Positions 1 to 64,000 of a DNA stretch of 64,000 nucleotides are shown here, piece after piece (within the stretch, counting starts at the first letter, position 1; every line of letters begins with the position of its first letter). The stretch lies in assembly GCA_030998225.1 (NCBI GenBank), contig JAPYXD010000608.1, positions 1,208,501 through 1,272,500 of the forward strand, written 5' to 3'. Source of the stretch: Diplolepis rosae (Eukaryota > Arthropoda > Insecta > Hymenoptera > Diplolepididae). Position numbers and translations under genes: made by a program. Under the pieces are notes generated by a model. That model saw only the letters and a program-made list of their open reading frames with translations, searched no databases and had not been told where the DNA came from.

Positions 1-164
1 TTCAAATTTTAAGTTCATAAATAGATTTACTTTCAGTCTGCAATGTCTACTCCATAAAGTTGATGAGTGTTTCAATTGCACACGGGTGGAAATTTCTCAA
101 GTGTAACTTGAATGTCAGTAATTTCATACAAAAATACATAAATATTTAGTTCTTTAAATGAGAA
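1..164. other. AT-rich sequence, no gene seen
   Basis: No open frame, repeat boundary or RNA gene can be supported here. It lies outside the inverted-repeat element that starts near 165. Confidence 0.5.
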
Positions 165-419
165 AATTATCCTGATAATTATCCTGATTATCCTTTCCAT
201 TTTATATAAACAATTACATTTTTGAGCATGTTTTTTTTCAAAATTCATTTTATTTTAAAGTATAACATAAAGCATATTTGAACTGTAGGACAATAATTTT
301 TTCATAATTAAACATTGAAGTTTTGAAATAAATTTTTTTTTTCTATTGAATAAATAAACTGTATTAAAGACATTTTCCCAATGGGTGTTATAAATTCCGA
401 TCACGTTTACGTAAAAATA

Positions 420-1639
420 ACACATCACTCAATAAGTTTCCGGTCTAACAAAGAAAAACACAGTTTTTTCGAGTAATTCGACTTTATTCATCAACACAAT
501 TTGCTTCAAGCGTAATACATTCATTCCAATGCTTCTCTAACTTTTCGATGCCGTTTATTGTAGAATGATTCATCTTTGCTCTCAAAATAGGTCTCAGTTT
601 TGGCAATCACTTTTTCATTGGAGCCAAATCTCTTTCCCTAGAGCATTTTCTTTAAGTCAACAAAGAGCTAGTAGTCGCTGGGGGCCAGATCTGGAGCATA
701 TGGTGGGTGAGGAAGCAATTTGAAGCTTAATTCATTCAATTTAACCATCGTTTTCATGGACTTATGGCACGGTGCATTGTCTTGGTGGAATAGCACTTCT
801 TTCTTTTGCATGTAACGCCGTATTTTCTTTATATTTGCCCTCAATCGATTCAGTAATTCCATGTAATAGTCGCTATTAATGATTTTACCTTTCTCAAGAT
901 AGTAGATAAACAAAATACCAAGCATGTCCCAAAATACAGATGCCATAACCTTGCTAGCCCATTGTTAAGTTTTTGGTCGCTTTGGACGGCTTTCACCAGT
1001 TCCTGTCCACTCAGCTGACGATAATTTGTTTCAGGTGTGTAGTGGTGGATCCATGTTTCATCCATTGTCACATACCGACGCAGAAAATCCTTTTTACCTC
1101 GCTTGAACAGCTCTAAACAGCGCTTTGAATCCTCAACGCGTTGTTGTTTTTGGTCGGGTGTGAGCAAACGTTGCGCCCACTTTTAAAACAACTTGCGCAT
1201 CCCCGAAGATTCGTGCAAAATTGTAAACACACTACTTTCTGATATCTTTAAGGTGTCAGCTATCTCACGCAACTTTAATTTACAATCGCCGAAAACTATT
1301 TTGTTGACTTTTGTTATGTTTTCCGGAACAACTGCTGATTTTGGGCGACCATACCGTTCAGCGTCATCGGTGTTTGTACGACTGCGTTCAAATTCGGCAT
1401 ACCAGTCGATGATTGCTGATTACTCTGGAACAGAGTCCCCATAACGCTTATCAAGTCACTGTTTTGCTTTAACAGTATTTTTTCCCATTAAAAAGCAATG
1501 TAACTTCTGAACTAAACGTCAGATTGTCATGGAATTTTGACACTTAAGGTTTGAAGGTTGGTACTATCTAGAAATCATATGGATTTTATAACAGTGGTGC
1601 TATCTATATGTCAGACTGAAAACTTATTGAATGATGTGG
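420..1639 (-). mobile_element. Mariner element, full length but decayed
   Basis: The ends are imperfect terminal inverted repeats (ACACATCACTCAATAAG at 420, its partner ending at 1639). Each is flanked by TA (418-419 and 1640-1641), the target that Tc1/mariner elements duplicate. The length of 1220 bp is normal for mariner. The transposase on the - strand is broken, so this copy cannot supply its own enzyme. Confidence 0.8.
490..1488 (-). pseudogene. Mariner transposase pseudogene
   Basis: Transposase would cut and paste the surrounding element at TA sites. Reading from the ATG at 1488, a stop follows after ten codons. Further stops and a frame change near 955 break the rest. Recognisable pieces are the MDETW motif (first catalytic Asp), then in the next frame HQDNAP and APSDY. 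There are 34 residues between the second and third Asp, the D,D34D signature of mariner. Helix-turn-helix-like sequence lies upstream, around 1200-1400. The catalytic residues survive but the frame does not, so this is a fossil. It shares the ASVFWD...GIL region with the transposase at 22136-23131, which shows that the latter lacks 20 residues. Confidence 0.85.
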
Positions 1640-2062
1640 TAAGTGTATCGAAGAAATTATTTCGAAAAAAAAGTTAGTTGATCTGTTTTGTTCATTTATA
1701 ACAGCAAAATTCATTCCCGAAAACTTAAGAAGCGTTATGCAAAAGCCAAAACTATTAAGAACACACACCATTTCCTTCGTTTTGTACCTAATGACAAACA
1801 AGACATAGAATGCAAAATCTTTTCAGCGGATTATGGATCTATAATTACGAATAAAATTACCAATAAATGTTATCATTGATTAGTTTAATTATGAAAAAAT
1901 TATTGTCTTAAAGTTCAAATATCAACACGCTTACATACAAAATTTGATGAATTTTCATTAAATACTTTGGAATAAAATAAATTTTCAAAAGAAACATGCT
2001 CAAAAATTGTAATTGCTTATAAAATATTAAAATTTTGCAAAAAGAAATTTCAGGATAATTTT

Positions 2063-2402
2063 TTTACCCGTAAAACTCACTGTTCATGCACTTTCGTCCG
2101 AAATTTCCAAGTTGACCGAAATTCGAGGTCCAATTGAGAAATTTCGACCTATCCAGGGAGAAAAAACGCTTTGTATCACTGCGCATAATTAAGAATCAAC
2201 AGTCAGAGCAAGAAGTAAGAAATTCAAGCATCTGTTTCTTGATAACCCGTTGTAATAGGCGTTAATTTACTATTAATTGTACTACTGCTACAATCTGACA
2301 AAGTTTCAAGAAGATTGATGGTAACATGATTTCAGGCATATACACTTAAAACGTTTTAATTCACATAAGAACGAAAACATATTTTATATATTTATGATTT
2401 AG
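2063..2402. other. Probable intron or intergenic sequence
   Basis: AT-rich sequence with no supported gene. The last 25 bases before 2403 are T-rich and end in TTTAG, a plausible 3-prime splice site for the exon that follows. Confidence 0.4.
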
Positions 2403-2555
2403 TTAGAAGAAACAGAATTATACATAACGGACCTGAAGGAACACGTTCTTATACAGCAAGATGAGAATCAAATATACCACGACGGAAGTGTTTTGAGTGT
2501 TCCTGCTGAAGGACAAATAACTAGCGACCAAGTTCAACATCTTGTTCAAGGAGAG
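2403..2555 (+). CDS. Candidate internal exon of a host gene
   Basis: This 153-base stretch is open in one frame for 51 codons, begins after a TTTAG acceptor and ends in GAGAG followed by GTGAGA, a good 5-prime splice donor. Both splice phases are 0, so the exon could be included or skipped without changing frame. The peptide (starting LEETELYITDLKEHV, ending QVQHLVQGE) is acidic and rich in Gln and Glu. It resembles the linker of a nuclear regulatory or zinc-finger protein, but I do not recognise the gene. Its base composition is less AT-biased than its surroundings and it contains no repeat. It has no start or stop codon of its own. If it is real, the giant retroelement 450 bases downstream lies in the following intron, in antisense orientation. 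It could instead be a chance open stretch. Confidence 0.55.
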
Positions 2556-3004
2556 GTGAGATAAATTGATGAATTATATCGTATATTTTAGAAATTCTTT
2601 TTTTATGTTAATACGTTTATAACGTGGAATTTTAGTTTTTCAAAAAAAACAGTGTTAAGTCAAAATCTTGTTATAGAAATTTCGAGTTTTAAGGAAAAAA
2701 ATAGAGGGGATTCTAGGCACTCGAAATTTAACGAATGCCTCCACTAGAAGAGGTATATTACGCTTTAAATTTAATAATAGGGGAGCCTAATTAGTATAAG
2801 TGAACTTACATCAGATGACATAAAAAGAGGTGACAAAAGTTTATGGGCGGAAACTTATTGGACTTTAATTGTACGTGTTTTTGGAATGATATAAAAATGC
2901 TGGTCACGTTAGTGATTGAGTGATCATTTTTTGAAACCTTGATCATTTATAAACTTATATTCAAATTAAAAGAGAATACCAAAGTTTAAATTAAATTTTT
3001 TTAT
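2556..3004. other. Sequence between exon and retroelement insertion site
   Basis: AT-rich and without a gene. It begins with a splice-donor-like GTGAGA and ends at the GTAG (3005-3008) duplicated when the retroelement inserted. Confidence 0.4.
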
Positions 3005-3008
3005 GTAG

Positions 3009-3770
3009 TGTTACGTCACAAGTACGTAAATACTTACTTTGATCGAAGATTCCTCGTTTTAAGTTAGGATCGAATGATCCTCTCTTAGGGATGAGGATAA
3101 GTCAATGAAAAGTACACAATGATTAGTAAAGTAATACAAATTGAATTTATTTAAATTAACACTGATATAAACAAGGTTAAAATTTTACAATGATTCAAAC
3201 AATGGCACAGGGAATAGGTAAAGAATAGAGAGAATTTTCGGTACCTTTGTTGAGTTGTGAATAGTCCCTTTTTTATGAATGATCCTCACAGGTGTGAGGG
3301 AGAGAGAAAGATTCTTCCACTGGTGCGACGAAGACAGCAATAGGTATCCCACTGGTGTGAGGAAGACAGAAACAAATATCCCACTGGTGTGAGGAGGACA
3401 AGAATAGTTATTTCACTCTACACTGACTCTAAGATCCTTTCAAAGATTGAAAGTACAATCAGAGAATTTACGACACGTTTCTTCGGAAAACTGAACTAAA
3501 CACGTATCTCACGCTGTGAATCCTTTTAAGATTTTAGAAATTTCCCGCACTTAATTTTGCTCACAAGACTAGTTTTCCCTTGGCGGCGTGTCCTTTTTAT
3601 ATTATATTTTTTGGTGACGTCACGCGTTGCGCAGTCTCCCGCTGCGTGTGACGTAGTTATACCTCTCTTTTCAATAGGTGGTTTTCTCTCTCTTTTAGTA
3701 ATTTCCCCAGATTTCTCTCTAGACCTAGCCTATGCCTATAGTACATTCTAATGCGTCGCGGGACGTGACA
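3009..3770 (-). repeat. 3-prime LTR of the giant retroelement
   Basis: It begins TGTTACGTCA and ends GGACGTGACA on the + strand, so in element orientation it runs TGTCACGTCC to GACGTAACA with the usual TG...CA ends. It is identical in length and apparently in sequence to 19831-20592. Four imperfect repeats of about 31 bp, each starting CAC(A/T)GGTG, lie at 3287-3412. A 64-codon open frame inside it occurs in both LTRs and is not regarded as a gene. Confidence 0.95.
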
Positions 3771-3779
3771 CCTCCCCCT
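3771..3779 (-). other. Polypurine tract
   Basis: On the - strand this reads AGGGGGAGG and abuts the 3-prime LTR, exactly where plus-strand DNA synthesis is primed in LTR retroelements. The context is otherwise AT-rich, so the purine run stands out. Confidence 0.8.
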
Positions 3780-4129
3780 AGTTCGAGCGCGGGGTGAAGC
3801 ATCCGCGATCGAATCTTCGGAAGAAGAATACATTCGTTAATGTTTTTGAAGATACATTGAATTTCTATTTCTGACGTAATAACCAACATTCATTTCGGGG
3901 TTTTTTTGATGTCATAAAAATTTATATTATCTAAATATTATAATTTTTTTTTGTTATAAATAATTACATAGTTTTTTTTTGAAATAGTATGAACTTAACA
4001 TAAGGTTACATATGATTTTTTCTTATATAACTAAATACATCAATAATTTTTATTTCATATTCGTAAATTATAAATATCATGTAATATAATAATATATAAA
4101 ACTGTAACGTAATTTCATAATGTAGATTT
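3780..4129. other. 3-prime untranslated region of the retroelement
   Basis: Between the last accessory gene and the purine tract. The first 60 bases next to the tract are GC-rich, and the rest is A/T runs. No open frame of note. Confidence 0.5.
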
Positions 4130-4577
4130 TTAAGAATTATTTTTATATTTTCTATTACGTAAAGGATTGCGGCAGTTATGAGCTAAATGCCCTCTTTGAA
4201 AACACCTTTCACAAGAGTTGGTCCATTTTTGTAAGGTTTCTTTACTGATTTCATCAGTTATTTTGAAAATTCTCGTTTCTGGGATTAAGCTTTTTTCTTT
4301 CATTTCTTCTAAAAATACATATCTTATGGAAAGCATTTCCAAGAGTTTAGATGCTGCATTTTGCTTTGCAGACTTTTTTGAGGGCTGGTTCCCCAATACA
4401 AGAGAAAGTTATTTTATTTTTAAAGATTTCGCAAGTTGCTTGGAATGGTGGCAGTTCTTGGTGTTTTCCAAGCGATTTTACAATATATGAAGGTTCGGAG
4501 AAATCATACTCAATGCTTATCTCGTTTAAAACTTGTACAGCAGTGCCTTTCGATAGGTCTCTTGTTTGCAAGGCCAT
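4130..4577 (-). pseudogene. dsRBD plus zinc-knuckle protein, frame-broken
   Basis: Two overlapping frames together describe a protein of about 145 residues: a dsRBD, then a CCHC zinc knuckle. The first frame (4577 to 4347) carries the start of the dsRBD. The second (4396 to 4130) carries the end, including KKSAKQNAA, the classical lysine-rich helix that contacts dsRNA, followed by CERCFQRGHLAHNC (C-x2-C-x4-H-x4-C). The frame moves by one base at a short G run near 4390. The same dsRBD plus knuckle layout occurs at 8025-8681, so the two are probably paralogues. dsRBD proteins bind dsRNA without sequence preference; a role in blocking RNA silencing is inference. Start chosen: the ATG at 4577. 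Confidence 0.65.
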
Positions 4578-4939
4578 TGTTTTTGATCTGCAAAAGAATT
4601 ACCTGTTTGAGTTGATGATTGAATTTATTGAAATTCTAAAGTTAGTTAGTTTTTTTTTGTAATAATTTTGTGTTTGTTGATATATTCACTTTCCGCGTTT
4701 CCTAACTCAAAGAGATATTTCATGCAGAGAAAACAGTGGTCCGTTTTTTAGAATATTTTAATTTATTAAGGTTTGTCGTTACATTATAGCGGTTAAGGAA
4801 GAAGTAGTGGTGTATATGAAATATGATTTTAAACAACGAATAAAAATAAAAAGGGAAAATTTTTTAACGAAAGTTATTAATAGATATTGTTTATATTTAG
4901 AAAAAAGAATATTAAAAAATATGTTTTGATTTATTATTT
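4578..4939. other. Non-coding spacer within the retroelement
   Basis: A/T-rich spacer between the second cysteine-rich gene and the last dsRBD gene. I see no further gene or clear signal. Confidence 0.4.
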
Positions 4940-5371
4940 TTATTCGTCGTTGTTATAAATAATAGTCGATGCTTCGGAATCGACGTCGTTATACAGTGCT
5001 TCTTGTTGGTATAAATGAATTACACGTTCGGCACAAGTTACACATAAATCTGCTCTTTGCCGCATGTAAAAAATTTGTGTATTGCAAATGGAGCAGTCGA
5101 GGCTAGATAGTTTTAATGTACAATATAAGTCTTTAGTAACTATGTGGTCTATTCGGACGGGTAATGTTACTTCGGTTTCGAAAAAGCTAAGTTCTGTCAT
5201 CCAACAATCCTCGCAAACAAGTTTTTTTTCAAGAACATTCATGTAAAAATTCTCGACCAGGGTTGTGCAGCAGTATTCTGACCATAATTGATTTTCAAAA
5301 TACGGCTGAACATCCTGCTCGCTTGCTCGAACTTCTTCTGCTTCGATTGTTTCGATTTCTTGGGGCAGCAT
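4940..5371 (-). CDS. Cysteine-rich accessory protein B
   Basis: An intact 143-codon frame, function unknown. The N-terminus is acidic (EIETIEAEEV). The body carries paired cysteines: CEDC, then CSIC and CVTC separated by 13 residues, plus an isolated YCC pair upstream. A metal-binding fold of the zinc-ribbon or treble-clef type is likely. The preceding gene (5511-5918) has the same C-x2-C-x13-C-x2-C core with an R-x-RA element before the last pair, so the two arose by duplication. There is no signal peptide or membrane segment. Both genes sit after the F-type envelope, where retroviruses often carry regulatory genes; any such role is inference. I do not recognise the family. Confidence 0.6.
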   Translation of the reverse strand: MLPQEIETIEAEEVRASEQDVQPYFENQLWSEYCCTTLVENFYMNVLEKKLVCEDCWMTELSFFETEVTLPVRIDHIVTKDLYCTLKLSSLDCSICNTQIFYMRQRADLCVTCAERVIHLYQQEALYNDVDSEASTIIYNNDE

Positions 5372-5510
5372 TTTTCTGTTGGGGAAATTTACAATATTTA
5401 AGGAATTTGAAATATTTGTAAAATTTACAATTTTTTAGTATTAAGGATTTTATTAAATTTAACAAAATTTTTCATGCGTGATTACATGCGTGGAAGGTAG
5501 ATATATATAA

Positions 5511-5918
5511 TCATGCAGGGGTATTTTCTACTAGAACTTCGTTTCCTTGACTAATTTCGAATTTATAATTTAAATATTGTTCGATACATTCTATACAATC
5601 AGCTGCTCTTTTTCGCGGAGTAATTAATAGTTCTTGACAACCGTAACAATTCATATATATGCATTCCAATTTACAAATGGAATGCCATGATGTAAAAAAT
5701 TCACAGTTATTTTGAGTTTCCTGATCTAATTTCTCGAAACAGAATTGGCAATATCTTTTTGTGGTTTGGTGATTATAATATAAAAACAATGTTGAGGGTT
5801 CTAATTCGAAGCAATAACTCTGTAATAAGTGCGCGTATGCTATCGGATAGTCTTGCGGACATACACCGTCTACTGGTCCAAGATGGTTAACAATAGGTTC
5901 ACTTGGAGTTGGTATCAT
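5511..5918 (-). CDS. Cysteine-rich accessory protein A
   Basis: An intact 135-codon frame with no recognised family. The visible layout is a short Pro-rich N-terminus, then CQFC, a middle stretch with several single cysteines (CELF-like and CKLEC), then CYGC and CIEC separated by 13 residues. The last pair is preceded by RKRAAD. The repeated C-x2-C pairs predict one or two zinc sites. It is a paralogue of the next gene downstream (4940-5371), sharing the spacing and the R-x-RA motif. The spacer between the two genes is about 140 bases. It has no membrane segment, so it is probably an intracellular protein of the retroelement. Confidence 0.6.
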   Translation of the reverse strand: MIPTPSEPIVNHLGPVDGVCPQDYPIAYAHLLQSYCFELEPSTLFLYYNHQTTKRYCQFCFEKLDQETQNNCEFFTSWHSICKLECIYMNCYGCQELLITPRKRAADCIECIEQYLNYKFEISQGNEVLVENTPA

Positions 5919-6254
5919 TTTCTACAAATTGTTAGAATAGATTTATTTTATTAAGGTCTGATAAGGAGAATGAAAAATAACTTTTTGAATATATTTTCTA
6001 ATCATGCAAGGTAAAAGATTTTGCTAAAGGTATTTTACTTTCCGTCAGAAAAACAACTTTTATATTACAGTTTGTTTTTCCTTTAGTAAGAAACATTAAA
6101 GACGTGGGTACAAAAACTGTCCTTCTGACGGTATAGGACGTTCATGCACGTGGTTTTGAGAAAGGTAAGGACGGAATGTACCTGTATCTGAAAATTTTGT
6201 GAATTGACTTTAAGTCTATTAAAGAAAAGGGTGAAAGATGGAATAAAGGAAAGG
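5919..6254. other. Spacer between F-type envelope and Cys-rich genes
   Basis: No gene supported. It includes a less AT-rich stretch around 6100-6180 of unknown role. Confidence 0.4.
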
Positions 6255-8038
6255 TCAAAAGTTAAACGTCAAGTCGGTCAGTAAAGGTTTTGTCACTGAG
6301 CTTAAAGGAGTTTTTTGTATAAGTTCTATACGTGTTGGCGTTTTGTTTATTTTTTTAGATATTTTTTGAATTTTCAATAGTAATAATCCTAAAATTGTAA
6401 TCATAAGTAAAGTGATAAAGATTAGTGCTAATGTTAATTTATGTGCACTAGAAATAAAAATTGATGGAATGATTTTTTGAATGTTTGCATATTTTTGTAA
6501 GGATAAAGACATGGTTTTCGAAGATTGATAATGGCATGTCTTCTTTTTGCTGAAGAAGAAGTAATACCTTTTTTAGTAAGTGAGGCTCTTGAATGGAAAT
6601 ATTATATAAAAATGGTGAAATTATAGCAAGGGAAGTAGTTGATTTGCTGACTGGAATTGAATTATCCATTATATTCAAATGGTTTTGAAGATGGTAATAT
6701 GGAGTTGATGAATCTAGATTGCAACCTGATTTTGTTTGCAAAATTCCTATTCCTTGGAGTGTGATTATGGTCTTAGAGTTTTTTCGACATGATAAGAAAA
6801 TTTGTCGGGGGAAAATTGTTGAGTATAGCCATCCATGATGAAATTGCAATGGTGTTAGAAAGGGATATTCGCTAAAACTGATGAATATTTTACACTTGTA
6901 TGGTTGATAATTTAGAAACATTGATGTTTCACAAATAGGATTGTTATCGATGTTAGATATAGATCTTGGTGGGTGACAAAATGTTTGGAATCCATTTTGA
7001 TAACATGCATTGAGGAAATTTTCATTTGTTATAAAGTATGATTGGTTATTTGAAGAAATAGCGAGATAAGAATTTTGAGGTTTTATGTAAATAGAGGAAA
7101 TTACGTCAGTATTAAAATCGAGATGTATTGGAATTGGATGTGGTTTAAATAATTGAAATTCTTCAGCAGATGGGATTGGTATAGTCATAATAAAAATCAA
7201 GTACTTATCGAATAAGAAGTATTGTATTTTAGAAAATGGAAGGACCATAGAAAAAAGGGATGTTGAAAGGTGTGGGTCTTTTTTTGTTGGATTTGAAGTC
7301 TAAGAAGGTATCAGGAAGTAGCATAGGGTGCCATAAATTAGTTGCGGCATGAGTAATAGCTTCTGTAAGTTGGTCAAGGAGTAAAAGAAAAGATTGAGAA
7401 ATTTCATGCAGGTCTTTAAGCCAATTTGCTGCTAATATTCGATATAGGTGAATATTTGGATCTTTTTGAGAATTATGCCATTTTTTGTAGGTCATAATGT
7501 TGTCAAGTTTTGAAGAAAGATTTGCAACTTTTTGGAAAAATGGATTAGGAAGTAGAAATAAATTTTCTTTGGGCCAGTAAAGGGAGGTTTCATTTCTCAT
7601 TCTTAATTCTAAAAGTACTTTTTGTATCTGTTGCAAGAATGGATCATTAGTGTTAGAAATATTCGTGATATTACGAGCTTGTCTAGATATAAATGATATT
7701 TCTTCAAGAAAATAGTTGATGCGTTGTTCTATAAAATCAAGTTGTGTCTGATGATCGTATAAATTACAATTATTGGCAATATTTGAGAGTATGCAATATT
7801 CATATAATTTATGTGAGAAATCTATTATTTTGTATTTAAGTACGTCTGGCTGAAAGATATCGATATAAGATATAAAATGATATTTTTCAGAAAAAAGACG
7901 AACTTTTGAAATTGGTTCAAAATAAATCCCTGAAGAATGAGAAAATTGTGAGTCTATGAAGTATTTTTCTGCTTTGGAGAAAAGGAGTGGAATTAAAATT
8001 AAATACACTCTGGATGCTAGTTGATTAAGGAAATTCAT
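6255..8038 (-). pseudogene. Baculovirus-F/Gypsy-type envelope, frame-broken
   Basis: Three frames describe one envelope protein of about 590 residues. Frame one (8038-7229) begins with a hydrophobic signal-like segment and has the GIYFEP motif followed by an alternating hydrophobic strand, as seen in insect F-type envelopes, then a long helical part. Frame two (7248-6448) holds the C-terminal ectodomain with its pattern of spaced cysteines and PIP motifs. Frame three (6512-6255) holds one strong transmembrane helix (LTLALIFITLLMITILGLL) and a short tail. The frame changes near 7240 and near 6490. No clear furin site was found; only NKKRP near the end of frame one. The family mediates membrane fusion for cell entry. 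The start overlaps the upstream dsRBD gene by 14 bases. This is a second, unrelated envelope in the same element. The family call is by motif, without a search. Confidence 0.7.
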
Positions 8039-8681
8039 TAGGCTTCTCGGAAGGCTGAAAAAGAAAAGTAGGATTAATATTGGATAAAATAGGATGTTTA
8101 CATATGGTTGGATTTAGGTCTAGAAGTTTTTTGCAGAATAGGGAAAAAAGTCTACTAAATGTTGAGGAGTTTCTTGGTGGAACTGGAGGGGGGAATTGGG
8201 TTGATTTGTCTACCTTAAAAATATTTCGTCTACGGCACTCTTTTGTAGCATGCATTTGAGTGTTACAAAATCTACAGGAATTTTCCCAAGGTATTAATTT
8301 TGGTCTTGGATCGGTTTGAATATTTTGATTTTTGGTTTTTTGCCTTTTTTTATCATCATTATTATAAAATTTTTCGTCGCAGAGATCATATGATCTTATT
8401 AGTAGTAATAATAATTTTAAAGCTGCTCTATTTTCTGCTAATTCACTAGTAGGGCCGGCTTGTATAACGAAATGTTCATTTATATTAATTTGTGCGAGAA
8501 AAAATGAGTTTGTTTTCGAATTCGGATCAGGATAGACTGTATATTGCGGTAACGGCAGTCCATATTTTATCGTGAAGTTTCTTAAAATTTCTACATGATT
8601 TAAAAATCCCATGGAGTCTGTTCTGTATTTCTTTTTTGGGTAACTTGGTACGTGTGTAGGCTCGTCGTAGTAATGCTCCAT
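8025..8681 (-). CDS. dsRBD plus zinc-knuckle protein
   Basis: An intact 218-codon frame. Residues about 27-95 form a dsRBD: an N-terminal helix, YTVYPDPNSK before the strands, and a final helix ELAENRAALKLLL. The usual lysine cluster at the start of that helix is missing, so dsRNA binding may be weak and the domain may serve for dimerisation. A CCHC knuckle follows (CRFCNTQMHATKEC, C-x2-C-x4-H-x4-C), then a Pro-rich and hydrophobic tail. It lies 77 bases after the tandem-dsRBD gene and overlaps the F-type envelope start by 14 bases. A paralogue with the same domain order is at 4130-4577. An RNAi-related or RNA-packaging role is inference. Confidence 0.7.
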   Translation of the reverse strand: MEHYYDEPTHVPSYPKKKYRTDSMGFLNHVEILRNFTIKYGLPLPQYTVYPDPNSKTNSFFLAQININEHFVIQAGPTSELAENRAALKLLLLLIRSYDLCDEKFYNNDDKKRQKTKNQNIQTDPRPKLIPWENSCRFCNTQMHATKECRRRNIFKVDKSTQFPPPVPPRNSSTFSRLFSLFCKKLLDLNPTICKHPILSNINPTFLFQPSEKPNEFP

Positions 8682-8758
8682 TGCAGTTGATTTCCTGAAT
8701 CGGTATGGAATGTTTATATTAGAATTTATTGTACTGGTTGGGAGGTCTATATCCGCAT

Positions 8759-9457
8759 TTAAAACATTTTTTTAAAGCTTTTCGTAGAGAAAGATGATGC
8801 AGTATGATTATTATTTGTTTTCATTTTATATGAATTTGTATTTTTATCACGATTGTTATTTGAAGTAATAGGTTTTGTTATTTGGCTACTCGTTGAAGGT
8901 TTTGGATCGTTTATAGATGATTCTTGAATTGTTACATGCAAATGTTCTAGTGAGTTTATCAAACGTAGTTCACATTTCTCGTCTTTATGCGAAAGAGAAT
9001 TAATAACTTTTATGGCAGCAAAATCCTTAGCTGTTTTTATTGAGTTTGCTATTCCTATTTGTTTAATGTTATTAATGAAACAAATTGCTATGTATGTTGA
9101 GTCTTTTGATGAGGTTTTTATTCGTAATACTGTATATTTTGGATACTCAAATTTATTTTCAGTGCAAATTTCGTTTAATTTTTTGCAATTTTTACTAATA
9201 GAGTTTGGTTGGACGTTTTGATTTGTTTCCTTTGATTCATTAATTAAGGCATTATATAAATTTTGTGCTACCTTTTGCTTTACATTTTCTTTATCTTTGC
9301 CACTATTCATTATTATAAAATTTTTATATTGTAAATTAACGTGAAATAGACATTCATTATTATTGGTTTGTTCAATGAGTATCTCATAAATCAGGGGTGG
9401 ATCTCCTCTTTGTTGGATAATTTTGTTTAGTAAGGTTGTAAAAGGAACATGCGACAT
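8759..9457 (-). CDS. Tandem double-stranded RNA-binding protein
   Basis: An intact 232-codon frame with two dsRBDs. The first is at about residues 5-72 (start PFTTLLNKIIQQ, GDPPLIYEI, end KQKVAQNLYNAL). The second is at about residues 92-156 (KKLNEICTENK, YPKYTVL, end KTAKDFAAIKVINSL). The final helix of the second has the K-x-AK-x-x-AA pattern that contacts dsRNA. The C-terminal 70 residues are low-complexity Ser, Thr and Asn. Tandem dsRBDs are the layout of Loquacious, R2D2 and PACT-type cofactors of Dicer, and of several viral silencing suppressors. Acting on the host RNAi pathway is therefore a reasonable inference, not shown. The ATG lies 10 bases after the chuvirus-type envelope stop, which suggests coupled or shared-transcript expression. 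Confidence 0.8.
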   Translation of the reverse strand: MSHVPFTTLLNKIIQQRGDPPLIYEILIEQTNNNECLFHVNLQYKNFIIMNSGKDKENVKQKVAQNLYNALINESKETNQNVQPNSISKNCKKLNEICTENKFEYPKYTVLRIKTSSKDSTYIAICFINNIKQIGIANSIKTAKDFAAIKVINSLSHKDEKCELRLINSLEHLHVTIQESSINDPKPSTSSQITKPITSNNNRDKNTNSYKMKTNNNHTASSFSTKSFKKMF

Positions 9458-9467
9458 TCTGAAGATG

Positions 9468-11501
9468 TTAGATTTGGATAGAGTAGTGGGTTCTACTAAG
9501 TTCTTCTTTTAATTCAGAGTGAGGATAAAGAGTTGTGTTTGTATTATTGTGATCTTTACCTGAAGTAGTGTTTGCGTAATACGATGGACTTTTAGGTGCC
9601 TCTTTCGAGCTTTGTGGTGCTGAAGCTGTTAGCAGTTCTTGATGACTCTCAGCAGGAGGTCCAGAAGGTCGATGGGTACCTAAGTGTAATAAGAGGTTAG
9701 TGACCGAATCCCAGAAGGCGCCTAGTAGATGGAGAGACCATCCAAATAATCTGTGTAGCGCATATCCATGAATAATGGTATCAGCTATCAATTTAATCCC
9801 TCTAATTATTATTATTAATCCAATTAGGCCTGCACTAGTAGTTCCAAAACTTGTAAAAATTGTCCAAAATCTACCCCATGCGGATTCAGCAATTTTATCA
9901 ATTACATCTTCATTAAATAAATTCGTTAATGATATTCCTTGATTAATAGTTGGATGTCCTGTTATTTCTCTAGCTAAAGAATTTAGAATCATTGGTTTTT
10001 CTGCTGGAAACATAATATGATCTCGCAGTTTATCAAGATCAGATTGAGAATAAATGCCACTTGTTGCTAAGGATGAAGGATTTGTGTATTTCCAGGTTGC
10101 TTTTGTGAGAGGTTTAACTATAGTTGGTGCTATGGATTCGACAGGATTTGGAAGTAATTTGTACCAGGTTTCTCCAAAAAGGTACATTGGTGGAAGGAAA
10201 GAATTGCAATTTGTTTGGATACCTGATTTTGTTAATATATGAGTTCGTGGAGAAAGGAAAAAGGATTGATTTCCTCTAAATATTGGTAGTTGTAGATAAC
10301 ATTCTTCAGTTTTGCGATATTTTACTTCAACCGGTATACATTTTACGATATGTACTACTTCTCCTGCAATTACTGACATATATCCTGGGCCTTTCATTAA
10401 ATGATATGCAAATTCGTCTGGTGATTGGGTTGCTAAGGTTAATGTATTTCTAAAAACTTGCTGTTCAAGTATGCATCGTTGAGTAAGAACATCGTGATAA
10501 AGTCTATTTACTTCAGTGCGTATGTGTCGTTCTACATATATAAATTTAGAATTGACGTATGTGAAAATGTCCATATTTTGAACTTCTAAATGTTTATTTT
10601 CTAAAAATGAATTCCCAGGTCTGGTTTCAAAAATTAATAATTTTGGATGTTCGGTTTGTATTAAAACGTAACTGCAAACTGGTTTTCTTGTTTTTTCAGC
10701 TAGTACAAAAGTTATATCCTCAGTCGTTAAAGAATAAAAGGTTTCAGAATTGTCTGTCGTGTTGTCATAGGTCTTATTTGCTGGTCCTTCATAAATAATT
10801 TCATATTTGTTAAAATTACATACGTCATTAGGTAATGTATCCCAGAATGTTTGTCCATATTCTACGTCAGTACAGAATGTGTCTGAAAGTGTGCATATTA
10901 TTCCAGATCCTAATTGAATTTTATTTGAATTTAAATGAATAGTCGCGTAATGTTCTTGTAAAGTTATTTTGAATATTGCTTGGACTACGACATTATTCCA
11001 TGTTCCGTATGGGTCAGAAAATTGTGTACCAGTACAGTCTCCATTAGGTGTTACAGAACCTGCTAAAGTAACGCTATGAAATGAAGTTTCATTTACTTTT
11101 TTAACTTTGATATCTGAAGAGAAGGGGTTACTAAAAATGTTCCTGTTGTGTGCATTTGATTACATTGATCTCGTGTAACATCATGTATATATTCACTGTG
11201 GCCATTTGCTACTATGGAACTGTGAGAATGCATACCACAATGAGAGATGGCGCGTCGAATTTCTATTTTGCATTGTATTACTTTTGTATTTGAAAATCCA
11301 GTTAATTGTAAAAGTTGTATATAAGTTCTTTCAACATGTACTTGAGATCGAGGTAGATCACATTCTCCTACCTCTAGTAAAGATAATGTCGTAATATTTG
11401 ATATGATTTGAACCGCAATCGAATCCTATGATGGCGTAGACTGTTGTTATATAGTTGAAGTTGCAAGTGAGCAGTGCCAAAAGGAAGCCTCGTAATCCCA
11501 T
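9468..11501 (-). pseudogene. Chuvirus-type class III envelope glycoprotein, two frame breaks
   Basis: The product would be a membrane fusion glycoprotein of about 675 residues. From the ATG at 11501 come a signal peptide (MGLRGFLLALLTCNFNY) and the conserved start GFDCG. The frame moves by one base near 11395, where NITTLSLLEVGECD, a hallmark of chuvirus-like glycoproteins, is read in the neighbouring frame. It moves back to the original frame before 11093. From there it is open to the stop at 9468. The last 368 codons contain the pre-membrane helix, a membrane segment (TSAGLIGLIIIIRG), the IHGYALHRLFGWS motif and a cytoplasmic tail of about 70 residues. Both breaks lie in or near A runs, so decay or an assembly error is possible. 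Chuvirus glycoproteins are known to have been captured by insect LTR elements. Confidence 0.8.
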
Positions 11502-11620
11502 CTCTGGAAAAAGGAGGTTCCAATTAGCAGCTTGCTTTGTAATATAAGAATAGGAAAATGTTTTATCATTAAATATGTATATTTTTGAAGTTATTGATTT
11601 ACTTTTTGTATTTTGCGTTC

Positions 11621-11902
11621 CTAGTTCATTATATCCAACATGTCGGCTATGACAATGTGATTTGATAGCCGTAAACTGAGAATTAAATTTTTGTATGCGT
11701 CCGGTCCTCTTGTTTTGATTGTTGAAAAAATGTCTTTTATTATTTCTGGATTGTTTAGATTTCTGTTCCATGTGGGGATATTGCAGTCGTCTTTCTTAAA
11801 AATTCCAGTTTGAATTAAGTATGGCCAGAGAGCTACCATGTCGATAAAACAGGGAACTATTTCAATGAGATCATCTATGCGTTTGCGATGAATTTGTTCC
11901 AT
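11621..11902 (-). CDS. CARD-only protein
   Basis: An intact 93-codon frame that consists of essentially one caspase recruitment domain. The N-terminal helix MEQIHRKRIDDLIEIV leads into WPYLIQTGIFKKDD. The C-terminal half has IKTRGPDAYKNLILSL and HIVIADMLD, matching the family pattern of an RGPxAF/Y turn followed by a helix ending in LA-x-x-L. In insects CARDs pair the initiator caspase Dronc with the Apaf-1 homologue Dark. A lone CARD without a caspase domain could act as a decoy, which is inference. It lies between pol (254 bases away) and the envelope (119 bases away), a position where Gypsy elements normally have no gene. I know of no CARD in an LTR retroelement, but I could not search. 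Confidence 0.75.
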   Translation of the reverse strand: MEQIHRKRIDDLIEIVPCFIDMVALWPYLIQTGIFKKDDCNIPTWNRNLNNPEIIKDIFSTIKTRGPDAYKNLILSLRLSNHIVIADMLDIMN

Positions 11903-12156
11903 TATATCTGGAATAATGTGTTATGTCTGAAAATTCATTTTTATTTTGTTTTATATATATTTTTTATTTTATATATAAAACATATATTTTCATAACCAAA
12001 AAAAAAAAATTTTATTTTTTATACTTTTACTATTTATCGACAAAATAAAATTTCTATATCTTATTTAAGTTGTATATGTATATATATATAAATATATATA
12101 TATATATTTTTTTTTTATAATTAAGGTACAGATATTTTGTTTCTATTTTTATTTAT
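11903..12156. other. AT-rich spacer between pol and the CARD gene
   Basis: Contains poly-T and TA repeats (around 12070-12115). It could hold a splice acceptor for subgenomic messages, but none is convincing. Confidence 0.4.
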
Positions 12157-15100
12157 TTACTTTTGTACTTGCACATGTGAGCGTTTTAGTCTATTAATGT
12201 GGACAACAGTAGGTTTGCCTTTATAGCTTATTTTGACATTCCCTTTTCCTAACACTTCCAATATTTCATAAGGCCCTGTATAATGGCTGTCAAGTTTTTT
12301 AATTTTTCCTCCTTTTAATAAAAACACGTAATCTCCAATTTTTACTTCTAAAGGACTTATTTTTTTGTCATAATATAATTTCGATTTTTCTTTTGCTGAA
12401 ATAAGATTTTCTCTTGCTTGTGTTCGCATTTCATGTAGTTGTGTTACGAAATTAATTAAATAATCGTCATATGTTTGTAATTTTTCTTGTTGTGATAAAG
12501 GTTCACTGGAAGGTTCACGAGCTAGTTTACCAAAAACCAATTCATAGGGTGTGCATTTTGTGCCTTCATGTACACTAGTATTATATGAGAACATTGCTAG
12601 TTCAAGCCAATCATCCCATTCTGAATTTTTTGCAACAAATTGTTTGAGATATTCTCCTAAAACATGATGTGAACGTTCTAATGACCCGTTTGATTGAGGG
12701 TGAAATGCTGTGGTACGAAATTGTTTAATTCTAAAACGTTTTGCCAATCTTTTTAATAAATTACTTAAAAAATCTCTGCCTTGGTCAGTAAGTACTCCTT
12801 TCGGTGATCCAAATATGCAAATAAATTTTTTCACGAAAGCATCTGCTATCGTACTAGCTTGGTGATTAGGAAGAGGTATTGCTAAAGAATATTTGGTAAA
12901 ATTGTCTTGTATCGTTAGAATATATAAGTTACCAGATTTTGTTTCAGGTAGTGGACCAACAATGTCCATTGATATTTTTTCAAAAGCAGTAGTGGGTGTG
13001 TCAGTGATTACCATAGGGTTTTTTGTTTTGACTCTGATTAATTTTTTCAGTTGACATTGTAAACAGCCTTGAATATATTTTTGAATGTCTACTTTCATAT
13101 TTTCCCAAAAAAATTTTTGGCGAATTCGGCTATAAGTTTTTGTAACGCCTTTATGGCCTCCTAATGCTGAGGAGTGAGCTTCTTCAATTAAATGAGTTCG
13201 TTGTTCCTTTGTTGGATATTGCGTTATTCCATTGCAAACTATAATTTTTGTAGTTGAATTTGAAAAAATTGAATCGAAAATTGATTTCACTTCTTCCCAA
13301 GGTATATGATTAATTCTGGAAGTTTTTGATATACTAATAGATCGTAATTTAAATTTTTGAGATAATTCATGTAATGAATGAATTGATAATTTTATATTAT
13401 TTAAAGTTTCAGATAAATTATCTTTAGTTTCTTCTTCAATTGGAAGTGCAAAGTGGTAGTAGTTTCCTTTTTTAATCTCTTTTGCTATCCCCTTTTGTAA
13501 ATTTTTAAATTTTGGTAAAGTTTCACGTTTTTCTAAAATTTTTGATCCGTTGTCGCGAGGAGTTCCATTTGTTGTAACAAAATATGCATAATTATCTTTT
13601 CGCATAGTTAATTGATCGCGACATTCAACTAAATTTTTCTTTGTTATAATTTTTTCTGTTTGAGAGTTTATAGGAGGAGGTTCTGGGGGTGGACGATTAT
13701 AATTATCATGATCTTTATCGATTTTTTCACAATTTATTTGAGATCTTCGGTTTAATCTCAAATTTTCTTCAAAATAAGGCTCTTCAAATTCTTCTTCCAA
13801 TTTTTCTTCTTGGTTTTCTTCAAACTTCTCATCAAAATTTTCCTCAAGATTGTCTTCAAAATTTTCTTCAAAATTCTGTTCGAAATTCTTTTCAAAATCG
13901 TCTTCAAGATCATCTGCAAAATTCTCTTCCCAATTTTCTTCATAATTTTCTCCGTCATTTCCTTCGTGTGAGGTTTCAATGTCGTTGATTTCATCTTCTG
14001 AGGTTGAAAAATAATTCTCACTTTCTTCACTTTCAAATTCATTAATATTTTTTGGCTTCTTGGCATTCTTCTTCTTTTTATTTTTGGCTTGAGTTTGTTT
14101 CAAATAATCTAAATAATCAGGATCAGAGTCGGAATCTGATTCTACTTTTGTTCGGCTTCCCTTTTGCACATTTATTTCTGGTAATTCGTTTTCAAACATT
14201 TGTTTTCTTGGCCTACCTCTCTTTCTTTTTGTTTGAGAGGGAATATTTTTCAAATTTGTAAGTAGATTTTTTCTTGGCCTACCTCGTGGTTTTTTCATAA
14301 GAGGTTTAGAAGAAAAATTTTCGTCTAATTTTTCTTGAGTTTCGTTTCGATTCAAATTTTTTGCTTTTTCTTGCTCTATTCTCTTTTGAGCTCTCGTAGT
14401 AATAGTTTTCCATGATAAATTTTCGTATTTTTTGGAAAACACTGGACTTAATAAAAATATTGTCATAAAAATAAGTCTTGAAGCCATATTTTTGAATAAA
14501 TTTGTGTATTTTAAAATATTCTTACCAATCTCACTAAATAATTCTTCACTAAGAAATTCCTGGAAATATTCTGGGATTTTTGAGTCGATATTTAATATTT
14601 GGGCTTCCGAAATTTCGCTAAAACGATCTACGTCGTCTGGTACGATTTCTGGATTCAAGTTTCTTCGTTTTGAAGGTCTTACCTCATTTTTAGAGTTTTC
14701 TTGTTTTTTTCTTGTAAAAGTTTTCTTTGAAAACATTTTTTCTTGGGAAGTCATAAAAGTATCATTGGCGTCAACTTGTAAATATCTTGATTTCTCTTTG
14801 TTATCATCAATAGGGTTTCTTGAGAGAGCGTCTGCATTTACATTCATTTTTCCTGCTTTGTAAATTACATCAAAATCATATTCTGCGAGTTTCAGTCTCC
14901 AACGTGAAACTCGTGAACAAGGGTCTTTAGAATTTTGAAACCAAACTAGAGGTTTGTGATCAGTCACTAAAGTAAATTTTCTCCCATACAAATAAGGACG
15001 AAAATGAGTTACACAAAATATTATAGCAAGAGCTTCTTTCTCATATGTATCATATTTTTTCTCAGTATCACTTAGACTACGTGAAGCATATGCTATTGGC

Positions 15101-17103
15101 TTATCTTTACCTATTTTACCTTGTGATAAAATACCTCCTATTGCAAATCCTGAGGCATCTGTTGTGAGTATAAAAGGTTGAGAAAAATCAGGTCGTTGTA
15201 AAAGTGGTTCTTCACATAATTTTGCTTTTAAAATTTCGAAAGCTGCTTGTTGTTTTTCTGTCCAATTAAAAGGTGTATCTTTTTTCAGAAGTTGATTTAA
15301 AGGACTTGCAATTTTTGAAAATCCATCAATAAATCGTCTATAATATCCTGCTAAGCCTAAAAATTGTTTAACATTTTTCTGTGTTTTTGGGACTGGAAAG
15401 TTTTTTACAGCTATTATCTTTTTTGGATCTGGACGTACTCCATTTTTATCAATTATATGACCTAAATATCCTACTTCAGGTCGTAAAAATTCGCATTTGT
15501 CTGGTTGTAAGTGAAGATTTGCTTTTCTAAGTCTTTCTGCTAAATTGTTAAATTTAATTTCGTGCTCTTCTAGAGTATTTGCATATATAACTATGTCATC
15601 GAGATATACAAAAAGTTCCGTTCCTATTAATCCAGTTAATGTTAAATCCATTAATCTTTGAAATGTGGCAGGTGCAGTTTTTAAACCGAAAGGCATTCTA
15701 TCGAATTCGTAATGACCGTGAGGTGTAGAAAACGCGGTTTTATGCGAGTCTTTTGGATCCATTTTTATATGGTGAAAACCGGTAGCTAAATCAAACACTG
15801 AAAAATATTTTGCTGATCCTAGAGAATCAAGTATATCGTTTATATTAGGTAAAGGATACGAATCGCCAATTGTTTTTTCATTTAATTTACGAAAATCAAG
15901 AACCATTCTCCATTTTATTTTTCCTTGAGAATCAGGTTTTTTAGGAACTATCCACACTGGAGTGTTATATGGTGATTGTGAGGGCTTGATTATTTTATTT
16001 TTTAATAATTCATCGACTTGTCTTGTAATTTCTTCCTTGTGAACTGGGGGAAATCTATATTGTCTTGAAAAAATTGGAGCGTCATCTACAGTTGGAATTG
16101 AATGTTGTAATACATTAGTAGCTTCAAGTGGTTCTCCTGGGATTTGAAATCTGTCTGCATTATTTTTAATTAATTTTTCTACATGTTCATATTCATCTTG
16201 ATTTAAATGGTCTAATCGAAGAAGTTTTTTAATACATTCTACTCTGTCTTCGTCTGTTACATTATAAAATTTGCATGAGTTAATTAGAGAATTGTCAGTT
16301 TTTTTTTTAAAAAAGTTATTTAATATTTTACTTGATAAATCTTCGTTATTTGTTTGTTTGAAATTAATTAAATTTTCAATTTGTTTATAGCATTCTTGTT
16401 CTTCAAAGTCTTCTAAATTAACTAATGGGACGGATAATGTAATTGGGATTTCATTTGTGTTTGCAAATTTTAAATAAGCTTTTCCTCTGTGATTTTTTAC
16501 AACTGCGTCACCTACGTAGACGCCATCTTGGATATGTAATCGAGGTACATACCCTTCACTCTTTTCTGTATTTTTTATATTAACATAAAATGTTGTAACT
16601 GTTCGAGCTGGAATAGTAAATGTATTGGCAGATTTAAAAGGGTAACAGTGGTTCTCAATTTCTAAGCATTTTGAAGTATAGTTTATATTCACACTATTAT
16701 CTTGAAAAAATTCTGATCCTAATACTCCATCTTCTTCTACTGGGACTTCATTGGGAATAATGTTAAATATCGTTGGATAACCAAAAATGTTTATTTTTAC
16801 CTGTCCTAACGTGTAAAGTGGTAAATCATTAATTCCTGTAAGTTTCAATACGTTTTGGCTATTTATGGGTAGTTCAGGGTTGAGAACCTTTTGTTTAATT
16901 AAATTTCGAGCAGCACCAGTATCAATCATCATGTGTGTTGGATTTTTTAGACCTTCCGTTGATATTATAATTGATGGAATTGAAGTGGACTTTGAAATAT
17001 TTATTGTTGTTGTTGTATGATCGTTAGAAGTGGATGCCAGTGGTTCTCGATTTATGCTTTCCTCAGTGCACCCGTGCTGGGGAGAGCTTTGGAGTTTTCC
17101 TGA
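12157..17103 (-). CDS. pol: Pol polyprotein: protease, RT, RNase H, spacer, integrase
   Basis: This encodes the enzymes for reverse transcription and integration. It is open from 17103, just after a stop in this frame, and overlaps gag by 52 bases in the -1 frame. The first ATG is at 16932; residues below count from it. Protease: DTGA at 4-7 and GVLGSEFF near 69. Reverse transcriptase: Asp381 and YLDD at 443-446. RNase H: Asp592, Glu633, Asp658, Asp701. Spacer 706-1235: signal-like hydrophobic run 816-832, AT-hooks at 881-888 and 902-910, Asp/Glu-rich repeat about 964-1057, macro-like segment about 1105-1235. Integrase: zinc site His1253, His1260, Cys1290, Cys1293; catalytic Asp1323, Asp1383, Glu1419 (D-x35-E); GPYEIL at the C-terminus. 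The 1591 codons exceed the usual 1000-1200 because of the spacer. No stops or frame breaks. Confidence 0.97.
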   Translation of the reverse strand, partial: SGKLQSSPQHGCTEESINREPLASTSNDHTTTTINISKSTSIPSIIISTEGLKNPTHMMIDTGAARNLIKQKVLNPELPINSQNVLKLTGINDLPLYTLGQVKINIFGYPTIFNIIPNEVPVEEDGVLGSEFFQDNSVNINYTSKCLEIENHCYPFKSANTFTIPARTVTTFYVNIKNTEKSEGYVPRLHIQDGVYVGDAVVKNHRGKAYLKFANTNEIPITLSVPLVNLEDFEEQECYKQIENLINFKQTNNEDLSSKILNNFFKKKTDNSLINSCKFYNVTDEDRVECIKKLLRLDHLNQDEYEHVEKLIKNNADRFQIPGEPLEATNVLQHSIPTVDDAPIFSRQYRFPPVHKEEITRQVDELLKNKIIKPSQSPYNTPVWIVPKKPDSQGKIKWRMVLDFRKLNEKTIGDSYPLPNINDILDSLGSAKYFSVFDLATGFHHIKMDPKDSHKTAFSTPHGHYEFDRMPFGLKTAPATFQRLMDLTLTGLIGTELFVYLDDIVIYANTLEEHEIKFNNLAERLRKANLHLQPDKCEFLRPEVGYLGHIIDKNGVRPDPKKIIAVKNFPVPKTQKNVKQFLGLAGYYRRFIDGFSKIASPLNQLLKKDTPFNWTEKQQAAFEILKAKLCEEPLLQRPDFSQPFILTTDASGFAIGGILSQGKIGKDKPIAYASRSLSDTEKKYDTYEKEALAIIFCVTHFRPYLYGRKFTLVTDHKPLVWFQNSKDPCSRVSRWRLKLAEYDFDVIYKAGKMNVNADALSRNPIDDNKEKSRYLQVDANDTFMTSQEKMFSKKTFTRKKQENSKNEVRPSKRRNLNPEIVPDDVDRFSEISEAQILNIDSKIPEYFQEFLSEELFSEIGKNILKYTNLFKNMASRLIFMTIFLLSPVFSKKYENLSWKTITTRAQKRIEQEKAKNLNRNETQEKLDENFSSKPLMKKPRGRPRKNLLTNLKNIPSQTKRKRGRPRKQMFENELPEINVQKGSRTKVESDSDSDPDYLDYLKQTQAKNKKKKNAKKPKNINEFESEESENYFSTSEDEINDIETSHEGNDGENYEENWEENFADDLEDDFEKNFEQNFEENFEDNLEENFDEKFEENQEEKLEEEFEEPYFEENLRLNRRSQINCEKIDKDHDNYNRPPPEPPPINSQTEKIITKKNLVECRDQLTMRKDNYAYFVTTNGTPRDNGSKILEKRETLPKFKNLQKGIAKEIKKGNYYHFALPIEEETKDNLSETLNNIKLSIHSLHELSQKFKLRSISISKTSRINHIPWEEVKSIFDSIFSNSTTKIIVCNGITQYPTKEQRTHLIEEAHSSALGGHKGVTKTYSRIRQKFFWENMKVDIQKYIQGCLQCQLKKLIRVKTKNPMVITDTPTTAFEKISMDIVGPLPETKSGNLYILTIQDNFTKYSLAIPLPNHQASTIADAFVKKFICIFGSPKGVLTDQGRDFLSNLLKRLAKRFRIKQFRTTAFHPQSNGSLERSHHVLGEYLKQFVAKNSEWDDWLELAMFSYNTSVHEGTKCTPYELVFGKLAREPSSEPLSQQEKLQTYDDYLINFVTQLHEMRTQARENLISAKEKSKLYYDKKISPLEVKIGDYVFLLKGGKIKKLDSHYTGPYEILEVLGKGNVKISYKGKPTVVHINRLKRSHVQVQK
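13227..13620 (-). other. Macro-domain-like segment in pol
   Basis: About 130 residues just before the integrase zinc site. YAYFVTTNGTPRDNG, then YYHFALP, then ISISKTSRINHIPWEEV and FSNSTTKIIVC follow the order and spacing of small ADP-ribose-binding macro domains of the OARD1 type. In those, a Gly-rich loop sits where TSRINH is here. That binding loop is not conserved, so the fold may be kept without the activity. A comparable segment may exist in other Gypsy lineages; I could not check. Confidence 0.5.
13620..14814 (-). other. Pol spacer insert: AT-hooks and acidic repeat
   Basis: This part of pol, between the RNase H end (NADALSRNP) and the macro-like segment, has no counterpart in ordinary Gypsy pol. 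It encodes a hydrophobic stretch resembling a signal peptide (MASRLIFMTIFLLSP, from about 14487), two AT-hooks (KPRGRPRK and KRGRPRK), a Lys-rich run, and about 90 residues in which EENF-like units repeat. AT-hooks bind the minor groove of AT-rich DNA, so targeting of integration to AT-rich chromatin is one possible role. This is inference. Confidence 0.8.
17052..17103 (-). promoter_or_regulatory. gag-pol overlap, probable -1 frameshift region
   Basis: The gag and pol frames overlap by 52 bases, bounded by a TAA in the pol frame (17104-17106) and the gag TAA (17052-17054). Pol must be entered here by a -1 shift. The best candidate is G GAA AAC just inside the overlap, which is not a perfect X XXY YYZ heptamer. 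No clear downstream pseudoknot was found by eye. Confidence 0.6.
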
Positions 17104-18917
17104 TTAGCTGTTTGTGATTGGTTATTTGGTCGTATCTTGCAGTCTCGTACTAAATGACCGGGTTGTTTACAGTAATTGCAAATTATTTCAGTATAATTTG
17201 AATTTTGTTGAGTGTTATTATTTTGTAAAAATCTATTTTCATATGGTTTATTTCGATTTTGAGACTGTCCTAAGTTAAAGTTTTGATACTGTCCTGGATT
17301 CCATTGTCTATTATTATTATTAACATTATTGTTATTATTGTAAAAATTTCTAGGAAAATTGTTATTATTGTTGTGTCTTTGTTGTAAAACATTATTATTA
17401 TTGTTTTTATAATTATTATTTCTATTTTGCAAATTATTATTGTTATTGTTATTAAAATTATGATTTTTATTTCTTAAAAAATTGTTATTCGAAAAATTAT
17501 TGTAATTGTTTCTTGCAAAATTATTATTATTATTACTTCTTTGACCATTGAAATTACTATATCCTTGTTGGTTAGGACGCAACAAAAAATTTTTTTGTTT
17601 ATTATTAAAAACTGCATCTTGAGCTTTACTTAAATGAAAACATTTTTCAGTTGTGTGACCTGGTTTTTTACAAATTAAACAAATAGTTTTGTTTTCAAGT
17701 GCTACGTTAAATCGGGTTGTTTTGTTATTTTTATTATTAGATGATTCGTCACTTTTTGAATAATCCATATTTTTATTTCTTCGTAGTGCGGAATTTGCAG
17801 CTAATCTTCGTTCTATATCAATACTGTCGCTAATAACTTCTTTAAAAGTATCCTTTTCTTCAACACGAATTTCCAACTCAGGACGCAAACCGCGTATAAA
17901 ACATTGAATTACGTCTTTTTCAAGGTTTACTTTAAAATTATTATCTACCTGACCATTATTATTGAGCCTGTGAGCATCTTCGATTTTGTCGGCAATTTCT
18001 TTTATCCTAGCAGCATAGGAAAGTACATTTTCTCTTTCCCACATAAATGTATTACCTAATTCTCCCTGTAACTGGTACACGCTTTTCGCAGGGGCATATA
18101 CTCTTTTCAATTTTTCTATCAATTCTTCTATTGTTGTATAAGTAGAACCAAAAATGCATTTTCTGGCTTCTCCAGTTAATTTACCTCTTAATAGCCTTGC
18201 GAGGTTTTCTTGAGCTGCAGGTGTCGGTAGCATTGCCTTTGCCTCCATGCAACCCTCAATAAAATGTGACAATGGGAGGTTACTTCCGTCAAACAATGGG
18301 ACCACCTCTAGCGCGTCGCGTAAGGATACCTGCTGGCTGTTGGGTATGACCACGGCCATCTCTTCGTTATTTACTCTTACGGGATTATCCTGATTTATGG
18401 CTTCTGTGTCGCTTTTGTCGTCGTCGCTATCGTTGTTACTAATTATAGATTCGCGTGCCAATGAGGTTTCCAATCTTTCTTTCAAAGTTTTATTATCTAC
18501 TGTTATTACTGTTGAGCTTAGCAAATTGAATTCGTCAAAATAAGATAATTCATTCGTTAGAGTTTGATCTTGATTACTGGATCCTGTTACAATGCTTAAA
18601 TCTGGACAGAAACTTGAATGAAAGCCGCTAGTTTTTTCTGAATTTTCACGTGATATATTTTGATTATTAATTAGAGTCTTGTCTAAACTTGAATCATCTA
18701 ACTTAAGAGTGTTATCTAATTCTTGTTCTGTAGGGATTGGATCAGGGATATTTTGGCATTTATTATCAGTTGAATATTCTCTATTTCTAATTGGTTTTAT
18801 TTTTAAATTACCCTTTTGATTCAAATCTACTATTTTTGCAAGCTGACTATCGTGTTTAGCTTGACTACGTGTTATAACTTTCGGGGTAGATTCTAAAGGG
18901 ATATTTGGTTTTGACAT
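17052..18917 (-). CDS. gag: Gag polyprotein
   Basis: The 621-codon frame encodes the structural protein that forms the particle and packages RNA. The N-terminal 190 residues are polar and disordered. Residues about 195-385 form the capsid region (VSLRDALEVVPLFDGS, LTGEARKCIFG, VIQCFIRGLRPELE). Two CCHC zinc knuckles follow: CLICKKPGHTTEKC at 413-426 and CNYCKQPGHLVRDC at 580-593. They are separated by about 140 residues dominated by Asn (many runs of three to eight). Most envelope-bearing insect errantiviruses lack such knuckles, so this lineage differs from classical gypsy. The frame is intact. The start is the only ATG near the end of the leader and leaves an 881-base gap to the primer site. 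Pol follows in the -1 frame. Confidence 0.95.
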   Translation of the reverse strand: MSKPNIPLESTPKVITRSQAKHDSQLAKIVDLNQKGNLKIKPIRNREYSTDNKCQNIPDPIPTEQELDNTLKLDDSSLDKTLINNQNISRENSEKTSGFHSSFCPDLSIVTGSSNQDQTLTNELSYFDEFNLLSSTVITVDNKTLKERLETSLARESIISNNDSDDDKSDTEAINQDNPVRVNNEEMAVVIPNSQQVSLRDALEVVPLFDGSNLPLSHFIEGCMEAKAMLPTPAAQENLARLLRGKLTGEARKCIFGSTYTTIEELIEKLKRVYAPAKSVYQLQGELGNTFMWERENVLSYAARIKEIADKIEDAHRLNNNGQVDNNFKVNLEKDVIQCFIRGLRPELEIRVEEKDTFKEVISDSIDIERRLAANSALRRNKNMDYSKSDESSNNKNNKTTRFNVALENKTICLICKKPGHTTEKCFHLSKAQDAVFNNKQKNFLLRPNQQGYSNFNGQRSNNNNNFARNNYNNFSNNNFLRNKNHNFNNNNNNNLQNRNNNYKNNNNNVLQQRHNNNNNFPRNFYNNNNNVNNNNRQWNPGQYQNFNLGQSQNRNKPYENRFLQNNNTQQNSNYTEIICNYCKQPGHLVRDCKIRPNNQSQTANQENSKALPSTGALRKA

Positions 18918-19798
18918 TGAGTCATTATAAATTTACAATATTTTGTATTGAGCGTTGATTGTTTATTGTTATTTTAAATTTGTTTATAACAATAAAAAAA
19001 AACTATATATAAAATTTGTTTTTTAAGAAAAATAAAATGAGATTAGTAAAATTTATTTTTAATTTGTTTATTTATTTTTAATAACAATATAATTTGAAAT
19101 GAAATTTGTATTTCGTCATTTGAAAATAAAATAATGATATAAAAATATAATTATTTCAAATATTCAAATTAAATAAATAATCGCTCAATTGTTTGTAAAT
19201 TTATAATTTTTAATAATAAATTTCTTAAAATAATAAAATATTTTTCTTTACCAACTGCATGTGCCCTTTATGTAAAATTAAAATAATTTATTTTATTTAT
19301 TTATAAATTGTTTATAACAATTAAACAAATTTGTTTATAATAATGATCATTAGAAATATTCATAAATTATTTTTATTATATTGGAAAAGTTAACTTAAGT
19401 GCAAATCTTTGGATAAAATTTTTTTTTTTGCAAATAAAAATATTCTGTTTTTTTTTATGTTTGTTTTAACTTAAATCAAAACTTGGTTAACAAATTAGAA
19501 TATCTTTTTAAATAAGATAAGTTACTTAATCACTTAGGTTAGCCTCAAGGTCAGATCCCTGCGTGATTTTTCAAACTTATTTTATTTTTAAACAATTTAT
19601 ATAAATTATAAAATTTCAAAGAAATGATCTGATTATTAAATCATTAAGGTTAGCCTCAAGGTCAAATCCCTTTGTGATCTAACAAATCTATTTTATTGAA
19701 ATTTTAAGTTTTAAAGTTGAAATAATATTTCATAATCATTTATTTATTTATTTATTTATTATTAAGAACCAATGTGTTCAATTTCAATTGACTTGTGT
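18918..19798 (-). other. Retroelement leader (5-prime untranslated region)
   Basis: An AT-rich leader of about 880 bases between primer site and gag. It contains a direct repeat of about 40 bp: GGTTAGCCTCAAGGTCAGAT around 19528-19572 and GGTTAGCCTCAAGGTCAAAT around 19640-19680. Its role is unknown; packaging signals normally lie in this region. Confidence 0.6.
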
Positions 19799-19816
19799 TT
19801 CCCGGCCGATGCACCA
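19799..19816 (-). other. Primer binding site for tRNA-Gly
   Basis: The + strand reads TTCCCGGCCGATGCACCA, 18 bases identical to the 3-prime end of insect tRNA-Gly including CCA. On the element strand this is TGGTGCATCGGCCGGGAA. It lies 14 bases inside the 5-prime LTR, whereas primer sites usually start 0-5 bases from the LTR. Confidence 0.85.
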
Positions 19817-19830
19817 GAAAAAAGAAAGTA

Positions 19831-20592
19831 TGTTACGTCACAAGTACGTAAATACTTACTTTGATCGAAGATTCCTCGTTTTAAGTTAGGATCGAATGAT
19901 CCTCTCTTAGGGATGAGGATAAGTCAATGAAAAGTACACAATGATTAGTAAAGTAATACAAATTGAATTTATTTAAATTAACACTGATATAAACAAGGTT
20001 AAAATTTTACAATGATTCAAACAATGGCACAGGGAATAGGTAAAGAATAGAGAGAATTTTCGGTACCTTTGTTGAGTTGTGAATAGTCCCTTTTTTATGA
20101 ATGATCCTCACAGGTGTGAGGGAGAGAGAAAGATTCTTCCACTGGTGCGACGAAGACAGCAATAGGTATCCCACTGGTGTGAGGAAGACAGAAACAAATA
20201 TCCCACTGGTGTGAGGAGGACAAGAATAGTTATTTCACTCTACACTGACTCTAAGATCCTTTCAAAGATTGAAAGTACAATCAGAGAATTTACGACACGT
20301 TTCTTCGGAAAACTGAACTAAACACGTATCTCACGCTGTGAATCCTTTTAAGATTTTAGAAATTTCCCGCACTTAATTTTGCTCACAAGACTAGTTTTCC
20401 CTTGGCGGCGTGTCCTTTTTATATTATATTTTTTGGTGACGTCACGCGTTGCGCAGTCTCCCGCTGCGTGTGACGTAGTTATACCTCTCTTTTCAATAGG
20501 TGGTTTTCTCTCTCTTTTAGTAATTTCCCCAGATTTCTCTCTAGACCTAGCCTATGCCTATAGTACATTCTAATGCGTCGCGGGACGTGACA
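19831..20592 (-). repeat. 5-prime LTR of the giant retroelement
   Basis: Same length and apparently the same sequence as 3009-3770. In element orientation it starts at 20592 with TGTCACGTCC and ends at 19831 with GTAACA. It carries the promoter (20415-20444) and four 31-bp repeats (20109-20234). Confidence 0.95.
20415..20444 (-). promoter_or_regulatory. LTR promoter: CRE-like site and TATA box
   Basis: On the - strand TGACGTCA (20437-20444), the palindromic CREB/ATF site, is followed after about 10 bases by TATAATATAAAAAG (20415-20428), a strong TATA box. Transcription would start some 25-30 bases further on, near 20390. The same pair is in the 3-prime LTR at 3593-3622. Confidence 0.65.
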
Positions 20593-20596
20593 GTAG

Positions 20597-21104
20597 CTAC
20601 CTGTACGAAATTGATTAGTGTCCTTCAATAGCGTCTTTCGAGCAATCCGTTAGATCACACGGCATCACAGTAGAGCAGGAGGGGTGTCTCGGGACAAATC
20701 GGTCTACAGGCCACAATTTTAACCCAATTTTGATGTTTTTTTTAAATCAAAGCTAATAAAACTCTCCACAGATGGGTTGAGGCCGACTTTAGAAAAAGAC
20801 TTCTAAATTTTTTATATGAGAAAAAAATAGAATAAGATTTTTTTTTGACAGCACCATTTTGTAGAAAAAAATTCTATTGACGCTCTAATAACCAAAATCT
20901 GTGAAACAACTCTCTAGAAATAACCTTCAGAGTTTTTAGTTGATTAGACAATTTTTTTATATTACTTAGCACTTCGTTTTGACATTCGCAATTTTCGTAT
21001 ATAGAGGAAGATCAACGTTTTTTCTTTTTTTATCGTTTCCCAAGGAGTTTGTATCCATCTGTGGACAATTTTAAATTTGTATCAAGTTTTTGGTCTAAAG
21101 TGTG
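20597..21104. other. Flank of the retroelement, no gene seen
   Basis: AT-rich after the GTAG duplication, with a slightly GC-richer stretch to about 20720. No open frame or repeat end was identified. Confidence 0.4.
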
Positions 21105-21488
21105 TTAGTTCTTAAATAAATCAGTGCCTTTCTCTGAAATGGATCTTTTTAATGCTTCTATCCTTCTTCTTTTAATTTTGTCAGAACATTCTTCAAAAAT
21201 TCTTGTTTTTTGATTTGACCGAAATGCTGACTCTGAAGCTTTAAACATAGTATCCAACCAGATTGAATGTTTCTCGAGGAACTTATCCTTATTACAATTA
21301 CAAGCTTTCTGACGTTTGCCAATTTTTCCCTTCGTTCGTTTATGCATACTCCCAATATACCCTTCTCTTTTAGGAATATTTTGATGTGCTCTGCTGTGGA
21401 TTGCGAGGGTAGCATACATTCCATAATCACATTTCTTTGCCGTGCGCCTATCCTTGCTTAGATGCTTTAGCCAGCTGATCTCCCGCAA
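21105..21488 (-). CDS. Unidentified basic ORF, possibly transposon-derived
   Basis: A 127-codon frame rich in Lys and Arg, with a CNCNKDKFLEKHSIW segment and a C-terminal charged helix (EECSDKIKRRRIEALKRSI). No family recognised. The surroundings are all mobile-element debris and there is no clear promoter or splice site, so a fragment of a transposon gene is more likely than a host gene. The frame is longer than expected by chance in this AT-rich context but could still be fortuitous. Confidence 0.3.
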   Translation of the reverse strand: MREISWLKHLSKDRRTAKKCDYGMYATLAIHSRAHQNIPKREGYIGSMHKRTKGKIGKRQKACNCNKDKFLEKHSIWLDTMFKASESAFRSNQKTRIFEECSDKIKRRRIEALKRSISEKGTDLFKN

Positions 21489-21940
21489 CGAAAGCCACGT
21501 GCTTCTTGTAACTAAAACCTAAGACTCATCTGAATATTTGAATGATTATGTTGAAGCTTCTAATTCATGTAATGACTATAAGCCTAGACTAATTAAATAT
21601 ATTTCCATTTACTCTGAAATATATTGGAAACTAAAATTGTTTCTACAATTTGATAACCTTTCATCAAATATTAAAAATCGATGAGCGCATTTCCTTTCTC
21701 ACAATAAGTATAGAAAGAGGGAAGAGATATTCGACACCTAAAAATCAACAAATGGTGCAATAATATTGTAGAATCAGAATAATACAAAGTCCATCCAAAT
21801 TCTTAAATTACTCCTAACATTATTACCTTTGTCCAATTATATATCAAATTCGCAGTTACCCGTGCAACCTGGTACTAACCAAAACTACTCGAATAGTAGG
21901 GAATATACTTTTCTGTACTTTTTTCTGTCCGCGGTTCGAA

Positions 21941-22070
21941 ATGATCGATCTTTGATTACTAGTTGACGATAATAACTCGAAAAAGACCATCTAGTAACGC
22001 CGTTTTCAGAAAGTCGCTTCGGGTGGACGTAAATAATAAAAGTCTCTATTCGTCGAGAGCGAAATATATA
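21941..22070 (+). repeat. Dispersed repeat copy 1
   Basis: Contains GATAATAACTCGAAAAAGACCATCTAGTAA, also found near-identically at 24785-24815 within a longer similar stretch (24763-24873). The mariner at 22074 is inserted at the end of this copy. The family is unknown. Confidence 0.55.
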
Positions 22071-22073
22071 CTA

Positions 22074-23300
22074 GGTTGTTCAAAAAGTTTTGAAAGCGGA
22101 AATGAAAATACGTTTTTTTTTTGGTGAAATCACTTTTATTGCTCAGTATAATCTCCCATATGATCAATACATTTGATCCAACGGTCTTCCAACTTGTTTA
22201 TCCCATCATGGAAGTGACTTTCTGCAAGGCCTGCAAAATACTCCTCTACGACGGCTATAACCTCTTCGTTTGATGAAAAATGCTTTCCATGAAGGAATTT
22301 CTTGAGGTGTGGGAACAGCCAGAAGTCAGAGGGAGCGAAATCAGGCGAATAAGGTAGATGTTGCAACAATTCGTACTTTAATTCGGTTATTTTAGTGATG
22401 GTTTTTTGAGCTGTGTGAGCGGGTGCATTGTCTTGATGAAAAAGGATTTTTTTCTTCTGCAAACCGGGTCTTTTTTCACGAATTTTTGCATCAAATTGAT
22501 CCAAAATCCCTTTTGCATCCCAAAAAACTGATGCTAACACCTTCTTCGCCGATTTCTGGACACGAACTCGCTTCGGTGCCGAAGTGCCTGGTTCACACCA
22601 CTCCTTAGCCTCTTGTTTTGATTCAGGATCATGATGGAAGACCCAAGTCTCATCCATAGTGATGAATCGACGCAAAAAATCCTTTTTATCCTTTCGAAAA
22701 CGCTCCAAATGTTGCTCAGAAAGTCGCATTCGAACGTGTTTTTGTTCCATTGTGAGCGAATGCGGCACCCATTGTGCACAGAGCGTTCTGAAACCCAAAA
22801 CTCCACGTAAAATATGACTCACACTGCCTAATGAGATGTCTAAGGCCTCTGCTAAATCTCTCTTGGTCAATCGACGATCTTCCAAAACCATATCCTGTAC
22901 TTTTGCTATGAATGCTGGTGTTGATGCACTTTTTGGACGTCCTGAGCGTGGATCGACTTCAACGCTTTTTCGACCACGTCCAAACTCTAAAACCCATCGA
23001 TGCACACTTGGAAATGAAGGAGCAGCTTCCTTTAACACTTTCGCCATTTTTGTATGAATTTCCGTTGTTGATAAACCTTCAAAAACAAAGAATTTTATCA
23101 CTGCACGATATTCGGTTTTTCCATTGTACAAAAATACACTGACACGTCAACTTCAAATGGCTTGTAAACAAGCAATGAATTGACAGAGTGGAATGACACT
23201 TTGGGTATGTTCATATGAAAGATGAAATCTTAAAATGGCGTAGAAATTTTGGTTCTTCTACTGCTCTATAGATGTCGCTTTCAAAACTTTTTGAACAACC
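22074..23300 (-). mobile_element. Mariner element with near-complete transposase
   Basis: Perfect terminal repeats of about 24 bp (GGTTGTTCAAAAAGTTTTGAAAGC at 22074, complement ending at 23300) and TA on both sides (22072-22073, 23301-23302). 1227 bp. Clean ends and one long frame suggest recent arrival. Confidence 0.93.
22136..23131 (-). CDS. Mariner transposase with 20-residue internal deletion
   Basis: A 331-codon frame from ATG at 23131; typical mariner transposases have about 345-350. The N-terminal half has two helix-turn-helix regions (residues about 5-110: YRAVIKFFVFEGLS, and LTKRDLAEALDISLGSVSHIL). The catalytic core shows MDETW, HQDNAPAH and APSDFW, with 34 residues between the second and third Asp (D,D34D). 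Between KGIL and DQFDAKIRE, 20 residues present in the mariner copy at 490-1488 are absent, without loss of frame. The catalytic Asp residues remain, but the missing piece is part of the RNase-H-like core, so the enzyme is probably inactive. If so, the copy was moved by another source of transposase. Confidence 0.9.
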   Translation of the reverse strand: MYNGKTEYRAVIKFFVFEGLSTTEIHTKMAKVLKEAAPSFPSVHRWVLEFGRGRKSVEVDPRSGRPKSASTPAFIAKVQDMVLEDRRLTKRDLAEALDISLGSVSHILRGVLGFRTLCAQWVPHSLTMEQKHVRMRLSEQHLERFRKDKKDFLRRFITMDETWVFHHDPESKQEAKEWCEPGTSAPKRVRVQKSAKKVLASVFWDAKGILDQFDAKIREKRPGLQKKKILFHQDNAPAHTAQKTITKITELKYELLQHLPYSPDFAPSDFWLFPHLKKFLHGKHFSSNEEVIAVVEEYFAGLAESHFHDGINKLEDRWIKCIDHMGDYTEQ

Positions 23301-23311
23301 TAGTAAGATAT

Positions 23312-24674
23312 TGTCACGTCCCGCGACTCTACCACCTAGAGTAATAAACAAATTAAGGAACCAATGAAGAGATCAAGGCAACATTACCACGTCCTTGATT
23401 ATATTGACTCAACAGCAAGATCTAACAAGAAATAGGAAGATCGTTAAAATTGAAAGGCAAATCTAAATAGATATATTTGGATGTGACATTAACGCCAAGT
23501 AATAAATTTCATCGGAACGTGACTCATCGGTAAAGGCAACTCATTCGACTTTAAACACCAAAATATGGAAAAGATCGTACACCTTGTTTTTACTCCCACA
23601 GTAGTTGACCTTTTCGTTAAAATCGAATAACAGATAAAATAGACTTGATATATTTGACTATGACACTAATGCCAGGTAATAAATTTCATCGAAGCATAAG
23701 TGATCAGAGAAGGCAACTCATCCGATCTTAAAATACCAAATATGGAAAAGATGATACACCTTGTTTTTATTTCCACAGTAGTTGACCTTTCGTTAGAACC
23801 GAATAACAGATAAAATAGACTGCGACATTAGTCTTAGGCAATGAATTTCATTGGAGCACGAGTCATCAGAGAAGGCAACTCATCCGATCTTAATACCAAA
23901 TATGGAAAAGGCGGTACACCTTGTTTTGCTCCCACCATGGGCAACCTTGCAAAAGTTCTATAAAAAGCGAAAGTTCTAATAGAGATCAGTTCAGTCAACA
24001 TCAGATTTCTACAATGTAACCAACGCGAGTTCATTCAGTTCAGTCACTTAGTCGACATCCAATTTCTACAATGTAACCAACGTGAGTTCAGTCAGTCAGT
24101 CGACATCCGATTTTCACAATGTAACCAACGCGAGTCCAGTCCAGTACCATCATCTCTACACGGCGAGTTCAGTTCAGTCTAGTCCAGTTTTATTATCTCT
24201 ACGCTACGAGTTCAGTCCAGCCTCATCAGATTTTACCGCTACTCAGACGAATTCCTACTCGACGCTGAGTTCAACGACATTAGAAAGTGAAGGGGAATCA
24301 CCGTCCAAAATTCTCTCTAAACTTGGATCAAGAATCGACTAGACCAACCGTCTCGACAACGAATTTCCCATCAACAAGTACTTTCTCAAGGATCTCAACG
24401 AGGACTCACCTGACCACCTTCGCTCCACTGGACTCTATAAATCACCAGTCAAATTTCACTCGGGGTAATTACAAAGGTACATCTAAATTTCAATTCGATT
24501 TCCAATTCCATGATGCTTATTCGTTTCTCAATTTGATTGTCAATAAACATACTTTATATCAATAACCATTCTCAATCACTGACTTCTCCTCATCCCTTAG
24601 AGAGGATCCTTTTCGATTCTAACATAAAACGAGGAATCTTTTAAGAAGAGAAATGTTACGTTCCTGACGTAACA
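23312..24674 (+). mobile_element. Solo LTR related to the giant retroelement
   Basis: It starts TGTCACGTCCCGCG and ends GACGTAACA, the same ends as the giant element's LTR, with ATAT duplicated on both sides (23308-23311, 24675-24678). The last 120 bases (CCTCATCCC...AGAGAGGATC...AAAACGAGGAATCTT) are clearly similar to the giant element's LTR, while the rest differs and the length is 1363 bp. It therefore marks another family of the same lineage, in the opposite orientation. About three copies of a 165-180-bp tandem repeat lie at 23440-23945. Short frames inside are not considered genes. Confidence 0.88.
23959..23990 (+). promoter_or_regulatory. Promoter of the solo LTR
   Basis: TATAAAAAG at 23959-23967, and ATCAGT, an arthropod initiator match, at 23985-23990. 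The spacing of about 27 bases is correct for a TATA/Inr promoter. AATAAA at 24542-24547 may be the polyadenylation signal. Confidence 0.65.
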
Positions 24675-25297
24675 ATATATTAAATCACATAAAAATATAT
24701 TTTTAATGTATCTATCTTCGAGGAACCATTTGAAGGGTCCAATTCGCTTGATTGTGAACGGTCGATCACCTATCTTGATAGTTGAAGATAATAACTCGTA
24801 AAAGACCATCTAGTAATGAATTCTCCGGAATCGCACCGGGCGTACGTTAACAAAAATCTTCGGCAGACTAATTGAGGTCCAAATTAAAGTTTTGAAATCT
24901 TTTTAAAACAACACAAAGCAGCGAGAAATCGCAGGAAGATTAACACTACCGTATCTAAAAATGATAGTGATCATTTTTCGTAAAATATTTAAATTATGAT
25001 TGGTCAGAAAATTTAAGCAGTGAAAAGGGTGAATTTAAAAACATTCAGTCCATTTCTGGTTAGAAGCCAACTGTTACTTTCTCTAATCAAGACTAAATTA
25101 ATAAGTGGTAAGAACGGTGTTTGTTTGTGTATGCGCGTATTTGTATACACAAAAAGAACTATCATCCGCCCATTCTCGGATATCAAGGAATCAGACGGAA
25201 CATTTCTTTCTATCTCTTTCCAGGAGTGGTAGTGTAACTTCAAAGTAGAAGTAGTAGGGTATCATCCCAAAATCTTTATACATATTTTCATTTTTAA
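24675..25297. other. Repeat copy 2 and AT-rich flank
   Basis: 24763-24873 repeats the sequence at 21941-22070. The rest shows no supported gene, and short frames around 25013-25243 occur on both strands by chance. Confidence 0.4.
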
Positions 25298-25379
25298 CAC
25301 TAGAACTACCGACAATCGAGGTATACCTACTTCTACTATGTCAAGCAAGTCATTTTGACCCCCCTTGGTAGTTCTAGTG
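25298..25379. mobile_element. TTAA-flanked palindromic MITE
   Basis: CACTAGAACTACC at 25298 and GGTAGTTCTAGTG ending at 25379 are inverted copies, each bordered by TTAA (25294-25297, 25380-25383), the piggyBac target. A third end of the same family is at 25521-25536, again followed by TTAA, so a second, truncated or nested copy lies alongside. Confidence 0.75.
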
Positions 25380-25383
25380 TTAA

Positions 25384-25995
25384 AGTCGGTGATGGGAAAT
25401 TGAATAGTAATAATTAACTGTTCTTATATTTTATTAAAAGTCGTAATAAAATTCTAAAACAATTACATAAATGATATCCAATTTTTAAGCATGAAATTTG
25501 AAAACCGTCAAAATGACGGCCTTGGTAGTTCTAGTGTTAATAAAACTCTTAAAATTGGTAAATTGAGGCTTAAATCCTTCTTTTACCTCTGATGTATAAT
25601 CAGTACAATGTTGATATTATTTTTTTAACCGGATACAGCCTCCTCAGCCAGAGGGGAGAGACAAAACGATCTTACAATTTAAATTAAACTTTAATTAAAA
25701 TTTTAAATAGAAGTTTGGCAGCTTAGAGCCTCCGCGAGCGAAGTCCTAATTCAAATTTTTAAATTCAATTGACACATCTTGGTTTAATATTTTTAATTGA
25801 AATATTTGTACGTAACAAGTATTAATATAATTTCTAGAATTAGATAATTATCGTCAAAAATATTTGTTAACTCGTTTACGTAGAGTTTACTTTTCGGCTC
25901 AAATTAAACGGTTTTTTTGTCTTTTGAAACTCTTGAGCCAAAACGTTTATAGTTGCTGTTTCTTCATTTTTCTTTGCTATTTATTAACCAATTAA
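25384..25995. other. AT-rich region before a retroelement remnant
   Basis: Contains the third MITE end (25521-25540). The rest is AT-rich and possibly the leader of the decayed gag that begins at 25996. No other gene seen. Confidence 0.4.
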
Positions 25996-27420
25996 ATGGC
26001 TAACTCCGCCAAACAACCTAAAATCTCATTAAAAAAATCTCAATCTATGATGACCAGTAGCTTCAACATGGGTAAATTGTTGAAACATACGGCCCTGTTA
26101 CTGGCTAGAAATTATAATGCTTCCAAGGACCAAAATGTGGCGTTAGACCTATTTCTAAACGAGAATAATGTATCACGCGAATCAAGGGATAACGAGTCAT
26201 GTTACTCCACCTTGCGTGCGAAAAAAATAATAGACTGTAACGAAAAAGACATTGCTGAACTCGATCAGATACTTTCAAAACTTGAATCCATTGGCGTCAA
26301 AATAAGGAACGTTGAGAACAATTAAGTTAAGGTTATAGATAAGGTGAAAAGGAATCCTAAGAAAATCTAAAATTAATTAGTTCAGTTTGAAATAGAGCAG
26401 TCGACCGGCAATCGAAAGACCTGGGCTCGAATCCCAGCGAAAGTAGAAACAAAAATCAACATGTCAATCGAGGCTTCTGAGGAACTTTACTGGTTGAGTT
26501 GTGATTTAATTTCTGAAAAAATGATCCATGTAAAAAGGCTAAAGGACCTTGGGAGATTACCAATTTACTTCAGAAACTAAATTCCAAAGAAACTTGGGCA
26601 GTTTCTCAGCAGCTTTGCCATGGATGAATAAATATCGGATGCCTAAATTTCCCGGATCCAAGCGAGAAGGCGAATGCGTTTCTCGAAGGATTTCGAACGC
26701 CATATATAATAGATGCTATTGATATTAACCCTAATGAATTTAATTTCGTTGTATTCGCATGCTTAGATGGAATGGCAAAAGAGTGGTGGAATTTAGCCTC
26801 CTCATATCAAGAGAACGTTAAATATTTTAGGAAAAAATTTGTAAAGAAAGTTTAGAATGAAAACGTATGTTTTCAGATTACCTCTGAGTTACAATTTTAG
26901 AGACACATTCCAAATACAACAGTAACTTATCACGGGTAGAGTATGTAATTAAAATTATAAATAACACCAAGGATCTAATCCCACCACCCCTTGTGGCAGA
27001 AATCGTGGCTAAACTGTCACTATAGTGATAACATAAGCGCATAATACGGACAGAAATCCTTTTCTAATGGGAGTAATTGCAGAGAGCGAAGTTATTAAAT
27101 GCATTCAAATCGAAACAATTTTGGAGCAACACCAAATCATACTCAACAAAATGTAAATTATACTCATGGACTGGTTTCAATGGTCACGGATATAGGAATA
27201 ATTTAAATTTTTTTCCCGGTAATACTTGTCGTTTCAAAACGCGTGACTTTAATTCTTGAAGACATCTTGGGACGTACAATTTCTGACGTACCTAGCACAA
27301 CGAAAAGGCTTTCCAACGATGATTTAAATGTATTAAGCGATAGTGGACCGGGGATTGCTAATATTGTGAATAATGTTGATGTGTTGAATAACCAAGGACA
27401 CTAAGCAGCCCTGGGAAGTT
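25996..27420 (+). pseudogene. Decayed Gypsy-type gag
   Basis: The first 109 codons (from ATG at 25996) are open and encode a basic, Ser- and Lys-rich start, then an acidic helix. After the stop at 26323-26325, stops and frame changes follow. Around 26730-26850 the capsid signature FACLDGMAKEWWNLAS and FRKKFVKKV can be read, typical of Gypsy gag. No zinc knuckle, protease or LTR was found, so only the 5-prime part remains. A tRNA-like repeat is embedded at 26395-26445. It is unrelated in sequence to gag of the giant element. Confidence 0.6.
26395..26445 (+). repeat. tRNA-like dispersed repeat, copy 1
   Basis: GCAGTCGACCGGCAATCG is followed by the T-arm-like hairpin CTGGG-CTCGAAT-CCCAG (26421-26437). 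The same module occurs at 41160, 43757 (inverted) and 51349. It looks like a tRNA-derived SINE core. There is no complete acceptor stem, so it is not a tRNA gene. Confidence 0.6.
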
Positions 27421-27489
27421 AAATATCAATATATTTTTATTTTTTTGCTTTGGTGAGGAGGAAAAATGGCAAAATATTTTATAGCTCCT

Positions 27490-28445
27490 TCGTCTTCATC
27501 ACTAGTATGATGAATGACTCGATGTGCCTTTCTTCATAAAGCGTCTCAGGTAAGCGTCAAAACAGCCATGACCTGAAAGCGCTTGCGCCAGGTAAAAGTT
27601 GAGTTCCCCGTGCTTTCTGTCCAACCACGTGGCAAGCTCCCGGATAAGATGGTAAGTCTATCTCCCGGTCTGCTCATCATGCCATCTCGTCTGCTATCTC
27701 TCGACAAGTCTGGCCTTCCATCATTTCAAACCCGCCACCTCCACCCAAAAAAACCACGTTTCGAACGCCAGAAATCTTGGGGGCGTCTTCCAACCCTCAG
27801 CTGCATGCCCTGTGACGCCGCACCTCCAACAAGCATCTTTCCTGTCAGGGTTGCCACAGCCACGGGACCTAGAGCCGTACCCGAGGCACCGGGAACACCG
27901 GACGACCTAAGCGTGCTCTCAAATGCGGTACTCTACCCACCCAACCCTTATCTTCTCGAACTGAAAGAAGTGCGGCCATCAAGTGCTGCTCTGCCCAGTG
28001 CTAAGCATGGAGCAGCAACAACCTCTTCTTTCCGAACGGTCTCGTAAAGGTCCCTAATTTCAAGAGACCTCTTCGAGGCCAAGGCTGATATGTTAACTCT
28101 TACCCCGACCGCTTGGTCGAGCACCTTTTTGAAGACCGATACGTCGCCCCCCTTTTTGAGGACCAGAAGGACTTCTTTCTTCCTGGTCATCCGGATGGGA
28201 AGGACCTTAAGTCCTGCCTCCCGGGGGTTGACCCTCGCCTTCATCTCCCTCAAGATGACAACGTAGAACTGTCCGTCTCTTCTCGACACCTTGAGGGCGT
28301 CGCCCGATCTGGCAGGCGGAAAGCGTTTTGGTGCCACCCTGGCGCTACTACCCTGCGCTTTTTGCACAGGCTCTTTCGTCTTCTTCTGCGTTTCTTCCTT
28401 CCTTTTCTTTTTTTTCCGGTTTCTTGACCAGTTGTCATTCCTCAT
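27490..28445 (-). pseudogene. R1-like LINE, internally deleted
   Basis: The - strand frame of 165 codons (28445 to 27948) starts with a Lys/Glu-rich basic region. It continues with GDALKVSRRDGQFYVVIL, RMTRKKEVLLVLKK and SLEIRDLYETVRKEEVVAA, the conserved core of R1-type ORF1 (gag-like, nucleic-acid binding). In another frame, a CWRCGVTGHAAEGC-like knuckle is visible near 27800, and near 27560 YLAQALSGHGCFDAYL, a motif from the far C-terminus of R1 ORF2. The endonuclease and reverse transcriptase between them are missing. It is GC-richer than its surroundings, as R1 elements usually are. It is dead, with a frame change after 27948. Confidence 0.6.
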
Positions 28446-28672
28446 TTTTTTTGGGTCCTGGCTCCTAGCTACCCCTCCCCTTCTTGGTGATTCTGTAATA
28501 CGGGTTCTTTACGCTTTGCTCCTTCAGGAGCTAAACGATGTCCCTCCATCCCTCACCTCTTAGAAAAGACCTTGAGCCCTCGTTCCCTGAAATTTTATTT
28601 TCATTTGTCATAAATAGTTTTGTAGCACATCGTATGTAGAGGAGCGTGTCGGAATAGTTGGAAACGGATATA

Positions 28673-29938
28673 CCACCTTGATCAAAAAGGTTTAGGACTC
28701 GTCACCGTGTGGCGCTTTCGTTCGGCTGATATCAATTCTTCTTTTTTTGTTGTGTTGGTAGAAGTGTCATTGACGTTTCTGTCAGATTTTCAGCTTGATA
28801 GCTTGACATTTGTTGAAGTGACTTTGCAGCAACGAGTTTGCATTAAATTTTGTGTTAAAAATGGATTTAACGGTGTGCAGACTTTGGAAATGTTGGAGAA
28901 GTGTTTCGGCAACGACACTCTAACGAGATCGAACGTTTTCCGCTGGCACAAACGCTTCAGAAGTGGTCGTGAGTCGGTCGAGGATGACGAACGCAGTGGC
29001 AGGCCGTCGACGGCGAAAACCGATGAAAACATCAACAAAATCAAAGGGTGGATGACCGTAAGCTGCAAATTGACCATCAGAGAGATAGCAGAGGAGTTGA
29101 ACATTGCTTACGGATCCGCTCAAGACATTTTGGTTAATGATTTGGGCCTCAGACGTGTCGCTGCAAAGCTGGTGCCGAAAGACCTGAATTTCTTGCAAAA
29201 AAGGGATCGCGTTGATATCGCAAAAGACATGCTTGCCAAGGTCGACTCCGACCCATCATTCATCAAGCGGATAATTACTGGTGACGAGACGTGGATTTAT
29301 GAGTATGACACGCACTGCAGACATCAAGCGAGTGAATGGTGTTCACCCAATGAGCCGCGACCGAAAAAACCACGTCGTTTTCAGTCGGAAAAGAAGGTGA
29401 TACTTACGGTTTTCATGGATTACAGAGGTGTTGTGCATCATGAATTCCTTCCAGAAGGCTAGACCGTCAACAAGGAGTATTATTTGGGCGTTATGAAACG
29501 TTTACGTGAAGCAATTCGCCAAAAAAGACCGGATTTGTGGGCAAACAACTCGTGGATTTTGAACCACGATAACGCACCGTCGCACAATGCCATCGTTATC
29601 CGTGAGCATTTGGCTAAAAACGAAAAGAATACCATCCATCAACCACCGAATTCACCTGATTTGGCTTCCTGCGACTTTTTCCTATTCGATCGACTCAAGA
29701 AACCGCTTCGCGGAACGCGTTACAGCGCCCGAGATGAGGTCATAGAAAAATAGAAGATCGCTCTGATGGCTATACCGCAAATTGACTATAAAAAATGTTT
29801 CGAGGATTGCATCAAGCGCTGTCATAAGTGCGTTACAGTCGATGGGGAGTACTTTGAAGGGGACAATATCGATTATGATGAATAAACTTGTATTTTTGAT
29901 TTTAAAAATAAAGTCCTAAAACTTTTTGATCAAGGTGG
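28673..29938 (+). mobile_element. Third mariner element
   Basis: Inverted ends (CCACCTTGATCAAAAAGGTTTAGGAC at 28673, matching complement ending at 29938) flanked by TA (28671-28672, 29939-29940). 1266 bp. Its TIRs and protein differ from those of the two other mariners here, so it is a separate subfamily. Confidence 0.92.
28707..29885 (+). pseudogene. Mariner transposase with two premature stops
   Basis: One frame runs the length of the element. Visible parts are an N-terminal helix-turn-helix (QQRVCIKFCVKNGF, RWHKRFRSGRESVEDDERSG), TGDETWIYEYD (first Asp), HDNAPSHNA (second Asp) and SPDLASCDFFLF (third Asp). Two TAG codons (29461-29463 and 29751-29753) interrupt it, and the natural end is TAA at 29883-29885. 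The first 35 or so codons are not typical, so the real start is probably near 28809. Few other lesions are seen, so inactivation is fairly recent. If either stop were read through, the catalytic core would be complete. This is decay, not a known recoding signal. Confidence 0.85.
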
Positions 29939-29940
29939 TA

Positions 29941-31330
29941 CTTTCGGACTACAGTCCTACTCCAGTTCAATCAAACTGAAGCAAAAGGTTCTAATATTGT
30001 GTCTTGTGCTCTCTTCTCAATTATCGAGTAAGTCCTGAAATGATTAATACAAAAATAAAGAAGCATGTATAAGTGTTTAAGAAACCTTATTTGCAACAGC
30101 TTTACGTTAATTTAGTAAATAAAATCCATCAAGTGTCAAGGGACATTAGTTTTGCCCTGAGTATACGTATATATCGTTCATTAACAAAAATAATAATTGA
30201 CCATTTTGGCAATTCCCTTACCTTATTCATTGACCAAAAATCAGTTTTTCTTATTTTTTTTTATTTTTCCTTGATTAGCAGCTACCTTGCACATGACTAA
30301 TTTTATTCAGAAGCCATGTCCAAAAGCCCCTCGTACATGGCGACATAGATTTTGAAAATGTACAATACTAGACTTCCTGAAACACATAAACCTAGGATGC
30401 TCGCACCCTTGAGAACTTTTTTTAGACATTTCAATAGTGCGAGGCTTAGATCGCAACAATTCACTGGAGAGTATTTTAATTTCTCTTTCGCCTTTCTTTT
30501 GTTTTCTTGTTCCTCACATCCTAAGGCAATCAAATGTGATTTAGAATTAGATAAATGCTCACATATTATATTTAATTGTTTCTCGATTCAACTCACACTT
30601 GACTCTAACCAGCTCGCCACTCCAGAAATGCTGAATTACGGCGGCTTTCAAGAAAGCTCAAGTTACGAGCGATACAATTTTAGCTTTACCTTATTTGCTA
30701 CTCGTGAATTAATACAGCACAGAATCATATTCTATGCAATACTAATTCATAGTGCAAAATAGAAAGTGATTTACGCAATCGACATGCATAATATCATTTC
30801 ATTTTCTCACCAAAGCACACGCTTCTTTTCGCTACTTTCGCCGAAGTCCATATTTACAACCATGTAATACTTCAGAAAAGTAGCTAGTTCATATGAAAAA
30901 TTCAGTCCAGTTTCTATATATTTGTGACCAAAATACATTAAATTGAAACTTGAGAAGAAGAGGGAGGAAAAAAATTTTTTGTTTCAATGGAAAAGAAAAT
31001 ACTAGGAAAAGTGAACTAATATTGATGCAATGAAATGCTCAGGGCATGACATACGTGAAGAAAAATTAGATAGTGTGCGAGAGTGTAGATATTGTAGTAT
31101 TTCAAAAAACATTTTTGGAAGAAAAAAGAATAGAAAAGTGTATAGAAACGCTGGATAAGAAATTTGAATGGTTCGGCAAGGCAGCAGTTGAAAGGCATGC
31201 TTAAGGTAGGACAAGTGGAGGACAACTCAGTGGAGTTAAGAAGAGGCTAGAGGCTAGTTGGAAGCAGACAGAATGAGAGTACGGATTACAGTTACATATA
31301 TAAAAGGAGGACAGTAAGGATAGTTACATT
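29941..31330. other. Sequence without a supported gene
   Basis: A 136-codon + frame (30352-30762) and an opposing 76-codon frame with a hydrophobic helix (30303-30533) overlap here. Neither has recognisable motifs, and I treat both as chance. From about 31020 the purine-rich composition resembles the LINE fragment that follows. Confidence 0.4.
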
Positions 31331-32420
31331 TTGATCACGGGTTATAACAAGAAGCCTAACGATATTAAATTTCTTTTGAAAGAGCTGGATCAAAGAACGG
31401 ATGATTCAGAAGGACACCCAGCAAGATTAATACTTGCATGGAATCTGAACGCAAAAACAAGAACAGGGCAAGGAGTGGCGGAATGTAGCTTGGAGAAAGA
31501 AATGGATTTATGCAGAAGAAACTCAGAAGATATAGGAATGAGGTCTGAAGGTAAGCTTTCATTGAATTGAGGTGAGGCAAGTGCGATGTTAATTATGAAA
31601 GGTAGAATGGAAAAAGATAGGGAGGAGAAGATAACGTACATTGCGCAAGAAGAAGGGCTAAGGGCATTATTGAATCTGATCATGGGTAAAATGGAGAAAA
31701 AAACGATAAAAGGTATAAGGCAGGAGTGCCCGCTCAACACCGTCTTATTCAGCATTAATATTAACGATTCAGGGTTGGAATTAAGAAAGGAAGATGGTAG
31801 AAGCACGGTATCGAATCCAGTTTCAAATATTAAAATCCATGCATTGCTTTATGCGGATGATGTGGTGATAGTACCTGAAGGTAAGGAATAATTAGATAAA
31901 ATGATCAAATCAATACAATACGCACGTCCGGAAAGCAGCTGGGAAAACGCAGTGATTAATTAATAAAGTCTGGGGCGAAACCAATAGATCGGCAGTAACA
32001 AATCTGAAGATAAGGTTATTTTTTATGGCCTCGGCGATGAAAACAGCAGCAATGTACGGGGTAGAAATTCGGGGATGGAAAAGAAAAGAAGCGATAGAGA
32101 AGACCTTAAGAAGATCTGTGAAAGCAAGTATGCGACTGGGAAAAAACACCCCTGATTACATATGGAAGATGAAGTGAGGGAGGAGGAGTGTAAAAATAAA
32201 GGCAAAAAGAAGAGCAGGTGCATTTATATTAAAGTTGCTGCCTATGGAGGAAGATAGATGATCAAGTAAGTGTATAAAGGAGGAAATAAGAAACATTAGA
32301 AATGGCAATCCGAAAAACTGGGGAACGGCGATAGAGAAACGAAGAGAAAATATGGTGGGTTAGTTGAGTTGGAAGTGATAGCAGAAAGCGAAGACATACA
32401 GAAATATTGGGACAAAATAG
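31331..32420 (+). pseudogene. Decayed LINE: endonuclease and reverse transcriptase remnants
   Basis: Open pieces read LILAWNLNAKTRTGQG (a mutated endonuclease motif where GD-x-NA-x-TG is expected), then after a stop KGIRQECPLNTVLF and LLYADDVVIV (reverse transcriptase motifs, with the YADD catalytic Asp pair). Near 32060 comes AAMYGVEIRGWKRKE, typical of the region beyond the thumb in arthropod LINEs. Most of the endonuclease and part of the reverse transcriptase are deleted, and several stops are present. The clade is uncertain. Confidence 0.7.
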
Positions 32421-32489
32421 AACAATCTATTTTCTGTAACTACTATACTATACTTTCTGTTTGATTTTTCTTTTATTTCTGTTTTGATT

Positions 32490-32573
32490 TTTCAGTGAAA
32501 ATGAAGTGTAGTAAAGAAAAGAGAGTACCACCAATACTGATAACTCGAGAAATAAAAAGAGAAAACATGTTTT
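32490..32573 (+). pseudogene. Mutator-like transposase, 5-prime fragment
   Basis: TGAAAATGAAGTGTAGTA onward matches the start of the Mutator-like element at 56745 (opposite strand). It breaks off at ACATGTTTT, and the matching sequence resumes at 34118, so an insertion of about 1.55 kb separates the halves. Confidence 0.6.
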
Positions 32574-33138
32574 ATAACAGGTGACTTCCGCTGAAACGAC
32601 AAAATAAAATAAAAATTTTATCAAGGCGGACCCGAGGACTCGGGATTCCCGTCTGCGTCACCGTCGTTACTAAGGCGGCTTTTTAAAATGAGCGCCTGGC
32701 GTCTCTCGGCGCCATATTTATAAACTTGATGACCCTGAAAATAAAATTGTGCATGCAAACAACCAAAGAAGCAAAGCAAGGGTTCCGGCTAGGGCTTGAT
32801 GGATACGGGAGTTCGGATCAGGTGGTATTTTTGAGGTTAAGGAAGAAACTAACCTAAAACATGGAAGCTCTTGCAAAAAAAGAGTAAAATAAATTAAGCA
32901 GCGTATAAATATCGACTAGAGCTACAATTTAATCAATAATGGGCAAAGCCCTGGCTCCATACAGATTCAAAATAAAATAAGAATTTGTTGCCAATAATGG
33001 CGTTCAGCATCTGAGCCTAATATGCAGGCTCTGGGAGAGCCTGAGAGCCACGCAGGTGTCACAAGAGACAAAATTTAAAAAGAATTTACAATCATTAAGA
33101 GACTTATAATGCCCCGGAATATAGTTCTAAAAACTCAC

Positions 33139-33486
33139 CGGGCTTTTGGCCGCAATCTCGCGCCTTATTTCCTCCAAATCAAAAACTGAGGTGGCGTCCA
33201 TTAGAAATAACTTAAATAAGTTTCGGCCACTACTTGGCACTCGGTCAACAACGACAGAATTAAGCTGCGCGCCACAGGTGTCGCGCAGTTTTATTACATC
33301 AGCTGGAAAGGCTGGCGCACGCGCCTGAAGCTGAGGTTTGCGCGGGCGACTCGTCTTGTGAGGACGACGGCGCCAGGCAACCAATAAGCTGAAGCGTCTA
33401 TCGGTCTGCTTGCCCCATTGGCTTAAAACGTTGAGAGGTACGTTTAAACTACGAAGAGTCTGTATTGCATAACACAATAGTTTCAA
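33139..33486 (-). CDS. Candidate exon, function unknown
   Basis: On the - strand an open frame from ATG at 33486 (another ATG at 33201) reads through VFDLEEIRREIAAKSP and meets GTGAGTTTTT at 33138, a very good splice donor. The peptide is Arg- and Pro-rich in its first half (RRRPHKTSRPRKPQLQ), then more ordinary. I do not recognise it. It is GC-rich relative to its surroundings and lies in the insertion at 32574-34117, so it could belong to a transposon or to a retrocopied or captured gene. No partner exon was found. Confidence 0.3.
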
Positions 33487-33520
33487 TCAGGCTACGCACA
33501 CATATGATATACAATACATA

Positions 33521-33725
33521 CAGGGACGAATCTACAAAAAATTTGGGGGGGGGGGGTCCGATCGAAAAATTTAAAAATAAAAGATATTTCGGCTTTCACA
33601 AAACGTGACGTTAGAATTGTGTTAGACAAACTCGAATTTTTTCGCTAGTGAGATTTGAGGGAGTCTGATATTTCGGGGGGGGGGGGGTCCGGACCCCCAG
33701 AACCACCCCCCTGGATTCGTCCCTG
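33521..33725. mobile_element. hAT-type MITE
   Basis: CAGGGACGAATC at 33521 and its complement ending at 33725 are bordered by an 8-bp direct repeat AATACATA (33513-33520, 33726-33733), diagnostic of hAT. The interior has two poly-G tracts. 205 bp, non-coding. Confidence 0.85.
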
Positions 33726-34117
33726 AATACATAATATGAGTGACTCCAACTCAATAGATCCTTTTTATATTAATCATAACGGTATCGCTGTAAAGGTGTT
33801 GGAGACCATGGGCTGCAGCACGTGGTCACTTTTTAGATGCCATGCCTGTCTGGTGATGCCCTTTGTGGCTTGCCTGAGAACCCCTCTGGCGTGCGATGGT
33901 AACAGAGCGATCTTCCTGGTGGCGCCTTTCAAGCTGGTGTAGTAATGGAACAAAAAAAGAAAAACGGCCATAAAAGAGAACAAAATAAAAGAATTTGTGA
34001 AGCAGCTCTCAGACTATCCTTGACATTTTCAAGTTTTATGAGAAAGGTGGTTTTGGGCTCGACCCTGCCGTTGTCGATCGAGGTAAAAAGAATTTAACGT
34101 AATTTACCACGTTGCAG

Positions 34118-34400
34118 TTTTTAATCCAAAGACAACTGAAATGGACGAAAGCAGTTTTAGAGCCTTTGTGAAAAAATTTAAAATGCAATAGGGTATCTTT
34201 GTTTCGCATGATTTGTCAGTTGAATATCAAATTGTGAGTTTTATTACGGTGTGTGCAGCAATTTCTGAATATATGTTGTGTAAAATCTGTGACGGAGAGG
34301 TGAAGTTCGGAACTGCTTCTGAACGAGGACTTGGTTTTAAGATTGTTTTATTATGTGTTTTCTGTTGTCAAAGGAATAGAGGGTATATTATATAGCCCTG
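34118..34400 (+). pseudogene. Mutator-like transposase, second fragment
   Basis: TTTTTAATCCAAAGACAACTG and the translated SEYMLCKICDGEVKFGTASERGLGFKI match the element at 55450-56760. The CKIC pair and the GLGFK motif belong to the N-terminal zinc site of that transposase. Stops and a lost second Cys pair mark it as dead. Confidence 0.65.
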
Positions 34401-35540
34401 GATTAGAGGACTCGGTGTAAGTTGAAAAAAATTTTTTTTACTATGTCTAAAATAGTGTAGAAACTTTGAACTCGTTTTTCTCAAAACTATGTTTTTAAAG
34501 TCGATGTACACGATTTCTCGGAAACGGCTGAACCGATCGGTCTCAAATTTTTACACAAGCTTTAAAGATATATTTTTTAGTGAATAATCGAAGGTTTTTT
34601 TTAATCGATAAATATTTTCCATTCTATAAAGTTCTCAGAAAACGGTGGATGAGTACGCGATGAAGTACAAGATTTTTATCGTTACATCTTTAAAGTCTGT
34701 AGTAACTTAGGACTGTTTTGTACAATATTTTTAGCATGATACTGTAAAATTACACCCAGTCAAAAAAATTCTATTCTTCTCGTTAACTCTTGTGAAAGAG
34801 AAACAAAACCATAGTTGTATATGGAAAATTTTCAGATTGATCTTATCAGAACGAAATAGAATTCACTAGGAAATAATCTAAGATTCATGTGCTGTTTGAT
34901 TTCCTAATGGTAAAAGCGTTGAAAAACATTTTTCATGGAACATGTACTTCATACGAATTATGATCATTTTAAGAATCACAGCTCTATGTATCGTATAAGT
35001 TATTGCCACATCTACTGGAGTACGATTGCACCTATTCATTTTTATTCTCACAATCTGTAAACTGTGATTTAGGGTTCATAATCTATGTATTTGAGTATTC
35101 ATATCTATACTAAATTGTCAAACGAGGTTTTCTTCTTGCTAACCTCAAAAAAGTGATTAAAGAAATCGAAAGCTGGTTCTAATACGCCGGAGAAAGATTA
35201 CTTTCATCTTTCCCTGTGAAATCTCATTCTATTATTCCCGAATGACCTATGAAGGAAGTCCCCTTACTTTTGATCCCTTTTTTACCACCTTCACTTTACA
35301 ATTTTCGACATTAATCAGCCAATGTATCAACATCCCATATTCTCTGACACTTCTGTTCCATTTCCTTTATGTCTTGATGGGATCATTCTCCTTGCTCCTC
35401 ACTGTGATCTCCCCAATTGATTAGGAAGTAATCTATGTGGGAGGGTCCCTTGGGTGGATTCCAGGCAATAACATGGCTTTGTGAAGTTATATTTTGCAGC
35501 TAGTTTCTCCAGTTGTACTTTGCGAATATCAGAGCTTGTA

Positions 35541-35689
35541 CAGGGTGGGCCATCTAAAATTTAGATGTTGTGTTTCGTTCTTAAAGGGAAAGGTTCAATC
35601 ATTCTAATAAAACTATACTTTTGAAAAAATATCCATAAGTTTTTTTTTTATAGACGATTCAAATTCTGAATGTTAGATGGCCCACCCTG
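35541..35689. mobile_element. TA-flanked MITE
   Basis: Perfect 17-bp inverted ends (CAGGGTGGGCCATCTAA and complement) with TA on both sides (35539-35540, 35690-35691). 149 bp. The type is Tc1/mariner-like by target only. Confidence 0.85.
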
Positions 35690-36100
35690 TATATTTCCCT
35701 TGGGTCGAATATTGGTCGGATATATTTGTCCCTTTGGAGGTGCCGTGATAATCATTAATGATGACATCGTTAATCTGAAATGGATGACGCAGTTAACATA
35801 CGTTCTTAATTATGGACGAGTTTGAATTTATTTATATGAGTGAGATCTTCTCTACTGCTGTTCAGCCTGATGTTCATGGCTTTACTACTTTCAGCGTTTA
35901 TACTACTGTGCACGACATAGGCCGTACGCAATGCTGAAGGGATGTAAGTGATCGACAGCCGTAAATAGTAGGCTCATCTGAATATTTAGGAATGTTTATA
36001 TCCATTCCACGTGGTTAATATTCATTAAATAATTGTGTGGGTTTTTGTCGTTATCTAACTTTTCTGAAAATGAAGTGGAAATGACCTTAAGTTCTCATAA

Positions 36101-36383
36101 CCCTTTCGTTACGAGCGTCTATCCGTTATCCACTCGATGACTTCTGTGTACGAGCGCCGGATATAGCCGGCATCCATTCGATGACCTGTGTGTAAGATAT
36201 AAATTTTGTACATTAAATTGTATTATCATCTATAATAATTTTAGAGTCTCCAAATATGTCGTTTTGTAAAACTTAAGAAGTGCGTCGAAAACCAGTTTAC
36301 CGACGTGCAATGTGCACACTTCGTGGCGCGGTGCCCCGTTCAGTGGCGTCAGCAATGCGGAGCGGACTGCCGTAACGAAAGGG
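36101..36383. mobile_element. piggyBac-type MITE
   Basis: The ends CCCTTTCGTTACG and CGTAACGAAAGGG are inverted. The right side has TTAA (36384-36387) and the left has a mutated ATAA (36097-36100). CCC ends with a TTAA target are typical of piggyBac. The interior repeats ...CGATGAC(C/T)T twice. Confidence 0.75.
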
Positions 36384-37057
36384 TTAATTCTGAAGGGGTG
36401 AATTTCTCTAAAGCGTCAGAGGTTGTTGCTATTCCAAAAGCGAAATGAATTTGTTTCCGGGTGTGTAAGGTTCGATTAGTAGTGACGGCTTCTTCTTCTT
36501 CGCAAGGTGACCTCATTTTCTGACAAGTATAGATTTCCCTTATCATACCTTTTTCCTGGGTCTCTTTTAATGGGTTTAAGGCTATTTTTATAGCCGATTA
36601 CATCCTGCGTGCGAATTCAGTCTCACTGTTGGGTTTCAATTCTTCGATGGCATCGATGAATTCTTCGTCATTTTCTCCTTCTAAGACAGCAGTGAACAAG
36701 AAGTGGGGCTTCTTTTTCTATTTCTGCCTTCTCTAACCAATCTTCGTGCACCTTTAAGGACTGCTCGCATTAGGAAAATAATTTTTCCATATTTTCTTTA
36801 GCAAATGGCATAGCAGGATATCAATGTATTAGATGCCCCTAGCCAAATTTGCTTGGGATTTTTACTGTGAGTTGGCACTGATGTAAGATTCAATTTTACA
36901 AAAGATCATATTTGGGAAAACATTTTTATGGGAGTTACAGGGGTGTATAGAAAAATCGAATTTTTTTTCTCGAAAACTGAATTAGAATTTCAGAAAATTA
37001 AGGTTTTAATGCCCAGTTTAAAGGGGAACCGCAAACAATTGACGGCAAGAGAGTCAA
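36384..37057. other. Transposon interior without a clear frame
   Basis: Includes the left inner inverted repeat (36820-36945). No gene can be supported. Confidence 0.35.
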
Positions 37058-37677
37058 ATGAGTCCCACTATGTTACACAAATTCATGGGCAGTAGAAGCG
37101 GTTCATGGAATCCGAAAAAAAAGTATCGACTTTTAAACAACAAATTGCTTCCAAAAATTGGTACATATTTTCGAATCGCATTATTTCTTAACAATCTATT
37201 TGGGCAGAGGTTACAATCCGATTCAGAATTTTCAGACAAGATCTTAGAAAGAATGAAAAAAGAAAGTATTTTGAAAATGCTTTGGCTATTGAAGCAGAAG
37301 AAAAAGGCTGGTGACGCATAAGATTAGTATTTCAAAGAATTTCAGCTAATGATATACTGGATTTCGCAGAAATGACTGAGGAGGACTTGAAAATTCTGTT
37401 TATCGGTTCATATCAACTTACACAGGCGGTATAATACTTAGCCGAAATGATTGACAAAGATGAGCAAATTAATCTGCAGTGTGTAAAAGATCAAACTAAC
37501 GTATTAAAATTACTGGTTCCCTCTCGTCATATTTCCAGAAGAGTTTACAAACACTTCATAAAATATAAACCTAATAGTGTTGGAATTTCCGGGGTACTAG
37601 AGTACGTATGTGATTGTGCTAATGGGAACAGAACTGTTGGTTGCTGCTCACACATTGCTGCAATCATCTACTATTAA
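37058..37677 (+). pseudogene. Transposase remnant with SWIM-type zinc finger
   Basis: Two open pieces, 37058-37321 and 37447-37677, are separated by stops. The second reads RHISRRVYKHFIKYKPN and then YVCDCANGNRTVGCCSHIAAIIYY, a C-x-C...C-x-H SWIM finger. This occurs at the C-terminus of a DDE transposase family common in arthropods. The DDE core itself is not recognisable here. Confidence 0.55.
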
Positions 37678-38263
37678 GATTAAGGGTATTTGACGAATAA
37701 CAAGCACCCCGAATTGGGAGAGGCGAGGGGACTCACAATAATACAGTCGTAGTTCCTGGAAACAACAATTCTTGTAGGCTAATTAAGAACGTACTTATTA
37801 ACGAACGCATTTTGCTGTTTTTCAAATATAATTTTAGGCAATTCCAATTCTAATATTGCGCAATTATAACGATTTTTTGGTCAGCGAACATACACACAGC
37901 GCGTAGTGCACTTGAGGCGATATTATGGAGATGTTTCATTTTTTTAAACTATGAAGTACCTCTTCGATCAATTTCAAACTTTGACCAATTACTCAAGTTA
38001 AATGAGCGTGTTTTTAACAAAAAATTGGTGATTGTATCTCAAGGACTTCCCATAAAAAAATAGAAAAAATTTTGAAACAAGTGTTTGACCCCTTCTCTTC
38101 AAGGAAACAGTCTTATAATTTTTTCCAAACATCCCCCGCTTTAATCCCATAACATATTTTTTGCTCATCAAAATCGGCCAAGCCGTTCTCGAGAAAAAAA
38201 AAATTTCGATTTTTCTATACACCCCCGTAACTCCCATAAAGATTTGTATTTTGCCGAATATAA

Positions 38264-39010
38264 ATGGCCATTCCGGTGTTGTACAGTTGTTATTAAAAAT
38301 GTCGACGTTTCAACCAAATTTTTGGTCCTTATCAAGACAATTACAACATTTTAAACAAGTTTCTTGTTGACAAAAGATTTGTTAAATGTCATATTTTGTA
38401 GTTAAAATGTTTGAGTATAATTTTTTTTTAAATCCATGTTAAGAATTAAAATGCATAAAAAATCCAGCTGTGTTGATGCAAACACTTGTGTTGTGTAGGA
38501 TTTTTATGTTGAAATTCATTTAAATTAATAAAATAAAGTTTGCTTGTCAAAATAAATTTTTAGGTTAAAACGATTGAAATGTGACAAGTTCTTTCATGAA
38601 TAAAAACTTTCAGATTTTGTTAAATAAGGATTTTGTTTTTAAAAAAATCTAAAAGTTTTTATTCATGGAAGAACTTGTCACATTTCAATCGTTTTAACCT
38701 AAAAATTTATTTTGACAAGCAAAGTTTATTTTATTAATTTAAATGAATTTCAACATAAAAATCCTACACAACACAAGTGTTTGCATCAACACAGCTGGAT
38801 TTTTTGTGCATTTTAATTCTTAACATGGATTTAAAAAAAAATTATAATCAAACATTTTAACTACAAAATATGACATATAACAAATCTTTTGTCAACAAGA
38901 AACTTGTTTAAAATGTTGTAATTGTCTTGATAAGGACCAAAAATTTGGTTGAAAAGTCGACATTTTTGATAACAACTGTACAACACCGGAAAGGCCATTT
39001 ATACTCACCA
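38264..39010. repeat. Long hairpin, arms about 370 bp
   Basis: 38264-38628 returns inverted at 38650-39010 with only a few differences (for example CCGGTGTTGTACAGTTGTTAT against ATAACAACTGTACAACACCGG). The loop of about 20 bases is centred near 38637. Such a hairpin would give perfect dsRNA if transcribed. Confidence 0.85.
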
Positions 39011-39170
39011 AAATAGAAATACCGGTAACATCAAATATATGTTTTTAATACTCCCATAAAGATGTTTTCACAAATATGATCATTTGTTAAATTCAATCTT
39101 ACATCAGTGCCAACTCACAGTAAAAATCCCAAACAAATTTGGCCGGGAGCATCTAATACATTGTTATCCT

Positions 39171-39934
39171 ACTATGCCCTTTGGATTTTTCTTCTTCTCT
39201 TCAATATTCTTTATGATCATCTTCTTTTGTCGAGCTATCTTCACTGTCATTGGGAGGTGAACTCACAGTTTTTACGAGTCCTTCTTTCTGGGTTGCTGTT
39301 ATGAGGGTGAGTTCTTCATGATCTTCTTGGAAAAATTCCGCTTATGATAGTTATAATTTTGATGGCCTCATTTTTATCAACAAAGACAAAAAGGCCTCCA
39401 TCTAAAGTGTTTAATATAATGCTGTTTATATCAGCACCTGTGTCGACCAAAAATTTTCCTTCTGAGTAATAAAGGCTACTTGACGAAAATTCAGATTTTG
39501 GATAAGGTAGGGGTTGTTCGACATTGAAGTACCTGTGTAGTATGGATTAAGGTAATCGGGTAAATAAGGTGCATACTGAAACAAGGGTGCGTAGTTATTC
39601 CAATAATCACTAACTACTGGTCATATTGTTCTCCGTATGATTCCTGCTTGTCCTTGTCTTAAATCAACTGTCTTCTTCCTATTAGGTAATGACACAAACC
39701 TGACATGAGGGCTTGAACTTCGATCCCTTGATCCTGTATTGGGTCTAGAATATCTAGTTTTCTGGAAGTTGTTCATTGGTAAGTGAGGGTTCAATTGATG
39801 TTGAGCTTTAAACCAAAAAGATTTCGTTAATATAATGTATTATTTCGTACTCAATCGAAGGGATAAGCAAAATATTATGTTTTCACAAAATGGCAACTTC
39901 AAAAAAAAATTTGATTTTTTATCTAAATTTTAGC
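39171..39934. other. Transposon interior, no gene seen
   Basis: Between the inner and outer right-hand inverted repeats. Only short chance frames. Confidence 0.35.
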
Positions 39935-40073
39935 CTTAAATTGTTTATAAAATGGAAAATATTTATCGGTTAGAAAAAACCTTTGATTATTCACTATAAA
40001 ATATCTTTTTAAAGCTTGTGTAAAAATTTGAGACCGATCAGTTCAGTCGTTTTCGAGAAATCATGTACTGTAA

Positions 40074-40259
40074 CGGTCACATCGGTCTACTTGCGCCAGC
40101 ATACAGGGTGCTAGCGCTACACGGGTTCCGTGGCGTAGCATGTCTGCAGGGGCAGCGATTCGAACAGTCACCGCTAGGTTCGCAACGCAAACCTGCCCGC
40201 TATAGACTCGAAACCGCGAGGCTATAACCTAGCTTGCGTAATCATCATCCAGTGCAACT
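40074..40259. other. GC-rich segment left of the foldback element
   Basis: Starts TGTAACGGTCAC and is much richer in GC than its neighbours. With 44709-45180 it forms a unit of about 650 bp into which the foldback was inserted, because GTGCAACT is duplicated at the break. It could be a solo LTR or another element; its ends are not certain. Confidence 0.4.
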
Positions 40260-41159
40260 CAGTGATCCCAGATCGTGGGAGCTGGCGGCCCCCACCACGC
40301 TCCCATGTGGGAGCACACACAATCAAGCGCGCCGTGTCGGTGTGTCCCCCACTTCCTCGCTTCGATTTCACGCTTTCGTCTGTTGAGCCAAGATCGAAAA
40401 TTATGTTTCTGTCGACTTCGTGTCAAAGTGGCGCGAAGCAGACGACAAATTTAAAATCACCAAATTTATCATTTAGGATATTACCTTTCTTTCTTTGATA
40501 TTTCCAAAAACATTCACTTAAAATTAATATCTAAACATTTTATTTTAAATTTAAGGATGATTTAAAGACTCAAAAGATGATTTTCTATTAAAATTTAAAC
40601 TCAATAAATTTTCAAAGTTTCAAAACTAAATATCAATTTCAATATTTTTTAGCTTTCAAATCAAATAGTTCAATTAGAAAATTATGTAGAGAATATTATA
40701 TATTAAGGAATGGTAAAATATGATATTGTAGTTTAAAAAATAAAATATTAAAATACTTAAATAATACATAAATTAATTAGTTGAGTTTGAAATTTTTGTC
40801 ACTGCCTACATTATCGGATTATATCTAATTATACACTCGAAATTATACGATAGAGTTTCTTCTTTGGTATGAGGCAACATTGAAAAAAATTTCATTCAAA
40901 TAAAATACTCAGAAAACTTTTTAAAATACGTAATATTATTCACATATGAATTTTATTATAAAACTGTGAATAAAAGGTTTCACTATTCAAAAAACCAAAA
41001 TCACATCTAAATTTGCATACTTAATTTCACTCTACGATTTCTCTTATATAAAATAAGAATATTTATTTCAAATAAAATAGTTTTTAAAAAATTTTGTAGT
41101 ACGTGAATCAACTATATCAATTAAAAAATTAAATGGAAAATTGATTTCAAATTAATTAG

Positions 41160-41210
41160 GAGCAGTCGACCGGCAATCGAAAGACCTGGGCTCAAATCCC
41201 AGCGCAGTCG
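41160..41210 (+). repeat. tRNA-like repeat, copy 2
   Basis: AGCAGTCGACCGGCAATCG plus the hairpin CTGGG-CTCAAAT-CCCAG. It lies in the left arm of the foldback element, and its mirror copy is at 43757-43803. Confidence 0.6.
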
Positions 41211-43756
41211 AAAGCGTCTTTTTTTCCACAGAAAGATTTACAAATTCTTTAATATTTAAATGGAAAATATTTTTTTTTTAAATAAGAAATTAAGGTTAAA
41301 AATCTACATTCCTAATTACATGGTGATAGTGGATGAAAATTCTATACTATGTTGTTGTTAATAATTGGCTTTAGGGTCCAGAAATGATAACTCAGGAAGT
41401 CACATACTTTTAAACATTCCAAATCTAATCGGAGTCCTCATCAGTGATCTTTATTTCTAATATTTTAAAACAGTGGATAAAATATTGCACATATGATCCC
41501 TAATTTGGAATAAACTTAAAAATGTAAAATATCGTGAGAAAATTTACATAAAATTGTACAGAAAACATTGGTAAATTATCTAAAAACTGCTTTAGGAATA
41601 AAAATACATTTCTAGCACATAACTCTGATGTAAATCAACTAAAAAGTAGTATATATTTGTGTCTAAATGCTACTGATGATATAGATGTAAGTACATATGT
41701 AGTATAAAATTACAAAGGATTATTTATGAAAATTAGCTTAGAATTGCTAATACGAATTCTACACTGTTATAATTTTCTACCGCAATTTCCCAGAACATGT
41801 GAGTGGAGTTTTATTCAGCTTCAGCCTCCCAAAATTTAGACAGAATTTCAGGAAATTCTGTTACTTTTTAGTAAATTTATAAAAACAATTTTTTTTATTA
41901 AACTTCAGTTCCAAAGTGTTGAATATTCTGTATATGTTTACCTGGAAATACTGATACTTGTAATAGGAATAATTTTACGTTTTGGTAACTGAAGTTCAAT
42001 GCACTCACATGCAACTGAAAATTCATCCACATGTAATTGAAACTCAGTTACACAAAGGCAAAATTTTCTAATTGATGCAGTTGATCAAATTTTTAAACCC
42101 AAAATATGTTTTAATTAATATATTGATTTAAGTCTTCAAATATTTATTGACTTTGAATTTTACTGAGAATTTTCCAAGAATTTCACATAATCTTAAAAAT
42201 GTTTTTATCAGGTTAATGTTTTTACAAATATCAATAAAATTCCATAGTCAATAAATGTTTAAAATTTCAAGTTGAGGTATTGGTTGTAAATTCAGTAGCT
42301 TTGTTAGTTAACTATTTTAATCAGAAAATTCCTCATTTTCGTAGATTTTTCAATTTCTTAATTAAAAATTTATGCATAGGCCACAAAAACGTGAGGTGAA
42401 AATTTTGAATCACCAGTTACAATTTCTAGGCATCAGGAATTTCAATTCGATTGTGTGGGGTCCTAGCTGTTCGATAAAATCGATTAAAAAATTTTTTAGA
42501 AGTACAGGGGTTTGAACTCGCATTTGCTGCATATCAGCCAATTACCTTGATCATTATAATACGATCGTTATTGAATACTATTAATTTACGGACATTATAT
42601 AATTAGGACGACATGTTTTTCCAAATTTCTGAAAAAAGATTATTTATACATTGCATTCAAAGAAATATTTTTCAGATTTGGCTACAATCTTGCATACAAT
42701 GTTATATATTATATAATTAGAACTATTTTTTTCGCTTTCGTCTTATTGCATATTTTTGAAAAAATGGATCAGCACCTGATTACTGACAGGGCAAAACAGC
42801 TAGGGCCCTACCACAATCGAATTAAATTTTCTGTTGCCTAGAAATTGTGGCTGATGATTCCAAATTTTCACCTCACGTTTTTGTGGCCTATGCATAAATT
42901 TTTAATTAAAAAGTTGAAAAAGTCTACGAAAATGAAGAATTTTCTGATTAAAATAGTTAACTAAAAAAGCTACTAAATTTTCAATCAATACCTTAACTTG
43001 AAACTTTAAACATTTATTGACTACGGAATGTTATTGATATCTGAAAAGCATTCGCCTAATATAAACATTTTTGAGATTATGTGAAATTCTTGGAAAATTC
43101 CAAGTAAAATTTTAAGGTAATAAATCTTTGAAGCTTTAAATTAATATATTAATTAAAACATGTTTCGGTTTTATAAATTTGATCAACTACATCAATTACA
43201 AAATTTTGCTTATGTGTTTGCTTTTTTTCATTGAAAAGTCTATGCATATAAGCCACTAAAACGTAAAATGAGAACATTTTTATCTACTATCACCATGTAA
43301 TTAAGAAAGTAGATTTTTAACCTTAATTTATTATTACTTATTTTTTTTAAATAAAATATTTTCCACTTAATTTTTTAATTGATATGGTTGATTCACATAC
43401 TACAAAATTTTTTAAGAACTATTTTATTTGAAATAAATATTCTTATTTTATATAAGAGAAATCGTAGAGTGAAATTAAGTATGCAAATTTAGATGTGATT
43501 TTGGTTTTTTGAATAGTGAAACCTTTTATTCACAGTTTTATAATAAAACTCATATGTGAATAATATTACGTATTTTGAAAAGTTTTCTGAGTATTTTATT
43601 TGAATGAAATTTTTTTCAATGTTGCCTCATACTATCACCATGTAATTAGGAATGTAGATTTTTAACCTTAATTTCTTATTTAAAAAAAAAATATTTTCCA
43701 TTTAAATATTAAAGAATTTGTAAATCTTTCTGTGGAAAAAAGACGCTTTCGACTGC

Positions 43757-43803
43757 GCTGGGATTTGAGCCCAGGTCTTTCGATTGCCGGTCGACTGCTC
43801 CTA
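43757..43803 (-). repeat. tRNA-like repeat, copy 3
   Basis: Mirror image of copy 2 in the right arm of the foldback element, same sequence on the - strand. Confidence 0.6.
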
Positions 43804-44708
43804 ATTAATTTGAAATCAATTTTCCATTTAATTTTTTAATTGATATAGTTGATTCACGTACTACAAAATTTTTTAAAAACTATTTTATTTGAAATAAATA
43901 TTCTTATTTTATATAAGAGAAATCGTAGAGTGAAATTAAGTATGCAAATTTAGATGTGATTTTGGTTTTTTGAATAGTGAAACCTTTTATTCACAGTTTT
44001 ATAATAAAATTCATATGTGAATAATATTACGTATTTTAAAAAGTTTTCTGAGTATTTTATTTGAATGAAATTTTTTTCAATGTTGCCTCATACCAAAGAA
44101 GAAACTCTATCGTATAATTTCGAGTGTATAATTAGATATAATCCGATAATGTAGGCAGTGACAAAAATTTCAAACTCAACTAATTAATTTATGTATTATT
44201 TAAGTATTTTAATATTTTATTTTTTAAACTACAATATCATATTTTACCATTCCTTAATATATAATATTCTCTACATAATTTTCTAATTGAACTATTTGAT
44301 TTGAAAGCTAAAAAATATTGAAATTGATATTTTGTTTTGAAACTTTGAAAATTTATTGAGTTTAAATTTTAATAGAAAATCATCTTTTGAGTCTTTAAAT
44401 CATCCTTAAATTTAAAATAAAATGTTTAGATATTAATTTTAAGTGAATGTTTTTGGAAATATCAAAGAAAGAAAGGTAATATCCTAAATGATAAATTTGG
44501 TGATTTTAAATTTGTCGTCTGCTTCGCGCCACTTTGACACGAAGTCGACAGAAACATAATTTTCGATCTTGGCTCAACAGACGAAAGCGTGAAATCGAAG
44601 CGAGGAAGTGGGGGACACACCGACACGGCGCGCTTGATTGTGTGTGCTCCCACATGGGAGCGTGGTGGGGGCCGCCAGCTCCCACGATCTGGGATCACTG
44701 GTGCAACT

Positions 44709-45180
44709 CTAATTGGATTGATTTATCTTCTGGGTACGCTGTCCCGGCTCCACCATAACCTCTTGTGCCTCCATCTGCTCTCTAGTCCGCTACTCAGGCG
44801 TACAGACGGTACTCCTACCTCCCAAGAGAGAGATGCACGCTGCTTAGGCTGTCTCCTTTCCTCTCATGGCGTACGCTGCCTAGGCTGCCATCTCGAGCAT
44901 TCCTTTCCACGGTGTACGCTATCACTGGCTGCCGTGAGGAGTATTATAAGTGCGTTCTGATTGGTGCGCGCCGTCCAGGTTGCCAATCACAATTCTTGTT
45001 TTGACGCTTGTGCACACCGTCTTGGTGGCCAAGTGAACTTAGCTGCCATTAGTTTATAAATTGATTTGGGGCTTTCCCCTTTAGCGAGAGCAGCGTCATC
45101 TGCTCACCCCCAACAAACCCTACTTGGGTAAGTTCTCGCGTAGAGTGCGGAACTGTGTTACCGACCGTAGAACGTGACGG
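44709..45180. other. GC-rich segment right of the foldback element
   Basis: Continues the unit interrupted at 40259. It contains TATTATAAG near 44941 and a splice-donor-like GGGTAAGTTC near 45126. No convincing coding frame; the 123-codon frame across 44589-44960 starts inside the foldback arm and is regarded as chance. Confidence 0.35.
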
Positions 45181-45189
45181 TAAATGTGA

Positions 45190-45960
45190 GACCAAATTGA
45201 AATTATCTTGATTTATTATTGCGACGCCAGCGCCACCTATAGTTATAAATTTTCAAAGATTCTTTAAAATATATTTCCTTAGTTATTTTGGAAGTGCGCT
45301 AGCGACCGAGCAACGCGAGCGATTTAAATTATCCACATTTGCGACGCCAGCGCCACCTATATTTATAAATTGTTGGAGATTGTTTAAAATATAATTTTCG
45401 GTTACTTCAGAAGTGCGTTAACAATAGGGAAACGCGAGTGATAAAAATCATCTTTATTTATTATTTGTTACATTGCGATATCAGCGCCATCTATATTTAT
45501 AAATTGATAAAAGAGTGTTTAAAATATTTTCTTTAGTTATTTCAAAAGTGCGTTACCAATTAGGCAACGCGAGCGATTGAAATTATCTTGATTTATTATT
45601 GCGACGCCAGCGCCACCTATAGTTATAAATTTTCAAAGATTCTTTAAAATATATTTCCTTAGTTATTTTGGAAGTGCGCTAGCGACCGAGCAACGCGAGC
45701 GATTGAAATTATCTTTGCTTATTAATGCGACGCTAGCGCCGCCTATATTAGTTAAAAATATATTTCCCAGTTATTTCAGAAGTGCGTTAGCAACTGGACA
45801 ACGCAAGTAATAAAAATTATCTTTATTTTTATTATTTATTATGTTGCGATACCAGCGCCGCCTGTATTTATAAATAGTCAAGGGATTATTTGGTAATACA
45901 TTTCTTTAGTTATTCCAAAAGTGCGTTAGCAACTGGGCAACGTGAGCGGTGAAGGTTATT
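45190..45960 (+). repeat. Tandem minisatellite, about 120-130-bp unit
   Basis: GCGA(C/T)(G/A)CCAGCGCC recurs near 45220, 45340, 45473, 45597, 45722 and 45846, each followed by an AT stretch and GTGCGTTAGCAA-like text. About six units. Related text appears near 54360 and 54405 on the far side of the large foldback. Confidence 0.85.
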
Positions 45961-48213
45961 TTTATCAGAGATGAGTTGGGAGATTGCTAAAGTAATGTAT
46001 TTGATTTCGAGTGATTTTCCGCAGCGCGCCCTATTGCGAAATGCTCTTGGGAACTAAAATGAAAGGTTGATGCTACTACTTGAAGGGTAAAACAGAGCTA
46101 CTGTTTATCACTTTTGCAGCGCCCCCAATTGCGTACAGCTTTTTCGGATCTTTTTCGAACTAAAATTAAAGGTCCGCGCTGTTATAATAACATGTGGGAG
46201 CACACACAATGAAGCGCGTCATGTCAGTGTATCCCCACTAACTTGCTTCGATTTCACGCTGTCGGTTGTCGAGTTAAAATCAGAAATTGTATTTTTCTCG
46301 ACTTCATGCAAAGGAGGCGCGAAATAGACTCAGAATTCAAAATTACGGAATATAACATTAAAAAAATTACACTTTTTTTCTATATACTTTGAAAAATATT
46401 GATCTGAAATAAGTATCTAAAAGATTTTGTGAAATTTTAAGATGATTTAAATACTTGAAAAATAATTTTTTAATGAAATTTAAAATCAATAAATGCTTAA
46501 AGATTCGAAATAAAATATCGATTTCAGCATTTTTTTTAAAATTATGTAGAGAATATTTTATAATAAGATACCATTCAAGATGAAATACAAGTTTAAAAAA
46601 TGAAGGGTTTGAACATTTTTGTAATAGGTAACATCTTTGGCATGAAAATTTCGATAAATAAATGTAAATGAAGTTTTTGCTGATTTCAGGTAGTTCATCC
46701 ACAAAAATTAGACTTCAGGCAAAAATAGATAAATTTTTTTTCAAGAATAGCAATATTATTATTGAAGAGATCATTTGGAAGAAAAGAGATTAGTTTCCAA
46801 GAAAAAAAATTAAAACATAAAAAAATAATTCATTTAACAAATTTTATTTTTACCCGGACTTGATTTCTTATCGCTTCATACCAAATTTTAGAAAATGATG
46901 TGATTCTGTGAAATCACGGATAATTTTTTTAAGAAAAAGGCTTTCTACAACTTAACCGTTTCCATTTTTTGGAAATTATAATAAATTCTTTAATGGCTAA
47001 AAGCATTAAAAATAAAATTTCCAAAACAAAATTCTTGTAAAAAAATTACTGAATTTGGTAAAAACTTATTCATTTTAGAAATATGGAAACGGCTAGGTTG
47101 TATTAGGTCTTTTTCCTGAAAAAACGATTCTTGATTTATTTGAATCACATCATTTTTTTTTAAATTTGGTTTGAAGCGATAAGAAAAAATTTCGGGGTAA
47201 AAATAAAATTTGTTAAATTTATTTTTTCTTATGCTTCAAATATTTTTCTTGGAAATTAATCTCTTTTCTTTGAAATGATCTCTTCAATAATAATTTTTCT
47301 ATTTTTGGAAGCAAAATTATCTTTTCTTACCTAAGACATATGGCAATTTCAATAGATGAATGTAAATGAAGTGTTTGCTGATTTAAGAAAATACATAAAT
47401 TGTATGTGAATTTACACCTCAAACTTTTCTTGATATGAAGCTAAGTCGACAAACGGTTGCTAAAAAATAAAATACATTGAATACAATTTTTTGGAATTTA
47501 ACATCTTTTACATGACAATTCGTATGTATACATATATATAAACTACCATCGGAAATTACAGATTGACCTGGAGTTTCAACTTTCGTCAAAGTGTTTTATT
47601 TTATAGAAAGATATTACAAAAGAAATTTTAATTTAGATTTAGATTTCAAAAGGTTTTTTCAGTATGTCTTCATAGTGATTTCTTAACCTAATCAAAATAT
47701 TTTTAGAAATTCTTTTCTGGATTCTATCTTGGGGTTGAACATAATTCAAAAAAGTCATGCAATTTTTAAAATATGTAGCTTCTTCAAGAAGTTTTTAAAA
47801 ATCGACCTATATCATATTTTAATAAATTTAGAAATTTTTATCAAAATATTGATAGTTTGGATTTTTTGAATTCTTCAAATGAATGTAGTACAATCATCAT
47901 TTGAAATTTGATGATTTTTCATTACCATCTTTGATTCTAGAGCAGAATCTAGCAGAAAAATTCCAAAAACATCTTAATTAGTTAGAAAAATAATATGCAA
48001 ACTTACCTTTGAAATGAGACTACAGACTTTTGACAATGTTAATTAATTTTAGAGTTATTAATATTATTAAGAAAGATCTAAATTTGATGTCTTCTAGATT
48101 CTCATCATATGAGAATTAAGGTTTTGGTTTTATGTGAAAAATAATTTTCGGAATTTTCGTCAAATCTTTACGTTTTGAAATCCCCTGAGTCAGAAAAAAC
48201 GGTTTTACGAAAG

Positions 48214-48243
48214 TGTCTGTCTGTCTGTCTGTCTGTCCGTCTG
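48214..48243 (+). repeat. (GTCT)n microsatellite
   Basis: Seven or so GTCT units with one variant. Confidence 0.9.
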
Positions 48244-49132
48244 CAGTAGTAATAGGTCATATACTCGATAACTCTGGATAGAAAAAAATTGTCGGATTGA
48301 ATTGAGCTTATGCATACATTATCGCAGCTGAAAAAGTAAAGACAAGTTCGTTAACCAGCTACATCCGACAAAAATTGTCAAAATAGGAGCATTTTTTGTG
48401 TTTTTGAAAAAAACTTTATGAAAAAACCAAAACTTTTAAGACTGGTTTCTGATAATTCTCGTAAATCTCTACTAATTATCCTGATAATATTTTGCAATTA
48501 AAATAAATTTAAGAAAGTTACAGTATATTAAAACTTGAAAAAAGTCAATATCCATTTTCCAGTTAAATTATACGAGATACGAATAAAAGTTATGATAAAA
48601 AATGGTTTACTACATAAAGATCTACAACAGTAATAACTGTAAAGTGACATGTTTGATGACATGTCTGCTATTATATTGACCCAAAATTCACAGAATTTTT
48701 GTTAATTTCTCATTTTTTTGGCATTGGGTCAGCCTCTTTTTATTTTCTTCTATTAATATTATCAATGCTACCTACGATAAAAAACGCAAAAAAAGAGAGA
48801 AGGCAAACGTTTCGGCCACATATGGGGGCCCTCTTCAGTGCCATAAATTAAAAGATTAATTCAAAATTTTCGTAAAAGATAAAAATGTAGAAAATAGTTA
48901 AAATAAGGATAATAATGAAACTCAAAATCTTATCTCATTGCTTGCAATTCAAAATGAAGAAGTCCAGTAAGCAACAACACGAATTGGAAAAAATATGTAG
49001 AATTCACTGTATATAGAAAACCGGATAAAATGAACGAAAAACTTAGAAATTTGTAAACAACAGGCTAGAATTTTTGTTTGTTTTTTTCCCTTTATAAAGA
49101 ACGGATGACCATTTCTTCGACCGTTATATTAT

Positions 49133-50047
49133 TATATCATATATAGGTTTGGTTTCGTCGGTCTTAGGGTCAATAAAACAACATTAAAGAAAAATTATTG
49201 AATCAATTTATATCAATAAAAATATTATTATTTCAATAAATTGTAAGGCTGAAATTATGAATATTAATCGAATTTGCCATGGCATTATTTAACATATGAT
49301 TTTCAAGTTTGTATTCTCAAGCTTTAGCACGCTTTTCATTCACGGAGAAACTTTTTATATCAATTTTTACTATAGTATTTTTCAGTTTAGGGACAGACGT
49401 ATCACTTTGAGGATTTTTGTTAGTAAAAATACTAAACTTTATTATAATGATATGAAACTTCAGCATAGTCCATAGCAAATTTTACTATAGTTTATACTAA
49501 AGTTTCATATCATTATTATAAAGTTTAGTATTTTTACTAACAAAAATTCCCAAAGTCATAAGTTTTTCCCTAAATTGAAAAATACTATAGTAAAAATTGA
49601 TATAAAAAGTTTCTCCGTGTTGGTGAATTTAATTCAATTTATCGTATCTTCGTCTCTCTATCCTAAAGTTTGCGTTGCTTCATCGGATTGTACACACCGT
49701 ATTATAATGTAATTTAAAATTATTGAAGCCCTCAATCTTTGAGGCTTTAATTTTAATAACATTTTCAAGAATAAGACTGAATCTTCATGTGTGTTTTCGT
49801 TTTTTTGTAATTTATGTAAGTACTTATTTATTATATCAACACAACATATAAAATAGTTCTCTTTGGAAAAAGAATTTTGATGGTAAATTGATTTGTTCAA
49901 TTTTTAGTGACATATATATTCCTTGAAAAAGACCCGCAGTGAGGTTGAAACATAGGAGAATTTTTGACCAAATATAATGAAGGAGTTTTTTATAGAATGT
50001 TGTTTTATTGACCGCAAGACCGACGAAACCAAACCTATATGATATAA
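49133..50047. mobile_element. Inverted-repeat element containing a MITE
   Basis: ATATAGGTTTGGTTTCGTCG near 49141 and its complement near 50025 extend to about 52-bp inverted ends. Inside lie AT-rich DNA, a short frame on the - strand (49658-49900, no motif) and the MITE at 49341-49619. Confidence 0.55.
49341..49619. mobile_element. Palindromic MITE
   Basis: CACGGAGAAACTTTTTATAT and its complement start arms of about 130 bp that pair almost throughout, centred near 49480. 279 bp, non-coding. Confidence 0.8.
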
Positions 50048-51348
50048 AGATCTACAAGTTTGAACTGCAACATTTTTTCATAAGATGTATATTTTTCTTT
50101 TTAATTAAAAAAAAAATACCATTGAAAATCCGAAATTCAATTTTTTAACTAAAATATGTGAAATACGAAAAAAACGTAAGAATGGAAAATTGTTCGTTTC
50201 AATAATATATACAAATATTTTCAGATATAGTTTCTAATAAAACGTATATTTTTCATTATAATTTTAAAAAATACGATTAAAATTCAAAAATTCCATTATT
50301 TGAACAAAATATGTAACATACGAAAAAAACGTTGAGCTAGAAAATTATTTGCCTAAATGAGGTCTACAAATTCTCAGTAGGACATTTTTTGACAAGATAT
50401 ATATTTCATGTTTTGGTTTTAAAAAATACAATATTGAAAATAAAAAATTCCATTTTTGAACCAAAATATGTGTGATACAAAATAAGCGATAATACAAAAA
50501 TTCGTTTTCTCTAAAAGAGTCTATGAATTCTCCTCCTTTTTTAAATATTTGGAAGAAAATAGATTTTTTGTAATCTTGTAAATTATTAGAAAGTTACAGA
50601 AATGTATACAGAAAATCGAGCGCGAAGCGCAAGTTTCATGATAAGAATGTGTTCTTTAAGGCTGATAGAGCTTTAAGTAAATTGAATTTCTTTTTTCATT
50701 TGAAATCAAAAACAAATTTAGTAACTTTGAGAAAATGTAATTCACATCGATAATATTATAAAATTGACTTGAACTTAAGTATCAAATTACAAGTAATAAA
50801 TTTAAATAATAATGAAACAGGACTTATATCGACCCTTAGTATTAATATTCAAATATTGTTCATGTTCTTAGTTGGCTTTACGGTCCGAAGAATATAAGAC
50901 CGAGTGCGACGATCGAATCGCGCGCCCCAGGCGCGCTCAAACTTGCAAGCGAAGCGCGCCATGAGAATGTGCCCACGAAGCGGGCAGATTTTTTGTAGTA
51001 TATTTTTACAAAATTGATATTATGCTCTTAACTTGGGATTATTAGAAGCAAAACTGTGTTAACTTTTATTTTAGCATCATGAAAAAATGTTAACCTTTTA
51101 TTATAAAAATTAAGTTACTTTAACAATAGCTTAAATAACATATGAACCTCTAATTTCCGATGGAAGTGTCTGTGTAAAGAAAGGTTTTAAATATTACAAA
51201 AAAAGCATAAATTGTATTTGAATTCGCATGCGATCTTGCACTTTGAGATTTATTCGGTGTGAAGTAAATTCGACAAATCATTACTATAAAGTAAAATACT
51301 TGAAAAAACATTTTCAAAATATTTAATATTTTTACACGAATGTACATA

Positions 51349-51397
51349 CAGTCGACCGGCAATCGAAATACCCGGGCTTGAAACCCGGTGCATTCGA
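51349..51397 (+). repeat. tRNA-like repeat, copy 4
   Basis: CAGTCGACCGGCAATCG is followed by CCGGG-CTTGAAA-CCCGG. Compared with the other copies (CTGGG...CCCAG), both sides of the stem changed together, so pairing is kept. Confidence 0.6.
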
Positions 51398-51532
51398 AAA
51401 CGTCTTTTTTCCACAGAAAGATTTTAAATTCTTTAAACTTAAGTATGTAACTATGAACGTATTAATATGTTTAATGTTTTTAAATTATTCAATGTTTTAT
51501 TAAAAGAATTAAAATAGTAAATTGTAATGACC

Positions 51533-52722
51533 TGTTACGTCCCGAAGGATTAAACAGACCCAATTCAATTTATATTTACCACTCTCCCGTTTTATTTATG
51601 AAACACAAGGTTTCAAGCCAAGGGAACGGGAACAAAAGGTCACTCAATAAACTAATATATTTAGAAAAATCAGTTAAACACACATATATATTTTTACACA
51701 CAAGAATTAAGCACAAAGATATGATTTTAATTACAGCAAAACTGACAACTAACAGATTGGAAATTTTAAGAGTAATAATATAATTCACTGATTTTATTCA
51801 AACCGATTTGGCAAGTTGCGGGAATCTTCTTCTTCTTTCGGGTTCCTAGAGGAGAAACTCAAATTTTAACAAATTGATACAAGAAGAAATATAAGGAATA
51901 AAAGATGTAGTCCTTACCTTGATTTGTTTATGGTGTTAGTTTTGAATTTCGAGGGTGGCACGATCCGCCATGTATGCAGGTAGGCGCCGCTGCAGGTGGC
52001 TGGGTTGGTAAGCTTCCCCCAAAGCGGTAAAGGTTCCAGCTGCGAAACCAGGCCGACGGAGTCTGAGAGGATTGCAGGTACTTCCGCACTGATAAATTTT
52101 TAATTGATCCAATTTCTGATAATGCAGATTCAGGATTAACTCGTTCAGAGATTGTTGAGACTTTAGAGGATATTGATAACTATCAGCGCGTGGACTCGAT
52201 GTTATAGGTAAGGTTCGGTGGTGAAGATCAGACTGACTCTCCGTGATTGAATTCCGCCAATTTATAATCGATGGGTGGTTGGGTGTTGCCTTGGCAACCT
52301 TATGGTGAATCGCGCATCATAGCCCAGTAATAAGTAGTTATTGATCCATTTTCCAAAATTCGTAATCAGTGGGTGGTTGGGTGTTGCCTTGGCAACCTTG
52401 TGGTGAATCACACATCATGGCTCATTTTGCGAATGCGATAATGGTTATCGATGTGACTAATAGTTTCCAAAAGCTTTTAAGTTAATTACATTTTCAATAA
52501 AAAACTAGTTGATAATGGAACTGACAGTCAAGTTAATTTATTACAATTTGTTCAATCTTTGTTAGTCATAAGGTCTGCCACTACTTAGTATAACAATGAT
52601 TTATATTTTGCCAGCTGTCTACATTTTCGATACAATGGTTTATTCTTCTTTTTAAAACAGTTTACGCTTAATTTCTGTAATAACGGTATAATATTTTTAT
52701 TAATTGTCACGGGGACGTGACA
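51533..52722 (-). mobile_element. Second solo LTR of the giant element's lineage
   Basis: Starts TGTTACGTCC and ends GGACGTGACA on the + strand, the same ends and orientation as the giant element's LTR. GACC is duplicated (51529-51532, 52723-52726). The unoccupied site AAATAGTAGATTGTATTGACCCTTGA exists in related repeats near 57980 and 60860, confirming the insertion. At 1190 bp with a different interior, it is another family. Confidence 0.88.
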
Positions 52723-53341
52723 GACCCTTGATTTAATTTATAATAGACTTCTTCATTTATGGACCCTAAAGCCAATGCAATTTATTAAAACATTTTGAAT
52801 TCAAAATAATACTGAATGTTTGAGTATAAAAGGTTTAAATATTTGAAAAATACATAAATTATATCAAAATTAGCACACGAAATCGTACACTAACTTTAAT
52901 TTGGTATGAAGTAAAATTGAAAATAAATCCTTTAGAATAAAACATTTTGAAAAAACTTTCAGAATACATAACATATTATAAATGAAAATTTCAATATATA
53001 AGTATAAATAAAAGGTTTGATTATTCAAAAGTAAAATATATTATATCTAATATTTTATCGAACAGCACACTTTAAGATTTCATTGGTATGGGGATACACA
53101 TTTTTAAAATTACACGACTTTTTGTAACATGTTCAACCCCAGCATATAGAATCCAGAAAAGACTTTCTAAAAATATTTTAATTAGGTATACATATACATA
53201 CTTATATACATACTTATATACATACTTATTAATTTCCTTCAAAGAGATCTAAATTAAAATTTCTTTTGTAATATCTTTCTATAAAATAAATCACTTTAAC
53301 GAAAGTTGAAACTCCAGGTCAACCTCTGTAATTTCCGATGG

Positions 53342-53348
<7 letters not shown>

Positions 53349-53385
<37 letters not shown>
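53349..53385 (+). repeat. (TA)n microsatellite
   Basis: About 18 TA units inside the right arm of the large foldback. Confidence 0.9.
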
Positions 53386-53386
<1 letters not shown>

Positions 53387-54390
53387 AATTGTCATGTAGA
53401 AGATGTAAATTCCAAAAAATGTTATAGTTACAAAGCTTCAAAATTTTGTAATTAAAATTTTAATATAAAACTTTAAGCATTTATTGACCTTGAATTCCAT
53501 TGGAAAATTTGTTGTTTACTGTTCAAATCTTCCTCCGATTTTAGAAGAACAGACAAATTAAAAATTACAAAATATTTCATTAAAAAAATTGACCATTTCA
53601 TTTTTTTAATGATTAGTCTGTGCTTAGGCTACAAAAATGTGAGATGAAAATATTGCTAACATAAAACTGAGAATGTAAATTTTAAACTTGAATTTTATGT
53701 TTATCTCTTCTTAATAGAAAATATTTCTCTAACTAAAAAGTTTTTAAATGCACAAAATTGATAAGAAGTATGGAAATTTGAATAGGAAAATATATATTGA
53801 TTCAAATTTGGAACATTTATTGGCATCAAATTTTACTGAAAGTTTATTTTTGAAGTATTTAAATGCTTATAAAATTTTACACGATATTTCAGATTTTTAT
53901 TTTAGGCAGATTTTTTCCAAAATATCTGAAAAAAAGTGTTGTCTCTTAAATAACATATTTCGTAAATTTGAAATTGTCGTCTGCTTCGCGCCTCTTTTGC
54001 ACGGTTTCGACAGAAATACACAATTCCGACTCGATAACCGAAATACCGAAAGCGTGAAATCTAAAAATAGCATTGCATGAAGGAAGCGAGGAGAATAAGG
54101 AGAAGTGGGACGTGTCGTTCTCGCGTGCAAGAGCGACGAGGAAGAAACAAGGGCACCGCGCGCCGCTGCCCCTCCATAGAAATTCTGATGGTAAATCATT
54201 TCTGGATTTTCTAACTTTCATTATTTACCGACGCGCAAAGTACACCTTTTGCGCAACGCGTTCAGAGGGCGCGTTTATCAGCCCACTTTTGTGAAATTCT
54301 CTTATTCCATTACTTTAGCAATCTCCCAACTCATCTCTGTTTTTATTCATTTATCACTTTATTGCGACACCAGCGCCACCGAACAATTTA

Positions 54391-54702
54391 GTGATATTTG
54401 GTTTTGGAGACGTCAGCGCCATTCAGTATTATTTCATGAAACACGGACTGTGATAATTAGATTGCTAGGTGACGTTAAAGTTCTAAATTTCTCGGACATT
54501 TAAAATCCGGTCACGTTCTCGTGACTTTGACCGTCATTTTAAGACAACTTGAGAATTTACAGAGAATTTAAGAGAATTTTACCATACCTTCACCAAAATT
54601 TTCTTTATCATTAAACCTTATAATATTGTAAATTTATTTCCAAACACTATGAATTGCAATAGTGAAGGTTTCATAAAAATAAACTACGAAAAATGTCAAG
54701 TT
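54391..54702. other. Flank of foldback, no gene seen
   Basis: Starts with a second partial minisatellite-like unit (GACGTCAGCGCC near 54408). The rest is AT-rich. Confidence 0.4.
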
Positions 54703-54984
54703 TTATCGGAATCCAATATCAAAAAAAGTTTTTTTTATAGCCATTATATTAAATTCAAACATAAAGAACAAGTAATTCAAGTTTTCTTCGCACAAATTAC
54801 GCTTTGATTTAAATAATTGTTTGACAGTTTCGGGACAGTTTATGCACTTTTTTAAGTGTTCTATTTGTCGAGTGGCATGCTTTCTGTACATCTGATCACA
54901 GTATTTGCACTTGAAAGAAGCTTTATTTTGTTTATCAATAATTTTTATAAAATAATTCCAAACTATATTCTTTTTTTTCCCCAT
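54703..54984 (-). pseudogene. BED zinc-finger fragment of a hAT transposase
   Basis: A 93-codon frame beginning MGKKKNIVWNYFIKI. The pattern W-x-YF, C-x2-C (KCKYCDQMY), then H and C (IEHLKKC) is the BED finger that starts many hAT transposases and binds their DNA ends. The catalytic part is absent. The frame runs on into unrelated hydrophobic residues (YLFFMFEFNIM), so it is a remnant. Confidence 0.65.
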
Positions 54985-55449
54985 TTTTATTGCGCACGTT
55001 ACACGAACTTCGAGAACAAAGCATTTATCAAAAACAATTGAAAGCTTGAACCGTTACGGAAAAATATTTTTAAATTCTCATAAATTCTCGAAGAGCACAT
55101 TCATCAGAGAAATTCTCAGTCATATTCCCGTGCTCCCAGACATATTCTCGGTTACATAAACTCTTTAGAACTCTAATCACCCACACCTACCAGTACGTCA
55201 TTAGCGGTCGGAATAGAATTCGAAGTTACATGAGTAACTCTTTGATATATTGTTATTTATGGAAATAAAAACTATTGTTGATATATAAAAACACGCCTAC
55301 CAATATTTTCCACACCTTTGGGTCCACAAATATTATTTAAATAAATAAAAATTAATATAAGACAAAATATCGAACTCTTCCAGTACATCAACTTTAAAAA
55401 CATAGTTTTGAGAATAACGCGTTCAAAGTTTCATAAGCATTTTACACAT
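54985..55449. other. AT-rich sequence, no gene seen
   Basis: No frame or repeat boundary supported. Confidence 0.4.
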
Positions 55450-56760
55450 AGTAAAAAAAAAATTTGTTCAGCTTACACTGAGTCGTCTATTCCAGGGCCA
55501 TATAAAACACCCTCCATTCCTTCGGCAGCCTCTAATCATCAAATTTGGTGCTGTCTGCGGACCATTCTTCCCTCTCTTGTGTTCTCCTGCGCTCTGCGGT
55601 CCGATATCGTGACGCGCTTCGTATCCTCTTTTTGGGCATATAAATACGCATTGGGCCCCTGTGAAAGTTCCATTGCACTCATATAATATAAAAAAGATAC
55701 ATTACCTACGTTGAATACACCGGCAGTGATGTATGCAGCCATTTCAACAATTTTTGAGCCGAATGGATCGATTTTTGGATTGGATACACAGCCTTAGAAA
55801 CATCCTCTAGTATTGACTGATAATCGTGTTTAAATTCGGATAATTCCATTCGCAGCTGCTGCCCGATGTCAACAGCACCATAACTCCGGTCCGATCGGGC
55901 ACTTCTCGTGTTGGCGATTTTCGTCTGTGGGAAAAAATAATAGAATGTATCTCATATTGCATTGCGCATGTCCTCTACGGAATCGCATTTTCTCCTTATT
56001 GCTGAGCCATAATAAACAGTTCATTTATCTATCATTTTACCAGTAAGATTTCCTTTACCGCCAAGAGTTTTTATTCTCTTTTTTCCCACTTTTTTCGTAA
56101 AAAGAAGTATATCCTCGCTTTTCCACGTTCCAGCACCAGATACCGTTAATTCTGTAGAATTTTCCTCGCCTTGGTGTTCCGAAGTCAAAAGTGGGAAAGT
56201 TGGAAGTGTCTTGATGGCTGTTTGTACGCAGGAATATATATTACTTATAATTATATCGTAAGTATTCTGCATTTTAAAAGCTGGAATGTCCATTAATCCA
56301 CAGAATTTTGTAGCGCCTTTCAATCCCAATCCAAAAACTCTCATGGGAATAAAAAACGTCTATTTATTGTATAATAATGCCCGACAAACGGACTAGAATT
56401 TATTGTACGAGCTGCACACTTATCACACAACAAAATAATCTTAAAACCAAGTCTTCGTTCAGAAGCAGTTTCGAATTTCACCTCTCCGTCATAGATTTTA
56501 CACAACATATATTCAGAAATTGCTGCAAAAAGCGTAATAAAATTCAAAATTCGATATTCAACGGACGAATCACGCGGAACAAAGATCTCCTCTTACACTT
56601 TCAATTTTTTCGCAGAGGCTCTAAAACTGCTTTCGTCCGTCTCAGCTGTTTTTGGATTAAAAACATGTTTTCTATTTTTATTTCTCGACTTGCGCGTTTT
56701 GGTGGATACTCTGTTTTCTCTACTACACTTCATTTTCACTGAAAAATCACAAGATAAGTT
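55450..56760 (-). pseudogene. Mutator-like transposase, decayed
   Basis: Reading the - strand from 56745: MKCS-like start and a basic linker, stops near 56590, then FAAISEYMLCKIYDGEVKF and RRLGFKIILLCDKC (zinc-ligand pair), YTINRRFLF, and in the next frame FGLGLKGATKFCGLMDIP and TVSGAGTWK (where a GDGTW-type catalytic motif is expected; the Asp is replaced by Ala). Further homology continues to about 55480 with many stops. This is the arthropod Mutator-like family with the KFCGLMD signature. The same family left fragments at 32490 and 34118. Confidence 0.7.
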
Positions 56761-57625
56761 TGGAAATAAAAACCGTTGAATTTAGCTCGCAGGTATATAA
56801 AGAACGCTACTACACTGTCACACAATGTATGTGAATACAATAGAAAGGTAATTAAAAGGAGCAGCGTTCTGGGTAGGCAGCTGCCGCTCGGGCCTCTGCT
56901 CCCATAGTACTTTCAAACGCTCCGAGACGTCTTTACAAATGTGCGTGTAACTCCGAGAATATTTGGCGGATCGGCATAAAGTTTTGTGTATATAGACTTG
57001 AATCTGTGTACATTACGAAAATGAAATTTGAAAAAACAATTGATTCTTTGAAAATCCTGACTGCGTATAACCCTTTAATATTTCTATTCGGTTTGTATTC
57101 AGACCCTTAAAATACTTCTATCCGATTTTTGCCTGATTTCTATCTGGTTCTTACATGGCTATTATTTATATGCGAGTTCTGAAAATCCTACAACCTGGTT
57201 CCTACACGGTTCTTATCAGGGAAAGAAGCGGTGATTGCAAAAAAGAACGCCTTCGCTCTTTGGAACTCTACTACATTCAGGTTTTCGAGCACACGCGCAC
57301 ACACACACGCCCTTATACACTTCGAGTTTGTTATTAAACTGATGATTGTCCATATTAGCATACATACAGAGTTTTAAATAGAGGCTGATATATCTTAAAT
57401 AATAAAATATACTAATACAACGCATACATAAACCTGACTAAGTATTTGAAACTTCGATCGCATCATACTGAGAGTGAAGATTGGAACTGTTCTTATATAC
57501 TAAGTGGAAGAAAGTATTACAGTAATTTCATCCCCTTAGCCCACCTAGAAGTATGAAAAATGAACTGTTATACTTGAAGTCAGGGGGTACGGCGAAGTCC
57601 CGCACTTCTACTGTTAATGTATAAT
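56761..57625. other. Sequence without a supported gene
   Basis: Contains a short (AC)n-rich stretch near 57293-57315 and weakly repetitive text (TATCCGATT, TATCTGGTT) around 57085-57160 that resembles 63120-63230. Confidence 0.4.
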
Positions 57626-60505
57626 CGTTGAGAGAAGATAGGTATAGAGGAGACATCCAGGGCGATTGAATGGTCCAAACCTTGCGGGGAAAGACGCCAG
57701 GGGTAGGTAAAGTTCCGGAACCAACCACGGGGATCGACACTTTCGAAAGTCAACAAAATCTCACGGATAAGAAGTAAGTTGTAGGAGTAAGGCCTAAACT
57801 TGTGTTGGTGAGTCTGCTGTATTCATGATGGGTCAGGTAGTCCTCGTCGATTCAACCCTAGCTTGTCGACAGAATTTCACAAAATAGCTTTTTACCTCTT
57901 TTCCTTCTACTTCGCTCTTTACTAGTTTTTTCCTAAGATCGGATATATATTTTTAAAAAATATATATATAAAATTAAAATAGTAGATTGTATTGACCCTT
58001 GATTTAATTCATAATACTTCTAAAGCCAATGCAAAGGTACCAAGTATTATGAATTATATATATATAAAATAATACATAAAAGAGTATATGTAAAATATTT
58101 TATATTATAATTTTTATAATATAATATATATGTATTTTATATATATATAATATTATGTATTATATTATATTTTACATTATAAATTTTATAATATAATATA
58201 TATAAAATATTTTATATTATAAATTTTTTATTATAATATATAAAAGAATATATATAAATATTAAATATATATAAATAAACCATGTATTAGAATTAACAAT
58301 TTTTTTTTGAAATTTATTACATATTTATTGACAAATCGTTTTCAATATTCTTTCATTATCTTGATTACAATACTGAAGACATATATACAATGAAAATAAA
58401 ATATCAATGATGATATTTTGAAACTTTAATTTTCATACACATATAATTATAAATATTATTCTCTATAGGGATACAATAATAATTGCTTTCTTTTTTAAAT
58501 TTACAATTCTTAGAAAAATTAAAACAAAGTATTGCTTTTAATATATAATAATTTGTTTGAGAATGTTAGAGAAAAATATTCTCTACAACTTGACCGTTTC
58601 CGATTTTTGAAAATGAATTCTTTAATGGCTGAAATTATGAAAAAAGAGTTTTTCAAAACAAAATTATAAATATCAAATCCAAGCACTTGCAGGTGCAAAG
58701 TATAGGCGTTATAAACGGATTTTTACAGAGGATCTATAAAATCTTGACTTAGTTTCTAGATCTACAGAATTATGACATGGAAGAATATTGTTATTTGTAC
58801 GAATGCATCAATATTTTTCTTTGGATTTAAAAAAATTTGATTGCAAACTAGTTCCTGTAAATTATCTGTCTTAATTTAGTCGATTCAATGGAATTTAATA
58901 AATAGAATTTTTTCAATAAAAAATAAATGACAGAATTTACGTAAATCAATTATTTGAGTCCCCAGCAATTTTTAATTATCATTAAAAATGTTTTTTTATT
59001 ACTTAAACAGAGAAAAATCATTTCAATTAATCTAGGGTAAAGAAGTAATAAAGTTAAAATGATTCATTTTTTATTTTTGGTTTGTAATATGTAATAACTT
59101 CCAAAAAAAAATTGTGAATATTTCTATTTTTTCAAAATATAAATCCAATCTTAGAAAAAGACAAGTCAAGAACGAAGTAGAAGGAAATTCATTTATTTTT
59201 TATTGAATATATTCTATTGATTGAATTCCATTGAATTGATTGAAATAAGTCAGATAATTTACAGGAATTAGTTTGAAATCAAATTTTTGAAATTCAAAGA
59301 AAAATATTGATGTAATCGTCCAAATAATGATGTTCTTTCGTGTCATAATTCTGTTGATCTGAAAACTAAGTTAAGATTTTATAAATCCTTTTGATTTGAT
59401 TTATAATCTGAAAAGATGATGATTGAAGGGATGGTTCTTTATAATTACATTGCTGCTTTACAGTAAATGCTAATTAGTCGTAAAAGAGCCCTTTCGCCTT
59501 TCTTACTGTAAAATTCTATAAAATAACTTCAGATCTGAAGCTGGTCATTTACATTCTCTAACAAATTATTATACATATATTAAGAGCAATACTTTGTTTT
59601 AATTTTAGTTTTTCTAAGAATTGTAAATTTTTTTAAAAAAGCAAATATTATTGTATCCCTATAGAGAATAATATTAACTTTGTAACCGTATTGTATAAAC
59701 GAAAATTATATTGTATGAAAATTAAACTTTCAAAATATCATCATTGATAATTTATTTCCATTGTCTATATGTCTTCAGTATTGTAATCAAGATAATGAAA
59801 GAATATTGAAAACGATTTGTCAATAAATATGTAATAAATTTCAAAAAATTGTTAATTCTAATACATGGTTTATTTATATATATTTAATATTTATATATAT
59901 TATTTTATATATTATAATACAAAATTTATAATATAAAATATTTTATATATATTATATTATAAAATGTATAATATAAAATATAATATAATACATAATATTA
60001 TATATATATATTATATTATAAAAATTATAATATTAAATATTTTACATATACTCTTTTATGTATTATTTTATATATATATAATTCATAATACTTGGTACCT
60101 TTGCATTGGCTTTAGAAGTATTATGAATTAAATCAAGGGTCAATACAATCTACTATTTTAATTTTATATATATATTTTTTAAAAATATATATCCGATCTT
60201 AGGAAAAGACTAGTAAAGAGCGAAGTAGAAGGAAAAGAGGTAAACAGCTATTTTGTGAAATTCTGTCGACAAGCTAGGGTTGAATCGACGAGGACTACCT
60301 GACCCATCATGAATACAGCAGACTCACCAACACAAGTTTAGGCCTTACTCCTACAACTTACTTCTTATCCGTGAGATTTTGTTGACTTTCGAAAGTGTCG
60401 ATCCCCGTGGTTGGTTCCGGAACTTTACCTACCCCTGGCGTCTTTCCCCCGCAAGGTTTGGACCATTCAATCGCCCTGGATGTCTCCTCTATACCTATCG
60501 TTGAG
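57626..60505. mobile_element. Foldback element A of a tandem pair
   Basis: From CGTTGAG at 57626, the sequence GGTATAGAGGAGACATCCAG and the next 1.4 kb return inverted up to 60505, centre near 59065. The arms contain long TA-rich stretches and the GACCCTTGATTTAATTCATA unit that the LTR at 51533 interrupted. Frames in the GC-rich ends appear in all four arms and are not genes. Confidence 0.8.
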
Positions 60506-62933
60506 TGAAGATTGGTATAGAGGAGACATCCAGGGCGATTGAATGGTCCAAACCTTGCGGGGAAAGACGCCAGGGGTAGGTAAAGTTCCGGAACCAACCA
60601 CGGGGATCGACACTTTCGAAAGTCAACAAAATCTCACGGATAAGAAGTAAGTTGTAGGAGTAAGGCCTAAACTTGTGTTGGTGAGTCTGCTGTATTCATG
60701 ATGGGTCAGGTAGTCCTCGTCGATTCAACCCTAGCTTGTCGACAGAATTTCACAAAATAGCTTTTTACCTCTTTTCCTTCTACTTCGCTCTTTACTAGTC
60801 TTTTCCTAAAATCGGATATATATTTTTTTTAAATATATATATAAAATTAAAATAGTAGATTGTATTGACCCTTGATTTAATTCATAATGCTTCTAAAGCC
60901 AATGCAAACGTACCAAGTATTATGAATTATATATATAAAATAATACATAAAAGAGTATATGTAAAATATTTTATATTATAATTTTTATAATATAATATAT
61001 ATGTATTTTATATATATATAAATATTAAATAGATATAAATAAACCATGTATTAAAATTAACAATTTTTTTTGAAATTTATTACATATTTATTGACAAATT
61101 GTTTTCAATATTCTTTCATTATCTTGATTACAATACTGAAGACATATAGAAAATGGAAATAAATTATCAATGATATTTTGAAAGTTTAATTTTCATACAA
61201 TATAATTTTCGTTTATACAATACGGCTACAAAGTTAATATTATTCTCTATAGGGATACAATAATAATTGCTTTTTTTTAAAAATGTACAACTCTTAGAAA
61301 AATTAAAACAAAGTATTGCTCTTAATATATAATTTGTTAGAAAATGTAAATGACCAGCTTCAGATCTGAAGTTATTTTATAGATTCAATGTAGTTTATTT
61401 ATATTGGCATTGGGTCATAATTTTTCATTAAGTTTCCTTGAACATTGATTTTTAATGAAAAATTATGACCCAAAGCCAATATAAATAAACTACATTGAAT
61501 TTATTTTTGGGTCAAGATAAATACTGAAGACATTAATACAAACATGTCTCGAAATTATTTTATAGAATTTGACAGTAAGAAAGGCGAAAGGGCTCTTTTA
61601 CGACTACTTAGCATTTACTGTAGAGCAGCAATGTAATTATAAAGAACCATCTCTTCGATCGTCATCTTTTCAGATTATAAATCTCAAATCCACCTATCTG
61701 CAGGTGCAAAGTATAGGCGTTATGAAAGAATTTTTACAAAGGATTTATAAAATCTTAACTTAGTTTTCAGATCTACAGAATTATGACACGAAAGAACATT
61801 ATTATTTGAACGAATACATCAATATTTTTCTTTAAATTTCAAAAATTTGATTTCAAACTAATTCCTGTAAATTATCTGACTTATTTCAATCAATTCAATG
61901 GAATTTAATCAATAGAATATATTCAATAAAAAATAAATGAATTTCCTTCTACTTCGTTCTTGACTTGTCTTTTTCTAAGATCGGATTTATATTTTGAAAA
62001 AATAAAAATATTCACAATTTTTTTTTGGAAGTTATTACATATTACAAACCAAAAATAAAAAATGAATCATTTTAAATTTATGACTTCTTTACTATAGATT
62101 AATTGAAATGATTTTTCTCTGATTAAGTAATAAAAAAACATTTTTAATGATAATTAAAAATTGCTGGGGACTCAAATAATTGATTTACGTAAATTCTGTC
62201 ATTTATTTTTTATTGAATAAATTCTATTTATTAAATTCCATTGAATCGACTAAATTAAGACAGATAATTTACAGGAACTAGTTTGCAATCAAATTTTTTA
62301 AATCCAAAGAAAAATATTGATGCATTCGTACAAATAACAATATTCTTCCATGTCATAATTCTGTAGATCTAGAAACTACGTCAAGATTTTATTGATCCTC
62401 TGTAAAAATCCGTTTATAACGCCTACACTTTGCACCAGCAAGTGCTTGGATTTGATATTTATAATTTTGCTTTGAAAATTTTGTTTTGAAAAACTGTTTT
62501 TTCATAATTTCAGCCATTAAAGAATTGCATTGGCTTTAGAAGCATTATGAATTAAATCAAGGGTCAATACAATCTACTATTTTAATTTTATATATATATT
62601 TAAAAAAAATATATATCCGATTTTAGGAAAAGACTAGTAAAGAGCGAAGTAGAAGGAAAAGAGGTAAAAAGCTATTTTGTGAAATTCTGTCGTCAAGCTA
62701 GGGTTGAATCGACGAGGACTACCTGACCCATCATGAATACAGCAGACTCGCCAACACAAGTTTGGGCCTTACTCCTACAACTTACTTCTTATCCGTGAGA
62801 TTTTGTCAACTTTCGAAAGTGTCGATCCCCGTGGTTGGTTCCGGAACTTTACCTACCCCTGGCGTCTTTCCCCGCAAGGTTTGGACCATTCAATCGCCCT
62901 GGATGTCTCCTCTATACCTATCTTCACTCAACG
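60499..62933. mobile_element. Foldback element B of a tandem pair
   Basis: Begins with CGTTGAGTGAAGATTGGTATAG at 60499, sharing CGTTGAG with the end of element A, and ends CTTCACTCAACG at 62933. The arms match those of A with gaps. A small separate hairpin (61385-61500, arms about 45 bp, TTCAATGTAGTTTATTTATA) lies inside. Confidence 0.8.
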
Positions 62934-64000
62934 TACCTATCTTCACTCAACGATGTATATCTACCTGGTTTCTATACATATATTTTCTACCCCAAATTTC
63001 AAGTAGAGTAATTTTATGTTCGAAATTTTTGTTTTAGAGATAGGACCCGGTTAGTACTGGGTAGCCGGCGGACACGCTCTGAGTAACATATAGAGACCGG
63101 GTGGAACTGAAGTCAAAATCTACTTTTGTGTTTGCCAATAGATAATTTCTAGTCCGGTTCCCCGGATAGAATCTGGGTATCACCGAGAAGAACTGGTTTT
63201 CTGGATAGGGAAGAGTTTACCGGATAGGTAGAATCGAATATAATATTTTTTTAATTCAATTGTTAGCACTTTAACCCGAATAAAAATGAGGTCGATTTCT
63301 TCTTTTTGTCGGCATCGGCAAAAATTCGCGTCGCGTCGCTATCGTCAGGAGGTTTTGTTAATCTTGCTAGGAAGAATCGCGCATGTGGGACATTCTTTTG
63401 CAAATCGTACGAATTTAAAAAAAAAAATTGTTCACATTTTTAAAAGTCTTAAATTTTTTTCTGTGTCATCTTTTTATTAATTTAATCAACATGTATATCG
63501 GGATTTTCGAAAGAAATTTTTTTTTTTTTAGAGATATATTAATTTAAACTTTTGATAAAATTAGACAAAATGCTAAATTCTCTTGTGCTTAAAATTCATT
63601 ATCTCCGGTTGAAATAATCAAATCGATTTCGGGTCTGTTCCAGTTTTTGCTTATTACGTTGGGTTTTTAGATAGATATTTTCATAATTTTTATTTTGTTA
63701 ATTAACTACAGCTATAAACCATTTAATTGTTTAAACAATTTTTGCATTTTTGCCCCCTCAGTAGAAAAATTTGGAAAAAATACTATCATATGGGCTATGT
63801 CTCATTATAACTAGCGCATATTTAATAAAAGTGGAGATTTAATTAGATTGGAAGATATTAAATATTTTTGAGCGCGCGACGTGTTTAATCATGTCAGAAT
63901 CGACCAAAAGCACATTATGTTTCGAGGAAGGCTAGTTGCGGCGCGACAAAATAAAAATTATAAAAATATTTATCTGATAACCTAACGTAATAAGCTAGAA
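62934..64000. other. Right flank, no gene seen
   Basis: A less AT-rich part (63040-63240) with repeated CCGG(A/T)TAG-like words, then AT-rich DNA to the end. No frame with recognisable motifs. Confidence 0.4.

What the first reader, a model, noticed from the sequence alone, without database searches (positions are those of the whole stretch)
3009..20592. A 17.6-kb virus-like Gypsy element with eight accessory genes
Seen: identical 762-bp LTRs, GTAG duplication, intact gag and pol, then about 8 kb of further genes on the same strand in compact order. Known: insect errantiviruses carry one extra gene, env, and total 7-9 kb. Inference: this is a retroelement that has gathered a virus-like gene set for entry, RNA binding and cell-death control. 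It could be the best candidate here for an undescribed system.
Basis: partly seen in the sequence, partly recalled or inferred. Interest (0 to 1): 0.96.

Follow-up and report, generated by a model that had tools for sequence, protein, structure and literature searches.

The report
Complex insect retrovirus with two envelopes
This 17.6-kb Gypsy-type retroelement, likely from an insect of the ant, bee and wasp order, carries eight extra genes beyond the usual two (some broken in this copy), including two unrelated viral entry genes, predicted blockers of RNA silencing and a predicted cell-death adaptor, so it would be an insect counterpart of the complex retroviruses.

Summary
A minus-strand Ty3/Gypsy element at 3009-20592 has identical 762-bp LTRs, a GTAG duplication, open gag and pol, and about 8 kb of further same-strand genes: a CARD-like protein; a Jingchuvirales-type (chuvirus) fusion glycoprotein; two dsRNA-binding genes; a baculovirus-F/errantivirus-type env; two related Cys-rich proteins; and a third dsRNA-binding-like/CCHC gene. 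So the block up to F env travels with the element. Relatives are many (52 for CARD, 42 for dsRBD1; 57-99% identity). One survey states it found no clear capture of such a glycoprotein by Gypsy (PMC10084718, passages). Cautions: in this copy the glycoprotein, F env, dsRBD1 tail and dsRBD3 are broken by frame changes while gag-pol is open; RNAi suppression and cell-death control are inferred from domains; no splice donor or slippery site was found; the host genome search did not complete (15 of 15 tries), so host and copy number are unknown.

The parts
19831..20592 (-). 5' LTR (element reads on the minus strand)
   Evidence: 762/762 identical to the other LTR, TG...CA ends, GTAG on both outer flanks
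19801..19816 (-). likely primer-binding site, 14 nt after the 5' LTR; by recall it matches the 3' end of tRNA-Gly(GCC)
   Evidence: sequence printed; the tRNA label is recalled and comes from no call
17052..18917 (-). gag, 621 aa, one CCHC zinc knuckle
   Evidence: zf-CCHC 21.2 bits, cutoff 20.8
12157..17103 (-). pol (protease DTGA, RT YLDD, RNase H, H2C2 zinc-binding and DDE integrase); about 500-aa charged insert with two AT-hook-like motifs between RNase H and integrase
   Evidence: best solved relative Ty3, E=1.5e-126
11621..11902 (-). CARD-like protein, 93 aa
   Evidence: 52 homologs; Pfam CARD at E<=1 in 27 of 34 aligned members, best 1.3e-5; predicted fold resembles Apaf-1, caspase-9, MAVS and Dronc CARDs
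9468..11501 (-). Jingchuvirales (chuvirus)-type fusion glycoprotein; open 11159-9468, N-terminal part in other frames
   Evidence: PF24664 E=3.6e-203 for 11159-9474 and 1.3e-32 for 11425-11099; tblastn of P0043 in frames -3/-1/-3
8759..9457 (-). dsRBD1, 232 aa, two dsRNA-binding stretches; tail truncated by a frame change compared with relatives
   Evidence: PF00035 E=5.2e-11, 2 stretches; 42 homologs
8025..8681 (-). dsRBD2, 218 aa, with a CCHC-spaced motif seen by eye
   Evidence: PF00035 20.6 bits, below the 23-bit cutoff; TARBP2 E=0.016; linked to dsRBD1 in other copies
6258..8113 (-). baculovirus-F / errantivirus-type env in three frame pieces (8113-7232, 7299-6451, 6572-6258; the last has a hydrophobic stretch)
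   Evidence: PF12259: second piece E=7.6e-20 (71.5 bits, cutoff 24.1), first piece E=6e-4 (19.0 bits, below cutoff); none on the third
5511..5918 (-). Cys-rich protein 1, 135 aa, C-x2-C-x13-C-x2-C
   Evidence: no family match
4940..5371 (-). Cys-rich protein 2, 143 aa, related to protein 1
   Evidence: BLASTP E=0.001 for the pair, 10/36 identical; only weak Pfam rows below cutoff
4130..4598 (-). dsRBD3-like gene with CCHC, split over two frames
   Evidence: 4408-4136: zf-CCHC_3 1.1e-4 (22.5 bits, cutoff 27) and dsrm 0.034, both below cutoff; upstream piece has no Pfam match and shares 9/17 residues with dsRBD1, E=0.011
3771..3779 (-). likely polypurine tract next to the 3' LTR
   Evidence: purine run directly before the 3' LTR
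3009..3770 (-). 3' LTR

Best explanation
This is a Ty3/Gypsy retroelement that carries eight extra genes downstream of pol, among them two unrelated viral entry genes, and it likely behaves as a complex insect retrovirus. Shown: one LTR-bounded unit with open gag-pol, and a CARD / chuvirus-type glycoprotein / dsRBD1 / dsRBD2 / F-env order that recurs in predicted ORFs of other copies. Inferred: gag and pol are translated from the full-length RNA by a frameshift, and the accessory genes from spliced RNAs, with acceptor-like sites just upstream of GP, F and Cys1. The glycoprotein is the main entry protein; F env is a second or superseded one. The dsRBD proteins bind the element's dsRNA and would blunt Dicer-2/siRNA silencing. 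The CARD protein would act on the Dark-Dronc apoptosome, most likely to hold off death of the producing cell. This copy is a recent insertion that keeps gag-pol open but has lost several accessory frames.
Confidence: 0.6

Rival explanations
1. The accessory genes are passengers: a retroelement picked up viral and host cDNA once, the genes spread by hitch-hiking and are now decaying, and the element moves inside cells with gag-pol alone.
For: At least six frame changes in the accessory half against none in gag-pol. Several other copies are internally deleted. LTRs identical although the entry genes are broken.
Against: 24 of 52 CARD relatives are exactly 93 aa, down to 58% identity. GP relatives P0043 (682 aa) and P0044 (593 aa) are open at 62% and 68% identity. 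Full-length dsRBD1 relatives at 80-85% identity keep their Cys-containing tail. Database ORF lists favour open frames, so this is not decisive.
Confidence: 0.25
2. The frame changes are assembly errors; the real copy is fully open and this is a currently infectious virus.
For: LTRs identical. A 99% identical dsRBD1 relative with 9 members is open at the place where the window is broken.
Against: Errors should fall about equally on gag-pol, of similar length, which has none; with six breaks an even split gives about 0.5^6 = 0.016 (my arithmetic).
Confidence: 0.2
3. Nested insertion: an unrelated viral block sits by accident in one ordinary Gypsy copy.
For: None found.
Against: Collinear gene joins in other copies; the flanks share only A/T-rich words of 10-11 bases.
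Confidence: 0.03

Closest known systems
Errantiviruses / env-bearing insect Ty3/Gypsy elements (Metaviridae)
   Same: Ty3-type pol order, F-type env downstream of pol, short target duplication
   Different: 17.6 kb; seven further genes including a second, unrelated fusogen; gag has a CCHC knuckle; about 500-aa insert in pol
Anakin, mosquito BEL/Pao element with chuvirus glycoprotein (PMC7642597, passages)
   Same: LTR element with a Jingchuvirales-type glycoprotein
   Different: Backbone is Ty3/Gypsy, not BEL/Pao; also has F env, CARD, dsRBD and Cys-rich genes
Endogenous Jingchuvirales glycoproteins of Hymenoptera (PMC10084718, passages)
   Same: Same glycoprotein family; Gypsy fragments reported beside them in Hymenoptera
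   Different: That paper states it found no clear capture by Gypsy; here the gene lies inside LTR bounds and recurs in linked order
Iridovirus IIV-6 340R, dsRBD suppressor of RNAi (PMC4231766, abstract)
   Same: Virus-borne dsRNA-binding protein in an insect-type host
   Different: Homology to 340R itself not tested; here three dsRBD-type genes in a retroelement, activity untested
Complex retroviruses (lentiviruses, foamy viruses; recalled)
   Same: gag-pol plus several accessory genes, some against host defence
   Different: A different set of genes in a Ty3/Gypsy lineage

Membership tests
Ty3/Gypsy (Metaviridae) | LTRs with TG...CA and short target duplication | tested here: met
   TG...CA, GTAG 4 bp
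Ty3/Gypsy (Metaviridae) | pol order protease-RT-RNase H-integrase | tested here: met
Ty3/Gypsy (Metaviridae) | pol closest to Ty3 among solved structures | tested here: met
   7q5b E=1.5e-126
Ty3/Gypsy (Metaviridae) | place in an RT tree | not tested
Errantivirus | baculovirus-F-type env downstream of pol | tested here: met
   E=7.6e-20 for the middle piece; frame-broken here
Errantivirus | gag without CCHC array (stated for several errantiviruses, PMC2774666 passage) | tested here: not met
   zf-CCHC 21.2 bits, just above the 20.8 cutoff
Errantivirus | single extra gene, 7-9 kb (from the finding; recalled) | tested here: not met
   17,584 bp, eight extra genes
Anakin (BEL/Pao + chuvirus glycoprotein) | BEL/Pao backbone | tested here: not met
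   Ty3 best; no BEL/Pao reference compared directly
Anakin (BEL/Pao + chuvirus glycoprotein) | Jingchuvirales glycoprotein inside LTRs | tested here: met
   PF24664 E=3.6e-203
Troyka | 3-bp duplication and CG...CG ends (PMC12440569 abstract) | tested here: not met
   4 bp, TG...CA
Caspase recruitment domain | six-helix death-fold domain matching CARD profiles | tested here: met
   moderate confidence, the window's own score is below cut-off
Caspase recruitment domain | CARD-CARD interaction with Dark/Dronc | not testable with these tools
   needs binding assay
dsRBD suppressors of RNAi | dsRNA-binding domain | tested here: met
   dsRBD1 E=5.2e-11; dsRBD2 20.6 bits (cutoff 23) and dsRBD3 below cutoff
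dsRBD suppressors of RNAi | blocks Dicer-2 or siRNA loading | not testable with these tools
   needs assay

The most novel reading that the evidence does not exclude
A complex retrovirus evolved independently in insects from Ty3/Gypsy. It carries two fusogens of different families, three dsRNA-binding proteins against RNAi, an apoptosome-directed CARD protein and Cys-rich regulators, and expresses them by splicing; loss of these genes in single copies marks the passage from infectious virus to intracellular transposon.
Probability: 0.45. Interest if true: 0.92.

Novelty: new variant of a known kind. Interest (0 to 1): 0.83.

Why it matters
Insect Gypsy retroviruses are known with one extra gene, env (from the finding; recalled). 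This lineage gathered a gene set that parallels the accessory genes of complex vertebrate retroviruses: a CARD-like gene (one literature search named CARD and LTR elements together; none of the 20 listed of 193 papers had that in its title or shown abstract lines), and a chuvirus-type glycoprotein whose capture by Gypsy a survey did not clearly find (PMC10084718, passages). It makes testable whether retroelements in animals with siRNA and piRNA immunity evolve their own silencing suppressors, and how envelope replacement proceeds, since two unrelated entry genes sit in one element.

Tried and rejected
Rejected: Troyka (wrong termini and duplication); BEL/Pao-Anakin (Ty3-like pol); nested unrelated insertion; an endogenous negative-strand virus by itself (the glycoprotein lies inside LTR bounds and is joined to element genes in other copies).

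Led nowhere: three viral-contig scans with the glycoprotein piece, dsRBD2 and the glycoprotein alignment confirmed nothing. tRNA and Rfam scans of the window were empty. The Cys-rich pair gave no family, and its predicted model is too poor to search (pLDDT 35). The single-sequence PDB search for the CARD gave only weak rows, to a designed protein and a WD-40 protein; the profile search gave designed repeat proteins first (E=0.00021, 0.013) and Dronc third at E=0.79. The PDB search with the dsRBD1 alignment gave nothing at E 0.1. The dsRBD3 upstream piece gave nothing and the glycoprotein piece three weak unrelated rows. No slippery heptamer in the gag-pol overlap and no donor-like site in the leader. 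Literature: ten searches, of which I saw the listings (titles and first lines of abstracts); none of the listed titles or lines reports a Gypsy element with this gene set. Of papers I saw: abstract and outline of PMC12440569 and PMC4231766; passages of PMC10084718, PMC7642597, PMC13172572, PMC2774666; a word search of PMC12992720 with no occurrence of accessory, sORF or similar. The library misses most subscription papers, and Chary and Hayashi 2025 on env-bearing Gypsy across animals, cited in PMC13172572, did not come up.

Full report
OBSERVATION. The element lies on the minus strand, 20592 to 3009. Its LTRs (19831-20592 and 3009-3770) are identical over 762 of 762 bases, begin TG and end CA, and are flanked by GTAG on both outer sides. 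A sequence 14 nt after the 5' LTR looks like a primer-binding site (by recall, for tRNA-Gly), and a purine run precedes the 3' LTR. gag is an open frame of 621 aa with one CCHC knuckle. pol is open from 17103 to 12160, overlapping gag in the -1 frame (my arithmetic; no slippery heptamer was found there), and holds protease, reverse transcriptase, RNase H and integrase motifs. Its best solved relative is Ty3 (E=1.5e-126). Between RNase H and integrase lies an insert of about 500 residues, 20% acidic, with two RGRPRK AT-hook-like motifs (the AT-hook label is recalled).

THE EXTRA GENES. The 8.4 kb after pol carry 8 ATG ORFs of at least 130 aa on the coding strand. The mean in 300 dinucleotide shuffles is 0.013 and the maximum 1. 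One of the eight (11771-11358) overlaps CARD and the start of the glycoprotein and is not counted as a gene. From pol outwards: (1) 11902-11621, a 93-aa CARD-like protein. (2) A Jingchuvirales-type fusion glycoprotein, PF24664 at E=3.6e-203 for the long piece and 1.3e-32 for a piece in another frame. (3) 9457-8759, two dsRNA-binding stretches, E=5.2e-11. (4) 8681-8025, a weaker dsRNA-binding match (20.6 bits, cutoff 23) with TARBP2 as best solved relative (E=0.016) and a CCHC-spaced motif seen by eye. (5) 8113-6258, baculovirus-F/errantivirus-type env in three frames: E=7.6e-20 for the second piece, 6e-4 and below cut-off for the first, no such hit for the third. (6, 7) 5918-5511 and 5371-4940, two related Cys-rich proteins sharing C-x2-C-x13-C-x2-C. 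(8) 4598-4130, a dsRNA-binding-like and CCHC gene over two frames, all scores below Pfam cut-offs.

DOES THE BLOCK MOVE WITH THE ELEMENT? The own-genome search did not complete (15 of 15 tries), so I used protein relatives. dsRBD1 has 42, CARD 52, and the glycoprotein 504, of which 120 are listed: 214 listed in all. Of these, 17 were mapped back to the window, some chosen because their length, domain label or letters suggested a fusion. Eight of the 17 join neighbouring genes in the window's order and strand: integrase to CARD (P0207, P0210, P0214), CARD to glycoprotein (P0211), glycoprotein to dsRBD1 (P0041), dsRBD1 to the start of dsRBD2 to F env (P0011), and dsRBD1 to dsRBD2 (P0035, P0042). 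P0037, read but not mapped, shows the last join too. Several of these are internally deleted copies. The other nine of the 17 map within one gene or its flank. In addition, the CARD relative P0203 (58%) and the open 682-aa glycoprotein relative P0043 (62%) report the same longest-contig length, 12245, so they probably share a contig. Caveat: contigs are short and of unnamed origin. The flanks of the block share only A/T-rich words of 10-11 bases. Cys1, Cys2 and dsRBD3 were not tested for linkage.

GLYCOPROTEIN HISTORY. In a tree of 47 rows (the window's one-frame piece, P0041, and 45 of the 120 listed) the window groups with P0041, P0053, P0043 and P0044 at 100/100. Among the listed relatives that carry an organism name, most are ants (ants by recall of the genera), with a sawfly (Athalia), a parasitoid wasp (Venturia) and a hymenopteran chu-related virus. 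This is why the host is likely hymenopteran; nothing else names it. A published survey saw Gypsy fragments beside such glycoproteins in Hymenoptera but stated that it found no clear capture by Gypsy (PMC10084718, passages). The capture described there and in PMC7642597 is by BEL/Pao in mosquitoes (passages). A 2026 paper calls the chuvirus proteins type III fusion glycoproteins (PMC13172572, passage); that F proteins are class I is recalled.

BREAKS. The glycoprotein maps to frames -3, -1 and -3 and the dsRBD1 tail to another frame; F env lies in three frames and dsRBD3 in two. That is at least six changes in the accessory half against none in gag-pol. An even split would give about 0.016. Open relatives exist at the dsRBD1 tail and for the glycoprotein. 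Either the accessory genes were dispensable for this copy's last move, or proteins came from other copies, or some breaks are sequencing errors.

MECHANISM. Shown: unit structure, domains, linkage as far as F env. Inferred: full-length RNA for gag-pol; spliced RNAs for the rest. Acceptor-like sites lie just before GP (11504), F (8183) and Cys1 (5958). All 8 such coding-strand sites of the internal region are in the accessory half, but 8 also occur on the opposite strand, and 3 of 8 starts with one within 100 nt has P about 0.02 (the starts used for GP and F were 11501 and 8113). No donor-like site was found. Silencing suppression is proposed by analogy with IIV-6 340R (PMC4231766, abstract). 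The apoptosome role follows from the CARD fold only, and its direction (block or trigger) is a guess.

VERDICT. A real and unusual element: a Ty3/Gypsy retroelement with two unrelated fusogen genes and a set of predicted counter-defence genes. I rate it a new variant of a known kind.

Noticed in passing
window 13348-14832, within pol: About 500-residue charged insert between RNase H and integrase with two RGRPRK AT-hook-like motifs (14286, 14220) and an acidic block; could steer integration or be an extra Gag-Pol domain.
   Followed up: partly
window 19522-19697: Two 65-bp direct repeats (82% alike) in the leader between the 5' LTR and gag; possibly a packaging or regulatory signal.
   Followed up: no
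window 3317-3417 and 20139-20239: Repeats with 32-bp spacing inside each LTR.
   Followed up: no
window 22139-23146 and 28626-29459: Mariner-type transposase ORFs (Transposase_1, HTH_48) near the element.
   Followed up: no
window 23470-23893: Diverged direct repeats with spacing of 162-177 bp.
   Followed up: no
listing: 504 relatives of the glycoprotein; those with organism names among the 120 listed are hymenopteran, mostly ants, plus one chu-related virus of Hymenoptera. Which of them lie in LTR elements is open.
   Followed up: no
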